DNA from: Prorocentrum cordatum
Taxonomy: Eukaryota > Sar > Dinophyceae > Prorocentrales > Prorocentraceae
Assembly: GCA_963575745.1 (NCBI GenBank)
Contig: CAUYUJ010014613.1
Location: 309,548 to 373,547, forward strand
Direction of reading: 5' to 3'
DNA length: 64,000 bases
In this document: positions 1 to 64,000 of the stretch, piece after piece
Layout: every line of letters begins with the position of its first letter
How positions within the stretch are numbered: position 1 is the stretch's first letter
Notes under the pieces: model-generated
What the model was told of the DNA's origin: nothing
Databases searched by the model: none
The model's input: the letters and a program-made list of their open reading frames with translations, nothing else
Program-made: the position numbers and the translations under genes

Positions 1-380
1 GGCTCCGTCCGTGCATTCTGGAGCTTAGGGCGTTGCTGGTGCTCCTCGTCGCCACGGCTCCTCGTCGCCACGGGCCTCCTCATCGCCGCGGTTCCTCGTC
101 GCCACGGGCCTCCTCGTCGCCACCGCCTCCCGGGGCCACTGCCGCTCCTGGGTTCTCGTTGCCACTCGGCCGCATGCGCGGCGCAGGCTGCTTTGTAACC
201 CACCCGCTGCCACCCTGTTGCTTTTCTGGGCGCTGGTGCGGGTGCGGCGTCCCTGCCAGGCGGGGCCATTGGAGAAATCCAGTCGGGCCCTGCCTGGCGG
301 CGCCGGTTGTCTCTCCGCCCAATGCGGGCGCGGGGGCGCCGACCCGCGCATTTTGAGCGTGGCCGCGCGCGGAGATTTTC
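1..380 (+). mobile_element. Right-end remnant of a YR retroelement (A2 tail plus B2)
   Basis: Positions 1-160 hold CTCCTCGTCGCCACGG-type short repeats. Positions about 245-380 resemble the B repeat of element G (30097-30214): a block around CCAGTCGGG, a CCTGGCGGCGCC block, a CCCAATGCGGGCGCGG block, and a terminal GGAGATTTTC at 371-380. In complete elements here GATTTTC is the last sequence of B2, so 380 is taken as the right boundary of an element that starts outside the window. No gene is visible. Confidence 0.6.
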
Positions 381-745
381 GTGCCTTCGCGGCGCAGGTG
401 CGCCCGAAATCGCAGTTTGAGCGCGTTCCCGAGCTCTGTCGCGCTCGGCGGCGCAGGTGCGCCCAGAATTGCAATTCGGATGCGATTCCGCGGTTTCGTG
501 CAGTCTCCAGCGCGAGGCGCCCGCATAGATTTGTATTTGGAGCGCAATTCCGCGCTCGGCGGCGCTGGTGCGACCAGAATTGCGATTGGACGCGATTCCG
601 CAATTGCGTGCGATGCGGGGCGCGGCACGCTCAGATTGGAATTCTGCGCGCGGTTCTGCGCCTCTCGGCGCAAGGGCGCCCAAAATTGCAGTTTGCGCGC
701 GTTCCGCAGTTTCGTGCGTTCTGCGGCGCGGGGCGCCCAGATTAG
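381..745 (+). repeat. Palindrome-studded GC-rich tandem repeat
   Basis: Degenerate units of roughly 70-80 bp, each with GGCGCAGGTGCGCCC-like dyads and A/T-containing cores such as AGAATTGCAATT. Related arrays occur at 23251-24404, 31551-32196, 33758-34040, 50895-51130 and 58620-58920. Many open frames cross it, but all are arginine/alanine-rich low-complexity frames and none is taken as a gene. Confidence 0.6.
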
Positions 746-1720
746 CATTCTCAAAGACGCGCAGAGACGCGCAGAAGCGCGCAGCGTGCAGAGGTGCGCG
801 GAAGCATGCAGAGGTGCACAAGCGCACAGGGGCGCGCAAAAACACCGGAAGTGCGCAGAACAAACGCACAGGCGGGATCGGGCGCAGAAGCGCGCACAGG
901 CCTGCGGGAGCGCGCAGACGCGCACCGGTGCGCAGACCTGCCGGGTCGCGCAAGTGCGCGCGCGCAAAGAAGGACCACAATTGCGCAGCGGCGCGCGGAA
1001 CGCGCTGACGTGCAGGGACACGCAGCGTCGCGCAGACGCGCACATGCAAGCAGCGGCGCGCGGAACGCGTGAGCGCAGAGACCTCGCAGAGGCGGCAGCG
1101 GAGCGCAGCAGTGCGCACGGACGCGCAGAGACGCGCGCGAGCGTGGAACAGCTGCCGAGGTGTCCAGATATTCGCGCTCATAGGTAAGGGACGCAGAGTG
1201 TCGCGCGGACGTGCGCACAGGTGCGAAGACTCGCGATGCTCGAAGAAGTGAGCAGTAGCGCACGAGGGCGCACGGAGACGCCGAAACGCGCGCAAGCGCG
1301 CAGAAGCGCGCGGAGTGCAGAGGCGCGCGGGAACGCGCAGCGGCGTGCCGAAGTGCACGTGCGCACAGGGAGCGCGCACAAGTTCAGAAGCGCGCGCAAG
1401 CGCGCGGATGCACGCATATGTCCAAAGGCGCGCAATTAGTGTGCAGGAGCGCAGACGCGCAAATCTTGACATGCAATGGCGCGTTGCAGCGCGCCGCAAC
1501 AGACGAAGTCGCGCAGTGGTGCGCAGACGCGCACGCACGCTGAGAAGCGCGTGCGGTCGCGCATGCAGAGCGCAAACGAGCACACAAGCGCTGAGGACAA
1601 GACAGGCATGGCTGCGCCAGCGCGCAGGAACGTTATCAGTGCACATTGGCCGCGGGGGAAATTGTGCGTCACCGCGCACATTGGCGGCAGGATGCAGAAG
1701 CTCACGCATCAGTAAGCAGC
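746..1720 (+). repeat. GCGCA-rich simple array (non-coding body of an alpha-type element)
   Basis: About 1 kb dominated by GCGCA, GCGCG and CGCAGA words with largely alternating purine-pyrimidine order. Most of it recurs at 48305-49130 in the same order, where it lies between an A repeat and a B repeat. A related array lies at 45225-45930. It therefore appears to be the body of a gene-less YR element, not host sequence. Open frames on both strands are low complexity (Arg/Ala or Cys/Ala/Arg-rich) and are not called. Confidence 0.65.
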
Positions 1721-2905
1721 TGGCAGCGTTGGCGCTGATCGTGTGCATTGGGTGACGAATATTCACGATTGCATCGCAAGCTGCTGCGCTGTCTGGCGTC
1801 TTCTGGTGCATTGGGGGTCTCGGATTGAGATCCAGAAGATCCCAGCCAGGCAGCGCTTCCCTCAAGCCCCTTGCTGGCGCGAGGGCGCCGGCCATTTGTC
1901 TGCACATACGAGGGCTTGGCGGCCGCAATGATTTTCATGGCGCGTAAACTTGTTTCCGCCACAGGAAAATCATCAGGAGCAAGCCCTCGCATTGTATTAT
2001 CCTTGCTTCTTCGCCTCTTTGCCTCTTCGCCTGCCTCGCGGGTTAGTAGTCCTCGGCAAGCCGGCGATTCCGTGGAACGGCGGAAGTAAGCTCCTGGGCG
2101 TGGCTCTGCTGGCGTGGGGTTTCTCGAGGCTTACCCACGCTCCTCGTCGCCACAGCCCGCGTTCCTCGTCGCCTAGGCGTCCGTTGTCCTCGTCGCTTGA
2201 GCTTCCTCGAGGAAGCAGCGTCGAAAGCTAGTCGATTCTTGCCGCTCCTCGTCGCCTTGACCGCTGGGAGAGTCGTCCTGCCGCTCTTGCACAGCCATGT
2301 CCGCCGACTTGGGGACCTCTGGCTTGCCACGCCTACCGACTTGGAGGCCTCTGGCGCCAAGCCCGCCGACTTGGGGGCCTCTGGCATGGGTCCCTGCCTT
2401 TTCGCGGGCAAACCCAGGGTCCCTGTCTTCTCGCGGACAAGCCCAATCCCAAAGGGCTGTTCCCCTTCGGGCCTTTGCCTTTTCGCGGGCAAACCTAGGC
2501 TTCCTGCTTTCTCGCGGACAAGTGCTGCTTCGAGCGCGTGATGCTCTCTGGCGGGAGACCTCTGTCTGGCGTGCCCGCGCTCGTCGCCACCCTGGCCCGC
2601 CGAGAGGGCATCCTCAGCCACGTCCGCCGACTTGGGGACCTCTGGCTTGCCACGCCTACCGACTTGGAGGCCTCTGGAGCCAAGCCCGCCGACTTGGGGG
2701 CCTCTGGCATGGGTCCCTGCCTTTTCGCGGGCAAACCCAGGGTCCCTGTCTTCTCGCGGACAAACCCAAGCCCTAAGGGCTGTTTCTCACCGCGCCTGCG
2801 CGCCGTCTCTGGCCCACCCGCATACCACCCTCGCGGCTTTCGCCGGTGCCCTGTCCTGGCTGGGGGTCTCGGATTGAGATCCAGAAGATCCCAGCCAGGC
2901 AGCGC
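1721..2905 (+). mobile_element. Alpha-family YR element, right end (B1-A2-truncated B2), copy 1
   Basis: B1 runs from 1721 to the GATTTTC at 1930-1936 and includes GTGCATTGGG, a CCAGGCAGCGC block and a GGCGC/GGCGCC dyad. A2 starts at 1937 with the alpha palindrome and extends to about 2854. It contains a direct duplication of about 335 bp (around 2290-2450 and 2625-2780). A second, truncated piece of B (a GGATTGAGATCC dyad at about 2873-2884) follows and is cut where a gag fragment begins at about 2906. No genes. The whole block recurs at 12402-13586 with constant offset 10681. Confidence 0.65.
1930..1971 (+). other. GATTTTC-palindrome-GAAAATC module, alpha type
   Basis: Left arm GATTTTC at 1930-1936 and right arm GAAAATC at 1965-1971. 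Between them GGCG/CGCC and AAAC-TT-GTTT form a dyad. It lies exactly at the B1/A2 junction and is the candidate YR crossover site. Confidence 0.7.
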
Positions 2906-3414
2906 TCGGGGCATGTCCTCACATGGGGGCTGAAACTGTCCTCACGAAAACGTGCACCCAGACGCACCTCCTCTCCTACGTGTTCCTGCTTACCAGGGTC
3001 GCCGAGGAGCATGGTGGCGCGTTCACGGCTTACCGCTACGACCTGCTTGTCAGGAAAGCCATGGCGCAGAAAATAGAGCACGAGGAGGGGGACGTCTTGC
3101 ACTTCCTTTTGAAACTGAACGTGGATTTGGTCGGTGAGGCCAAGGCCAAAACCTCGGCGGGATCAGCCAAAACTGCAAAGTTTGTTCATTCCAAGGCGAG
3201 TGCTTCTGGGTCGTCGCAGACCGCCACCAAGGGTGGCGGCAAAGGCAATGGCAAGCCAGGCGGCAAGGCCGGTGGCAAAGGTGGCGGCGGGACCAAGAGC
3301 CCTGCCCCCAGCACGCCTCCGCGGATGAGGTCCTGGAGCCGCCCGAAGGCGGACCAGAAAAGCAGCTGGGACAAGAGCGGCGGCTGGCATGGCAAGAAAT
3401 GGGCTGATCGGTGA
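2906..3414 (+). pseudogene. gag C-terminal fragment, copy 1
   Basis: A 5'-truncated, frameshifted gag. An opening GHVLTWG motif at about 2906-2926 matches the GHLHEWG segment of intact gags at 35383 and 52487. After a frame change near 2930 the main frame carries the conserved EEHGG segment, the RKAMAQ helix and a Gly/Lys/Ser-rich basic tail ending in UGA at 3412-3414. The RT frame continues in phase after that stop. The duplicate at 13587-14095 differs slightly, for example at 3028 versus 13709. No CCHC zinc knuckle is present. Confidence 0.7.
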
Positions 3415-3668
3415 AGCCAGGCTTCGAGCGCTGGCTCAGAGTCTGGGGCTGGCAGTACCTGTTGTAGGATTTCTGAGGAGAGCGAGGGTCATCAGCAGCA
3501 GCTGCTTGGCGGATTTGCCGCTTTGAGCGCTGCTGTGAACGACCTTCTGGCCAACTCAGTTTTGCTTGGGTCTACGAGCCCATGGACTCATCTTGAGTGG
3601 TCCCTCTCCCTACCTTCCAGCGAAGAGCCCATTGCAGCGCCAGCAATAATAGTTGAGGCTCTGCGAGC
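3415..3668 (+). pseudogene. RT N-terminal fragment, copy 1
   Basis: In the same frame as the upstream gag fragment, after its UGA, a Ser/Glu-rich linker leads into a segment at about 3523-3668 that matches the N-terminus of the RT proteins in A, D and E (an HLEW motif corresponding to HFEW and HLRW). It is cut where the GA-rich repeat begins at about 3669. No catalytic motif remains. Confidence 0.55.
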
Positions 3669-4314
3669 CCGTCCAGAGGAGAGTCCCAGGGGAGTGGAGG
3701 TTATGAGGGAAGCGGGGGAGCATGCAGAAGAACAGAGGGCGGGGTGAGCCGCCATATACCCCAAGAGGGGGAGGATGTAGGAGGAGCCGTCGTCGTCGGA
3801 GTAGGAGGAGGAAGAGGAGGAGCAGGAGGAGGAGCAGGAGGAGGAGCAGGAGGAGGAGGAGAGGAAGATAAGGAGGAGGAGATGGAGGACTGCGAGGACG
3901 AGGAGGACGAGAAGGAGGAAAAGGAAAAGGAGGAGGAGGAGGAGGAGGAGGAGGAGGGGGAGGGGGAGGAGGGAGGAGGAAGAAAAAGAGGAGGAGGAGG
4001 AAGAAAATGGCGAGCTTGGGGGCCTCTTGGCGGTCCCGGGGGCCTCTTGCGTATCTCGGGGGGCCTCTCGTGGCCTCTTGGGGGTCTCTTGGGGGCCTCT
4101 TGGAGGCCTCTTGGGGGCCTCTTGGGGCCTCTTGGGGCCCTCTTGGGGCGCTCTTGGGGCGCTCTTGGGAGCCTTCGAGGCGCTCTTGGGGCCATCTTGG
4201 AGGAGGTCTATCAAAGAAGGGGGGGTCCCCAATTAGCGCTGCCCCTCTAGAGTGCCTCGAATCGCTTCTTGGGCCCTTCTTGAGGCCAAAATCCTTCCAA
4301 AACCTAGGAAAATC
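3669..4314 (+). repeat. R repeat, partial copy (GA tract plus CCTCTTGG units)
   Basis: The repeat starts with a segment shared by all copies, then a strongly purine-biased GAGGAG tract (about 3780-4010), then many GGCCTCTTGG words. It is interrupted at GAAAATC (4308-4314) by element A. Fuller copies are at 14346-15841 and, inverted, 32197-33757. Long open frames through it (Glu-rich, Ser-rich or Pro-rich) are repeat-derived and not called. Confidence 0.7.
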
Positions 4315-4946
4315 TCCTCGGCGGCCTCCGCAGTAACAGTGCCACAGAGAGGTGCCCTGCTGCGTGGTTGCGCCGCTCTTGGGGTCACGCCACCAAGCCC
4401 GCGATCACAACCACGCGACCACCGAGAACACACACCTCCACCGAGGGCGGGAGGGCGGGGAAAACGGAAGACGGAGAAACGGCCAGCGCGGGCACAGCCG
4501 CACGGAGCCCACCACCACCTGCGGCCAACAGGACTGCGCGGAGCAAGAAACCCCCAGGCCACACAGGGGCCTCCAACGGCAACGCCGCCACGGCAGCCTG
4601 GCCGAGAGCGCCGCCGCCGGACAGGGCAGCCAGGCCCAGGACACACGACAGACACGACCAACAGACAGACGACAGCGACCGACGGACGGCAGAGCAGCAG
4701 CAGCAACAGCCGCAGCAGCAGCAGCACGCCGCACCAGGCGGCCAGTCCGCAGCCCCCCTGGGAGGCAACCAAGACGTGAGCACCCAGACCGGGCAGCTCC
4801 AGCCCTTTCGTCAATTTTCCCACCCATGAAAGTGCACACACTTTAAGGGTTGAGAAAATCTCCTCGGCGGCCTCCGCAGTAACAGTGCCACAGAGAGGTG
4901 CCCTGCTGCGTGGTTGCGCCGCTCTTGGGGTCACGCCACCAAGCCC
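4315..4946 (-). repeat. B1-A2-B2 terminal repeats of element A
   Basis: An 86-bp sequence is present twice, at 4861-4946 (B1) and 4315-4400 (B2), each bounded by GAAAATC on its low-coordinate side. Between them lies A2 (4401-4853). A 160-bp segment of A2 (4460-4619) recurs at 12230-12389 upstream of gag. This is the A1...B1A2B2 pattern of split direct repeats. Confidence 0.75.
4813..4860 (-). other. GATTTTC-palindrome module, zeta type
   Basis: Read on the minus strand: GATTTTC (4860-4854), then an imperfect palindrome with ACCC/GGGT and AAAGTG/CACTTT arms around a TGTG loop, then GAAAATT (4819-4813). It lies at the B1/A2 junction of element A. Confidence 0.6.
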
Positions 4947-5074
4947 AATGCTACCAAGAGCGTGCACACCACCCACAAGCGGACGCGGCACAGCCTGTCC
5001 GCGCACCAGCGAGCCCAGATGGATGACGACGATGGCTTTTTGCACAGTAACCGCTGCCCTCTGCACAAACAGCC

Positions 5075-6538
5075 TCAAGCACTGTCTGACGAGCTGGAAT
5101 AATTCGCCAACCAATTACCGGCTTCGAGCCCCCCACGGGCCCTCGCGGACGCGTAACCAAACGCTGTGAGACCACGCCAACCGCCAGAATAAAATAGAGC
5201 TGTCGGGCCGCCCGCTTTTAAAGCGTCCGAAGCCCAGCCCCGCCGGAAAGCATGCGTACCCCAAGCTGCTGGCGATTCCAAACCTGCAGCGGCTGCTCCC
5301 AATTTCAGGAGCGCCAGCGACTCGGAATACCTGATATGGCTGAAAGGCGGACGCACTTGCGCCTCTAATTGCTCGAGGGCGCACACGCCGCACATGCTGG
5401 GGCCGAGGACCTCGCAAATGCACTGCCTTGTAACTACCACCGGCTCTTTGTAACACTTCCGTTTCATGTACGTAATCGAACAAGAAAGTTTGCCACGCTT
5501 TTTTCTGAACGCCACAGGCGCCAGCCCTGTGCCAATGATCAGTGTCTCGCTATATCGTAAAGTAAAATGACGAGACACAGCCCACGACATGGCCACGTCA
5601 CGCTTGCCTGCGCCCACAGCCCATTCATACAACAAGCGCGTATCTTGCACAGAAGCCCGCATCCTCGGACGGCGAACACCACGCGCTGTGGATTTCTCTG
5701 CACCACGGACCAACCGCGAGGTGTCGCTCAGAGCGCCCGCCTCACATTTGAGCCAAGCCAACACGGACCGCAAGTGCGATAAATACTTCGACAAAGAAGC
5801 ACCGTCGCGAAACAACGTGGCGAAACAGCACAACGATGCCTCAGCAGGCGGCCACGGCGGCTGCGCTGTCAGAGCCGCCGCGTGGCCCCACAATTGCACA
5901 GCTGATGCGTACGCCCCTGCGCTCTTGCGCCACCCTTGGAACTCCATCCAGCAAGCCTGCTGCGCGAACTGAAAGCTAGAAGTATTGTTGTCTCTCGCCC
6001 GTGCCAATTCCTCAGTTGGCGTGCCTGCCACTGGAAGCGGCGCAGCCGCCTGCTTGCCCAGAATACGAATGGCATCTGCCAGAACCGAAGGAGCAGGCGG
6101 CCTGCGGAGTTTTGTCGCTTCACAAATCATGGCCAAAGCGGTCGCTGCAGCCTCGACAGCCGCGGCCGGACTGCCTGCGACGCTGGCTGGCGGAGCAGGG
6201 GACGTGCATTTTGAGCGCAAGGCACATCGCGGATCACCTCTGAGATGCGCTATGGCCGCCCGAGGAGCGCTATGATGGACAAGCTCCCGGTTGGCCACTG
6301 CCATACAAAATTTGAGAAAATATTGAACGATGGCTGCGTCCAGTGTTTGCAAAGCCGACCACACTTCTGCCGCTTCACCCACGGTTAATCCGCCGAAGTC
6401 GCTCGGCGCCACGGCCCCTTCTTTCTGCAGAGATTCAGCCACGGCCCCCGCGCCAGGAGCTGGGAAAGGTCTTTTCGCGGCCAGAACCGCCCTTTCGAGC
6501 AACGCCCGAAACTCTTCCGTAACAGAGTTATGCGGCAC
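5075..6538 (-). CDS. Tyrosine recombinase of element A
   Basis: 487 aa and uninterrupted. The N-terminal 190 residues are variable; from about residue 200 the protein aligns with the YRs of C, D, E and G. The core shows the catalytic set: Arg at about 328 (LRYSE), a beta-hairpin Lys near 361 (KRKCYK), HAFRR giving His about 429 and Arg about 432, Trp about 454 (SGGW) and nucleophile Tyr about 462 (FGYA). A Cys cluster CxC-x7-CxxC lies between the Lys and the HxxR. The expected role is strand exchange that integrates a circular cDNA at TTTTC-type sites. The frame differs from that of the upstream RT gene, so it probably has its own start, placed at the first ATG. Confidence 0.85.
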   Translation of the reverse strand: MPHNSVTEEFRALLERAVLAAKRPFPAPGAGAVAESLQKEGAVAPSDFGGLTVGEAAEVWSALQTLDAAIVQYFLKFCMAVANRELVHHSAPRAAIAHLRGDPRCALRSKCTSPAPPASVAGSPAAAVEAAATALAMICEATKLRRPPAPSVLADAIRILGKQAAAPLPVAGTPTEELARARDNNTSSFQFAQQACWMEFQGWRKSAGAYASAVQLWGHAAALTAQPPWPPAEASLCCFATLFRDGASLSKYLSHLRSVLAWLKCEAGALSDTSRLVRGAEKSTARGVRRPRMRASVQDTRLLYEWAVGAGKRDVAMSWAVSRHFTLRYSETLIIGTGLAPVAFRKKRGKLSCSITYMKRKCYKEPVVVTRQCICEVLGPSMCGVCALEQLEAQVRPPFSHIRYSESLALLKLGAAAAGLESPAAWGTHAFRRGWASDALKAGGPTALFYSGGWRGLTAFGYASARARGGLEAGNWLANYSSSSDSA

Positions 6539-6783
6539 ATTTCTCTCGGACCCTTCTGCTCCAGACGGCGCGCCAGGGACAGCATGGCGACGCTGCCATT
6601 GTTCTCTGCTCTCGTTCAGGAAACGCAGCGCCTTTCAAAACGAAAGCGCGCGAATGCTGGATCTGAGCCAAAAGCTACGGACAACGCACTGGCGAACATC
6701 ATGCACGCACGCATCCGCAGCAAATGCTTCAATCTCACATAACGCATGCATTTTTTTCTTCCTCGGTAGCCCGCTCGATGCAC

Positions 6784-8889
6784 TCACACAGCCCACGGGA
6801 GATTTGACGGCCATGGCCATTCTACCTGTCTGAAATGTAAACTCTCGAGCGTTGCGCGGCCCCCGCGGGCCTTGCTCGCACGGGTCGGGCCGTCCGCCAA
6901 GTTCAACGCAGATGGCACATAGTGAGCATGCATGAGAACACTCGCCCGCGCCAGCTCGAACCAGACCGACCCCAATACTGCATTAAAATCGGCCTGTCTA
7001 GAACATCCGCGCAGCAGGGTCTGCAACGCGGTAGTGTTGTCAATGAACACCACCAGCTCAGGGTGCTCCACGGCTTGCTGCAAGAAGAAATGCACGCCAC
7101 ACAGCGCAGCGAGAAGTTCCCACAGCGTGACCTGCGTGCGTCGGGGCAACGCCCATGACCATGCTGCGGCCGGGACAGCCGTCGCTGCCCATACCCGACG
7201 GGCTGGTGTCACGAGCACAAACGCAAGCTGTCCCCCGCCAGTTGCATCCGTGTATAGAATGCACCGCTGAAGGCACGGCTGCCGGAAACTAGCAAAAGCC
7301 GACGGGGTTGAGCACAAATATCGCTCCCACCACCGTAGTGCACTGCGCACCCGGTGCTTCAGCTCTGCGCGGCCGCATTTGCCGTGCCAAAACAGCGGCG
7401 CGAGAAATACTCTCGCGCCCCTGCCAAACACTGCCGCGGCACCCCAGCTTAAACGCCCAGCCAATTTCGCCGCCCCTGCGGGGGACAACGAATTAGCCTG
7501 CAAAGCCTGACGAATTTGAGCTAGCCACTTTTCTTTCTTATCCTCGCCGATCCAAAACCAAATGCCGTCTGGGCAAGCTTTCGCTACAACTCCTAAGACG
7601 ACTGTTTGGTCGGCCTCTGTGACTGCTTCTGCGTCGTCCAACCTCCACCCAAGCAAATCGACTACGAGCTTTCGCGCCAAATTTGCAGATCCTCTAGGTC
7701 CTGCATGCGCCCCGCTGTTTGCAGTATCCAGGGCCACATCGCCTCCGAAAAGATCGTCCACGAAACGCGGGTACACGACCAAAAAGACGACAGCCAACAG
7801 GGCCTGGACAGCACTGCCAAAGCGATGCCACGCAAATACAGACGCAGCCGACCCAAACGGGCACGAGAGAAGCTGCAAACCTCTATCACTGCGCTCTGCT
7901 TCAGCCCAAGTTGCAACGGCAAATTGCAGATGCTCGCTCCGAATCGGCAGCGTTTTAAAAGCCGACTTGAAATCATCTTTCCTGAACAGGAAAGTAGCGC
8001 CGGGATGGCCACCTACACACGCCCGCGCAACGCCGACTAAAGTGTCAAGCGAATCGTGGTGCATCTCCTCGGGGATCGCTGTGGCGCTGTTCACGCCGTT
8101 GTCAGTGAAATCGTCTATCAAGCGCACCTTGCGACGCTTACGGCCGCCCTGTTCCTGCCAACCTTCGTCGACAGGGAATCGAGCTGTTAAAAGACAGCGA
8201 TGGCGAGAAAGCGAAATCCAGTGAGCCTTACGCTCTGCTACTTCTTGCAAGCATTTGTTGCGGAACGCTTCTGCAAGTTCTAGGTCAGGCACTATGGAAC
8301 GACGAACCCTGTTCAAAGTGCAGGCGTTGCGTTCATCAAAATTTTGATGGAGTTCCTCCACCGTCGTTGCGGAGACACACGCAGCCCTGGCAGGCTGAAT
8401 CCCGCTCGGCTGTAAATTTCCTACGATCGGGAAACCGAAAGCTAAGCTATTGACAAGCTCGGCGTCTGGCCAGCTGATATATTCTAGCATCTCCCTCAAC
8501 AAGAAAAGATTCTTTTCAGGACCTAAAACGCTCTGGCATTGCAAAGGCAAACGAGAAAACGTTTGCCGCCAGAGTGGGTCCGTCACGCGCTTCCTTTCCT
8601 CCCAATGAGAGACAGCACTTGCGCGGTGTTCATGCAGTTGTGCCGGCGACATGTCGGCAGCTTTGCACAGCGCATTCTTTAAAATCACAGGCAAGCAAAT
8701 GCCCGGGACGACAAGTGGCAACGCGAGCGCCCACTCAAAGTGATCAGCCGGGCACATCGCTGCACACTTGGCCTTGTCAGAATTTAAATCGCGCACCGCA
8801 GCGCAAAACTCGTAAAGGAAATCTTTACGTTCTGCGGAGCGCGCAGCAGAATCGGGAACGCCGGTCTCCAACCGGACGCGTCCATCCAA
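6784..8889 (-). CDS. Reverse transcriptase-RNase H of element A
   Basis: About 700 aa. RT motif A is KDDFKSAF (catalytic Asp about 306) and motif C is FVDD (Asp 378-379); a RLIDDF block precedes motif A in every copy. The RNase H domain shows the acidic set: Asp about 548 (YTDATG), Glu about 591 (WELLAA), Asp about 617 (FIDN) and Asp about 666 (LADGPTR). No protease, integrase or methyltransferase domain is visible. The frame has no ATG before its conserved N-terminus (the listed start is a TTG) and is in phase with gag, separated only by UGA at 8949-8947. It is therefore more likely made as a gag-RT readthrough product than from its own start. Confidence 0.85.
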   Translation of the reverse strand: MDGRVRLETGVPDSAARSAERKDFLYEFCAAVRDLNSDKAKCAAMCPADHFEWALALPLVVPGICLPVILKNALCKAADMSPAQLHEHRASAVSHWEERKRVTDPLWRQTFSRLPLQCQSVLGPEKNLFLLREMLEYISWPDAELVNSLAFGFPIVGNLQPSGIQPARAACVSATTVEELHQNFDERNACTLNRVRRSIVPDLELAEAFRNKCLQEVAERKAHWISLSRHRCLLTARFPVDEGWQEQGGRKRRKVRLIDDFTDNGVNSATAIPEEMHHDSLDTLVGVARACVGGHPGATFLFRKDDFKSAFKTLPIRSEHLQFAVATWAEAERSDRGLQLLSCPFGSAASVFAWHRFGSAVQALLAVVFLVVYPRFVDDLFGGDVALDTANSGAHAGPRGSANLARKLVVDLLGWRLDDAEAVTEADQTVVLGVVAKACPDGIWFWIGEDKKEKWLAQIRQALQANSLSPAGAAKLAGRLSWGAAAVFGRGARVFLAPLFWHGKCGRAELKHRVRSALRWWERYLCSTPSAFASFRQPCLQRCILYTDATGGGQLAFVLVTPARRVWAATAVPAAAWSWALPRRTQVTLWELLAALCGVHFFLQQAVEHPELVVFIDNTTALQTLLRGCSRQADFNAVLGSVWFELARASVLMHAHYVPSALNLADGPTRASKARGGRATLESLHFRQVEWPWPSNLPWAV

Positions 8890-8946
8890 CTCCGATTCGC
8901 TGTCGTCTTCCCCGGGTGCGTCGCTATCGGAGCTGTCGTGACCAGC

Positions 8947-10227
8947 TCACTTCTTGTACTGCTTCTTCCAGCCCTGCCACTGGCTCGACTTGCCCCAGGA
9001 CGCAGCGTCATCGTCTCGCTGCCGCTTCGGGGGCCTTTGCGGCGACAGCGTGTTCCGGTTGCCCTTGGGCTCGCCCTTGTCGGCGCCCTTGGGGAACCCC
9101 GCCTTGCCGGTGCCCTTGCCGCCTTTGCCGCAGGCGCTGGAGCTGCCAGACGCAACAGACTTAGCAGTGAACTTGTTGAGTTGCTCGCCACGCTGCTTCA
9201 CCTTGTCCGCTGCCTTTCGCACCATGTCGTCGTCCAGCTTGCAGAAGAAGTCGGACACGCTCTCGTCGCCCCGCTCCAAAGAGCGAGCCATGGCGCGACG
9301 CTGCATCACGTCATACTGATAGCACACTCGGACGCCGCCATGCTCCTCTGTAATGTGGGAGAGGTTGAAAATGTACGCGAGCAAGTCTGTCTGAGTGCAC
9401 ACTTCCATGAGCACGCACTTGATGCCCCATTGGAATATGTGACCGACAAAGGTAGCGAAGCCCATGTAATCCAACTTGAGTTCGTTTTCCCTGGCTTTCT
9501 TTTCGTCCAACACTGCTTTCAATTTATCTTCAAGAGAGCCGATTGTCGGGACGACCTGCACCACTGGCGTGCGCGACCACTCGGGCCTGTGGTGCGTTTG
9601 GAGGCATTCCCCGTCTGCACTGCCCACGTACCGCCGGCCTTTGGAAGCGGCGATTTTTCCCGCCTGCTCAAACTTCGCCAGATTCTCTTCGGAGGGCAGG
9701 CCATCTTGTGGAAAGTTCTCGAGGCCCACCTTGGCCAAGCGTTTGGCTAGGTCAAAAGAAAGACCGAGCTTCGCAGGCGGCGTGACAGCAGCTGTTTGCG
9801 CATTGACAAACTTTTCCATCGCCTGCTCCAAGCCAGAGGACGTGCCAGAGGCAGCCGGCTGCTCCTTCATGTCTTTGGCCTGACAACGCTTCTGCACACG
9901 AAGTGCCAAAGCCATCATGGCAGGTGTGAGTGTGAACTCCTTCCAGCCTTCATCTGAAAAGGGTTTGTCCCCGACTGTCAACCCGGTGCGCAGACTGTCA
10001 CGGATGAACTCGTCTGCGAAATCCTCTGCGTGCACGGATTGAACCACCTCAGCCATGGCACGCGCAACACCAGTGTAGAACCGGATGTCGTGTTTTGCCC
10101 GGGCGTTCTCGTCCACGCACGCCACGAACTCCACGAACGCGTTCCGCGAGTCCACGGACGCACCAGCGAAAGCACTTTCGGGCAATGTGGCCAGATCTGC
10201 CACGATGTCTGCAGGAGTGTACGCCAT
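8947..10227 (-). CDS. Gag-like protein of element A
   Basis: About 426 aa from the ATG at 10227, chosen because the following MAYTP lines up with MSFSP (35383) and MAFSS (52487) in other copies. Conserved blocks are an N-terminal FVEFV helix, a central RRYVGSADGE region, a FATFVGH-QWG segment, an EEHGG motif followed by a RRAMAR helix, and a Gly/Lys/Ser/Arg-rich basic tail likely to bind RNA. There is no CCHC knuckle. Assignment as gag rests on position before RT and the basic tail. It ends in UGA at 8949-8947. Confidence 0.7.
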   Translation of the reverse strand: MAYTPADIVADLATLPESAFAGASVDSRNAFVEFVACVDENARAKHDIRFYTGVARAMAEVVQSVHAEDFADEFIRDSLRTGLTVGDKPFSDEGWKEFTLTPAMMALALRVQKRCQAKDMKEQPAASGTSSGLEQAMEKFVNAQTAAVTPPAKLGLSFDLAKRLAKVGLENFPQDGLPSEENLAKFEQAGKIAASKGRRYVGSADGECLQTHHRPEWSRTPVVQVVPTIGSLEDKLKAVLDEKKARENELKLDYMGFATFVGHIFQWGIKCVLMEVCTQTDLLAYIFNLSHITEEHGGVRVCYQYDVMQRRAMARSLERGDESVSDFFCKLDDDMVRKAADKVKQRGEQLNKFTAKSVASGSSSACGKGGKGTGKAGFPKGADKGEPKGNRNTLSPQRPPKRQRDDDAASWGKSSQWQGWKKQYKK

Positions 10228-10399
10228 GCCGCTCTCTGGAAGAGGCAAAGAACCGCACAGACACTCAACTGGACAATGCACTGTTGCGACACTCGAGCCT
10301 CAAAGGCAACAGGGACGCAAGACAGCCGCACAGCCAGTGACCGGCGCTGAGACGATGTGCTTGCTGTGTCAGGGAAATGAGCAGAAGACCCTCCCGCCT

Positions 10400-10450
10400 C
10401 CTATCCCCCTCTGCGGCCTGGATGCACCACCCAGGCCAGCAGACGGCGTC
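10400..10450 (-). promoter_or_regulatory. Conserved leader stem-loop 2 (element A)
   Basis: About 170 bp upstream of the gag ATG. On the minus strand TCTGC/GCAGA encloses CCTGG/CCAGG around a GTGGTGCAT loop, followed by GGGGGATAGG. Matching elements occur at 34866-34912 and 52169-52222. The function is unknown: an RNA structure in the leader is inferred. Confidence 0.55.
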
Positions 10451-10892
10451 ATAGGAAGCCGGGCTGAAACAGACTGCCCATCGAAGCGTGCGATGCGAAA
10501 GACAGACAGAATGACATGATGGATGGAGCGCCCCATTTAGGCGACCGTGTCCATTTGGACGATCTGCGAGAGGGCTTGCGCACGTCCCTCGCTACATGGC
10601 GATGCTGGCCGACCCCACGCTAACTGGGCAGCCTGTTCAGTCTGCCGACCTGAATCTCCTGCTGGGCCGAAAAACTACCGAAATCCGATGGGGCAAATTC
10701 CCATGGGAAATCCTTCCACTTGCAGCCCCAGCTGCCGAATTTTTAGCAGCCACACCAGAATTTAATTCTGAGTTCGCTGGTGAACGGGCGTCAGCATGGA
10801 TATTCCGAGTACGCGCCGTTTGGGACGCAGGCCCCCCGGAGTCGGTCGAGCACGGGCGCGCTGCACAAGTGCAAAGCACGCCCGCCCTCGTT

Positions 10893-10955
10893 GTGTGCAG
10901 GTGGGGGGTTAGCCAATGCCCCCCCATTAAGGACTAGCTTCTGCCGCCTGCACAC
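10893..10955 (-). promoter_or_regulatory. Conserved leader stem-loop 1 (element A)
   Basis: On the minus strand GTGTGCAGG pairs with CCTGCACAC, enclosing a second stem of a G run against CCCCCC around ATTGGCTAA. Similar sequences lie upstream of gag in D (34052-34114) and E (51532-51594). Confidence 0.6.
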
Positions 10956-12229
10956 ATCCGACCCCGAGTGCCCAAAGTGTCCGTAGCCCCTCCTTCTGGC
11001 TCGCGGGTCCGGACAACGCGGCGGCCCGACTGCAGCCAATGTGCAGCCAGCGCGCAGATCCCAGTTTTCGCGCCCGACGACGCGAAACCAACCAACCAAA
11101 CACTCCGGACTGCAACTTCCCGTAAACGGGCGGATTGCGCACATATCGCTGGTCACGAAATGCGGCCACAGGCGCGAAATCGCGCCACTTGCGAGAGACC
11201 GCGCTTTGCACCTTGCACACGCCGATTCGGCGAGGTCGCGCCACATTCGAATGTGCGTCGACACCACACGCAATCAACGATTGCGTTTTGAACGCGCGAG
11301 ACCGCGCAAGAAACGAACGCCGAACCCAAAAAGAGCGGCACCCTGCCACAACGCATGGCTTTTTGCTGAGAGCACGCGCGAATCCGCGTCCCTCTCCGCG
11401 CATGCCTGCGCGCCAGCGCACCCGAGAGCAATACTGGCCGCGCTTGCATGGAACTGCGCAGAACCACGCCCCAAATGCAATACTGAGCGCGGCCCAGAGA
11501 ACGCCTCCACGCACCTGCCCCTGCCGACGAGCACCGGAGGCCTGGCAGCGGCCAGGGCACTGCAACAGGGCGGCGAGGGGCACCAACCAAAAGAACCGGC
11601 GACCCAGGCAAGGAAACGCAGACCGAGGCACACCAGCCAGCACAAAACCACACACCGGCGACGAGGAGCGGCGGCGAGCGGCCCTGGCCGGCAGACCTGC
11701 GACGAGACAGCAGCAGCCCCCGCGCAGGTGCAGAGCACTGGCCCACAAGAGCGCGGGCTTGGGGGTGGCTTGCGCCAGAGACCCCCAGCCAGGGCACGGC
11801 CAGCGCTTGCCAAGAACCCTTCACATTGGCAACGCGCGCGAGAGCGCGCGGCCACGAGGACCGCAAGCAACCGGCAGCCTGGGACGCCAGCTTGCGACGA
11901 GAAGGCGGTGGCCAGCAAGGGCACATGCCCAGGGTTTGGCTTGCGCCAGGGACCCAGCTGTGCAAGGCACTGGCCAGCAAGGGCGCGGGCCAGGGACCTG
12001 CACGCGCCAGGTACCCGAACACATTGGCGAAAGTGACGACCAAGCGCCCGCCAGTGACGAGGGAGGCGCTGGCCAGCAAGGGCACGGGCCTGGGGTTTGG
12101 CAGCAAGGCCAGGGACCCACGTTGCGCAGGGGTCATCGGCAGAGCCTGTTTGGTTGCCTCGCCCACGGCATAAGCGAGGATCACTGGCAGAGCCTAGTTG
12201 GTTGCCTCCCCCGCGCTTTGCCCCAACAC
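10956..12229 (-). other. Upstream leader of element A, no gene seen
   Basis: GC-rich, without a recognisable protein. Positions about 11740-12180 contain irregular tandem copies of a GGCCAGCAAGGGC-type unit mixed with GCGCCAGGGACCC. Long frames on both strands (up to about 430 codons) are Arg/Pro/Ala-rich and show no motif. Confidence 0.5.
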
Positions 12230-12389
12230 GAAAACGGAAGACGGAGAAACGGCCAGCGCGGGCACAGCCGCACGGAGCCCACCACCACCTGCGGCCAACA
12301 GGACTGCGCGGAGCAAGAAACCCCCAGGCCACACAGGGGCCTCCAACGGCAACGCCGCCACGGCAGCCTGGCCGAGAGCGCCGCCGCCG
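12230..12389 (-). repeat. A1 remnant of element A
   Basis: 160 bp matching 4460-4619 of A2. It stops at GCCGCCGCCG, so about 235 bp of the A repeat, including the terminal palindrome, are missing here. This end of the element is truncated. Confidence 0.7.
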
Positions 12390-12401
12390 ATCGTCGCATC
12401 G

Positions 12402-13586
12402 TGGCAGCGTTGGCGCTGATCGTGTGCATTGGGTGACGAATATTCACGATTGCATCGCAAGCTGCTGCGCTGTCTGGCGTCTTCTGGTGCATTGGGGGTC
12501 TCGGATTGAGATCCAGAAGATCCCAACCAGGCAGCGCTTCCCTCAAGCCCCTTGCTGGCGCGAGGGCGCCGGCCATTTGTCTGCACATACGAGGGCTTGG
12601 CGGCCGCAATGATTTTCATGGCGCGTAAACTTGTTTCCGCCACAGGAAAATCATCAGGAGCAAGCCCTCGCATTGTATTCTCCTTGCTTTTTCGCCTCTT
12701 TGCCTCTTCGCCTGCCTCGCGGGTTAGTAGTCCTCGGCAAGCCGGCGATTCCGTGGAACGGCGGAAGTAAGCTCCTGGGCGTGGCTCTGCTGGCGTGGGA
12801 TTTCTCGAGGCTTACCCACGCTCCTCGTCGCCACAGCCCGCGTTCCTCGTCGCCTAGGCGTCCGTTGTCCTCGTCGCTTGAGCTTCCTCGAGGAAGCAGC
12901 GTCGAAAGCTAGTCGATTCTTGCCGCTCCTCGTCGCCTTGACCGCTGGGAGAGTCGTCCTGCCGCTCTTGCACAGCCATGTCCGCCGACTTGGGGACCTC
13001 TGGCTTGCCACGCCTACCGACTTGGAGGCCTCTGGCGCCAAGCCCGCCGACTTGGGGGCCTCTGGCATGGGTCCCTGCCTTTTCGCGGGCAAACCCAGGG
13101 CCCCTGTCTTCTCGCGGACAAGCCCAATCCCAAAGGGCTGTTCCCCTTCGGGCCTTTGCCTTTTCGCGGGCAAACCTAGGCTTCCTGCTTTCTCGCGGAC
13201 AAGTGCTGCTTCGAGCGCGTGATGCTCTCTGGCGGGAGACCTCTGTCTGGCGTGCCCGCGCTCGTCGCCACCCTGGCCCGCCGAGAGGGCATCCTCAGCC
13301 ACGTCCGCCGACTTGGGGACCTCTGGCTTGCCACGCCTACCGACTTGGAGGCCTCTGGAGCCAAGCCCGCCGACTTGGGGGCCTCTGGCATGGGTCCCTG
13401 CCTTTTCGCGGGCAAACCCAGGGTCCCTGTCTTCTCGCGGACAAACCCAAGCCCTAAGGGCTGTTTCTCACCGCGCCTGCGCGCCGTCTCTGGCCCACCC
13501 GCATACCACCCTCGCGGCTTTCGCCGGTGCCCTGTCCTGGCTGGGGGTCTCGGATTGAGATCCAGAAGATCCCAGCCAGGCAGCGC
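12402..13586 (+). mobile_element. Alpha-family YR element, right end, copy 2
   Basis: Collinear with 1721-2905 at constant offset 10681: B1, then A2 from 12618, then a truncated B piece. Differences are scattered single bases. It carries no gene and is followed by the same gag fragment as copy 1, so the whole unit looks like a segmental duplication rather than independent insertion. Confidence 0.65.
12611..12652 (+). other. GATTTTC-palindrome-GAAAATC module, alpha type
   Basis: Arms at 12611-12617 and 12646-12652 with the same 28-bp centre as the copy at 1930-1971. It lies at the B1/A2 junction. Confidence 0.7.
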
Positions 13587-14095
13587 TCGGGGCATGTCCT
13601 CACATGGGGGCTGAAACTGTCCTCACGAAAACGTGCACCCAGACGCACCTCCTCTCCTACGTGTTCCTGCTTACCAGGGTCGCCGAGGAGCATGGTGGCG
13701 CGTTCACGGTTTTCCACTACGACCTGCTTGTCAGGAAAGCCATGGCGCAGAAAATAGAGCACGAGGAGGGGGACGTCTTGCACTTCCTTTTGAAACTGAA
13801 CGTGGATTTGGTCGGTGAGGTCAAGGCCAAAACCTCGGCGGGATCAGCCAAAACTGCAAAGTTTGTTCATTCCAAGGCGAGTGCTTCTGGGTCGTCGCAG
13901 ACCGCCACCAAGGGTGGCGGCAAAGGCAATGGCAAGCCAGGCGGCAAGGCCGGCGGCAAAGGTGGCGGCGGGACCAAGAGCCCTGCCCCCAGCACGCCTC
14001 CGCGGATGAGGTCCTGGAGCCGCCCGAAGGCGGACCAGAAAAGCAGCTGGGACAAGAGCGGCGGCTGGCATGGCAAGAAATGGGCTGATCGGTGA
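13587..14095 (+). pseudogene. gag C-terminal fragment, copy 2
   Basis: Near-identical duplicate of 2906-3414: 5'-truncated, frameshifted near 13611, with the conserved EEHGG segment and Gly/Lys-rich tail, ending in UGA at 14093-14095. The RT frame follows in phase. It belongs to the gutted element whose RT continues at 15842-17072 and 41117-41305. Confidence 0.7.
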
Positions 14096-14345
14096 AGCCA
14101 GGCTTCGAGCGCTGGCTCAGAGTCTGGGGCTGGCAGTACCTGTTGTAGGATTTCTGAGGAGAGCGAGGGTCATCAGCAGCAGCTGCTTGGCGGATTTGCC
14201 GCTTTGAGCGCTGCTGTGAACGACCTTCTGGCCAACTCAGTTTTGCTTGGGTCTACGAGCCCATGGACTCATCTTGAGTGGTCCCTCTCCCTACCTTCCA
14301 GCGAAGAGCCCATTGCAGCGCCAGCAATAATAGTTGAGGCTCTGC
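14096..14345 (+). pseudogene. RT N-terminal fragment, copy 2
   Basis: Duplicate of 3415-3668. It is in frame with the preceding gag fragment and contains the HLEW segment of the RT N-terminus. It is cut by the R repeat at about 14346; the RT resumes at 15842 with roughly 40-50 residues missing. Confidence 0.55.
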
Positions 14346-15841
14346 GAGCCCGTCCAGAGGAGGGTCCCAGGGGAGTGGAGGTTATGAGGGAAGCGGGGGA
14401 GCATGCAGAAGAACAGAGGGCGGGGTGAGCCGCCATATACCCCAAGAGGGGGAGGATGTAGGAGGAGCCGTCGTCGTCGGAGTAGGAGGAGGAAGAGGAG
14501 GAGCAGGAGGAGGAGCAGGAGGAGGAGCAGGAGGAGGAGGAGGAGGAGGAAGATAAGGAGGAGGAGATGGAGGACTGCGAGGACGAGGAGGACGAGAAGG
14601 AGGAAAAGGAAAAGGAGGAGGAGGAGGAGGAGGAGGAGGAGGAGGGGGAGGGGGAGGAGGGAGGAGGAAGAAAAAGAGGAGGAGGAGGAGGACAATGGCG
14701 AGCTTGGGGGCCTCTTGGGCCGTCTTTGGGGCCTCTTGGCGGTCCCGGGGGCCTCTTGCGTATCTCGGGGAGCCTCTTGTGGCCTCTTGGGGGTCTCTTG
14801 GGGGCCTCTTGGAGGCCTCTTGGGGGCCTCTTGGGGCCTCTTGGGGCCCTCTTGGGGCGCTCTTGGGGCGCTCTTGGGAGCCTTCGAGGCGCTCTTGGGG
14901 CCATCTTGGAGGAGGTCTATCAAAGAAGGGGGGGTCCCCAATTAGCGCTGCCCCTCTAGAGTGCCTCGAATCGCTTCTTGGGCCCCCCTTGAGGCCAAAA
15001 TCCTTCCAAAACCTAGGTAAAATCAATGTTTTTTGCTTTCTCGCCTTTTCGCTCTTGGAGCCGTCTTGGGCCATCTTGGGAGCCTCTTGGGGCCTCTTGG
15101 GGGTCTCTGGGAGCCTTTTGGAGGCTTCTTGGGCGCCTCTTGGGGCCTCTTGGGGCCCTCTTGGGGCGCTCTTGGGGCGCTCTTGGGAGCCTTCGGGGCG
15201 CTCTTGGGGCCATCTTGGAGGAGGAGATCGATCAAAGAAGTGGGGGTCCCCAATTAGCGTTGCCCCTCCAGAGTGCCTCGAGTCGCCTCTTGGGCCCCCC
15301 AAGAGGCCAAAATCCGTCCAAAACCTAGGTAAAATCAATGTTTTTTGCTTTCTCGCCTTTTCGCTCTTGGAGCCGTCTTGGGCCATCTTGGACTCTCTTG
15401 GGGCCTCTTGGGGGTCTCTTGGCAGCCTCTTGGAGGCCTCTTGGGGGCCTCTTGGGGCCTCTTGGGGCCCTCTTGGGGCGCTCTTGGGGCGCTCTTGGGA
15501 GCCTTCGGGGCGCTCTTGGGCCATCTTGGAGGAGATCTATGAAAGAAGTGGGGGTCCCCAATTAGCCTCGCCCCTCCAGAGTGCCTCGAGTCGCCTCTTG
15601 GGCCCCCCCAAGAGGTCAAAATCCTTCCAAAACCTAAGGAAAATCAATGTTTTGTGCTTTCTCGCCTTTTCGCTCTTGGAGCCGTCTTGGGCCATTTTGG
15701 GCGCCCCAACGCGTCGCGGAACGCCCCGTCCAGGTCAGTGGGGAGGGGTAAGGGGAGGGGCAAACCCCTCCCCGAAGGGAAAGAAGGGGGGTTGGCAGAG
15801 GAAACTCTCTAGACCACCAACGCCCTAAAGGGCTGGTGGGA
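14346..15841 (+). repeat. R repeat, full copy
   Basis: About 1.5 kb: a unique start, a GAGGAG purine tract (about 14465-14695), then about three tandem units of about 310 bp (starting near 14700, 15015 and 15325), then a tail with GGGGAGGGGTAAGGGGAGGGG and a final CGCCCTAAAGGGCTGGTGGG. Each unit has GCCTCTTGG iterations, a GATCTATCAAAGAAG-like motif and a CCTAGGTAAAATC motif. It splits an RT gene. Polymerase signals and target duplications were not recognised. Long Pro/Arg-, Ser- and Glu-rich frames are repeat artefacts. Confidence 0.7.
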
Positions 15842-17072
15842 TTTTCCCGTCTGCCAGTTCGCTGCCAATACGTGATTGGGCCTAATAAAAATCTTTTCTC
15901 TTTGCGGAAATGGTGCAGGCCATAGAATGGCCAGACGATGAACTCGTCCAGAACCTCTCTTTCGGCTTTCCGCTGCTGGGAACAGTTCCTAGAGCTGGCA
16001 TTTTGCCAGCACTTCCGCACCGCGCGATGCAGCATACCGAAGAGACGCTGCTCGCGAACGCTTTGCAATACAATGCGGCTACGCCCCAGCGCATTCATCA
16101 GCCATTACACGTGGAACGCGAAATTTGCGAAGCTTTCGAATCGAAGTGCGTGCAGGAAGTTGCTGACAAGAAAGCTTGGTGGACCAAGCTGGATTTGCAG
16201 TCGTCTATCATCTCAGCCCGTTTCCCCGCTTTCGAGAAGTGGAGGGACAGCGGCGGCGGAACGCGGGTTTCAAAAGTCCGCTTGATTGATGACTTCCCCG
16301 CTTCTTTTGTCAATGCCGCTACGTCGCTGGGCGAGCCCATGCCAGTGGACACGCTGGACACGCTTGTTCAGATTGCCCGCGCGCTCGCCGGCAACAGCGC
16401 AGGCGAATGCGAGCTTTTTTTTAGGAAAGAAGACTTTAAGGGAGCGTTTGCCACTGCGTAGTGGCCACTTGGCCTTTGCTGTGGTCTCGTGGCAGAGCGC
16501 CGCGGAGCAGGGCAGAGGATTGCAATTGATTTGATGTCTTTTCGGTTCGTGTGCGTCTGTGTACAGCTGGCACCGGCTTGGATCCTTCTTCCAAGCGCTT
16601 CTGGCGCGAGAATTGTTGGTTGCTTACCCTCGTTTTGTCGCCGACTTATTTTCTGTCGACCGTGTGCGCGCTGGCGCGCGTGCCGACGCAGCAGCGCAGG
16701 GCGCAGGGGCATGCGCCCAGGAGATTCTCGAATTGACCGGCTGGGAGCTTGAGCCAGCTAAGCGGGTGAGGTTTGCCAACGGAGCCACCATGCTCGGCGT
16801 CGAATGTTCTTCGCGCCCGGGCGAAGTGATTTTCGAGATAGGTTGTGCCAAGCGTGAAAAATGGCTGGCCACAGTGCAGGTTGCGCTCCAGCACGATTAT
16901 TTACGGCCAGCTGAAGCTCGCAGACTGGCTGGCCGGCTGACTTGGGCAGGGAGCGCTGTGTTTGGCAAGGGCGCTCGAGCGTATCTGGCCGCATTGCGTT
17001 GCAAGCGCATCGCCGCACTGGCTCCTTGACCGCGCGCGTCGGGACGGCGTTGCGTTGGTGGGATCGCTTTTT
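15842..17072 (+). pseudogene. RT pseudogene, central part, interrupted by element D
   Basis: Homologous to RT of A from the FSRLP segment onward. It shows a frame change near 15900, one near 16455, a stop at 16532-16534 and another frame change near 17020. Motif A is present (KEDFKGAF), but motif C reads FVAD instead of FVDD, so one catalytic Asp is replaced. The alignment ends at LRWWDRF, exactly where element D begins (CTTTTT at 17067-17072). It resumes at 41117. Confidence 0.75.
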
Positions 17073-17107
17073 ATGAAGCGTAAACTCGTTTCCGGCACAG
17101 GAAAATC
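17066..17107 (+). other. Left-end module of element D, beta type
   Basis: Target-derived CTTTTT, then ATGAAGCG, an AAAC-TC-GTTT dyad, CACAG and GAAAATC at 17101-17107. The same centre with a full left arm GATTTTC is at 40874-40915. Confidence 0.65.
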
Positions 17108-17299
17108 ATGTGGGGCAGGCCCAAGCGTGCTCGCCTCACCTCCTCTGCTCCCGCTCACACGCCTCTGCGCCTGCTTCGCGGGCAAGCGGTTCCTGGCGGG
17201 CCGGCTTGCGTTTTCGGAGGCGGAAGTATTCTCGGTGCTAGTCTCTTGGGTCTGCCGTTCTGGTCGCCCCACAGGAGACGCTCTCGGTCTCTGCGGGGA
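17073..17299 (+). repeat. A1 repeat of element D
   Basis: 227 bp matching A2 at 40881-41107, ending at CTCTGCGGGGA. An open frame running through it from the module (beginning MKRKLVS) resembles a P-loop by chance and is not called. Confidence 0.75.
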
Positions 17300-17537
17300 G
17301 CAGGGCCAAGCCAGGCCAAAGCACGAGCGACGGCCTGGCGCGCTGTGGCATTGCCCGCTGCCTCGCAGGCACGTGCCAGAGCTTGTCGGCAGGGGCCGCC
17401 TTCTCAGGCTCTCTGGTGACCGAGCGCTCTCCGCGACGGACGGCGCCCGCAGGGCGGGCAGCAGCCGCCTGGCGGCGGTTTTGCGGGCAATTTCAGGGTC
17501 CCTGCCTTCTCGCGGACAAACTCAGGCCGCGCTTTTC
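17300..17537 (+). other. Leader of element D, left of nested G; no gene seen
   Basis: GC-rich non-coding sequence ending in CAAACTCAGGCCGCGCTTTTC, the target at which G inserted. The sequence continues after G at 30848. A related uninterrupted copy of this target is at about 31060-31090. Confidence 0.55.
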
Positions 17538-17579
17538 ATAGCCCCCAAATCGCGCAGCGATTTGGGGGGCAGGAAAATC
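17531..17579 (+). other. Left-end module of element G, delta type
   Basis: GCTTTTC at 17531-17537, a 13-bp stem CCCCCAAATCGC/GCGATTTGGGGG around GCA, then GAAAATC at 17573-17579. Element H is inserted immediately after the right arm. Confidence 0.7.
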
Positions 17580-18384
17580 CTGCTGAACCGCGCCCGGAGC
17601 AATGCTAATGGTCGGCGCCCCCGCGCTGGGCAACCCAGCAACGAAGGCGAGCACATCCTGCTGCGCGAAAGCCATTATGTGATGGCAGAAGACGCCAGCG
17701 TAGGGGGCGCAAACTGGGCGGCAGGCAGCTTGAGCCCAAGTGACTGCGCACAACGGCCAATACATGCCTGGAACGGGGCCTTGCCCCCTGGACGCGCCTG
17801 GGTCCGAAACGTCTCCACGTTCACTGCACGAGCGCTCAGCAGCCAACCTGGGACGCAGCCAATGCGCAGCACACTGGGGCTGGCCCGACAGCAGACCTGG
17901 TCCCGAAGACACCGCCACACCTGGGGGAGCGCCAACCCCCAACCCGTGGCAACGAGAGCACGGGCACGGCTCAGAGTGGCGACGAGAGCACCAGCGACAC
18001 GCAACCGCACCAGCCGAACCATGGGGTGGCCAGCGCCGAGGCGTTTGAACGGTAGCCGGCGCCGGGGCGAGAGCGAACAGCAACTGCCACAGGTGCTACC
18101 CGAGCACGCGGGGCAGTCTGGGACAAGAAGCCTGCCAATCAATCCCCAACCCAGCCGCCAGCAACAGAAGCGGAGGACAAGCGGAAGGAGGCAGGGCGTG
18201 GCACCGCCAAATCCGCCGGCCAGCGGCCACCGACTGTGAGAAAGGTCCGCCGCGCCGCCAGGGCACTGCCAAGCAGTGAGAGCGAGCATAGAAGGCCGCA
18301 GAGGCCCCGAGGGGAAGAGGCCACCAAGGGGCCCGCTCCCAGGATTTTCCTGCCCCCCAAATCGCTGCGAGATTTCGGGGCGAT
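17580..18384 (-). mobile_element. Short gene-less YR element H inserted in the G module
   Basis: 805 bp bounded by GAAAATC on both sides (17573-17579 and 18385-18391). On the minus strand it starts with a delta palindrome and ends with GGATTTTC. It sits precisely at the right arm of G's own module: G's A1 resumes with TCCAGGG at 18392 as in A2 at 30257. It has no gene. Parts of 17925-18090 are inverted relative to 18530-18690, showing that H and G have related A repeats. It may be a solo A-B product or a non-autonomous copy. Confidence 0.65.
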
Positions 18385-18391
18385 GAAAATC
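18343..18391 (-). other. GATTTTC-palindrome-GAAAATC module, delta type, inverted
   Basis: GATTTTC at 18343-18349 and GAAAATC at 18385-18391, with CCCCCCAAATCGC and GATTTCGGGG stems between. It marks the left end of H read on the minus strand. Confidence 0.65.
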
Positions 18392-19227
18392 TCCAGGGAA
18401 AGCCCCGTGTGGCTTCTGTGCTTCTGGGCCTCGTCGGCCTCTCCAGCAGTCTTGTTTAATGCCTGGCAGTGCTCTCGTGGCGCGGCGGATCGTTGTGGCC
18501 CAGGGGTGCTCCTCTGGCCCCTCTCGCCCCGGCGCCGGCTACCGTTCTAACGCCTCAGCGCTGGCCACCTCGTTGTTCGGCTGGTGCGGTTGCGTGTCGC
18601 TGGTGCTCTCGTCGCCACTCTGTGCCCTGCCCGTGCTCTCGTGGCCACGTGTGGGGGGTTGGCGCAGCTGCTCGCCTCTGCCCCTGGTGTGGCAGCTATT
18701 TCGGGCCCAGGTGTGCTCGCTCGGCGTTGTGCAGCCCAGGTGTGCTGTGCATCGTTTCTGCGGTGTGGCGGCAATTCCGGGCCCTGGTGTGCTCGTTCGG
18801 CGTTGTACAGCCCAGGTGCGCTGTGCATCGCTTCTGCTCCAGGTGTGGCAGCATTGTCGGGCCCAGGTGGCGGAGCTTCTGAGGAGGCTGTGCATTCGGG
18901 AAGCAAGGTTTTCGCGGGCACCCTTCGTTCTCCATCTGCTTCGCTCCAGGCTGGTTGGTTTGGTTGGCGTTGGATGATCAGGAGCGTCTTTGCATCGATT
19001 CTCTCCTGGGTGATCATTGCCTGTCCAAGAGTTACCTCCTGTTACTTTTCCATTGCTTTTGAATCGATGGATTCCTTGCGCGCAGGCCCAGGGGATGCTG
19101 CCGCGCGTCTCGCGGTCACTCTGGTTGGGGTTCGGATCGTCCCCACGCAGCCGAGATCCACGTCCTCTGTCGACGCAGTCCCCGCGTTCTCTGTCTTGGG
19201 GCGCTCGGGCCAGACCTCGTCGCTCAT
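18392..19227 (+). other. A1 remainder and leader of element G; no gene seen
   Basis: 18392-18497 matches A2 of G (30257-30362). The rest is GC-rich, with loosely repeated GGTGTGGCA/GCCCAGGTGTGCTC units at about 18670-18870. No protein signature. Confidence 0.5.
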
Positions 19228-22060
19228 TACTCAGCAATCCTGGGGCGCTCAGGTGCCGTCCGCTCGCGCAGAGCGGCATGGTGCTGTGCATCTTGGGTCG
19301 CGGTGCGCGGCCGCTGCCGGCGCACCGTGCGCTCAGTCGCGGGACCAAGCAACCCTGTGACGCTCAGGTGCCGTCCGCTCGCGCAGAGCGGCATGGAGCT
19401 TTGCATCTTGGGTCGCGGTGTGCGGTCGGCCGCTGCGCCCGCGCACCGTGCGCTCAGTTGCGCGACCAAGCAACCCTGTGATGACGCTCAGGTGCCGTCC
19501 GCTCGCGCAGAGCGGCACGGAGCTGTGCATCTTGGGTCGCAGTGTGCGGTCGGCCGCTGCGCCCGCGCACCGTGCGCTCAGTTGCGGGACCAAGCAACCC
19601 TGTGACGCTCAGGTGCTGTCCGCTCGCGCAGAGCGGCACGGAGCTGTGCATCTTGGGTCGCGGTGTGCGGTCGGCCGTCGCGCCGTCGCACCGTGCGCTC
19701 AGTTGCGCGACCAAGCAACCCTGTGACCGTGCGCTCAGTTGCGCGACCAAGCAACCCTGTGACGCTCAGGTGCCGTCCGCTCGCGCAGAGCGGCACGGAG
19801 CTGTGCATCTTGGGTCGCGGTGTGCGGTCGGCCGCTGCGCTGGCGCACCGTGCGCTCAGTTTTCCGCAACCAAGCAACCCTGTGACGCTCAGGTGCCGTC
19901 CGCTCGCAGAGCGGCGTTGGAGCTAGCACTTTCGGGTGGCGGTGTGCGGTCGGCTCCCTCGGCTGGGGGTCTGCGCCGGCGCGCTGCGCACCCAGCTGTC
20001 CCGAGCAACCCTGTGACGCTCAGGCGCCGCCCGCTTGCTCAGAGCGGCGTGGAGCTAGCACTTTCGGGTGGCGGTGTTTCAGTCCGCCCGCGCTCCTTTG
20101 TCTGGGGGCCCGTGCCGGCGCATCCAGATGTCCAGAGCAATCCTGTGACGCTCAGGCGCCGCCCGCTCGTTCAGAGCGGCGTGGAGCAAGCACTTTCGGG
20201 TGGTGGTGCACGGTCGGCTCCCTCGGCTGGGGGTCTGCGCCGGCGCACTGCGCACCCAGCTGTCTCGAGCAACCCTGTGACGCTCAGGTGCCGCCCGCTC
20301 GCTCAGAGCGGCGTGGAGCTAGCACTTTCGGGTGGCGGTGCACGGTCGGCTCCCTCGTCTGGGGGTCTGCGCCAGCGCACCGCGCGCCCAGATGTGCCCA
20401 GCAACCCTGTGACGCTCAGGTGCCACCCGCTCGCTCAGAGCGGCGTGAGGCCAGCTTGCATTTTCGGGTGGCGGTGCACGGTCGGATTCCTCGTCTGGGA
20501 GTCTGCGCCGGCGCACTGCGCACCCAGATGTCGCTCAGAGCGGCGTTGGAGCTAGCACTTTGGGTGGCGGTGCATGGCTGGCTCCTTTGTCTGGGGGCCC
20601 GTGCCGGCGCACTGCGCATCCAGATGTCCAGAGCCATCCTGTGACGCTTAGGCGCCGCCCGCTCGTTCAGAGCGGCGTGGAGCTAGCACTTTCGGGTGGT
20701 GGTGTACGGTCGGCTCCCTCGGCTGGGGGTCTGCGCCGGCGCACTGCGCATCCAGACATCCGAGCAACCCTGTGACGCTCAGGTGCCGCCCGCTCGCTCA
20801 GAGCGGCGTGGAGCTAGCACTTTCGGGCGGCGGTGCACGGCCGGCTCCCTCGTCTGGGGTCTGCGCCAGCGCACCGCGCACCCAGATGTGCCCAGCAACC
20901 CTGTGACGCTCAGGTGCCGCCCGCTCGCTCAGAGCGGCGTGGAGCTAGCGCTTTCGGGTGGCGGTGCACGGCCGGCTCCCTCGTCTGGGGTCTGCGCCAG
21001 CGCACCGCGCACCCAGATGTGCCCAGCAGCCCCGTGACGCTCAGGTGCCGCCCGCTCGCTCAGAGCGGCGTGGAGCTAGCTCGCATTTGCGGGTGGCGGT
21101 GGACGGTCGGATTCCTCGTCTGGGGGTCTGCGCCAGCGCACTGCGCATCCAGACGTCCCGAGCAACCCTGTGACGCTCAGGTGCCGCCTGCTCGCTCTGA
21201 GCGGCGTTGGAGCTAGCACTTTCGGGTGGCGGTGTGCGGTCGGCTCCCTCGGCTGGGGGTCTGCGCCAGCGCACTGCGCACCCAGCTGTCCCGAGCAACC
21301 CTCTCCTTTGTCTGGGGGCCCGTGCCGGCGCACTGCGCATCCAGATGTCCAGAGCAATCCTGTGACGCTCAGGCGCCGCCCGCTCGTTCAGAGCGGCGTG
21401 GAGCTAGCACTTTCGGGTGGTGGTGCACGGTCGGCCCCCTCGGCTGGGGGTCTGCGCTGGCGCACTGCGCATCCAGATATCCGGAGCAACCCTGTGACGC
21501 TCAGGTGCCGCCCGCTTTTCCGCTCAGAGCGGCGTGGGAGCTTGCACTTTCGTTGGCGGTGCAAACGGTCGGCTCCCTCTTCTGGGGGTCTGCGCCATCG
21601 CCCGCGCGCAAAGATGTGCCCAAAGAAAAGAATACAGACAAAGGCCCGCACAAGCACCACAACCAAGTGCCCCAAAAACAAAACAAAAAACAAGACAATC
21701 AGCAACGCTGTGACGCTCAGTGCCACCCGCTCGCTCAGATCGGCGGTGAGGCCAGCTAGCATTTCGGGTGGCGGTGCAAACGGTCGGTTTCCTGTCTTGG
21801 GGTCTGCGCCGGCGCACTGCGCACCCAGATGTCCCGAGCAACCCTGTGACGCTCAGGTGCCGCCCGCTCGCTCAGAGCGGCGTTGGAGCTAGCACTTTGG
21901 GTGGCGGTGCAGGGCTGGCTCCTTTGTCTGGGGGCCTGTGCGGACGCACTGCGCAGTCAGATGTGCCCTGCAACCCTGTGACGCTCAGGTGCCGCCCGCT
22001 CGCTCAGAGCGGCGCGGAGCTAGCACTTTCGGGTTGCTGTGCACGGCCGGCTCGTGCTTC
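19228..22060 (+). repeat. Satellite, about 115-135 bp units, about 20 copies
   Basis: Tandem units are marked by CCCTGTGACGCTCAGG followed by CCGCCCGCTCG(C/T)TCAGAGCGGC, a GGTGGCGGTG block and CTGCGCCGGCGCACTGCGC. Early units (19228-19880) and later units (from about 19900) are two subtypes. An A/C-rich insert of about 100 bp lies at about 21610-21710. Frames through it are Arg/Ala/Pro-rich and not coding. Confidence 0.8.
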
Positions 22061-22480
22061 CTCGTCAGTGGGGTTCGCGCCAGCGCGCCGTGCATCTGGA
22101 TCCTGCAACGCAGGCTTCAATTGTTGCACCCAGAGCTTCTTCCTGTGCTCCCTGACAGGCCAAGCCCCTGGAAAGGAGCTGCGCTACCGTGCTCCCGGAC
22201 AGGAGCGGCGCCCGAAGTTCTCTAGCAGGAGTCGCGCCTGTGTGCCTCTCGGGCGGCTCCGTGGCGTGGCGGTGCGCCGGCGCGCTCCCCAGCAACAGCC
22301 TGTCGGCTGTCTGCCAGTTTTCTGGCGCCAGCACGCCAGAATGCCAGGTTCGGAAAGCGCGACCGGCCCAGACTTACATTCAGGGCGCAACTGTGTGTGC
22401 TCTGGCCCTGGTGGGCCCAAATTCGCATTCCGACGCGCAGGTCGCGCATTCGTGTCGCTACCGTCCTCAGATGCGCAGTC
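22061..22480 (+). repeat. Degenerate short-hairpin repeats
   Basis: Contains GCTCCCGGACAGGAGC-like hairpins and a CTCCCCAGCAACAGCC segment that also occur after the A1 repeat of element E (50760-50880). No gene seen. Confidence 0.45.
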
Positions 22481-23250
22481 TGCGCGTGGATCCGCAGAGT
22501 AGCGTTGCGCCGTGTGGTGACCCCTGCTGCCAACCCGCGTGCGTCACGCTTGGCCCAGTTGCGCCCCCTGCCTGGCGCACTGCGGCATCTGCCCCCTGCT
22601 GCCAGCCTGCGCTTGGCCCAGTTGCTTCAATGCAAACTTCCTTTGCGCCCCCTGCCGTGCACAGTGCGGCGCCTGCGCCACGCTTGGCCTGGTTGCTGCA
22701 GTGCGGCATTCTTTGCGCCCCCTGCTGTGCGCAGTGCGGCGCGTCTCGCCCCTGCTGCCAGCCTGCGCCATGCATGCCCTGTTTGCTACAAGGCAGCGTT
22801 TCTTTGCGCCCCCTGCCTTGCGCGGGTGGCGTTTGCCCACTGCTGCCAACCTGCGCACACTAGGCCCGGTTGCTGCAGTGCGGCGGTTCTTTGCGTTCCC
22901 TGCCTTGCGCAGGGCGGCGTCTGCCCCTGCGGCCAACCTGCGTCGGCCCGGTTGCTGCAGTGTAGCGTTCTGTGCGCCCCCTGCCTTGCGCAGTGCGGCG
23001 TTTGCCCCCTGCTGCCAACCTGCGCCGCGCTTGGCCCGGTTGCTGCAGTGCGGCGTTCTGTGCGCCCCCTGCCTTGCGCAGTGGGGCGTCTGCCCCCTGC
23101 TGCCAACCTGCGCCGCGCTTGGCCTGGGTGCTGCAGTGTCGCATTCTATGCGCTTCTGCCTAGCGCAGTGGCGCGTCTGCTCCCTGCTTCCAGCCTGCGC
23201 CCACTTGCGCTGACCGATCCAGCGTTGCATTCTGTTCACAGTCTTGCACT
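22481..23250 (+). repeat. Satellite, about 75-90 bp units
   Basis: About nine units of GCCCGGTTGCTGCAGTG...CGCCCCCTGC...GCGCAGTGCGGCGT...CTGCTGCCAACCTGCGC. Cys/Ala-rich and Arg/Ala-rich frames cross it and are not called. Confidence 0.75.
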
Positions 23251-24404
23251 TTTGGCGCTGGCGCGCGTGGCGTCGCAGCTGTGGCGCAGCTACTCCAGCG
23301 TCACGTTTCAGAATCACATCCTGAGCATGCGTCCGCGTTTCTGGCGTGTGCGCACCCAGATTCGCGATTGTGGAACATTTTGGCCAGTTCTGCCGCTGAG
23401 GCGCCAGAATTGCATTCTGAGCTCGATTTTGCAAGTTTCGCGCTCCGCTGGATTTGCATTTGCAGCTCAGCTTGGCTTTTGCGTGTTTTTGCGTTGATAA
23501 TTGCATTCTGAGCTCGATTTTGCGTTTCTGGCGCCTACGCGCCCAGATTCGCAACAGCCGCGCGGTTCGGCCAATACTGGCGACGCCGCGCCCAGAATTG
23601 CATTCTGTGCTCGTTGTCCTGCGCGCCCAGATTCGCAATTGCTGCGCGGTTTCAGCCAATCTCAGTGCCGGCACGCCGAGGATTGCATTCTGAGCTCGTT
23701 TTCTCTTTTCCCGTGCCTGTGTGCCGAGATTCGTTCTTGCGGCGCGTTTGGACACTTCTGGCGCCGACGCGCTCAGAATTGCATTCTGAGCTCGTTTTCG
23801 TTTCTGGCGCCTGCCCGCCCAGATGCGCAATTGTAGCGCGTTTTGTCCAATTCTGGCGCCGACGCGCTGAGAATTGCATTGTGAGCTCGTTTTTGTTTCC
23901 GGTGCCTGCGCGCCCAGATTTGCAGTGCAGCGCGTTTCGGCCAATTCTGGCGCCGACGCGCCCAGATTTCCATTCTGAGCTCGTTTTCGCGTTTCTGGCG
24001 CCTGCGCGGGCGGACTCGCAATTACGGCTCGTTTCGGCCAATTCTCGCGCCGATGCGCCTAGATTCGCGATTGGTGCGCAACTCTGGCACCAACACGTGC
24101 AGGGTTGCATTCTGGGTTCGTTGGCGCTTCTCGCGCACTCGCGTCTTGATTGGCAATTGCGGCGTGTTCGACGTTCTGACCTTGATTTCCTTTTCTGCCG
24201 CCAGCGCGCCCAGATGCAGAAAATTGCAGCAATCTGCGCCGCAGATCTGCAGATTCGTTTAGTGTTTCCAGCGGTATGATTTTGGCCATTCTAACGCAAG
24301 CGCGCGTGAACTTGCATGCTGAGCCCGATTCGCATGCTCAGCGCCCGAGCGCTCAGATTCGCCATTGGCGCCCAGAATCATTCAGCTCTGCCCGCCCACA
24401 AGCG
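23251..24404 (+). repeat. Alternating palindrome array
   Basis: Repeated GCGCCCAGAATTGCATTCTGAGC and GCGCCCAGATTCGCAATTG-type motifs about every 60-80 bp, separated by TTTCTGGCGCC. It ends at the truncated YR gene of element G. No gene. Confidence 0.7.
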
Positions 24405-24975
24405 CCGCTCAGTGCTGGCGCTCCTGCGTGCCCCAGCCGGCGAGCTGGCCGACACGGCGCGGCTGGTGCGGGGGGCAGAGAAGGCTGCGGCTGGGCACCT
24501 CCGCCCACGCGTTTGGGCGTCGACGTCGCAGACGCGGGACCTTATCACGTGGACGTGTGGCGCAAGTCGGCATGACCTCGCGCTTTCGTGGGCGGTGACA
24601 AGACACTTCTGCTTGCGGTACTCCGAGACGCTAGCTCTTGGCTCATCTGCCGCGCCATTTAGGTTTGAGCGGGGCGGAGCAGAATGTATTCTCACGTTCG
24701 TTCGCAGAAAATGTTACAAGACACCGGTGGATGTCTCGCGAAAGTGTCTGTGCGCAGACGGTGCGCATCTCTTGTGTGGCGTCTGCGCGCTGGCAGAAGC
24801 AGCGCAGACCATGGCAGAGCTTTTCTCGCACATTCGCTACGCAGAAGCACTCGGCTTCCTCAAAGCAGGAGCCGTTGCGCTTGGCTTACCTCAAGCGCCA
24901 CACTGGGGAACGCAAGCGTTTAGGCGCGGGTTTGCCAATGATGCACTTCGCTTTGGCGAACCTTCAGCGCTTTTC
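24405..24975 (+). pseudogene. YR gene of element G, left part
   Basis: A 5'-truncated YR core. It keeps LRYSE with the first catalytic Arg, the RRKCYK hairpin Lys and the CxC-x7-CxxC cluster. HxxR reads QAFR, so the conserved His is Gln. The frame stops being homologous at ALF (codons over GCGCTTTTC), exactly where element C begins. The missing Trp-Tyr end is at 29851-29973. Confidence 0.8.
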
Positions 24976-25017
24976 ATCGCCCCCAAATCGCGAAGCGATT
25001 TGGGGGGCAGGAAAATC
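24969..25017 (+). other. Left-end module of element C, delta type
   Basis: GCTTTTC at 24969-24975 (from the target YR gene), a delta palindrome with GAA loop, and GAAAATC at 25011-25017. Confidence 0.75.
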
Positions 25018-25420
25018 TCCAGGGAGGTTGCTCGTGGCCTCTCCGCCTCTTGGCCTCTCGGCGTCACTGCCTGGCAGTGCCCTTGTGGCACGGCGGATTG
25101 GGGGGGTCCCCTCTGTGCTAATAAGCTGGGGCCGCGCGCGGCTGGCGGACCGCGGCGTGGGGATGCCATGTCGTCTCCTCTCCTCGCTTCTCCGGCTGGC
25201 TGGTTGGCGGTTGTGCGCGCGCGGGGGCGAAGGTTGTCGCGCTTCGCGGCGCGGCCTCGGGGGGCCGTGCCTTGGTGGTGCGTGGTTGCGCGACGATAAA
25301 TGCGCTTCGCTGCTCGTCGTTGGCGGGCTTCCGTGGTGTCTGGCCCGCAGGACGGGCGTGGTCGAGAAATGCTTTCTCTGGCCCGCAGGACGGGCGTGTC
25401 TCTGGCCCGCAGGACGGGCG
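24976..25420 (+). repeat. A1 repeat of element C
   Basis: 445 bp matching 29208-29652, ending at GCAGGACGGGCG. It includes triplicated GGCCCGCAGGACGGGCG words near its right end. Confidence 0.85.
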
Positions 25421-27083
25421 GACTCGGTTGGTAGCTGATTTGCGCAATGGGTTTCCCCTTCTGGGTGAGATTCCGCGCAGTGGCGTGCTGCCGCAGATTC
25501 CGTACGCAAAGTGCTCGGAATCTGCATCGGGCTTGCGGGCGCAAGCCAGCGCTCTGAATGAGGACACGCTCCGCCGCGTGCGGCGACCGGCCGGTCTGGA
25601 GGATGCGGTCCGAGCGGTCTTCGAAGCTAAGTGTAAAAAGGAGGTCAGCGATGGCCATGCGAGGTGGCGCTCCTTGCCTGGCAATTGCGTTCTCACTGCG
25701 CGCTTTCCGGCCGGCGAGGGTTGGAAGGATAATTCGCGCCGGGTGCGCTGTATAGACGACTTTTCGGCATCGCGTATAAATGCCGCAGTATCTGTTGGGG
25801 AAACAATCCAACAGGATACGCTCGACTGTTTCGTAGCCGTGCTCTGTGAAGTCATCCAGCGAGGTGCCGGCGGAGCCGCGCTGCGGAAAGAAGATTTCGT
25901 GGCAGCTTTTAAAACTCTGCCCCTGGCTAGCTCCCACCTCCACTTCGCTGTGGTACCGTGGGCGTCGGCCGACGCCCAGGGGCAGGGTCTGCAGCTTCTT
26001 GCCTGCCCTTTCGGAGCAATAGCTTCGGTCTACAATTGGGAACGCTTCGGCTCAGCAATCAGATCAGTTCTGGCGCAGCTGTTTTTCGTAGTGTTTCTGA
26101 GATTCGTAGACGACCTCTTTGGCGCCGACGCAGTCTGTTCGGACGCGCCAGCTCTCGCCACACCAGCTGGCGCCAGCGAGGTTGCGCGCGAGGTGGTCGA
26201 GGACCTACTCGGCTGGGAACTCGATGCCACGAAGCGGGTATCGGATTCCAAGAGTGCCTCAGTTTTGGGCGTAGAGGTGGAAATCGATTCCCCCGGCCAG
26301 GCGCTGCATTTGGAGATTGGCGCCGCCAAGCTGGCGAAGTGGGATTCGCAGATCCGCGCCATCTTGAGGCGCAATGCCTTGCACCCTGCCGAGGCGAAGA
26401 AGCTCGCCGGGAGATTGAATTGGGGTGCTTCTTCTGTCTTTGGCCGCGCGGCCCGGGTGCATTTGGCACCACTTTTCGCACAAGCATCGGGGGGTTCCTC
26501 GAAGCTGTCAGGGCGCGTGAAGCGTTCGCTCCTTTGGTGGCTGCGCTTTCTCAGTTGTGTGCCGCGCCGCACGGTTCTGTGCACGCAGCCATCACGCCTC
26601 AGGTGCATTGTTTACTCAGATGCCACAGGGAGCGGCAGTCTGGCATGGGTCGTCTGCCTACCCAGTCGGCGTCTGTGGTCTGCTTCTGTGGTGCCCGCGG
26701 CCGTTTGGCGTTGGGCACGCTATCGGAAGAATCAAGTGGCGACCTGGGAATTAATGGCTGCGATCTGTGCTCTCCACTGGCTGCTCAGCCAAAGGCTGGG
26801 CGATCTGGAAGTTTTATTGTTCGTTGACAACACGACTGCGCTCGGCACTCTCGTGCGCGGCTCTTCCAGACAAGTCGATTGGAACGATCTCATTGGAGAT
26901 CTTTGGCTGCGCGTTGCCCAGGCCGGAGTGCTCCTGTGCAGCTTTTACGTTCCGAGCCATTTTAATTTGGCTGATGCGCCTACGAGGCCACAGCAAAAAT
27001 ATGCAGCGCTGGAGGCGATGCAAACAGCAGGTTTCGCAGAAGTGCCATGGAGTGTCCCGCCGGATGCCCCCTGGCAGTCTTAA
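25421..27083 (+). CDS. RT-RNase H of element C, N-terminally truncated
   Basis: About 553 codons are homologous to other RTs. The open frame extends back into A1 (from 25272), but that part is repeat-encoded. Present: the CIDDFSA block, motif A KEDFVAAF, motif C FVDD, and RNase H acidic residues in YSDATG, TWELMAA, FVDNTTAL and LADAPTRP. Missing: roughly the first 150 residues and all of gag. The core is uninterrupted, so an active polymerase is possible if expressed. It ends in TAA, with a 348-bp spacer without recognisable gene before YR. Confidence 0.8.
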
Positions 27084-27431
27084 TTTTTCGGCCCGGCGGT
27101 TGCGTGGTGGAAAAAATGCGTCCACGCCACCGTCCTCTGGTGTCGCCTTAGTCTGGTCTGCTGCGCCAGGAGAAGCCCCAAGAGGCTGGGGCCGGAGTCT
27201 ACGCGGTATTTTTGGCTTTCGGATCGAAGCTGTGGAAACCATGCTGCCTCCCAGTCTGCAGCGCTGGCAAGGAACAGCAGAGCGTGATCTTCAGGCGTTT
27301 CCTTTCTAGGAAGGCGGCATATCGATCGATGGGTTTACGTACGTACATCGTGCACATTCAGCAGCACTGCGGCGCAAGATCGCGGCTCTGTCTCCGTGGC
27401 CTGTTTGGCGCAAGCTTGAAAGTTCCGCTCA

Positions 27432-28976
27432 ATGCTTAATTTCGTTGATGAGAGCCGGGCCAGGGCCGCTGCTGCTGCTGCTGCTGCATCAGGCTCGTCG
27501 CAAGCCGCCCATCCTGCAGTGGCCGAGGTGCCAGCTGCGTTTTCAGGTAATTTGGTTCGTATTCTCAGGCAAGTGTCCGCAGTCGTTCCGCCCGGTGCGC
27601 CCATTGATACATTGTGTTCTGGTTTGGCGGCTGCCGGAGCGTCGCGGGCAGAGGATTTTTGCGATATTGGTCCTGAGGAGGCGCAACTCGTTTGGCGGCC
27701 TCTGTCTGGGTGTTCGCGCGACTTCCTCAGTAGATTTCTGCAGTTATGCGAGGTGGAGCGGCGGCAAAATCAGCTCCGGGCGGCCTCTGTAGCGCTGCCT
27801 GCTGCGCGTCCTGCAGAGCAGACTGAAAGCGGCAGCACCACAGCACATGGCCTTGTCCGCGGGCGTGGTGCTCAGGACGGTGCTGCCGAGAGAGGTATGG
27901 CAGCTCTGGCGCTGTTGGCGCACGCGCGGCGCAGTGGGCAGGTGCTTGGGCCTACGGTGCTCGCAGGCGCTGTCAGAGACATGGCGAAGTTGCCGGATTC
28001 CCCATTCGAGGAAGACAGAGTGTTGCCCCGGGCTGCTGCAAAGCGAGCGCGGTATTCGGGAGCAGACTCCATGGAGTTCGAGATCCGCGCCGTCTGGCTC
28101 GAATTCTGTGGGTGGCGCCGCAGTGCCGCGCAGTATGCCAGCGCAGTAGAGCTCTGGGGTGAGGCGGCCGCCATCAGTACAGAGGCGCCGTGGCCACCTG
28201 GGTATTCCACGGTCTGCGTCTTCTCAGGTCTCTTCCGCAGCAGTGCCTCTCTGGGCCGATATGTGTCGCACATTCGTTCGGTGCTCCACCTGCTGCGGGT
28301 ATCAACCGGCGAGCTCTCGGACACGGCGAGGCTCGTGAGGGGAGCAGAAAAAGCTGGTGCAGCTTTTCAACGGCCGAAGAGTTGGGCATCGGGGTCGCAG
28401 ACACGCGCGCTCATGCAGTGGGCGTCGCGCTCAGGGCGTCGTGATCTGGCCCTGTCTTGGGCAGTGTCGCGCCACTTTTGCTTGAGGTATTCTTCCGAAA
28501 CTTTGGCTCTGGGTTCAGGCAAGGCGTCCTTTCAATTCAGCAGCCGCGATGGTCATTTTCAGTGCACGGTGACGTTCACTCGGAGGAAGAGCTACCGCGT
28601 TCCCGTTGAAGTCGCGAGAAAGTGCGTCTGCTCTGGAGATGCAGAAATCTTATGCGGAGTATGTGCCTTGAAGGAGGCGTGCGCGGAGCACGCGGTCCCA
28701 TTTGGGCATATTTCGTATTCTGAAGCGCTGGCCTTCTTAAAAGCTGGTGCAGTGGCGCTAGCTTTGCCGCAGGCTCTCCACTGGGGCACGCACGCGTTTC
28801 GCAGAGGATTCGCAAACGATGCCCTCCGGGCCGGCGGCGTGTCTGCGCTGTTCTGGTCGGGCGGCTGGAAGGGGCTCGCTGCGTTTGGGTATGCTACGGC
28901 GCAGGCCCGAGGCGAAGTGGCCGCCGCGGAGTGGCTGGTGGAGCACTCGGACTCGAGTGGCGGCGAGAGCGGCTAG
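27432..28976 (+). CDS. Tyrosine recombinase of element C
   Basis: 514 aa and uninterrupted. An alanine-rich N-terminus is followed by a conserved SRYVSH-like region (about residues 240-330) and a catalytic core with Arg about 352, Lys about 386, His about 454, Arg about 457, Trp about 479 and Tyr about 487. The first box reads RYSSE, one Ser longer than RYSE elsewhere. CxC-x7-CxxC is intact. It probably integrates the element at TTTTC. It is the best-preserved YR on the plus strand. Confidence 0.85.
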   Translation: MLNFVDESRARAAAAAAAASGSSQAAHPAVAEVPAAFSGNLVRILRQVSAVVPPGAPIDTLCSGLAAAGASRAEDFCDIGPEEAQLVWRPLSGCSRDFLSRFLQLCEVERRQNQLRAASVALPAARPAEQTESGSTTAHGLVRGRGAQDGAAERGMAALALLAHARRSGQVLGPTVLAGAVRDMAKLPDSPFEEDRVLPRAAAKRARYSGADSMEFEIRAVWLEFCGWRRSAAQYASAVELWGEAAAISTEAPWPPGYSTVCVFSGLFRSSASLGRYVSHIRSVLHLLRVSTGELSDTARLVRGAEKAGAAFQRPKSWASGSQTRALMQWASRSGRRDLALSWAVSRHFCLRYSSETLALGSGKASFQFSSRDGHFQCTVTFTRRKSYRVPVEVARKCVCSGDAEILCGVCALKEACAEHAVPFGHISYSEALAFLKAGAVALALPQALHWGTHAFRRGFANDALRAGGVSALFWSGGWKGLAAFGYATAQARGEVAAAEWLVEHSDSSGGESG

Positions 28977-29087
28977 GCACGCTCGCATGCAGTGGGTGCT
29001 GTCTGGAAAAAAACCGTGCGAGACGCACCTGTGCTCTCACGGTGCCTTTCGGCTCCTTGCCGCCAGCCTCGGCCCTCCTGGATGCAG

Positions 29088-29850
29088 TGGGCCCTTGGGG
29101 TATTCCAGTCGGGACCAGCCTGGCGGCGCCGTGTGTCTCCTCAGCCCAACGCAGGTGCGGGGGGCGCCGGCCTGCTTCTTCTGTGCTGACCGCACGCAGA
29201 GATTTTCATCGCCCCCAAATCGCGAAGCGATTTGGGGGGCAGGAAAATCTCCAGGGAGGTTGCTCGTGGCCTCTCCGCCTCTTGGCCTCTCGGCCTCACT
29301 GCCTGGCAGTGCCCTTGTGGCACGGCGGATTGGGGGGGTCCCCTCTGTGCTAATAAGCTGGGGCCGCGCGCGGCTGGCGGACCGCGGCGTGGGGATGCCA
29401 TGTCGTCTCCTCTCCTCGCTTCTCCGGCTGGCTGGTTGGCGGTTGTGCGCGCGCGGGGGCGAAGGTTGTCGCGCTTCGCGGCGCGGCCTCGGGGGGCCGT
29501 GCCTTGGTGGTGCGTGGTTGCGCGACGATAAATGCGCTTCGCTGCTCGTCGTTGGCGGGCTTCCGTGGTGTCTGGCCCGCAGGACGGGCGTGGACGAGAA
29601 ATGCTTTCTCTGGCCCGCAGGACGGGCGTGTCTCTGGCCCGCAGGACGGGCGTGCTCATTTTCGAAAGCCCACCCTCGTGCCACCCTGGGTTTGTTGTGC
29701 GGTTAGCGGGCGCGGTGCCCCCTGCCAGGCTGGGCCCTTGGGGTATTCCAGTCGGGACCAGCCTGGCGGCGCCGTGTGTCTCCTCAGCCCAACGCAGGTG
29801 CGGGGGGCGCCGGCCTGCTTCTTCTGTGCTGACCGCACGCAGAGATTTTC
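29088..29850 (+). repeat. B1-A2-B2 repeats of element C
   Basis: B1 29088-29207 and B2 29731-29850 are 120-bp copies, both beginning TGGGCCCTTGGGG and ending GATTTTC. A2 29208-29652 copies A1. A spacer of 78 bp separates A2 and B2. Confidence 0.85.
29201..29249 (+). other. GATTTTC-palindrome-GAAAATC module, delta type (B1/A2 of C)
   Basis: Complete arms at 29201-29207 and 29243-29249 around the delta palindrome; candidate recombination site. Confidence 0.75.
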
Positions 29851-29973
29851 TGGTCCGGGGGCTGGAGAGGTTTAGCAGCTTTTGGCTACGCGACGGCCCA
29901 GTCAAGGGGCGAAGTCGCCGCAGCACAATGGCTGGCTGAATATTCTGATTCGAGCGGCGATGACGGCCCTTAG
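29851..29973 (+). pseudogene. YR gene of element G, right part
   Basis: Continues the codons lost at 24975: SGGWRG with the conserved Trp, AFGYAT with the nucleophile Tyr, and a Ser/Asp-rich end, stopping at TAG 29971-29973. The two halves are separated exactly by element C. Confidence 0.85.
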
Positions 29974-30096
29974 TCACGCTCGGATGCAGTGGGCGAAGAA
30001 AATAATTGTCTTCCGAGCGTATCAGCCATGTCTGGCGTGTCTTCTCTCACCGCCTGTCGGCTGCTGGCCGCCTGCCTGGCTCCTCCTGGATGCATT

Positions 30097-30847
30097 GGGC
30101 CACTGGAGCGTTCCAGTCGGGACCAGTCTGGCGGCGCCGTGTGTCTCGTCAGCCCAACGCGGGCGCGGGGACGCCGGCCCGCAACGTCAGTGCAGCTTGC
30201 ACGCAGAGATTTTCATAGCCCCCAAATCGCGCAGCGATTTGGGGGGCAGGAAAATCTCCAGGGAAAGCCCCGTGTGGCTTCTGTGCTTCTGGGCCTCGTC
30301 GGCCTCTCCAGCAGTCTTGTTTAATGCCTGGCAGTGCTCTCGTGGCACGGCGGATCGTTGTGTGCTGAGGGCCGAGTGCCGCTCGCGGCAGGCGGATTGC
30401 GGCGTGGGGATGCCATGCCTCTCCTCTCCTCCCTCCTCTAGGGGCGTTGGTCTGGCCTCTGGGGGCTCACCGTGGATCTCTCTCCGAAGAGGTCGCAGAC
30501 AGGCGAGCCTGTCTGTGGGGTTGGAAGTCGTGGGCTCGGCAATGCTCCTCCATCACAGGGCGGGACTCTCGCGCGCGAAGCGCAAGGCCCTGGAGGAGGG
30601 CGTCCTTGCGAAAGCCAATGTGGGGGACCGCTCTGCGGGGTGCTCGTGGCCGCGCAATTACCCACCCACTGCCGCCCTGGTTTTGGGGTTCGCGTGTGTT
30701 GCGGCGGATGCGGCGTCCCTGCCAGCCTGGGGCCACTGGAGCGTTCCAGTCGGGACCAGTCTGGCGGCGCCGTGCGTCTCGTCAGCCCAATGCGGGCGCG
30801 GGGACGCCGGCCCGCAACGTCAGTGCAGCTTGCACGCAGAGATTTTC
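30097..30847 (+). repeat. B1-A2-B2 repeats of element G
   Basis: B1 30097-30214 and B2 30730-30847 are 118-bp copies ending in GATTTTC. A2 starts at 30215 and shares about 148 bp with A1 (17538-17579 plus 18392-18497). Confidence 0.8.
30208..30256 (+). other. GATTTTC-palindrome-GAAAATC module, delta type (B1/A2 of G)
   Basis: Arms at 30208-30214 and 30250-30256, palindrome with GCA loop as at 17531-17579. Confidence 0.75.
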
Positions 30848-31550
30848 CCGGGCTCTGCGGGGTTCCGTGTGGCATGCTGCGTGCAGGTTATCTCGCTGCC
30901 TTCTCGCGGGCAAAGCCCTCTCGCGGGCACCCAGAAGTCACTTTGGGGTCGATGCCTCGCGGGCAATTTCAGGGTCCCTGCCTTCTCGCGGGCAAACCCA
31001 GGGTCCCCGCCTTCTCGCGGGCACACCCAGAGTCCCTGCCTTCTCGCGGGCAAACTCAGGCCGCACTTCTCCCGGGCTCTGCCGGGTTCCGTGTGGCATG
31101 CTGCGTGCAGGTTATCTCGCTGCCTTCTCGCGGGCAAAGCCCTCTCGCGGGCACCCAGAAGTCACTTTGGCGTCGCTGCCTTCTCGCGGGCTTTACCTCG
31201 TGCGACGTGGAGGTCCTGCCTCCTCGCGGGCGGCAAACCCAGGCTTGTCGAGCTACGCTCTCTGGCCCTCTTCGCCGGAGGACCGGGCGTCCCGGGGCGC
31301 AGGCTCCTTGTTTGGTTTCCAGTGGGTGCGGCCCTCAGTGCATTTCTGGTGCCGCTGAGCGCCATTCTCGCACCCCGCCGCGAGGGCTACTCTCTCGCTG
31401 GTCCTTGCCGCTTGTAGTGAAACGTAGTGTGCGTCGTTGCTGCCCCCGTGGGGGCCGTGCTCTCTCTGGCCCTCGCCGCCTGCCATTCCCAGGTCTGTGC
31501 CGGCCAGTCTGAGCGCGACTGTGCACTCGGGTGGCATTCGCTTGCCCAGT
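30848..31550 (+). other. Leader of element D, right of nested G; no gene seen
   Basis: Contains an imperfect duplication of about 200 bp (CCGGGCTCTGC(G/C)GGGTTCCGTG at 30848 and about 31073) and many CTTCTCGCGGGCA words. The second copy preserves the target CTTCTC-CCGGGCTC without insertion, matching the site where G landed. Confidence 0.55.
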
Positions 31551-32196
31551 ATTGCGCTGTGAGCTCCTTCCTTTCTGCGTTCTGGTGCCCAGGCGCGCCC
31601 AGATTCGCAGTCTGAGCGCGACTTTGCGCTCGTGGGCGTCCGCGTGCCCAGAATTGCATTTGGTGCTCCTCTCGGCGTTTTGGTGCCCGGGCGCGCCCAG
31701 TTTTGCAGTCTGTGCGCGACTTCGCGCTCCTGGGCGCCCGCGCCCCCAGAATTGCATCCTGAGCTCCTTTCTGCGTTCTGGTGGCCAGGCGCGCCAAGAT
31801 TCGCAGTCTGAGGGCGTCCGCGTGCCCAGAATTGCATTCTGAGCCTTTCTGCGGTCTGGTAAGCGCACCGGGGTTCGAAATTTGAGCGTGACTTAGCGTG
31901 CTTGGGCGTCCGCGCGCCCAGAATTGCATTCTGAGCTTCTTTCTGCGTTCTGGTGACCAGGCGCACCAAGATTCGCAGTCTGAAGGCTCCTGGGCATCCG
32001 CGCGCCTAGAATTGCATTCTGAGCTCCTCTCTGTGTTCTGGTGCCCAGGCGCACCCGGGCTCGCAATCTGAGCGTGACTTAGCGCTCCTGGGTGTCCGCG
32101 CGCCCAAAAATTGCATCCTGAGCGCCTTTCTGGGTTTTGATTCCAGGCGCACCCACGTTCGCAATCTGAGCGCTTGTGGCGTCTGCGCGCCCAGAA
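31551..32196 (+). repeat. Alternating palindrome array
   Basis: Regular alternation of CAGATTCGCAGTCTG-like and CAGAATTGCATTCTG motifs in a GCGCCC...GAGC frame, units about 75-80 bp. No gene. Confidence 0.75.
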
Positions 32197-33757
32197 TCCC
32201 ACCAGGGCGTAGGTGGTCTAGAGAGTTTCCTCTGCCAACCCCCCTTCTTTCCCTTCGGGGAGGGGTTTACCCCTCCCCTTACCCCTCCCCACTGACCTGG
32301 ACGGGGCGTTCCGCGACGCGTTGGGACGCCCAAGATGGCCCAAGACTGCTCCAAGAGCGAAAAGGCGAGAAAGCACAAAACATTGATTTTCCATAGGTTT
32401 TGGAAGGATTTTGGCCTCTTGGGGGGGCCCAAGAGGCGATCCGAGGCACTCTAGAGGGGCGAGGCTAATTGGGGACCCCCCCTTCTTTGATAGATCTCCT
32501 CCAAGATGGCCCCAAGAGCGCCCCGAAGGCTCCCAAGAGCGCCTCAAGAGCGCCCCAAGAGGGCCCCAAGAGACCCCAAGAGGCCCCCAAGAAGCCTCCA
32601 GAAGCCTCCAAGAGGCTGCCAAGAGACCCCCAAGAGGCCCCAAGAGAGTCCAAGATGGCCCAAGACGGTTCCAAGAGCGAAAAAGCGAGAAAGCAAAAAA
32701 CATTGATTTTACGTAGGTTTTGGAAGGATTTTGGCCTCTTGGGGGGCCCAAGAGGCGACTCGAGGCACTCTAGAGGGGCAACGCGAATTGGGGACCCCCT
32801 CTTCTTTGATCGATCTCCTCCAAGATGGCCCCAAGAGCGCCCCGAAGGCTCCCAAGAGCGCCCCAAGAGCGCCCCAAGAGCGCCCCGAGAGGCCCCAAGA
32901 GGCGCCCAAGAAGCCTCCAAAAGGCTCCCAAGAGACCCCCAAGAGGCCCAAGAGGCTCCCAAGACGGCCCAAGACGGCTCCAAGAGCGACAACGCGAGAA
33001 AGCACAAAACATTGATTTTAGCTAGGTTTTGGAAGGATTTTGGCCTCTTGGGGGGGCCCAAGAGGCCACTCTAGGCACTCGAGGGGGCGACTCGAGGCCC
33101 TCTTGGGGGGGCCCAAGTGGCCTCTTGGGGGGCGACTCGAGGCACTCTAGAGGGGCAAGGCTAATAAGCAACCCCCCTTTTTTTGATAGATCTCATCCAA
33201 GATGGCCCCAAGAGCGCCTCGAAGGCTCCCAAGAGCGCCCCAAGAGCGCCCCAAGAGGGCCCCAAGAAGCCCCAAGAGGCCCCCAAGAAGCCTCCAAGAA
33301 GCCCCCAAGAGACCCCCAAGAGGCCACAAGAGGCTCCCCGAGATACGCAAGAGGCCCCCGGGACCGCCAAGAGGCCCCAAAGACGGCCCAAGAGGCCCCC
33401 AAGCTCGCCATTGTCCTCCTCCTCCTCCTCTTTTTCTTCCTCCTCCCTCCTCCCCCTCCCCCTCCTCCTCCTCCTCCTCCTCCTCCTTTTCCTTTTCCTC
33501 CTTCTCGTCCTCCTCGTCCTCGCAGTCCTCCATCTCCTCCTCCTTATCTTCCTCCTCCTCCTCCTCCTCCTGCTCCTCCTCCTGCTCCTCCTCCTGCTCC
33601 TCCTCCTCCTCCTACTCCGACGACGACGGCTCCTCCTACATCCTCCCCCTCTTGGGGTATATGGCGGCTCACCCCGCCCTCTGTTCTTCTGCATGCTCCC
33701 CCGCTTCCCTCATAACCTCCACTCCCCTGGGACTCATTTCTGGACGGGCTGGTGGGG
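32197..33757 (-). repeat. R repeat, full inverted copy
   Basis: Inverse of 14346-15841: tail at 32197-32340, about 300-bp units between about 32330 and 33180, CTCCTC tract at 33415-33640, and start near 33757. It lies in the leader of element D. Frames through it are Pro/Arg-, Ser- or Leu-rich artefacts. Confidence 0.75.
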
Positions 33758-34040
33758 ATACGCGAAGCGTCTAGAATTGCACTCTGTGTCCCTTGCGCGT
33801 TCTGGAGCGCAAGCGCGCGCAGATTCGCAATCTCATCGCAGCAAAGCGCTCCTCAGCGTTCGCGCGCCCAAAATGGCATTCTGAACGCCTGTGTGCGTTC
33901 TACTGCGCTGGCGCGCGCCCAGAATATTGCATTCTTAGCTCCTTTCTGCGTTCTGGTGCCCAACACGCCAAAATGCAGTGACCTGGCCGTCTCGACCGCG
34001 CGAGCCAGAAGCAGGGGCTACGGACGCACTCTGGGGCACT
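33758..34040 (+). repeat. Palindrome-array fragment
   Basis: Three to four degenerate units with AGAATTGCACTCTG, AGATTCGCAATCT and AGAATATTGCATTCT. No gene. Confidence 0.55.
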
Positions 34041-34051
34041 CGGGGTCGGAT

Positions 34052-34114
34052 GTGTGCAGGCGGCAGAAGCTAGTCCTTGATGGGGGAGCATTTGCTAATC
34101 CCCCACCTGCACAC
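34052..34114 (+). promoter_or_regulatory. Conserved leader stem-loop 1 (element D)
   Basis: Outer stem GTGTGCAGG/CCTGCACAC, inner stem TGGGGGA/TCCCCCA around GCATTTGCTAA. Compared with A and E, one inner G-C pair is A-T here on both sides. A conserved stretch follows to about 34360, including TCAGAATCAAATTCTGG. Confidence 0.6.
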
Positions 34115-34865
34115 AACGGGGGCGGGGGTGCTTTGCATTTGTGCAGCACGCCCGTCCTCGACGGACCCCGGGGGGGCCTGCGTCCCAAACGGCGCGTAAT
34201 CGGAATGTCTATGCTGACGCCCTTTCACCAGCGAGCTCAGAATCAAATTCTGGTGTGGCTGCTGAAAAAAAACGGCGGCTGAGATTGCAACTGGACGGAT
34301 TTCCCATGGGAACTCGGCCCATCGGATTTCGAAAGATTTTCGGCCCCCAAATGGGTGCCAGATTAGCGTTGGTCGGAAGCGCCTCAGCAAGCAGTTGCTT
34401 GGCTGCGTTTCCTGTTGCCTTAGCTCCGAGGCGAAGCAGACATTTGCGTCGTTGCAATAGCGCGCAGTCGAGCTGCGCGGCGCGTCGCCTTGACGGCGTT
34501 GCCCGCCAAGACGGCGCGCCCTGTCACATAAAGGATGGGGTCACCCAGACCACCCACCAGGAAAGAAACCGTTCGGAGACGGATTCGCGACGACGGACAG
34601 CATTCTATCGCGAAGGACGAGCGTGAGCCCCTTCGCGCCGCGTCCAGGCGGACGCGCTCGCCCCAAATATGGGCGCTCATCATTCAAATCTGCTCTGTGT
34701 CCTCTGGCGGCGGCGGCAACAAAGTTGAAATCGCGTCGGCGGCGCGGTGGCGTCAGGGGAATCCTTTCTCTGACGGCAGCCCAGCACCGTCCAGCTGCAG
34801 GGAGCCAGCGCGGCAAGGCTCCACCGGGGCAGCATCGCACGCAGCGCTCGGCAGGCGCGCTTTTG

Positions 34866-34912
34866 ACGCCCTCCGGAGGCCTGGGTGGCGCACTCAGGCT
34901 GCGGAGGGGGAT
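34866..34912 (+). promoter_or_regulatory. Conserved leader stem-loop 2 (element D)
   Basis: CTCCG/CGGAG encloses CCTG/CAGG around a GGTGGCGCACT loop, followed by GGGGGATAGG. Element E has CTCTG/CAGAG at the same place. It lies about 470 bp upstream of gag. Confidence 0.55.
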
Positions 34913-35382
34913 AGGCATCGCAATCAGCGCCGGCTACGTTTTGCCCCGCAGTGCAGACCGCGCCTGAGCAGGTTGTCGTCTCTTGTCTCGTGCGTTGTGC
35001 CGCACTAGCTCAGACGAGCACGCCTCAGGCAATCTGCCCTCTCACAGCTCAGACCTTGCCCAGCCTCTCACAGGTTGCTGTCGCGTGTTTTGGTGGCGAC
35101 AGCAGGCGGCGTCAGAACTGATTTTGCGAAGGGAGATCTTGGCTGAAGGCATCTTTGGAGGAGCTGCCTGCCTGCGCGTTTGAGGAATCGGAAATACGGT
35201 TGCTCTCACCATGCCTGAGGCTCTCCTCTTTGTCTCGTCGGAAGGGAGGCCAGGTATCCACTTGTGGCGGGAGATCCTTCAGCTGTCCACCGTAACCGTG
35301 ATGGCTCAGACAAGGTGTCTGAATTGCAGATTTGTGTCCTAGCACGCAGAGCAATCTGATTCTACGCGTCGTCCGAGCGAAG

Positions 35383-36702
35383 ATGTCTTTCTCTCCGAGT
35401 GACGTCGCGGCGATGATCGCTACCGCCGCCAGTGGAGCCTTCAACGGCGCAGGTGCAGATCAGGTGCGTGAGTGGGTGGACTTCGTCATCAATGTCGACG
35501 TCGACCCCGCCAAAAAGCACGATCTCTTCCACTACGTGTCTGTCGCGCGGCTGCTGGCCGAGACGGGAGGCAGCGTCGCGCCAGCCGACTTCGAATGCCC
35601 TCACATGCGGGACATGATCAAGGCGAGCATTCCCGTTCACACCACCCCGTATGCCACCGAACAGGACGACCCGTGGAAGAGCTGGAAAGTCTCGCCGGCA
35701 CAGATTGTCTTGGCACTCAAGGTGCAGGGGGCGTGCGCGAAGAAAGCCTCGCCAGGACCATCGGTGCCGCCAGAGGTGGCCCACAACAACAAAGAGCTTT
35801 CGGGCATGGCTGAAGCAGTGAAGCAATTTGCGGAACTTCAGTCGCAGGCGCTGCAAAAAGGGAAATCGAAAGGACTCAGTTTCAAGTTGCAGGACCCGAA
35901 ACTCGAGCTGGGCATGCAGCATTTCGCCAAGGATGCACTCCCGTCAGAGGAGGTCCTCGCGAAGTTCGAGGCGGCGGGGAAGATCGCGCACGACAAAAGC
36001 AGGCCGTGGGTCGGGTCCGCTGAGGGCGAGGATCTGCGCGATCACCACCGCCCAACCTGGAGCCGGACTCCTATGATCGACGCTGTCGTGGGGGCCGGCT
36101 CTTACGAGGAGCGGGTGAAGCAGAGCGCTGCCGCCAAGCGGAACATGGCGTGGATGGACAAAGTCGACTACGCTGGCTTTGCCACGTTCATGGGCCACCT
36201 GCACGAGTGGGGATTCAAGGGAATCCTCACCAAGGCATGCAGCATGGCTGACTTCCTTGCGTACGCCCACAACATCGTGCGAATCGCCGAGGAACACGGT
36301 GGAGTCAGGACAGCTTATCAATACGATGTTCTCCAGAGGAGGGCCATGGCCAGGGCTCTGGAGGAAGACGTCGTAGATTTGGCGCCTTACTTCGCCGAGA
36401 TCGATCGTGAAAACCTGGCTGACGCCAAAGACAAAGTAAACAAAAGCTTCACGGAGGCTGGCCGGGCTGTGACAGCTAAGGGGCAGCAGTCGAAGGGTCA
36501 GCCCAAAGGCTGCGCCAAGGGCGTCGCCGACAAGGGCGGCAAGGGGAGCAAGAAGAGCTCCGACGGCACAGAGGCTGACAACCGGCCTGTCCGGTCGCCG
36601 GCCAAGCGCCCCAAGGGCACGGCGGGCACCGATTATCGGCACAGGTCTCGCAGCCCCCGCTCCGGCAATCAGCAGTACAACAGTTGGGGAAACAAGTGGT
36701 GA
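35383..36702 (+). CDS. Gag-like protein of element D
   Basis: About 439 aa from ATG 35383 (MSFSPSD aligns with starts in A and E; an in-frame ATG at 35332 lies upstream). Conserved parts: WVDFV helix, KHDLFHYVSVARLLAE, PWVGSAEGEDLRDHHRP, FATFMGHLHEWGFK, EEHGG and the QRRAMARAL helix. The tail is Lys/Gly/Ser/Arg-rich with an RSRSPR motif. The frame is open throughout. It stops with UGA at 36700-36702, after which the RT frame continues in phase. Presumed RNA-binding particle protein; the function is inferred from position and tail. Confidence 0.75.
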   Translation: MSFSPSDVAAMIATAASGAFNGAGADQVREWVDFVINVDVDPAKKHDLFHYVSVARLLAETGGSVAPADFECPHMRDMIKASIPVHTTPYATEQDDPWKSWKVSPAQIVLALKVQGACAKKASPGPSVPPEVAHNNKELSGMAEAVKQFAELQSQALQKGKSKGLSFKLQDPKLELGMQHFAKDALPSEEVLAKFEAAGKIAHDKSRPWVGSAEGEDLRDHHRPTWSRTPMIDAVVGAGSYEERVKQSAAAKRNMAWMDKVDYAGFATFMGHLHEWGFKGILTKACSMADFLAYAHNIVRIAEEHGGVRTAYQYDVLQRRAMARALEEDVVDLAPYFAEIDRENLADAKDKVNKSFTEAGRAVTAKGQQSKGQPKGCAKGVADKGGKGSKKSSDGTEADNRPVRSPAKRPKGTAGTDYRHRSRSPRSGNQQYNSWGNKW

Positions 36703-38837
36703 GTGGGCCAAGCACCACTAGTCGAGGGCGCCGGGAGTGATATCTCGGAGGAAGCATCAGACGACACGGAGGCGCCACCGCTTCCAGGTACCAGTTCAAG
36801 GTCAAGTGAGTCAGCAAATTCTCCACTCGAAGCTGTCCAGGCAGCTTTCTCTGCATTTAGCGCCCGCGAGGATTTGCATAGCCTGGGTCCGAGCGACCAC
36901 TTGCGCTGGGCCAGCGGCTTGCCAGAAGCCGACGATAGCCCGCGCGTGGCAACATTTTTAAACGGCCATTTTACGAGATCGGTTTCAATGTCGGTTGCCG
37001 AGCTGCAAACCGCTCGCCAGTCTGCTCTTGCTTTTTGGAAGCATCGGAAGCTAGTGACGGACCCGCAGTGGCAGACTATCTTTAGAAGTTTGCCAGCTCA
37101 CTGTCAGTGCTGGGTCCGGAGAAGAACCTTCTGCTGCTGAAAGAGATGCTCGAGGCTATAGCGTGGCCAGATAATACCTTGTTTCACAACCTCTGCCATG
37201 GCTTCCCTTTGGTGGGGCGCCTGCCTGCTAGTGGCATCCATGCGCCCGCTGCCAAGTCTCCGGAACCAGCCGAGACTTTGCGGTCGCTTTTAGCACATCC
37301 GCGCGAGCGGAATGAGGCGACTCTCGGTAGAATCGCCGCGGAAAAGGGCGGCGATACGAGGGTTAGGACTCAATTTTTATCGGCCTGCTCAAAAGAGGTC
37401 GAAGATGGCAAGGCCCGCTTCCGTAACCTAGACGTAAATTCTTGTGTTTTAACAGCTCGCTTCCCTATCGTGCAGGGGGAAAGAGACGGAATGCCCAAAA
37501 TTCGCTGCATTGACGATTTCACTGCGTCTGCGGTGAATGGCGCGGTTGTACATAGTGAAAGAACATGTCCAGACACGCTGGACACTTTGGTGGCATTAGT
37601 GCGCCACACAGCAGCAGGCAAGCAACACATTGCCATGAGGTGGAGGAAAGATGACTTCCGGCATGCTTTTAGGACACTGCCGATTTGCAGCAGCCACTTG
37701 CCGCTGGCAGTGACAGCTTGGCCAGAAGCAGTGGCAGACGGTAAGGCGTTGCAGTTGCTGTGCCTACCATGTGGCTCTTCCGCCTCAGTGTTCGGTTGGG
37801 ATCGTTTCGGTCTCGCCATTCAAGGCATTTTGGCAGCTCTGTTTCACTTGTTATATTTGCGTTTTGTCGACGATATGTTTGCCCTGGAGGGGCGCGATAT
37901 TGGCAGTGACTGCTTAATCGGCCCCGCCGGCTCTGCGCGCCTGGCAAGAACAGTCGTGTCAGAACTGCTGGGCTGGGATCTCGACGCCGGCAAAGCCGTC
38001 ACGGAGGCCACTAAGATTGTAATCCTCGGAGTCTGCGTAGAATTTGACGACCGCAACCAGCTGATCCAGTTTTCTCTCGAAGCAGAGAGATTGGAAAAAT
38101 GGACTGCAGAAATTCGAGAGGCTCTGCGGCGAAGATCGCTTTCGCCTGCGCGGGCTTTAAAATTAGCAGGCGAATTGAGCTGGGGTGCGACCGCCGTCTT
38201 CGGCCGAGGCGCGCGCATCTACCTTGCTGCCATGCGCCACCGCGGCTCAGGCAACCAGAGCCGGCTGTCCCAGCGCACCAAATTGTGTCTGCGTTGGTGG
38301 CTGCGGTTCTTACAGGAACCGCCATCGAGGAGCGTCCCGGTGATGCGTCGCCAGAAAAAGCGTTGCATCCTTTACACCGACGCCACAGGCCAGGGACGGA
38401 TGGCATGGGTCATCCAAACTCCCTGTTGAAAGGCTTGGGCTGCTGCTGATGTCCCAGCAAAGGCGAGGCAGTGGGTGCTTCATCGGAGGAATCAGATCGG
38501 CACTTGGGAGCTCATGGCGGCTCTCTGCGCGCTTAAGTTTTTGCTGAGTTATCTGCCTGGCGAGTTTGAAATCCTCGCCTTCGTGGATAACACAAGCGCG
38601 CTGGGTGCACTTTTACGCGGCTGTTCCAGGCAATTTGATTGGAACGAGCTCATAGGCGAGCTTTGGTTTGCAGTCGCGCAGCGTGGTCATTATTTGCACC
38701 TTTGGCACGTGCCATCGCATTTAAATTTGGCCGACGCTCCGACCCGGCCAGAAGCCAAGTCAGAGCAGCTGCGTAAGTTAGCCGCCGACGGGTTTCAAGA
38801 AATGCCGTGGTCCTTCCCAGCCGACGCGCCCTGGTGA
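36703..38837 (+). pseudogene. RT-RNase H of element D, frameshifted and with a stop
   Basis: The N-terminal part (36703-37110) is in phase with gag and has no ATG before its conserved region. A frameshift near 37107-37112 (VLGPEKN continues in another frame) and a TGA at 38427-38429 break the gene. RT motifs are intact: CIDDFTA, KDDFRHAF and FVDD. RNase H: YTDATG, TWELMAA, FVDNTSAL and LADAPTRP. The stop lies inside RNase H between the first Asp and the Glu. Only two lesions suggest modest age. Confidence 0.8.
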
Positions 38838-38975
38838 TTCAGAGACAGTGAGCGGCAAAGGGGAAAAACATCATCGTAATCCTGTGTTGAGGTCATATCA
38901 CGTGAGAATCGGTTGTCCACGCAGCTACTTGTGCGCACATTCTCTGTGTCTTCTGTTCCGGAGCTCTGGCCCAGC

Positions 38976-40263
38976 ATGGCTTTGAGATTCATCGACAAAA
39001 GCCGTGCCGCTAAGTACTCGCATCCGCCAGCTGCCAGCGGTGAGGTCGCGGAGGTCCGCGTCGAGGTGGAAGCGTCCCCTGGCGGCCGTCGTCCGCGGCG
39101 TCGCGGCGCAGGCAGAGCCAGGGCACCGCGTCGCGGGCTTGATCGCTGCGTCGACAGAATCGGGCTTCAAACACATGTCGGATCTGAGCGACATTGGAGC
39201 CGACGACTTCGCAGAGCTCGTGCCGGCATTCGCCGCTTGCAACAGCAGCTTCGTCAAGGCCTTCTTGTCGCACTGCCAGAGCAGCGCCAGTCGCGAGCAG
39301 GCAGCTCAAGCGCACAAGCCTGGCGGGCGAACGGAGCCCCAACGCCCGGCATCTCTGGCAGCAGGCGTCGCTGCGCAGGCGCGCTCCGCCTCGGGCGGCG
39401 CAGGCGCTGGCTATGCTGGCGACCACGCGCCCACTGCGAAGCGATTGGACGCCCCCGCCGAAGAGAGGGCCCGCGCTGCTTTTCTAGTGCTTGGAGAGGC
39501 GCGGCGGGCGCGGGCCGCTCCTGCGCCTGCAGTGCTCGCAGCCGCCGTGGCAGCTGCTGCCAATTGCAGCTGCTATCCGGGAGCGAAGCCCACTGGCAGG
39601 CCACGGGGCGAGATCAAGCGGGCTCGTCGCGAAGCCAGCGGCGGCGACCATCTGAGCTTGCACACCTTGTGGGTGGAATTTGCCAGCTGGAGGAAAAGCG
39701 CCTCCCAGTATGCTTCCGCAGTGCGCCTGTGGGGCGACGCTGCCACTGCTGTCGGGGCGCCTGGGTGGCCACCAACAGAACTGATCCTTGACACTTTCGT
39801 TGGTTTGTTTCGCAGCGGCCACACCTTGCAGAGATACGTGTCGCACGTGCGCAGTGTATTGCACTTGGTGCAGGCTCCGCTGGGCGTCCTCGCAGATACG
39901 CATAGATTGTCGAGAGGCGCCGAAAAGATAACGAAGTATGAATTCAGAAGAGAGAAAATCCGTGCCACAGCTGAGGAGACCAGACGCATCCGTAAGTGGT
40001 GCTCGGAAGCCGGATATCCGACACTAGCGGCCTCGTGGGCGATTGCCCGCCATTTTTGCTTGAGATATTCTGAAGTACTAAATCTGGGGACCCACGCGGT
40101 CGCATTTCGTTTTACCGGCGCGAGCCGTAAAACGTGCATCATCCGTTCTGCTCACCGGAAGTCGTGCAATGAACCCTGCGAGACGACGAGGCGTTGCATC
40201 TGCCACCAGCAGGGTCGGCTCCTGCGCGGTGCTTGCACACTGTTCTCCTTAGGAGAAACAAGC

Positions 40264-40326
<63 letters not shown>

Positions 40327-40598
40327 CAGGAATCCAATACGCCGACGCTCTCGCTGTGCTAAAGCTGGCAGCGACCGCCCTGCATCTGCGTAGCGCGCCT
40401 GCTTGGGGCACGCATGCGTTCAGGAGAGGGTTTGCAAACGAAGCCCTCCAACAAGGAGGGCCGACAGCATTGTTCTTTAGCGGTGGATGGAAAGGCGTGG
40501 CTGCTTTCGGCTATGCTAGCGCCCAGGGCCGAGGGGCTCTCACGGCCGCTGAATGGCTAGTAGAACATTCTGACTCCAGCGACGGCGAGCAGGACTGA
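38976..40598 (+). pseudogene. Tyrosine recombinase of element D, frameshifted, with poly-T tract
   Basis: Starts at ATG 38976 (MALRFIDKSR, matching MLSFVNESR in E). It changes frame near 39080 and again at a run of 62 T (40265-40326). Catalytic residues remain: LRYSE Arg, HRKSCN Lys, HAFRR, SGGW and FGYA. The Cys cluster is damaged (third Cys is Arg, and GVC is GAC). The T run replaces about four residues present in E and is followed by CAGG. Confidence 0.8.
40265..40326 (+). repeat. Homopolymer of 62 T inside the YR gene
   Basis: Uninterrupted T run in a region of the YR that is ordinary coding sequence in copies A, C and E. It could be a poly(A)-derived insertion in reverse orientation or an assembly artefact. 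Confidence 0.9.
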
Positions 40599-41116
40599 GT
40601 TCGCATCGTTTGCATTGGGGCAAGGGAAAACACATCACGATGTCCTCTCCTCAGGCGCTGCTGCGCGGTCCGCCGCCTCCTGGTGCATTGGGAACCTCAG
40701 GACAGGGTCCAGGAGGCTCCGGCCAGGCAGCGCTTTCCTTTTGCCCCTTGCTGGCGCGAAGGCGCCGGCGCCGAGCCGTGACGGGGCCCCGGGGCCCGAG
40801 AACGTGTTCCGAGGTGCTTCGGGGCACCGCAGAGGCGAGGGCCTGCTTTCCCTTGGGCCAGGCTGCCAAAAATGATTTTCATGAAGCGTAAACTCGTTTC
40901 CGGCACAGGAAAATCATGTGGAGCAGGCCCAAGCGTGCTCGCCTCACCTCCTCTGCTCCCGCTCACACGCCTCTGCGCCTGCTTCGCGGGCAAGCGGTTC
41001 CTGGCGGGCCGGCTTGCGTTTTCGGAAGCGGAAGTATTCTCGGTGCTAGTCTCTTGGGTCTGCCGTTCTTGTCGCCCCACAGGAGACGCTCTCGGTCTCT
41101 GCGGGGAAGCATTTTC
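40599..41116 (+). repeat. B1 and A2 repeats of element D
   Basis: B1 (about 40610-40880) has TGGTGCATTGGG, CCAGGCAGCGC and GGCGCGAAGGCGCCGGCG like other B repeats and ends in GATTTTC. A2 40881-41107 copies A1. B2 is missing. Confidence 0.7.
40874..40915 (+). other. GATTTTC-palindrome-GAAAATC module, beta type
   Basis: Arms at 40874-40880 and 40909-40915 around ATGAAGCG...AAAC-TC-GTTT...CACAG, at the B1/A2 junction of D. Confidence 0.7.
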
Positions 41117-41305
41117 TGTCGTGCACCCGCGATTTCGATTCTGGAGCGCAGGCGCACGCAGATTGTGCTATGGGAGTTGGTGGCGGCAGTTTGCGCTGTA
41201 AGAAGTTTAATCAAACATGGTCTCGAGGAGTGCGAGATTATTTTGTTTGTCGATTGCAATCCAGCCCTGCAAGCGCTCGTGCGCGGCGCAAGTAGGCAAA
41301 GCGAT
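41117..41305 (+). pseudogene. RNase H end of the RT gene interrupted by D
   Basis: Resumes the RT frame broken at 17072. TQIVLWELVAA carries the RNase H Glu and FVDCNPAL the third Asp, followed by RGASRQSD. The first RNase H Asp region is missing, so the gene was already deleted. Homology ends at about 41305, where the minisatellite begins. Confidence 0.7.
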
Positions 41306-43010
41306 CTCCAGGGCCACGACCGCTACCACGGCGACATCGACCACCACCGACGACGGCTTCGCCGGCGTCGGCTCCGACGGCGGCTTTGACACCACCTCCG
41401 ACGGCGGCCCCCGCGCCGAAGACTCCGACACGAGCTCCAGCCGCGACCCCGCGGCTGGTTCCGGCGGAGATGCCGATTGGCTTGGCGTTGCTCACGACGT
41501 CTGCGGCGTTGGCTCCGAAAGCAATTCCGACGGCAGCATCGACGAGGCTTTTGACGCCTACCTCGACAGCGGCACCGGCGCCGGCTCCGACAACGACACC
41601 GTCGGCGTCTCCGACGCCGACTCCGACGGCAGCCCCACGGCCGTACAGGTCGACGCTCCCGACGCCAGCTCCGAGGGCGACACCGGCGACATCTTCGGAG
41701 GAGACTTTGACGCCAGTTCCGACGGCGACCCCAGAGCCAGCTCGAGGGGCGACACCAGCGCCTACGCCGGCATGAACGCCAGCGCCGACACCGGCACCAG
41801 CGCCAGCATCGACGCCAGCGCTACGCCACCGTCGAGAACAGCACCGACGACTGCACCAACGCTGGCGCCCACGCGGGCATGAATGCCAGCGCCTACGCCA
41901 GCGCCAGCGGCGCCAGCATCGACGCCATCGCCAACGCCCGCGCCTACGCCGACACCAACGCCAGAGCCTGCGCCACCGTCGACGACACCACCGACGACAG
42001 CACCAACGCCCGCGCCTACGCTGGAATGAATGCCAGCGCCTACACCAGCACCAGCGCCAGCATCGACGCCAGCGCCAACGCCCGCGCCTGTGCCGGCACA
42101 AACGCCAGAGCCTACGCCACCATCGACGACAGCACCGACGACAGCACCAATGCCCGCGCCTACGCTGGCATGAATGCCAGCGCCTACACCAGCACCAGCG
42201 CCAGCATCGACGCCAGCGCCAACGCCCGCGCCTATGCCAGCACAAACGCCAGAGCCCACGCCACCGTCGACGACAGCAACGACGGCAACACCAACGCCCG
42301 CGCCTACGCCGGCATGAGCGCCAGCGCCTACGCCATCACCAGCGCCAGCATCGACGCCAGCACCAACGCCCGCGCCTACGCCGGCACCAACGCCAGAGCC
42401 TACGCCACCACCGACGACAGCACCGACGACAGCACCAACGCCGGCGCCTCGGTCGGCATGAACGCCAGTGCCTACACCAGCACCAGCGCCAGCATCGACG
42501 CCAGCGCCAACGCCCGCGCCTATGCCAGCACAAACGCCAGAGCCCACGCCACCGTCGACGACAGCAACGACGGCAGCACCAACGCCGGCGCCTACGCCGG
42601 CATGAGCGCCAGCGCCTACGCCACCACCAGCGCCAGCATCGACGCCAGCACCAACGCCCGCGCCTACGACAGCACCAACGCCAGAGCCTACGCCACTGTC
42701 CACGACAGCACCGGCGCGAGCACGACTACGACGACGAGTCCGAGCACGAACCAGTGCAAACAGCACTTCCAGCATCACCACGGGCATAACCAGTGCAATC
42801 AGCACGACCACACACAGACGACCAGCACCAGCGACATGGGCAACCAGCACGACCACCTGTGCAATGCCTACGACTGCCACGAGTACGAACACTACAGCGG
42901 CAACCACCGCCGATGCGGCGATTCCTACCACCAGCGCCGGCTCGGCTCCCACGACTGCGAGGACCAGCTCCTGGGCGCTTGCAACACCAGAGCCCCCGCG
43001 AGGCCACAAC
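41306..43010 (+). repeat. 144-bp minisatellite and flanking Pro/Thr-coding repeat
   Basis: From about 41880 to 42720 units of 144 bp repeat five to six times (starts near 42007, 42150, 42294, 42438, 42582), preceded by degenerate related sequence. One frame encodes Asn/Ala/Ser-rich repeats without stops (41879-43015), another Pro/Thr/Ala-rich repeats with one TGA per unit, and the minus strand Gly/Ala/Val-rich repeats. No domain is recognisable, so no gene is called. Confidence 0.75.
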
Positions 43011-43986
43011 ACTAGTTCAGCCGAGCTTTACTTTCACCAGCACCTCCGCTCTTGCGCCGCATGCGCGTCGGGAGCGGCATGCACTTCTGCGTGCCCATGT
43101 GGATTCCCATCTCCCGTCTCTCAATGGCCAGCGCGCTGCCTTTCGCATGGGGCCTCACTCGCTCTCGGTGGGGTGCGCAGTATCCTCCAACGAGCCCCCG
43201 CGCTCCTCGCAGCTCTCCCAATCGCGGCTCCTTCGGTCATGTTATGGGCCGTGACGGGGCAGGTCCTGAGCTCCACGCTCGGGGCGGCGCTTCCCGTCCC
43301 CGTGCACCCGGCGTTGCTCCTCGCCTCCGCCTGCGTGTCCCCAGCTTCTCTCGAGGTCGTCGTCTATGGGGCCATGGTGCACGGCGGACCCGCGCAGCGG
43401 GGCTTGGCAGCGATCTGCGCGACGGCTCTCGCTCACGACTTCCACGTCCGACGCCCCCTGTGCGAGGCTTTGACGCTGGCTTCCACGGCGGCCCTCAGTC
43501 CAGCGTGGTTCTGCCCAACGAGCCCCGCTGCTTGGGCCGGCCAGGTGGTCCTCCTCGTTCGGGCGGTCACCACGCCTGCTTTCCCCGCTTCGGATGGCAT
43601 CTGCGCCACGTGCCAATGGGAGACTAATTGGTGCACGTGCCGGCGGGGCGGTTCCTGCAGCCCTCAGCGTCCGAGCGCCGCGGCGGCTTCCTCTGCCTCT
43701 GCTGGCCTAGCGAGGCAGGAGGTCCACGTGAGCAACGCGCGAGAGCCCCGGGGAGCTCCCCTGGGCGACACCTCCGGCGCAACCCGACTGATGGGGATGA
43801 GCCGCTCCTGGTCGTGGGACTCGGCGGGTTGAATCTCGACCCTGCCAGGGACATGCATGTGGACGCGGGGATTCCTTTGGAGGAACAGCGCCGGGCCGAG
43901 GCTCTCAACCGCCCCCGGCCAGCGCTCCTGGGGAGGGCGCCCCGCCGCACGGGGCTCCACAGGCAGCGCCGCCAGCCGGGCAAGAG
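43011..43986 (+). other. Region upstream of the LINE zinc-finger frame; unrecognised
   Basis: GC-rich. An open frame reaching 43832 contains hydrophobic, Ala/Val/Leu-rich stretches and several Cys pairs but no recognised domain; other frames are open too. It could be the N-terminal part of the LINE protein or its 5' region. Confidence 0.35.
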
Positions 43987-44784
43987 ATGCCAGCCCCCCC
44001 TCCCCCGGCGCCCGATCCTGGTCACCAGCGCAGGGTTCCTGCCCGCGTCCGGGTGCACTGCCCCGTCCCTGGGTGCCCGCGCGGCGACGCCGCGTCCTCC
44101 GCCGGCTGGGGGGACCGCCAGAGCATGCGCCAGCACCTGAACGAGCACGCCGCCGGGCGGTTCCCTGGGCTGCAACCAATCCCACCCGAGTACCTGCAAG
44201 AGCACTGGTTGGAGCAATGCTCGGTCTGCCAACAATTCTTGTCGACGCACTTCGGCGGCATCTGCCCGCGTTGCAGCCCTGCCGCGCGCGCGGCCGCAGC
44301 CGTGGCAGCCGCCGCTCCCGCCGCCGGCGGCCAACCGCGCAGCGAGCCCGCGGGTCTCCCCTCCCTCCGGGAAGCTTTCTCCAAGCGCTGCACCACCAAG
44401 CGCTACGTCCCGAAGGGCGCCCGGGACCTCTGGGCACGGTGCTTAGTGCAGACGGTGGCCCAGACCGTGCACAACAACTCCGAGGCTGCGTGGACAGAGC
44501 TTGCGATGCTCCCGAAATGCGCCCTGCGCCCTCGCACCCGTGGCGGCCGAGGCAGCAGGGCGGCTGGCGAAGCGCAGACCAAGGCGCTGTGCCGGCGCTG
44601 GCTGGACGGGGAGCGGGCCTCCGTGTGGGCCGAGGCAGTCGAGGCTCGCGCTGCCAAGCACGCCTCGCCAGCCTCCCAGCGAGCGGAGAGGTGCGTGCAG
44701 CTCGCCGCAGGCGCCCAGTACTCCAAGAGCTGCTCGGCTCTGACCAGCGAGCCGCCCGTGGAGGTCACCACCGACGTCGTTGAT
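43987..44784 (+). pseudogene. LINE ORF, N-terminal zinc-finger part
   Basis: About 266 codons, Pro-rich at the start. It contains a C2H2-type finger (CPVPGC ... MRQHLNEH) and a second CSVC ... CPRC pair, then a Lys/Arg/Ala-rich helical region ending SALTSEPP, typical of sequence that precedes the RT domain in zinc-finger LINE proteins. It is interrupted at about 44784 by a YR-element composite. The RT domain resumes at about 49262. Confidence 0.65.
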
Positions 44785-44824
44785 CGGCCCTTAAATCACT
44801 TGTTATTTTATGGGCGGGAAAATG
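44781..44824 (+). other. Left-end module, epsilon type (left arm missing)
   Basis: TCGGCCCTTAAAT ... ATTTTATGGGC imperfect palindrome followed by GAAAATG at 44818-44824. Left of it is LINE sequence (GTTGA) instead of GATTTTC. Confidence 0.55.
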
Positions 44825-46127
44825 GACGAAGATGGCCAAAGCCATTATATTAGCCACGGCTTTGCGTGGTACGCGCCGTGGCAGACGTTCTGCAATTTCT
44901 TGTTGTTCTTGCGGGAACGTGCGTCCCAGGACGCTCCCATGTGCTCTGGCGCCTCCGTCGGGGGGCAGCGGTGTCGTCTCGTCGTCGCGTCTGTCTTGTC
45001 TGTCGTGTCCTGTCTGTCCCGTCGGTCTGGTCTGTCTGTCTCGTGGTTGCGTCTCCTGGGCACTGGCTGCCGCAGGCAGTCGACGCCAGGGGAGCGCCGG
45101 ACACTGCGGGTTTACCCGCGCTCGCGCAAGCCTCGCCGAGGCAGGAGGCGTGCGCCAAGCACTGCGGGTTCACCCGCGCTGCGGCGCTGCCTTGCGCAGG
45201 CTTGGGCAGGAGGCGTGCAGCGCACGGTCGTTCAGGCGCGTGCAGCCGCACTGGCGCGCAGGCGCAGAGACGCGCGCAGAAGCAAAGGGACAAAGAAGCG
45301 GTCAGAAGGGCGCAGAACCGCGCAGCATCGAGAGGGGTGCGCTGGGCACGCAGGAGTGCGCATGGCCGCCCAGTATTGGCACGCAGAAGTGCGCACTGGT
45401 GCGGCGGAGGCGCGTATTCCGTAGTAAAGCGCAGAGAGCGCACAGGCGCGTAGAGGCACGCCGCGGCGCGCGCCGTGCGTTGTCGCGCGGCGCAGAAGCA
45501 AGCTGCGCGCCGAAGCGCGCGGGCCCGCGGAGCGGGGCAGACGGAAGCGCGCAGCAGCGCGAAACGTGTGCGAAGGCGCGTGGAAACGCTCAGTAGGGCG
45601 CAGGCGCACAGGCGCCCACAAGGCGCAGACGCACACGGGCGCCCGGGGCAGGTTTCCCGCTCCCGCGCCCAGACGGGTAATCTCAAAACAATTCCACGCC
45701 CGGCGCGCCCGGAAGTGCAATCTAGGTGTGCGGAGGCGCGCTAAGGCGCACGGGCGCGCTGAGACGCGCGGTGTCGCACAGGGGCTCGCAGTGTCGCGGG
45801 CGCAACCAAATGCGCGCAGAGATTCGAACGCGCTGCAGACGCGCGCGTAGGAACGCAGAGCAGAGAGGCGCGCAGCAGGCGTGCAGGCGGCAGGCACGTT
45901 CGCGCTGAAGCGAGGTTCGGCGCCCGCTGGCGCGGACCCTTGTGGCAGCTGCGTGAACCAGCTCTGTCCTTGCAATGGGCGCGACGGATTCCAACAAAGC
46001 TTCCTCAGCAGCTGCTGGGCTGGTCTCTGGGTGCAATGGGCGCTAGGGTGTTCCCAGGCGCCCAGCCCAGCAGCAGGCTTTTGCCTTCGCCCACTGTTCC
46101 TGCGGTGGACAGCCTGAGGAGATTTTC
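44785..46127 (+). mobile_element. Epsilon-family YR element, gene-less (A1, GCGCA array, B1)
   Basis: A1 44785 to about 45225, a GCGCA array at about 45225-45930, then B1 ending in GATTTTC at 46121-46127. No gag, RT or YR gene is present, so it is a non-autonomous copy. About 400 bp of A1 (44820-45220) recurs inverted at 46905-47318. Confidence 0.55.
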
Positions 46128-46168
46128 TCGGCCCTTAAATCACTTGTTATTTTATGGGCGGGAAAATC
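46121..46168 (+). other. GATTTTC-palindrome-GAAAATC module, epsilon type
   Basis: Arms at 46121-46127 and 46162-46168 around GGCCCTTAAAT ... ATTTTATGGGC. An alpha element in minus orientation is inserted at the right arm. Confidence 0.7.
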
Positions 46169-46740
46169 ATTGCGGCCGCCAAGCCCTCGTATGTGCAGAA
46201 AAATGGCCGGCGCCCCCAAGTCGGCGGGCTTGGCGCCAGAGGCCTCCAAGTCGGTAGGCGTGGCAAGCCAGAGGTCCCAAGTCGGCGGACATGGCTGTGC
46301 AAGAGCGGCAGGACGACACTCCCAGCGGTCAAGGCGACGAGGAGCGGCAAGAATCGACTAGCTTTCGACGCTGCTTCCTCCAGGAAGCTCAAGCGACGAG
46401 GACAACGGACACGCCTAGGCAACGAGGAACGCGGGCTGTGGCGACGAGGAGCGCGGGTAAGCCTCGAGAAACCCCACGCCAGCAGAGCCACGCCCAGGAG
46501 CTTACCTCCGCCGTTCCACGGAATCGCCGGCCTGCCCAGGACTACTAGCCCGCGAGGCAGGCGAAGAGGCATAGAGGCGAAGAAGGAAGGAGAAAACAAT
46601 GCGAGAGCTTGCTCCTGATGATTTTCCTGTGACGGAAACAAGTTTACGCGCCATGAAAATCATTGCGGCCGCCAAGCCCTCGTATGTGCAGAAAAATGGC
46701 CGGCGCCCCGCGCCAGCAAGGGGCGCGTGGACAGCCGGAA
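46169..46740 (-). mobile_element. Alpha-family right end (B1-A2-B2), inserted in the epsilon module
   Basis: On the minus strand: B1 (about 46740-46662), module, A2 (about 46654-46216), B2 (about 46215-46169). The two B pieces share ATTGCGGCCGCCAAGCCC at 46169 and 46662. B2 abuts the GAAAATC of epsilon at 46162-46168. Confidence 0.6.
46620..46661 (-). other. GATTTTC-palindrome-GAAAATC module, alpha type, inverted
   Basis: Arms at 46620-46626 and 46655-46661. It differs from the other alpha copies by GACGG in place of GGCGG. Confidence 0.65.
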
Positions 46741-47318
46741 GGCTGGCGGGATCCACGGCTTGGCGGCTGCGCGGGTGCTTCCGGCTCATCTGTGAAAATC
46801 TCCTCAGGCTGTCCACCGCAGGAACAGTGGGCGAAGGCAAAAGCCTGCTGCTGGCCAGACCCAGCGGACAGCCTGAAGCGCTGCGCCCAGCAGCTGGGCG
46901 GGTGGGAGTGGCAATGCGTGCGCTGCACGCCTCCTGCCCAAGCCTGCGCAAGGCAGCGCCGCAGCGCGGGTGAACCCGCAGTGCTTGGCGCACGCCTCCT
47001 GCCTCGGCGAGGCTTGCGCGAGCGCGGGTAAACCCGCAGTGTCCGGCGCTCCCCTGGCGTCGACTGCCTGCGGCAGCCAGTGCCCAGGAGACGCAACCAC
47101 GAGACAGACAGACCAGACCGACGGGACGGACACGACAGACAAGACAGACGCGACGACGAGACGACACCGCTGCCCCCCGACGGAGGCGCCAGAGCACATG
47201 GGAGCGTCCTGGGACGCACGTTCCCGCAAGAACAACAAGAAATTGCAGAACGTCTGCTACGGCGCGTACCACGCAAAGCCGTGGCTAATATAATTAATGG
47301 CTTTGGCCATCTTCGTCC
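46741..47318 (-). mobile_element. Inverted epsilon fragment
   Basis: GAAAATC at 46795-46801 and the following CTGTCCACCGCAGGAACAG are the inverse of the epsilon B1 end (46085-46127). 46905-47318 is the inverse of 44820-45220. Together with 44785-46127 this forms a large inverted repeat. No gene. Confidence 0.5.
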
Positions 47319-47359
47319 ATTTTCATGGCGCGTAAACTTGTTTCCGTCACAGGAAAATC
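47318..47359 (+). other. Left-end module, alpha type
   Basis: CATTTTC (47318-47324, from the epsilon target), the alpha palindrome and GAAAATC at 47353-47359. Confidence 0.65.
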
Positions 47360-49261
47360 ATCAGGAGCAAGCTCTCGCATTGTTTTCTCCTTCCTTCTTC
47401 GCCTCTATGCCTCTTCGCCTGCCTCGCGGGCTAGTAGTCCTGGGCAGGCCGGCGATTCCGTGGAACGGCGGAGGTAAGCTCCTGGGCGTGGCTCTGCTGG
47501 CGTGGGGTTTCTCGAGGCTTACCCGCGCTCCTCGTCGCCACAGCCCGCAGCTCCTCGTTGCCTAGGCGTGTCCGTTGTCCTCGTCGCTTGAGCTTCCTGG
47601 AGGAAGCAGCGTCGAAAGCTAGTCGATTCTTGCCGCTCCTCGTCGCCTTGACCGCTGGGAGTGTCGCCCTGCCGCTCTTGCACAGCCATGTCCGCCGACT
47701 TGGGACCTCTGGCTTGCCACGCCTACCGACTTGGAGGCCTCTGGCGCCAAGCCCGCCGACTTGGGGGCCTCTGGCATGGGTCCCTGCCTTCTCGCGGGCA
47801 AACCCAGGGTCCCTGTCTTCTCGCGGACAAACCCAAGCCCTAAGGGCTGTTTCCCTTCGGGCCTTTGCCTTTTCGCGGGCAAACCTAGGCTTCCTGCTTT
47901 CTCGCGGACAAGTGCTGCTTCAAGAGCGTGATGCTCTCTGGCGGGAGCGCTCTGTCTGGCGCGCCCGCGCTCGTCGCCACCCTGGCCGCCGAGAGGACAT
48001 CCTCAGCCATGTCCGCCGACTTAGAGACCTCTGGCTTGCCACGCCTGCCGATTTGGAGGCCTCTGGCGCCAAGCCCGCCGACTTGGGGGCCTCTGGCATG
48101 GTGGGTCCCTGCCTTTTCGCGGGCAAACCCAGGGTCGTGTCTTGTCGCGGACAAACGCAAGCCCTAAGGGCTGTTTCTCACCGCGCCTGCGCGCCGTCTC
48201 TGGCCCACCCGCATACCACCCTCGCAGCTTTCGCCGGTGCCCTGTCTTGGCTGGGAGTCTCGGATTGAGATCCAGAAGATCCCAGCCAGGCAGCGCTTCC
48301 CTCAAGCCCAGCCAGGCAGTCGCGCAAGTGCGCACGCGCAAAACGCACAGAAGGACCACAATTGCGCAGCGGCGCGCGGAACGCGCTGACGCGCAGGGAC
48401 GCGCAGCGTCGCGCAGACGCGCACATGCAAGCAGCGGCACGCGGAAACGCGCGAGCGCAGAGACATCGCAGAGGCGGCAGCGGAGCGCACATGCGCAAGA
48501 GGCGCGCAAAATCGTCCACATAGCGCTCAGCAGCACGCAGTGCGCACGGACGCGCAGAGACGCGCGAGCGTGGAACAGCGTGCCGAGGTGCGCAGATATT
48601 CGCGCTCATAGGTAAGGGACGCAGAGTGTCGCGCGGACGTGCGCACAGGTGCGAAGACGCGCGATGCTCGAAGAAATGAGCAGTAGCGCGCACGGAGACG
48701 CTGAAACGCGCGCAAGCGCGCAGAGGCGCGGAGTGCAGAAGCGCGCGGGAACGCGTGCCGAAGTGCACGTGCGCACAGGCGGCGCGCACAAGTTCAGAAG
48801 CGCGCGCAAGCGCGCGGATGCACGCATATGTCCAAAGGCGCGCCATAAGTGTACAGGAGCGCAGACGCGCAAAGATGCGCGTCTTGGCATGCAATGGCTT
48901 GTTGCAGCGCGCCGCAGCAGACGAAGTCGCGCAGTGGTGCGCAAACGCGCACGCACGCTGAGAAGCGCGAGCGGTCGCGCATGCAGAGCGCAAACGAGCA
49001 CACAAGCGCTGAGGACAAGACAGGCATGGCTGCGCCAGCGGACATTGGCCGCGGGGGAAAATGCGCGTCACCGCGCACATTGGCCGCGGGGTGCAGAAGC
49101 ACACGCATCAGTAAGCAGCTGGCAGCGTTGACGCTGATCGTGTGCATTGGGTGACGAATTTTCACGATTGCATCGCAAGCTGCTGCGCTGTCTGGCGTCT
49201 TCTGGTGCATTGGGAGTCTCGGATTGAGATCCAGAAGATCCCAGCCAGGCAGCGCTTCCCT
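47325..49261 (+). mobile_element. Alpha-family non-autonomous YR element
   Basis: A1 (47325 to about 48240), GCGCA array (48305-49130, matching about 950-1720), and a B repeat (about 49131-49261) that is cut by LINE sequence at 49262. No gene lies between A1 and B, so this appears to be the compact gene-less form of the alpha family. Confidence 0.6.
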
Positions 49262-49991
49262 CTGCTGCCCTGCAGATGGACGGGGACGCGGTCCGTCTGG
49301 AGGTGCGGGCCTTCCCCCGGCGCGCGGCCGCCGGGCCAACGGGCCTCCGGCCCCAACACCTCAAAGACGCACTGCTCAACGCGGCCCACAGGGACGAGGT
49401 CACCGACCAGCTCCGGAACCTTGTCAACCTCTGCGCCAGGGGGCAGGCCCCGCCGACCGTGTCCGAGTACTTCGCGGGCGCCTCTCTCGTGGCCCTGCCG
49501 CAGAAGGACGGAGGCCTGCGCCCTGTTTCCGTCGGGGAGGTGCTCTGGCGCCTCGTCGGCAAGTGCTTCTGCCACGAGGTTGCCGACGCCGCGCGCGACG
49601 GACTGGCTCCCCTCCAGATCGGCGTCGCGGTTCCTGGCGGCACCGAGGCGGCGGTGCACGTCGCGCGCCAGCGGTGGACCCACAACCTCGGGGACCGGGG
49701 AAAGGTGTTTGTGAAGCTGGACTTGTCCAACGCCTTCAACACCCTGGACAGGCAGGCTCTGCTCCGCGCGGTCCACGCAGAGTTTCCCGGGCTGGCACCC
49801 TGTGCCGACTGGTGCTACTCCCAACCGTCAACTCTCTTCCTCGGCAAACAGACAGTCCGCTCCGAGTGCGGGGTGCAGCAGGGCGACCCCCTGAGGCCAC
49901 CACTGTTCTCCCTAGCACTACAGCGCGCCGCCGGGGCCGCCCTTCGCGCGCCGCGCCACGGCGCCGACGGCGCCGTCGACCTGAGTTTTTT
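49262..49991 (+). pseudogene. LINE reverse transcriptase fragment
   Basis: About 240 codons of a non-LTR RT: GPTGLRPQHL, LVALPQKDGGLRPVSVG, motif A KLDLSNAFNTLD, and motif B GVQQGDPLRPPLF. It is cut at DLSFF, just before the expected YxDD motif C, by element E at TTTTTTC (49985-49991). It probably continues the ORF of 43987-44784, with about 40 residues lost at the earlier insertion. Confidence 0.8.
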
Positions 49992-50027
49992 CATGATTCA
50001 TAAACTCGTTTATGCTGCAGGAAAACC
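49985..50027 (+). other. Left-end module of element E, gamma type
   Basis: TTTTTTC at 49985-49991, perfect CATAAAC-TC-GTTTATG palindrome, CTGCAG and GAAAACC at 50021-50027. Confidence 0.7.
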
Positions 50028-50732
50028 GTGAGGAGCAGCCCCACGTGTGTTTGCCTCCACTCCTCAATTCCTGCGCGCTCAATGCCTGCGCAGCGGGCTG
50101 CGGTGTCGGCGGCCGGCGGTTTCTGCGCGAAGCGGCGGAAGTATGCTCACCTTGCTCTGTTCGTGTGTACTCTGGTGCGGTCTCGCATGGCGGTTCGCCC
50201 GCGCTGCTCGGGTCTCGTCTGCTGGGCCGATCGTGTCTCGCAGTTCTTCTGTTGCTGCTCCCGTGCGCTGGCTCCATGAAGCCAGATCGAGAATGCTCGC
50301 TGATAAGAGCAGCGGCAAAACAAAACTCGCTGACAGCGGCTGCACAAACAAGACAGGCTCCCTGATAGGAGCGGCGCGTCCGAAGCTCCCTGAAAGGAGC
50401 TGCGCCTGCGTGCTCCCTGATAGGAGCCAGCGGGCCCAGCGCTCCCTGAAAGGAGCTGCGCCTGCGTTCTCCCCGACAGGAGCGGCGCCCTAAAGCTCCC
50501 TTTCGCGTGTTCCCTGACAGGAGCAGCGGCCGAAAACTCCTCGACGGGAGCGGCGCCTCAAAGCTCCCTGATAGGAGCGGCGCTTCAAAGCTCCCTGACA
50601 GGAGCGGCCCCCCAGAACAGAAGTTCGCCGAAGGGGGCGGCGCCCAATGCTCCCTGAAAGGAGCTGCGCCTGTGCGCTCCTCGACAGGAGCGCTGCCCGC
50701 CAGAGCTCCTTCTGTGCTCCCCGACAGGAGCA
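49992..50732 (+). repeat. A1 of element E with short-hairpin array
   Basis: 741 bp matching 57807-58547. The right half (about 50380-50732) is an array of about a dozen GCTCC-(CTGATA/CTGAAA/CCGACA)-GGAGC hairpins spaced by GCGGCGC-like linkers. Confidence 0.8.
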
Positions 50733-51131
50733 GCACCCCCAGGCTCCCTGAAAGGAGCTGCGCTTGTGTGCTCCCAGACAGGAGCGGCCCCCCCAAAGCT
50801 CTATAGCAGGAGTCGCGCCTGCGTGCCTCCTGGGGCGGTTCCGTGGCGCTGCGCCGGCGCGCTCCCCAGCAACAGCCTGGCGGCTGTCTGCCAATTTTCT
50901 GCGTTCTGCGTTCTGGTGCGCAGGCGCGCGCAGATTCGCAATCTGAGCGCTTCCGGGCGTCCGAGTGCCCAGAATTGCATTCTGTGCTCGTTTCTGCGCT
51001 CTGGTGCCAGGCGCACCCTGTTTCGCAATCTGAGCGCGACTTGGCGCTCTTGGGCGCCCGCGCGCCCAGAATTGCATCCTGAGCTCGTTTCTGCGTTCTG
51101 ATGCCAGGGCGCACCCAGATTCGCAATGTGA
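50733..51131 (+). repeat. Palindrome array in the element E leader
   Basis: Further hairpins, then alternating CAGATTCGCAATCTG and CAGAATTGCATTCTG units to about 51131. No gene. Confidence 0.65.
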
Positions 51132-51531
51132 GCGCGACTCAGCGCTCCTGCGCGGCGGCCCGTGGTAGGAGCGGCGCCTCCGAAGCTCCGTGAAAGCACC
51201 TGCGTGCTCCGGAAACAGCCTGGCGGCTGTCTGCCAGCCTGACTTGCATTCGGAGCGCAACTGCGCGCTTTCTGGCCCTGGCGGGTCCAGATTCGCATTC
51301 TGACGCGCAGGTCGCGCATTCTGTGATGCCGTCCTCAGATGCGCAGTCTGTGCGTGGATCCGCGGAGCGGTGCGCTCACCGTGAATTGCACATGGAACGA
51401 GAATCTGCGAATTCCGGCCGCGCCTAGATTTCAGCGCTGAAACTGTCAGTGCGTGGAAGGCGGATAGCAGTTTGTGCCATTTGGGCCTCGCGAATGTTGT
51501 GCTTCGCGCAATTGGGGTTTCGGGGTCGGAT

Positions 51532-51594
51532 GTGTGCAGGCGGCAGAAGCTAGTCCTTGATGGGGGGGGATTGGCTAACCCCCCACCTGCACAC
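51532..51594 (+). promoter_or_regulatory. Conserved leader stem-loop 1 (element E)
   Basis: GTGTGCAGG/CCTGCACAC outer stem, G8/C6 inner stem around ATTGGCTAA. Confidence 0.6.
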
Positions 51595-52168
51595 AACGGG
51601 GGCGGGTGTGTCTGCCCGCCCCCGACCGACCCCGAGACCCTGCGTCCAATGGCGCACGTGGTCTAAAGTCCATGCTGACGCCTTTTCACTAACGTACTCA
51701 GAATTCAATTCTGGTGCGGCTCGTGGAAATCTGGCCCAGGAGGCTAGAAATTGATGCAGATTCCGGCGGGATTTCATCCATGTCGGATTTCGCAAGTCGG
51801 CCGTCCAGGTCGGCTGATTTCTCAAGACTGGCTCTAATCAGCCATTCTGCTGAGCTGCAGTCCACCGCCGAGGGCTGCAAGTAGCGGGGAACGTGCGTAA
51901 GCCTTCCCGCGAACCGTCCAGGAGGACAGCATCGCCCAAAACGGGCGCTCTACCCATCAATCAGTTACCCTCCATCCTCTCTCGTTGACTCGACAGCGAA
52001 TGTGTGGGCGCAGCTGTGGGCGTGAACTGGAATAAATAAAGATCCAGACAGGTCGGAGCAGACGCCGCGTGCCCGCGGATTGATGTGGGTGCAGCCGCAG
52101 ATGCAAATACTGAGCGGAGATGCTCAGTTCGATGGTGGGGTTTCCCTGTTGTCTGTACTGCCGCGCCC

Positions 52169-52222
52169 CTATGACGCCCTCTGCTGGCCTGGATGGCGCA
52201 TTCAGGTCGCAGAGGGGGATAG
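52169..52222 (+). promoter_or_regulatory. Conserved leader stem-loop 2 (element E)
   Basis: CTCTGC/GCAGAG enclosing CCTG/CAGG around GATGGCGCATT, followed by GGGGGATAGG. Confidence 0.55.
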
Positions 52223-52486
52223 GGGGCGGAAGGGTTCTTCTGCTCTTTCCATAAACAGCAACTCGCCTTCAGCGCCGGTCACGTGACGTGCGCCGCGGGC
52301 GCGCAGCCATTTCTGGCAAGTGCTTTCACATGAAGATATTCTGTCGGAAGGACTGCCATTGCTGGAGAGTTTGGTCATTACCTGTCGCATTTTAGGCTCA
52401 AGTGAACCACTCCGGCTGGGATTGAAATCCTTCTTCGCACTGCAGCGTGCTCCGCAAGTGTACGTTGCAATCCAGCCGTGCCCACC

Positions 52487-53829
52487 ATGGCTTTCTCTTC
52501 CGGCGACGTCTCTGCCATGATTGCCACTGCGCCGAGCGGGGCCTTTAACAAGGCCAAAGCTGACCAGATCCGCGATTGGGTCGACTTCGTGCTGAATGTC
52601 GAGCCCAACGCGGCGGAGAAACACGACCTGTTCTACTACGTGTCGGTGGCTCGCCTCTTGGCGGAAACGATCGGCAGCACCTCGCTCTCGGATTTCGAGG
52701 ATCCACACATGCGCGAGATGATTAAGGCAGCAATTGTTGTGAACGATTTGCCGTATGCCGCAGAGCAGGGTCCAGCATGGAAAGCCTGGAAGGTTTCGCC
52801 GGCACAGGTCGTCTTCGCACTCAAGGTGCAGACCAAGTGCGCCCAAGCTGCACCACCCGCCCGCTCGGCTCCAGAAGCCGGCGCTGGGTCGAGCGACGTG
52901 GCAGGAATGGCCGAAGCTGTGAAACAGCTAGCAGAACTACAGACCCAGGCGCTCCAGAAGGGCAAGCCGAAGGGACTCAGCTTCAAGCTTCAAGACAGGA
53001 TCGTTGAAGTGGGCTTGCAGAATTTCGATAAGACACCCTCCCGTCCGAGGAAATCTTGGCGAAGTTCGAGGCCGGAGCCAAGATCGCCAACGACAAGGGC
53101 CGGGCTTGGATCGGCTCTGCAGAAGGCGAAGATCTCCGCGATCATCACCGCCCAGCATGGAGTCGCACCCCTCTCGTCGACGCGGTCGTGGGCGACGGCT
53201 CGTACGAGGGTCGCGTGAGACAGAGTGCGGCCGCCAAGCGCGGAAGCGCTTGGATCGATAAGATGGATTATGTGAGCTTCGCGACCTTCATGGGGCATCT
53301 CCACGAGTGGGGTTTCAAGGTGATCCTCGCGAAGGCGTGGAGCATGGCGGACTTTTTCTCCTGCGTGCATATTATGATCCGCATCGCTGAGGAGAACGGC
53401 GGGGTCAGGACGGCGTTTCAATACGACGTCCTCCAGCGGAGGGCCATGGCCAAAGCGCTGGAGAGGGGCGAAACCGATTTGAGCAGGTACCTTACAAGGA
53501 TCGATGTTGATCTCCTGCGCACGGCCAAAGACAAGGTGGATAAACGCTTCGCGGAGCTCGCTCGTGCATCTGGCGCGCCCAAGGGTCAGTCCAAGGGCCA
53601 GCCCAAGGGCGCCTCCAAGAGCTACGGCGACGGGGGCAGTCATGCCTCCAGCAGCGCATCCTCTGGCGGCAAGGGCGGCAAGAGCGCTAAGGGCGACGAC
53701 CGGCGCGTGCGTTCGCCGCCCGCGCGGCACAAGGGCAGCGCTGGTGGCGGCCAGCAGCGTCGGTCGCGCAGCCCGCGCGCTGGATGGCAGCAGTCGGGCC
53801 AGTGGGACAAGCAGTCCTGGAGCAAGTGA
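52487..53829 (+). pseudogene. Gag-like gene of element E, one frameshift
   Basis: Starts at ATG 52487 in a CCACCATGG context (an in-frame ATG lies at 52478). It matches D gag throughout (DWVDFVLNVE, FATFMGHLHEWGFK, EENGG, QRRAMAKAL, RSRSPR tail). A single-base frameshift near 53036, in the segment corresponding to LPSEE, breaks it. It ends in UGA at 53827-53829 with the RT frame continuing in phase. Confidence 0.8.
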
Positions 53830-55987
53830 GCGGTCACGCCGCTCGCTGACAGTGCCGACGGTCAGCAGTCGGAAAGCGAGTCAGGGGACAATGAGCCCAT
53901 GGAGCGCTCTTCGGCTCGTCCCAGCGCTGATTTTAAGCATTCTAAAGCTGGGCTGTCACATGTCGGCGCGCGTGTACATAGCTTTCTCGCTCGCGATGAT
54001 TTGCGTCGCCTAGATCCATGGGATCACTTGGAGTGGGCGTCGGCCTTGCCTGTTTGCGCAGAAGTTCCTCTTTTGCCGCACTTTTTGGAAAAAGGCTGCG
54101 ACCGCGTGACAAGATTGACCCCTGCAGAATTGCACTCGGAAATCAGCGCTTGCTTACTGGTCGGAGAGGAAGCGAGTGACGGAACCCTGCTGGCAACGCG
54201 CGTTCGCGCAGCTGCCAGCGCACTGCCGAGCCCCGGAAAATTTTTTTCTCCTTAGCGAGATGCTTGAGTCCATCAGCTGGCCAGACGCCACGCTGATTAG
54301 CAATTTAATGCACGGTCTTCCTCTTGTCGGCTTGCTCCCAGCGAGTGGGATGCGCGTTCCGACAGGGAACGCAGCGCCGGAGGTAACCAAAGCTGCTCTA
54401 TTGGCCACTGCGAGCGTTCAGAACAGACGCATTTTGCGGCGATCGTCTTTGCCACTCGGGATGGACAGATCTGTCTGCGAAGTTTTTGCTTCTGCATGCG
54501 ACCGGGAGGTCGCGGACGGCAAGGCTAGAATGCGTCCATTGAACATAGAAACTTGTGTTTTAACCCCGAGATTCCCAATCGTGCAAGGTTGGAAAACCGT
54601 AGGCTGGGAATCGTTTCCCAAAGTTAGATGCATCGATGATTTTTCTGCGTCGCGTATCAATGAAGGCACGCAAGTATCCGAGAAGATGCTTCCCGAAACG
54701 CTAGACTCACTTGTAGCGCTGGTGTAGAAGCTCACAAAATCAAGAACAATGCGCATTCGTTGGCGCAAAGATGATTTTGTGCAAGCCTTCAAGACACTAC
54801 CAATATGCAGCTCTCACCTTCCATTGGCAGTTGTCGTGTGGCAGGAGGCGTTGGCTAAAGACCAGTGTCTCCAGCTCCTGGCAATGCCCTTTGGCTCTTC
54901 CGCCTCCGTGTCCGCCTGGGAGCGGTTCGGTTTGGCAATTCAGGGCGTGCTTGCGCAGATTTTCCTAGTGCTGTACCTTCGCTTCGTCGACGATCTGTTT
55001 TCGGGCGACGCGATGGAAGAGCAAGTAGATGTTGGCGGAGACCCTCTGACGGGCCCTGCTGGCACTGCCAAGCTGGCCAGGTACGTAATTTCAGATCTTC
55101 TCGGCTGGGATTTGGATGCCGCCAAGGCTGTCACAGAACAGCCATCGGCCACCATTCTCGGCGTCGGCGTTCGTTTTGATGACGCCCGGCAAGAGATAGT
55201 TTTTGACGTGGGTCCGGAGAAGCTCGAGTTGTGGAGCTCCCAAATCGTCAGGGCCCTCAAAGCGGGCGCGTTGCCGCCGGCAGAAGCGCAGAAGCTGGCC
55301 TTGCGTTTGAGTTGGGGTGCCAGCTCAGTTTTTGGCAAGGGGGCGCGTGCTCCGCTGGCAGCTTTGTTCTTTCATGGCGCAGGCCGCACCGGCCGTCTCA
55401 CTGCGAGGACGAGGCTCGCGCTCATATGGTGGCGTAAGTTTTTGCAATCGCCGCCCTCGCGGCGTGTGCCGCTGCAACTCCGCGAGCGCCAGCGGTGCAT
55501 TTTGTACAGCGACGCAACCGGCACTGGCATGATGGCGTGGGTGCTGCACGCTCCTTTCGCCAAAGTCTGGGCCGCCGCTAGTGTGCCCGACAGCGCTCGC
55601 CAATGGGCACACTGGCGAAAGAACCAGATCGGCACCTGGGAGCTGATGGCAGCGATCTGCGCATTGAAATGGATTTTAAGCACTGGCCAAGCAGATCTCG
55701 AGATCATCTGCTTCGTCGATAACAAAATCGCATTGGGTGCGCTTGTGCGAAGTTGCTCGCGGAAGTCCGATTGGAATTGTCTGATTGGCAATCTGTGGCT
55801 TCTCGTCGCCGACAAGGCGCATTTCCTGCATCTTTGGTATGTGCCTTCGCGTTTGAATCTCGCAGATGCCCCCGCACGGCCGTCTGAGAAGGCAGAGCAA
55901 ATTGCCGAGCTGCAGGCGCGAAATTTTCAACGCGTTGAGTGGCTGTTTCCTGCCGGATGCACCCTGGGGCGGCTGAGAAAAAAGTGA
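53830..55987 (+). pseudogene. RT-RNase H of element E, frameshifted and with a stop
   Basis: An acidic linker in phase with gag leads into the conserved N-terminus. Frameshift near 54160-54180 and TAG at 54725-54727, just before motif A (KDDFVQAF). FVDD is intact. RNase H shows YSDATG, TWELMAA, FVDNKIAL and LADAPARP. The 54749-55987 part is open. The frame stays open past its UGA (55985-55987) into the YR gene. Confidence 0.8.
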
Positions 55988-56065
55988 TACAATAACATGT
56001 GCACAGGTTCTGATTGGAGGAAGAATGCCATGCGCCAGTCTTGCCTTCTCCGCAGTATCGGCTCA

Positions 56066-57575
56066 ATGCTTAGTTTTGTAAACGAGAGCCGAAGCAAGCG
56101 TCTGCGTGCTGAAGGTGCCCCGCCAGGGCAGCCGAGCGATGTGAACTCGGTTTTCGCTCGCGTGCTGCAGGGCGTGGCTGGCGTGAATATGGTTGATATC
56201 TCTGGTCTTTGCGAAGCTCTGGAGAACGGTGGCTTCCAGCATTTGTCTGATTTGGGCGGTTTGGAAGCAAATGAATTGGTAGATCTCGTCCCTGCGTTTT
56301 CTGGACAGAACGTTGCGCTCGTCAAAGCCTTCTTGGCGCAGTGTCAGCGCCAGGCCGACTGGGAGTTAGCGGCCGCGGCGCGCCGACAGGCAACGCTCAC
56401 CGAGGCTGCCTCGTCCTCTTCAGGGGCTGGGGCAGAGGCGCAAACCCGAGTTGCGAGCCAAAGCGATCCACGTGAGGCAGCCAACGACGAGCAAGGTCGT
56501 GCTGGCTTGATCCTGCTTGGTGAATCGCGCCGTGCTCGCGTTGTTCCCGAACCTCCTGTGCTAGCAGCCGCGCTGGCGGCCGCCGCCCGCTGCAATTGCT
56601 ATCCAGGGGCGGAGCCAATTGGCAGGCCCCGTGAAGAAGTCAAACGTGCACGTCGCGATGTTCCTGGCGGAGATCATCTCCATCTCCACACTCTGTGGGT
56701 CGAGTTCGCTGCCTGGTGAAAAAGTGCTCCACAATGCGCTTCCGCCGTCCGCTTGTGGGGCGAAGCTGCCAGGGCCATTTCGGCGCCCAGCTGGCCACCG
56801 TCCGAATCTGTTCTCAATGCCCTTGTGGGGTTATTCCGTAATGGGAACAGTCTGCAAACATATGTTTCTCATGTTCGCAGTGTGCTCTACCTATTGCAGG
56901 CTCCTCTCGGTGTTCTCGACGACGCAGGAAGGCTGGCCAGGGGCGCCGAGAAAATTACCCGAGACGTATTCAGGAGAGTGAAGATCCGGGCGACGGCGGA
57001 AGAAACCAAACTCATCCGCAAGTGGTGCGCTGAAGCTGGATATCCGCTGTTGGCGGCGTCGTGGGTGATCGCTCGCCAATTTTGTTTGCGTTACTCTGAG
57101 TTGCTGCTCCTCGGGTCAAATGTTGTGACATTCCGCTTCAGCGGCGATGAACGCAAAACCTGTGTCATTCGTTTCGCGCATCGCAAATGTTACAACGAAC
57201 CGTGTGAGACAACCAGACGTTGTATTTGTCAGCTGCAAGGGCGCTCCTTGTGTGGTGTCTGCGAATTATTCTCTGTAGGAGCAGCAGTGTCGGTCCCCTT
57301 CGCGAGCGTGCAATATGCCGACGCTCTTGCTGTTCTCAAACTTGCAGCAGCCGCTTTGCAGTTGCGGAGTGCTGCGGCCTGGGGCACGCGCGCTTTCAGG
57401 CGAGGCTTTGCCGACGAGGCGCTCCAACAAGGAGGGCCCGCAGCTTTGTTTTTGCAGTGGTGGTTGGAAGGGCGTGGCGGCTTTCGGTTACGTCAGCGCC
57501 CAAAGTCGCGGTGCTTTGTCGGCGGCCGAATGGCTAGTTGACCACTCTGACTCAAGTGACGGCGAGCAAGCCTGA
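56066..57575 (+). pseudogene. Tyrosine recombinase of element E, with stop and frameshift
   Basis: ATG 56066 (MLSFVNESR). A TGA at 56717-56719 replaces the Arg of a conserved WRKSA segment, and a frameshift near 57440-57455 precedes SGGWKG. LRYSE, RKCYN and FGYV are present. HxxR reads RAFR, so His is lost. CxC-x7-CxxC is intact. Confidence 0.8.
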
Positions 57576-58547
57576 CTGTGGCATCGTGTGCGTGGGGTTG
57601 TAAAACCAATAGGAACAGGAAGCGGTCCTCACGATGTACCCCTGTCAGGCGCTGCCGCGCAGTCCGTCGCCTTCTGGTGCATTGGGAGCCCAAAGGGGCG
57701 GGTTCCCATAAGGCTCCTGCCAGCCAGGCAGCGCCGTTCGCACGCCCTATGCTGGCGCAAGGGCGCCGGCCATTCTACAGTGGGCCTGGCTACCGCAATG
57801 GTTTTCATGATTCATAAACTCGTTTATGCTGCAGGAAAACCGTGAGGAGCAGCCCCACGTGTGTTTGCCTCCACTCCTCAATTCCTGCACGCTCAATGCC
57901 TGCGCAGCGGGCTGCGGTGTCGGCGGCTGGCGGTTTCTGCGCGAAGCGGCGGAAGTATGCTCACCTTGCTCTGTTCGTGTGTACTCCGGTGCGGTCTCGC
58001 ATGGCGGTTCGCCCGCGCTGCTCGGGTCTCGTCTGCTGGGCCGATCGTGTCTCGCAGTTCTTCTGTTGCTGCTCCCGTGCGCTGGCTCCTTGAAGCCAGA
58101 TCGAGAATGCTCGCTGATAAGAGCAGCGGCAAAACAAAACTCGCTGATAGCGGCTGCACAAACAAGACAGGCTCCCTGATAGGAGCGGCGCGTCCGAAGC
58201 TCCCTGAAAGGAGCTGCGCCTGCGTGCTCCCTGATAAGAGCCAGCGGGCCTAGCGCTCCCTGAAAGGAGCTGCGCCTGCGTTCTCCCCGACAGGAGCGGC
58301 GCCCTAAAGCTCCCTTTCGCGTGTTCCCTGACAGGAGCACCGGCCGAAAACTCCTTGACGGGAGCGGCGCCTCAAAGCTCCCTGATAGGAGCGGCGCTTC
58401 AAAGCTCCCTGACAGGAGCGGCCCCCCAGAACAGAAGTTCGCCGAAGGGGGCGGCGCCCAATGCTCCCTGAAAGGAGCTGCGCCTGTGCGCTCCTCGACA
58501 GGAGCGCTGCCCACCAGAGCTCCTTCCTGTGCTCCCTGACAGGAGCA
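57576..58547 (+). repeat. B1 and A2 repeats of element E
   Basis: B1 (about 57590-57806) has CTGGTGCATTGGG, CCAGGCAGCGC and GGCGCAAGGGCGCCGGCC, ending GGTTTTC. A2 57807-58547 copies A1, including the hairpin array. Confidence 0.75.
57800..57841 (+). other. GGTTTTC-palindrome-GAAAACC module, gamma type
   Basis: Both arms carry a matched change relative to the other families (GGTTTTC at 57800-57806 and GAAAACC at 57835-57841) around CATAAAC-TC-GTTTATG. Confidence 0.75.
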
Positions 58548-59152
58548 CCCGCCCTGCCGATTTTCCTGCCCCGCAAACCACTACGCGGTTTGCAGGCTAT
58601 TCGGTATGCGAGGTCGCACCTGCGGGCGCAGGCGCGCCCACAATCGCAATGAAAAGTGATTCCGAGTCCGGGCACAGGCGCGCCCTGAATCATAATCGGA
58701 GCGCGATTCCGCGCAGGCAGGCGCAGGCAGGCGCAGGCGTGCCCGGCATCGCAATCGGAGCGTGAATCCGCGTGTTCGGCCGCAGGCGTGCCCCAGCGCT
58801 CACAATTGTTCCAAGATTTGAATCAGGCACGCCAAGCGTTGCAATCGGATTGCGATTTGCGTGGTTGCAGGCGCTGGCGCGCCCGGAATTGCAATCAAAG
58901 TTCGATCGCGTTCGGCCCGAAACAACATGCAACGGTAGGCAGGCGTGCCCGGCGCGCAGGGGCGCTGGCTGTCCTGCGCGCGTTGCGCTCCGGCGTCTGG
59001 TGGGCCGCGCTTGCCCATTTGTGAGCGGCGAACCACACAGTCGTCGCGTTTGCATGCGTTGGGCGCGCAGAGTTCGCTGCAAAACTTGACTCCCGCGCGT
59101 GCGCCATTCGCGTGGCTCAGCGCCGCCAGCCTGGCCACGCTGGAAGCATTGT
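58548..59152 (+). other. Junction and GC-rich palindrome repeats; no gene seen
   Basis: GATTTTC at 58559-58565 is followed by CTGCCCCGCAAACC...GGTTTGC, a delta-like palindrome in inverted orientation without its second arm. 58620-58920 has GCGCCCGGAATTGCAATC-type palindromic units. No protein signature. Confidence 0.5.
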
Positions 59153-60019
59153 GCCCGTGGAGAAACTCTAGTGAGGTCCAGTCCGGCGGCGCCTTGTTTC
59201 CCGCTGGCCCAACGGCGGCGCGGGAGCGACGACCCACGCGTGGGGATGAAATATGGTAGCCCGCAAAATTTTCACAGCACCCAAATCGCGTAGCGATTTG
59301 AGGGGCAAGAAAATCTTCAGGGCGCACATGGGTGCGCGTCTCTGCCTTTATGCGCCTTGGCTTCTATGCCTCGGTTGGAAAAGCGCTTGGCCGCGACGTG
59401 TGTTAGTCTCACTCGCCAGGGCTGCTTCGCAGCAGGTGGCTCCTCTTCCGCTTCCTCCCTCGGTTGGTCGGTTGGTTGGCTTGGCGCTGGTGGCGTGCGC
59501 AGTGGCTCCTCGCAGCGACTCGTGGCTCTCTGCTGGTGCTCCTCGTTGCCACTTCGCCGCCGCTCCTCGTCGCCATTGCTTTCCCGCGGTCGGCTTCGAT
59601 GACATCGCCGCAACAGCCCCGAGAGAGGCTGCTCTGCAGGGTGGAACGCCCTGGCGCGCGTGGCCCGTGGCAGCGCCGCAACAGCCCCGAGGGGGGCTGC
59701 TCTGCAGGCGGAACGTCCTGGCGCCAGCGGCCCGTGGCAGCGCCGCGACAGCCCTGAAGCAGGCTGCTCTGCAGGGCGGAACGCCCTGGCGCTCGTGGCT
59801 TGTGGCAGCCCTGCAGCGCCGCAAGGGCGGCTTGTAACCTGCCCACATCCACCCGCTTGTTCTGCTTTTTGGGTTGGGTCGACGCTCCTGCCAGACGGGC
59901 CCGTGGAGAAACTCTAGTGAGGTCCAGTCTGGCGGCGCCTTGTCACCCGCTGGCCCAACGGCGGCGCGGGGGCGTCGACCCACTTGTGGGGCGAAATATG
60001 GTAGCCCGCAGAGATTTTC
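59153..60019 (+). mobile_element. Right end (B1-A2-B2) of YR element K
   Basis: B1 59153-59273 and B2 59899-60019 are 121-bp copies starting GCCCGTGGAGAAACTC and ending in ATTTTC/GATTTTC. A2 begins at 59274 with a delta palindrome and contains CTGCTCTGCAGGGCGGAACG repeats (about 59620-59800). The right flank begins at 60020. The left part of this element was not identified. Confidence 0.7.
59267..59315 (+). other. Module, delta type (B1/A2 of K)
   Basis: AATTTTC at 59267-59273, CCCAAATCGC/GCGATTTGAGG palindrome with GTA loop, GAAAATC at 59309-59315. Confidence 0.65.
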
Positions 60020-60560
60020 TGGATTGACTGGGACGCGATCCTGGTCGTAGAATGGGAGTTTGACTGCAACTGCACCGGCGGCCGAGGGGTCTGACGATAG
60101 AAGCTGTCAGTAAATCAGACAAGAGACCTGCCTCGCTTCTGTTTTTGATCCATGCCAACAAATTCGTCAAGTCCATATCGACACCGCTTTGAAATCCATC
60201 AGAGGAATGAGATACTGGAGCAAGGACGATAGCTGAAGCAGACGGGGGCGCTGCTATTGCGAGTGGGGGCGCCATTGATCTAGAATCAGGACTCAAAGGG
60301 ACAGAGCTCCCAAAATGACTAGACGGACTGGCGACCCGCCCAAAATGGGCAACGGTTAAGACTAAGAGGAAGCACTGCCACCAAATCTTTCAAGATATCC
60401 TGGGCGTGCTTGGCTAAGGTGCAGCATCAGAAAAGCATCAGGCACAGGCAAGCCACAGAAAGGGCACTCGGACAAGCCTGTCATCTGAATTGTGTGTGAG
60501 GGAAGCCTGTCAGTCAACTGCGCCAAAATTGCGCTTGAACTGGGCCAATTGTGCAACGCG
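60020..60560 (-). other. Flanking DNA outside YR elements; unrecognised
   Basis: Lower GC than the rest. On the minus strand 60365-60500 encodes a short open segment with CPFCGLPVPDAFLMLH, a possible zinc-binding motif ending in TAG, and 60060-60296 encodes an open Ser/Pro-rich stretch. Either could be a host or transposon exon fragment; evidence is weak. Confidence 0.3.
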
Positions 60561-60850
60561 AACACACCTGGAAGAGTCCCGGAACGCCTGGAAGAGTCCC
60601 GGAACACCCTGGAAGAGTCCCGGAACACACCTGGAAGAGCCCCGGAACACACCTGGAAGAGCCCCGAACACACCTGGAAGAGTCCCGAAACACACCTGGA
60701 AGAGTCCCGGAACACACCTGGAACAGTCCCGGAACACACCTGGAAGAGTCCCGGAACACACCTGGAAGAGTCCCGGAACACACCTGGAGGAGCCCCGGAA
60801 CACACCTGGAGGAGTGCCGGAACACACCTGGAAGAGTCCCGGAACGCGCC
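60561..60850 (+). repeat. 22-23 bp minisatellite
   Basis: About 13 copies of CACCTGGAAGAGTCCCGGAA with small variants. Frames through it on both strands are repetitive and not called. Confidence 0.9.
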
Positions 60851-60919
60851 CGGTGCTCTACACGAGCGGTTCTTTAAACCTCACCACATCTTTCCATGGT
60901 TTTAAACCATGACAAAATT

Positions 60920-62015
60920 TTATATCTGTGGTTTCTCTCTGAAGGAAACGACCGAATAATTCTGTAAACCTGTTTGAAGCGTAAATTCACCATCGGTGGC
61001 CTTAACACGAACGATTTCGCGGTAATGCTCGCTTAACTTCTCCCAAATCAATTCGTCTCTGCTGTTCCGGTGCTTTAAATTGCCGTATTTTCTCCAATTG
61101 TCCGAATCAACAAACTTGGCCGCCTGCTGCAGATTCCATGCATGACCGCGCAGTTCTTTATCCATAGGGATCTTTTTTTCTTGATTCATGTAGAAATATC
61201 TGCTTCCTTTGCGTGCTTTTGTTTTCGGTGCTTCCCATTCCAAGATATTCCGCCCCCCGCTTTGAGTACATGACACTGCAATTTGCCGCGCTGAAGGCAT
61301 GTGAATTACTTTCTTTGCAAACTTGATTGTGCGTCCAGCGCCGTCGAGCAAAGCCTCGTCCAAAGGAATAGGTGTGTGGTGCAAGCGCTGGCCCGGTCCT
61401 GCCGTGGAAAAAATTCCCCCTGGAGTCGTGCGCCGTCGACGGCATTTTTGTTCAAATTTATCCAAAAATGGAGCAGGATCTATATGATGGCCTTGTTGCG
61501 CAAACTGCCGTCGCACCATGGCCATGAAATATTCGACCATGTTTTGGCTGCTTGGATAACCTGGCTCGACAAAAGAAAGCGGGCCACACCACCAGGACGC
61601 TCTGAGGAGAACTGTGCCGCCAGGAAGTTGCAATGGGCGCAAATATTCGTCGCGAAAGTACTTAGCGAATCCTTTTGCAGTCAATTCCTCTTCCCGATAT
61701 TTCAATGTTTGCGTCCAGTGTAAATGAAAAGCTGCATGATTAAAGATATATGCGGTCAGAAAGCAAGCCGCGATTACGCTTTCAATCGCTCTAGAGAAAC
61801 GTGAATTTGGTTCTCCTCTTTTTTGGTGGTCCAGCAGCGCCCGCTCCAAGTGCTCCAGATCGTTGACGTGCTGCGAATTTGGGTAGCATATCTTTGATGG
61901 CCTTGCGACTGCTCTCGGCGAAATCGGAATGGAATTGAGCGAAAAGCGGAGTAGGGATTTCTTTGCCCTGCTGCCGAAATTCCACATTAAGAGCTTTAAT
62001 TGCTACGTCGAGCAT
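60920..62015 (-). pseudogene. MULE-like transposase remnant, C-terminal half
   Basis: Two overlapping minus-strand frames form one protein. The upstream frame begins near 62015 with VEFRQQGKEIPTPLF and QFHSDFAESSRKAI (a possible second catalytic Asp). A one-base shift in an AAA run near 61889 moves homology to the frame that continues SQHVNDLEHLERAL and later WWCGPLSFVEPGYPSSQNMVEYF, which resembles the W...SxNxxE end of MULE transposases. The segment with the first catalytic Asp is missing. Family assignment is tentative, and other DDE families are possible. Confidence 0.45.
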
Positions 62016-63319
62016 GGTGCTGTTAGTCTGTAACCTCCTCTTCCTTTGACAAAACGAAGATCAGAGGCACGAAGTGCTTGCGGTAACGGCGGGCGTCTGG
62101 CGTATAACGATAAATTAGAACGCCCAGCGCGCCCGCGCGCAATCTTCGACGCAAAATCTGACAATGCAATATACCCAGTGGCAGCGCTGATTTCTTTGAC
62201 AGCGTAGTTGATAAAATGCCACATTGTGAATGGTATGTTTACGTACGGTGGTGAAATGCTCGGGCAATTCCCATCAGCAGTTTTGAATGCAATCGAACTC
62301 AATCTGTTTGCTGGTGGCGTGGGCTCCGAATCGATTAAGAAAAAACGCTCCGCGCACCAAGCCTGCAATCCTTCCACTTGGAACGATTTGTTGTTTCCAT
62401 CTCGGCCCCGGCGTTTGCGCGCAGCTCTTTGAACGGCGTCTCCTGGCGCAGCACTAGACGTGCGATCGTGAACCGCCTCAGGCGTGATTCGCGGTCCGTG
62501 CTGTGCCATAATCTCATCAATCTCCTGCAGCTGCTCTTTCGTGATGGATGGTGCGTCGTCTCTCGGATTCTGTGGAGTGCGCGCTGGTCGGTGCCCCCCA
62601 GCGTGCTCCACAGCATTCTTTAAAACGTGGGAAGTATCATCACCAATTGGTACAAAATGGTACTTCACTATGCATTTTGCTGCCGTTGGACATTTCCCAC
62701 AAACTGCATAGAACTTGTCATTGCATGGTCCATCAATGCGTTTGAAACTCGTGTCATTCTTTTTGGCCCACCTTTTCCAAGCGTTCCTTTGCAATCCTTC
62801 TGTAGCTGTGCTTGTGCTCTCTGGAATGACCTCATTTTTTTTCCTGGTCTGGCCCGTGCTTCTGTTTCGGCTTGGGGGCTCGGGGGAGAGGCCGCAAGAT
62901 CGGGGGCTGGGGCCTGTTCGGGCGGATCTTGTTGCGGCGATGGGCTTCTCAGGGCCCTCCTTTTTTTGGTTTTCCGTGGTTGTGGCTTCTCTTTCCTCTT
63001 CGTCCTCTTCAGGGGGTGCTGGCGGAGCAGGTGCAGGCACATGTGGTGGTGCATTTGCTTGTGAAGCGTCGTCCCTCTGCCTCTTATTGTGCCCGTATTG
63101 GGTTCGGACTTTGTGTTTAGTGGCGTAGTCGAGTGAAACCGCCCGCCCGCACGCATCCTTTGGCGTACTGCCTCGGACGCGGGCCTCCTCCGCAACTTCC
63201 AAGCGAATTCGATTAAATGTATCCCCCGAGCAGTTATGCGAAATGAGCCATTGCTGTAGAAATCCTTCGTCTCGCTCACTTCTGTCGGGCGGTCTGGTAG
63301 CGTTTAGCCAAGACAGCAT
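62003..63319 (-). CDS. Putative transposon N-terminal protein with Cys/His motif
   Basis: About 438 aa from the ATG at 63319 (upstream extension runs into microsatellites). It contains a basic, Pro/Glu-rich middle part, a possible zinc-binding segment (CNDKFYAVCGKCPTAAKC ... HVLKNAVEHAGGH, reminiscent of FLYWCH or MULE fingers) and a C-terminal GRGGYRL. It lies upstream of the transposase remnant in the same orientation. The stop at 62003 overlaps the next frame, and the catalytic N-terminus of the transposase is absent between them. It may be the broken first half of the same gene or a separate accessory protein. Confidence 0.4.
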   Translation of the reverse strand: MLSWLNATRPPDRSERDEGFLQQWLISHNCSGDTFNRIRLEVAEEARVRGSTPKDACGRAVSLDYATKHKVRTQYGHNKRQRDDASQANAPPHVPAPAPPAPPEEDEEEREATTTENQKKEGPEKPIAATRSARTGPSPRSCGLSPEPPSRNRSTGQTRKKNEVIPESTSTATEGLQRNAWKRWAKKNDTSFKRIDGPCNDKFYAVCGKCPTAAKCIVKYHFVPIGDDTSHVLKNAVEHAGGHRPARTPQNPRDDAPSITKEQLQEIDEIMAQHGPRITPEAVHDRTSSAAPGDAVQRAARKRRGRDGNNKSFQVEGLQAWCAERFFLIDSEPTPPANRLSSIAFKTADGNCPSISPPYVNIPFTMWHFINYAVKEISAATGYIALSDFASKIARGRAGRSNLSLYARRPPLPQALRASDLRFVKGRGGYRLTAPCST

Positions 63320-64000
63320 CTTGCGACACGTGCGAAATACAGTAACAATCAGCACGAGCGCAAAAGCATGAGCTGATCCAGGAAGGCTACGGAAAACCAA
63401 CACTTTGCTGCATGCGTGCGCCATCAAATGGCACAGCACAAAGAAAAACAAAACAACAGCACCGCACAGCACCGCACAGCACCGCACAGCACCGCACACC
63501 ACTCCACAGCACCGCACAGCACCGCACAACACCGCACAGCAACGCACAACACCGCACCACAGCACCGCTTTCGTGGGTTTTCGTTGGTTTCGGTGGTTTT
63601 CGTTTTTTTTGTTTTTTTGTTTTCGTTGGTTAGGGGGGGGTCCCACGCTCACACACGCTCACACGCGCACACACGCGCATACGCGGATACGCACGCACGC
63701 ACGCACACACGCACACACGCACGCACGCACGCACCTACACACCCACACACCCACCCACCCACACAACCACACACCCACACACCCACACACCCACACACTC
63801 ACACTCACACTCGCACTCACACACACACAGACTTCTTCTTGTACTGATCCTGCTTCTCCTCCTTTTCTTTCGCGTACCTTCATTCTTCTCCTCCTCACCC
63901 TCCCTGTGCTCCCTGCCGACGGCCGTTAGCCTTATGCTATTCGGCTGTGGTCCTCAAGTGCCTGCGCGGCATTGTTCAAGGCAAACGCTTCCTCTATCAA
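63320..64000 (+). repeat. Microsatellites (CACCGCACAG, CACACG/CACGCA, CCCACACA) and flanks; no gene seen
   Basis: 63455-63565 has CACCGCACAG units; 63585-63645 is T/G-rich; 63645-63830 is CA/CG-rich with CACACGCA and CCACACAC units. No gene in the remainder. Confidence 0.8.

Follow-up and report, generated by a model that had tools for sequence, protein, structure and literature searches.

A recurrent module of the dinoflagellate Prorocentrum cordatum, in which a GATTTTC arm, a centre that differs by family and an inverted GAAAATC arm follow one another, is probably the circle-junction and integration site of split-direct-repeat tyrosine-recombinase (YR) retrotransposons, and one that includes a short complementary stretch within the element. 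The stretch analysed (64,000 nt of GCA_963575745.1, CAUYUJ010014613.1 309,548-373,547, forward strand; the window) reads as a nest of such elements with the order A1-ORFs-B1-A2-B2. That order is complete in element C, while element D has B1-A2-B2 and an A1, elements G and E have B1-A2-B2, and elements A and B have the repeats A1 and A2 only, a recognisable B2 for these two not having been found in the window. A1/A2 and B1/B2 are direct repeats, not inverted terminal repeats. To our knowledge, end closure and target choice of split-direct-repeat YR retrotransposons are understood mainly from models. The window sets a number of families next to one another, with insertions nested in insertions and empty sites that can be read, and exchange can here be narrowed to five bases. 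Complementarity at the joint would form a bridge between the layouts of DIRS1 and of split-direct-repeat elements and would make the circle model testable, and the core together with the paired bases offers a precise guide to element ends in genomes rich in such elements.

All 14 modules listed in an earlier note on this DNA are present, eight with exact arms, five with one mismatch and one with two, and that note's concern about a frequency expected by chance does not apply in the window, as there are 8 exact matches to GATTTTC-N15-45-GAAAATC and a mean of 0.00 over 100 dinucleotide shuffles. Allowing up to two arm mismatches gives 20 rows, the 14 listed modules and 6 unrelated ones. GATTTTC/GAAAATC itself occurs 36 times, against 5.8 expected and a maximum of 16 in 100 first-order shuffles, and ranks first of 1076 strand-merged seven-mers containing five A/T. 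Spacings between inward-facing TTTTC and GAAAA peak at 28 (n=7), 34 (n=2) and 35 (n=7), with two or fewer at each remaining spacing in the range 0-120, over which outward-oriented TTTTC/GAAAA have no peak. Thus the inverted arms are real, but their separation, previously given as 28-35 bp, takes one of three values and not a continuous range. The idea of a family-specific palindromic centre also stood in part: the centre does differ by family, but a clear palindrome is a property of some families only, 6 of the 9 distinct centres beating 95% of their own shuffles when folded alone and alpha (0.058), 40874 (0.386) and gamma (0.106) failing to do so. Among the five elements compared, centre families track YR clades (A-B 60%, C-D 67%, G 33-55% to the rest). 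Of the 14 modules, ten are found at a B|A junction; the other four (17531, 18343, 24969, 47318) mark the left edge of an A1, where the bases 5′ of TTTTC are target DNA, and so the note was right to tie them to the ends of YR elements. Two more A1 copies, absent from its list, start at 49988 and 17068.

What do the elements encode? At E<=1e-3, with 8000 candidates scored per search, there are 25 relatives for the reverse transcriptase (RT) and 14 for the YR; relatives of both kinds map onto elements A, B, C and G, and element D has YR relatives alone. FVDD/YVDD is found in 15 of 16 aligned RTs, RNase H motifs are present, and RVT_1 matches 8 of the 16 RT rows at E<=1 (best 7.5e-5), under the Pfam cut-off in three rows showing it. 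The YR alignments have R, HxxR, W and Y in order, and in the 14-row alignment the box-1 R is invariant and the H and Y nearly so; it is this order of motifs on which the putative YR membership rests. Against Pfam and PDB the YR had no meaningful match, and its profile aligned in register, though not significantly, with XerC/XerD/FimB/FimE. Among 21 distinct window ORFs scanned, none matched a Pfam methyltransferase, a domain whose presence or absence separates PAT from Ngaro, and sequence searches of PDB gave nothing useful. Viral contigs yielded 0 relatives for the RT profile, the YR profile and each of two DNA patterns; in genome contigs there were 0 relatives for the RT profile and, for a DNA pattern, 4 matches in bacteria, about chance level.

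Table 1. Elements and modules in the window, with repeats, coding regions and identities.
Feature	Position	Strand	Details
YR element A	17068..41116	+	holds nested element D; A1 17068-17302, A2 to about 41107, A1/A2 98% over 232 bp; gag-position ORF 35332-36702, RT-RNase H 36703-38834 (95-97% to P0001), YR 38976-40595 (95-100% to P0026; broken by poly-T stretch 40265-40326)
Module, B1-A2 joint of element A	40874..40915	+	placed by A1/A2; B without second copy
YR element D	17533..30847	+	holds nested elements C and F; A1 from 17533, B1 30085-30214, A2 from 30210, B2 30718-30847; B1/B2 123/130, A1/A2 118/122; YR split between 24406-24975 and 29851-29964
Module, A1 left edge of element D	17531..17579	+	right arm is insertion site of F
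Module, B1-A2 joint of element D	30208..30256	+	
YR element C	24971..29850	+	inside YR gene of D; A1 24971-25425, B1 29088-29207, A2 29203-29657, B2 29731-29850; A1/A2 455/461, B1/B2 120/120; RT 25425-27074 (83% to P0007), YR 27552-28946; gag ORF not traced
Module, A1 left edge of element C	24969..25017	+	within YR gene of D
Module, B1-A2 joint of element C	29201..29249	+	
Element F	17573..18389	-	lone A-B unit in right arm of D's A1 module
Module, A1 left edge of element F	18343..18391	-	
YR element B	49988..58554	+	A1 49988-50739, A2 57802-58554, A1/A2 738/753; RT 53899-55954, YR 56030-57572, stops or frame changes in both; 54128-55429 95% to P0006, 56030-57484 95% to P0029; left and right flanks without match to each other
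Module, B1-A2 joint of element B	57800..57841	+	arms GGTTTTC/GAAAACC; placed by A1/A2, B without second copy
YR element G	4308..10281	-	B1 4946-4854, A2, B2 4400-4308, B1/B2 93/93; A1 traced only as piece at 12230-12389; gag-position ORF 10281-8947, RT 8922-6793 (74% to P0019), YR 6640-5078 (43% to P0035)
Beta module, B1-A2 joint of element G	4813..4860	-	
Element E, right end	59153..60019	+	B1 59153-59273, A2, B2 59899-60019; B1/B2 111/122; no A1 found in window
Module, B1-A2 joint of element E	59267..59315	+	
Alpha module, B-A junction	1930..1971	+	B same as in 46 kb copy
Alpha module, B-A junction	12611..12652	+	segmental duplicate of 1930
Alpha module, B1-A2	46620..46661	-	B1/B2 55/55; B2 of this element ends at 46162, in right arm of beta module
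Alpha module, A1 left edge	47318..47359	+	adjoins reverse-oriented beta A
Beta module, element J, B-A junction	46121..46168	+	right arm joined to alpha B2 end; B found again at 46794, 84/101
Likely B right edge GATTTTC of further element	374..380	+	similar to E's B; without partner copy

Repeat A opens with TTTTC and repeat B closes with (GA)TTTTC; the B1|A2 joint, the same joint as is expected in a circular copy, reads B-GATTTTC-A. In inserted copies the left boundary reads target-TTTTC-A and the right boundary B-GATTTTC-target, TTTTC being retained on both target sides, which places exchange within the TTTTC of the left arm; judged from these letters, that core, and not the spacer between the arms, appears to be the place of exchange. 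All nine right edges have TTTTC (8 GATTTTC, 1 GCATTTTC), though as right edges were mostly chosen by the GATTTTC word, a partner repeat or empty site being looked for afterwards, and the edge at 374 has neither, this count is partly circular. The left edges, having been chosen by homology of repeat A, form a cleaner set, and 5 of 7 have TTTTC, element A reading TTTTT and J being without the core. Three empty sites can be read. With C taken out of the YR gene of D at a single TTTTC, the frame ...SALFWSGGW...FGY is whole again, and removal of F from D's A1 arm leaves 96/96 identity to D's A2; each of these two sites keeps one GAAAA/TTTTC, with no target duplication beyond the short core. Removal of element A from the RT gene of L gives a single frame across which a relative aligns, with just some 7 residues to the left of the joint, and one TTTTC fits there though A's left copy is TTTTT. 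Two of the 6 mapped insertions (F and alpha-in-beta) went into right arms, which hold some 15 of the 185 TTTTC sites, and a target preference for right arms was rejected as unconvincing.

The right arm and the palindrome sit inside repeat A, and this right half repeats the B|A joint imperfectly and in inverted orientation. Arm pairing is near perfect everywhere; in the centre the delta families pair strongly, and alpha, 40874 and gamma weakly. In the non-beta families the right arm and its flank are complementary to the end of B, and complementarity to the start of A is clear in 6 of 9 centres and weak in 3. In these families too, the last two bases of B vary jointly with the two bases of A past the right arm, 11.5 of 16 being paired against 7.0 on permutation, with exact p of 0.0009 for 8 rows, 0.0056 for 6 and 0.083 for 4, rows that share descent. 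The beta modules (G, J) have no pairing past the arms, their outer arm base being G.T or unpaired, and element E has AA/TT pairing with its own B1, whose outer arm base is mismatched, and poorer pairing with its own B2. Compared with shuffles of their own letters, 8 of 9 whole modules stand out at <=0.006 and one at 0.048, largely owing to the arms. A strong hairpin was rejected as the defining trait, since in a ranking against 61-base window pieces extreme values (0.0005-0.04) are confined to the delta copies of C and D, and the folding-energy rank of non-delta modules, 0.11-0.81, is ordinary for the window. Strand bias is not marked: in 11 of the 15 modules the top strand folds more stably, by no more than 2.2 kcal/mol. 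The hairpin may serve in end joining, recombinase binding or priming.

How might such a module work as junction and integration site? Reverse transcription would yield a copy whose ends, by analogy with what is proposed for DIRS1, could be brought together by the internal complementary region; the element's YR would exchange strands in TTTTC with a genomic TTTTC, and the palindromic centre may also serve as a recognition feature for the cognate YR. A plain MITE, a LINE 3′ end and a Helitron end were each rejected, as the modules join a separately repeated B and A beside RT and YR genes, and Rfam families gave 0 matches at the gathering threshold.

The earlier note had taken the modules for classical double-stranded YR sites, the arms being two recombinase-binding sites and crossover occurring in the 28-35 bp spacer. 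Such sites, of which loxP and FRT are examples, also have inverted arms, and the kept layout and the family-specific centres that track YR clades are as they would be there; but the edges and the three empty sites contradict a spacer crossover by putting exchange in the left-arm TTTTC, the palindrome and right arm are intact in both A repeats of C and, F being disregarded, in those of D, and the spacer is far longer than the 6-8 bp that simple YR sites are known to have, so that this reading is very improbable. Retention of the dyad layout while its sequence shifts with the YR clade would also suit a palindrome acting as duplex, as an operator for a YR dimer or a control site, with exchange at the neighbouring TTTTC core. 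That is possible though doubtful, as an operator alone leaves the covariation of B's last bases with A's flank unexplained.

Integron attC sites have conserved inverted 7-base boxes at the foot of a hairpin whose self-complementary centre varies, with exchange at a box, and the modules follow this general plan, though recombinase, host and mobile unit differ. Arms that covary across B|A mark the hairpin as belonging to the joint, and it could be recombined as folded single-stranded DNA, the single strand coming from reverse transcription, with exchange at one core box; with no marked strand bias and with weak alpha and gamma hairpins, this is distinctly unlikely. Less likely still is the form of it that is convergent with integrons, in which the B end and A start of the cDNA would fold into an attC-like hairpin to be exchanged with duplex genomic TTTTC, only structure and core box being conserved in the folded substrate. 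Alternatively, the hairpin might act in RNA or cDNA only, either by self-priming of the second strand from the minus-strand 3′ end or as an RNA packaging or end-forming signal. Repeat A starts exactly at the base of the stem, and so the minus strand, whose 3′ end is GAAAA, would pair there with the right arm, extension of that end creating B-like bases; against this, the DIRS1 model, in the available part of its account, matches ends to internal copies (PMC3266345), and the RNA- or cDNA-only role is unlikely.

The reading of the module as junction and integration site has a close counterpart in DIRS1, for which the accessible portion of the source describes a short T-rich circular-junction core common to the target, no longer target duplication, and an internal stretch that is complementary to each end of the element and overlaps at the core (PMC3266345). 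The window elements likewise have a T-rich core shared with the target, and a candidate for the internal complementary region, but their terminal repeats are direct, not inverted, and this candidate region is far shorter, imperfect, adjoins the joint and lies within A. With PAT, Ngaro, VIPER and SymbioDIRS they share A-ORFs-B-A-B repeats, RT-RNase H and a putative YR, and differ in placing the B|A joint in a palindrome's left arm and in the covariation of B and A; the word 'palindrom' is absent from the main texts of the published accounts of split-direct-repeat YR elements compared. The order A-coding-B-A-B is also that of SymbioDIRS from the dinoflagellate Symbiodinium, going by the part of that report at hand (PMC5890265), and the lone A-B unit of the window has a parallel in the lone A-B repeats that occur for Cafeteria Ngaro, again from a partial source (PMC8547959).

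The module described in the earlier note, in which 7-base inverted arms GATTTTC and GAAAATC enclose a variable centre, is real and sited at a functional joint, but that first reading of it was partly mistaken. Each of the 14 sites given there can be located, none with more than two arm mismatches (a search allowing that many gave 20 rows, six unrelated to modules), and the eight exact modules, against none in shuffles, bear out the arms. In the window, which is 62% G+C, has numerous tandem repeats and yielded no tRNA genes, the arm word occurs 36 times against 5.8 expected, a sixfold excess, and arm spacing is sharply concentrated at 28, 34 and 35 bases. The elements involved are tyrosine-recombinase (YR) retrotransposons with split direct repeats, A1-ORFs-B1-A2-B2, whose B|A joint, B1|A2, is as a circular copy would have it. 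The proposed tie to YR-element ends holds: ten modules lie at B|A joints and four are A1 left edges. Repeat B has a second copy in the window for eight of the ten, those at 1930 and 12611 sharing theirs with the 46 kb copy; for 40874 and 57800 no second B was found there, and these joints were positioned from A1/A2.

Features of the window, with repeat matches and the bases flanking the joint
Feature	Position	A1/A2	B1/B2	B/A flank pair
Modules at B|A joints	1930, 12611, 46620, 40874, 57800, 29201, 30208, 59267, 4813, 46121
Modules that are A1 left edges	17531, 18343, 24969, 47318
Element A	17068-41116	98% over 232 bp
Element B		738/753
Element C (complete)	24971-29850	455/461	120/120	GA/TC
Element D	17533-30847	118/122	123/130	GA/TC
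Element E			111/122	AA/TT with B1; GA/TT with B2, one G.T
Element F	17573-18389, minus			AG/CT, third pair C/G
Element G			93/93
Element J			84/101 (B copies)
Alpha element at 46 kb			55/55
Alpha family; module 40874				AT/AT
Gamma family				AT/GT, one G.T
B ends with box (others exist)	1855-1936, 57724-57806, 29127-29207, 30134-30214
Decayed delta-like module	58559-58600, minus
Satellite copies without G	15639, 32385
Alpha B2 end	46162
Split beta region	46121-48300
Segment repeated around G	1716-4314, 12396-15024
LINE-type-RT-like frame	49700-49985
62-T run	40265-40326
Repeat array	41752-42723

Where in the module does exchange occur? The earlier note had it between the inverted arms, which is not borne out: as judged from sequence, the element edges and three concordant empty sites place it within TTTTC of the left arm. 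TTTTC stands at nine of nine right edges (GATTTTC at eight; element A has GCATTTTC), a count that is partly circular because most of these edges were first spotted through the GATTTTC word; apart from the edge at 374, each is supported independently, either by an empty site (F, A) or by a repeat partner (C, D, E, G, alpha, J). Left edges, located by homology of repeat A and excluding G and E, whose left edges are out of view, have TTTTC in 5/7, with TTTTT in element A and no core in J. At this last, a beta element, the target runs straight into TCGGCCC at 44784. The two bases preceding TTTTC come from repeat B at the right edge and from the target at the left. Removing C from the YR gene of D, with one TTTTC kept, restores WGTQAFRRGFANDALRFGEPSALFWSGGWRGLAAFGYATAQ, in agreement with YR relatives; A1 of D minus F is identical to its A2 at 96/96 positions; and L, the host RT fragment, minus element A becomes a single frame across which the database relative P0012 aligns (46% over 80 residues, gapped); the part of this alignment to the left of the joint is only some 7 residues long, and the core was taken from the right edge. 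In the DIRS1-like model (PMC3266345), a 3-bp circular junction, with mostly NTT ends, recombines with matching genomic letters, a pattern that the TTTTC core fits.

Non-beta B repeats carry a box resembling GCGCCGGCC, or a variant, that ends about 30-38 bases upstream of the core, often with an inverted partner upstream of it (in alpha, GCTGGCGC..GCGCCGGC), and lies farther upstream in element A than in other B ends. It is possibly a second recognition site.

The module's centre and right arm are part of repeat A. The start of A is paired by the module's right half, whose arm extends the pairing to the core and the B end. Beyond the arm the last two bases of B match the next two of A, in letters that vary by family, and in gamma both arms are altered together (GGTTTTC/GAAAACC); in beta (G, J) this flank pairing is absent. 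In an exact permutation test that reassigned right sides to left sides, 11.5/16 were paired, compared with 7.0 on permutation; p was 0.0009 with 8 rows, 0.0056 with 6 and 0.083 with 4, values to be taken as indications rather than probabilities because the rows share descent. B supplies the outer bases of the left arm, so the hairpin is complete only where B and A are joined, not at A1. The palindromes claimed for several families stand in part: C, D and E have strong centre pairing and F, G and J have some, but in alpha, 40874 and gamma it is not above shuffles. Folding energy of most modules is ordinary for window DNA. That centres are family-specific was correct, and they track YR clades (A-B 60%, C-D 67%, G 33-55% to the rest), an agreement expected from co-evolution and plain descent alike.

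The right half would be the joint's short internal complementary region, a functional counterpart of the DIRS1 ICR, and most likely brings the element ends together; YR may recognise it at the same time. What appears new, within the known split-direct-repeat YR retrotransposons, is a circle joint that lies inside a palindrome, with bases covarying across it in most window families. The string 'palindrom' is absent from the main texts searched on YR retrotransposons or mobilomes containing them (a set that excludes PMC5890265 and PMC8547959), as is 'DIRS' from the dinoflagellate genome review PMC11453091.

Database relatives at E<=1e-3 number 25 for RT and 14 for YR, each search scoring only the 8000 candidates with most words in common; none were found in viral and genome sequence collections. 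In tblastn these 39 proteins show both an RT and a YR in each of the elements G (minus strand), C, A and B, the two halves of a YR in D, and an RT fragment, L. The coding copies at about 34-41 kb and 51-58 kb are diverged and alignable as protein, and by eye the former encodes an RT with FVDD, an RNase H and a further protein in which LRYSE, THAFRRG and GGW..FGY follow one another as in a YR. A Pfam scan of 21 distinct window ORFs gave nothing at cut-off; RVT_1 was found in 8/16 aligned RT relatives at E<=1. The putative tyrosine recombinase is assigned by motif: against XerC/XerD/FimB/FimE its profile has R and HxxR in line, in a match that is not significant. The YR gene of element A contains a run of 62 T.

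The elements are nested, L containing A, A containing D, and D containing both C and F. The alpha B2 end falls within the right arm of beta module 46121, and a single beta A region, split in two, is flanked by alpha B2 (minus) and alpha A1 (plus), as though a segment from near 46754 had been inverted. A decayed delta-like module adjoins A2 of element B, at whose left edge a LINE-type-RT-like frame seen by eye (KVFVKLDLSNAFNTLD...) ends; no continuation was noticed to the right of that element. The array, built of repeats of 12, 72 and 144 bases, has long open frames on each strand and apparently no relation to the modules. B2 of G ends at the GATTTTC of a satellite that also occurs without G, and the 2.6 kb segments on either side of G are 98% alike.
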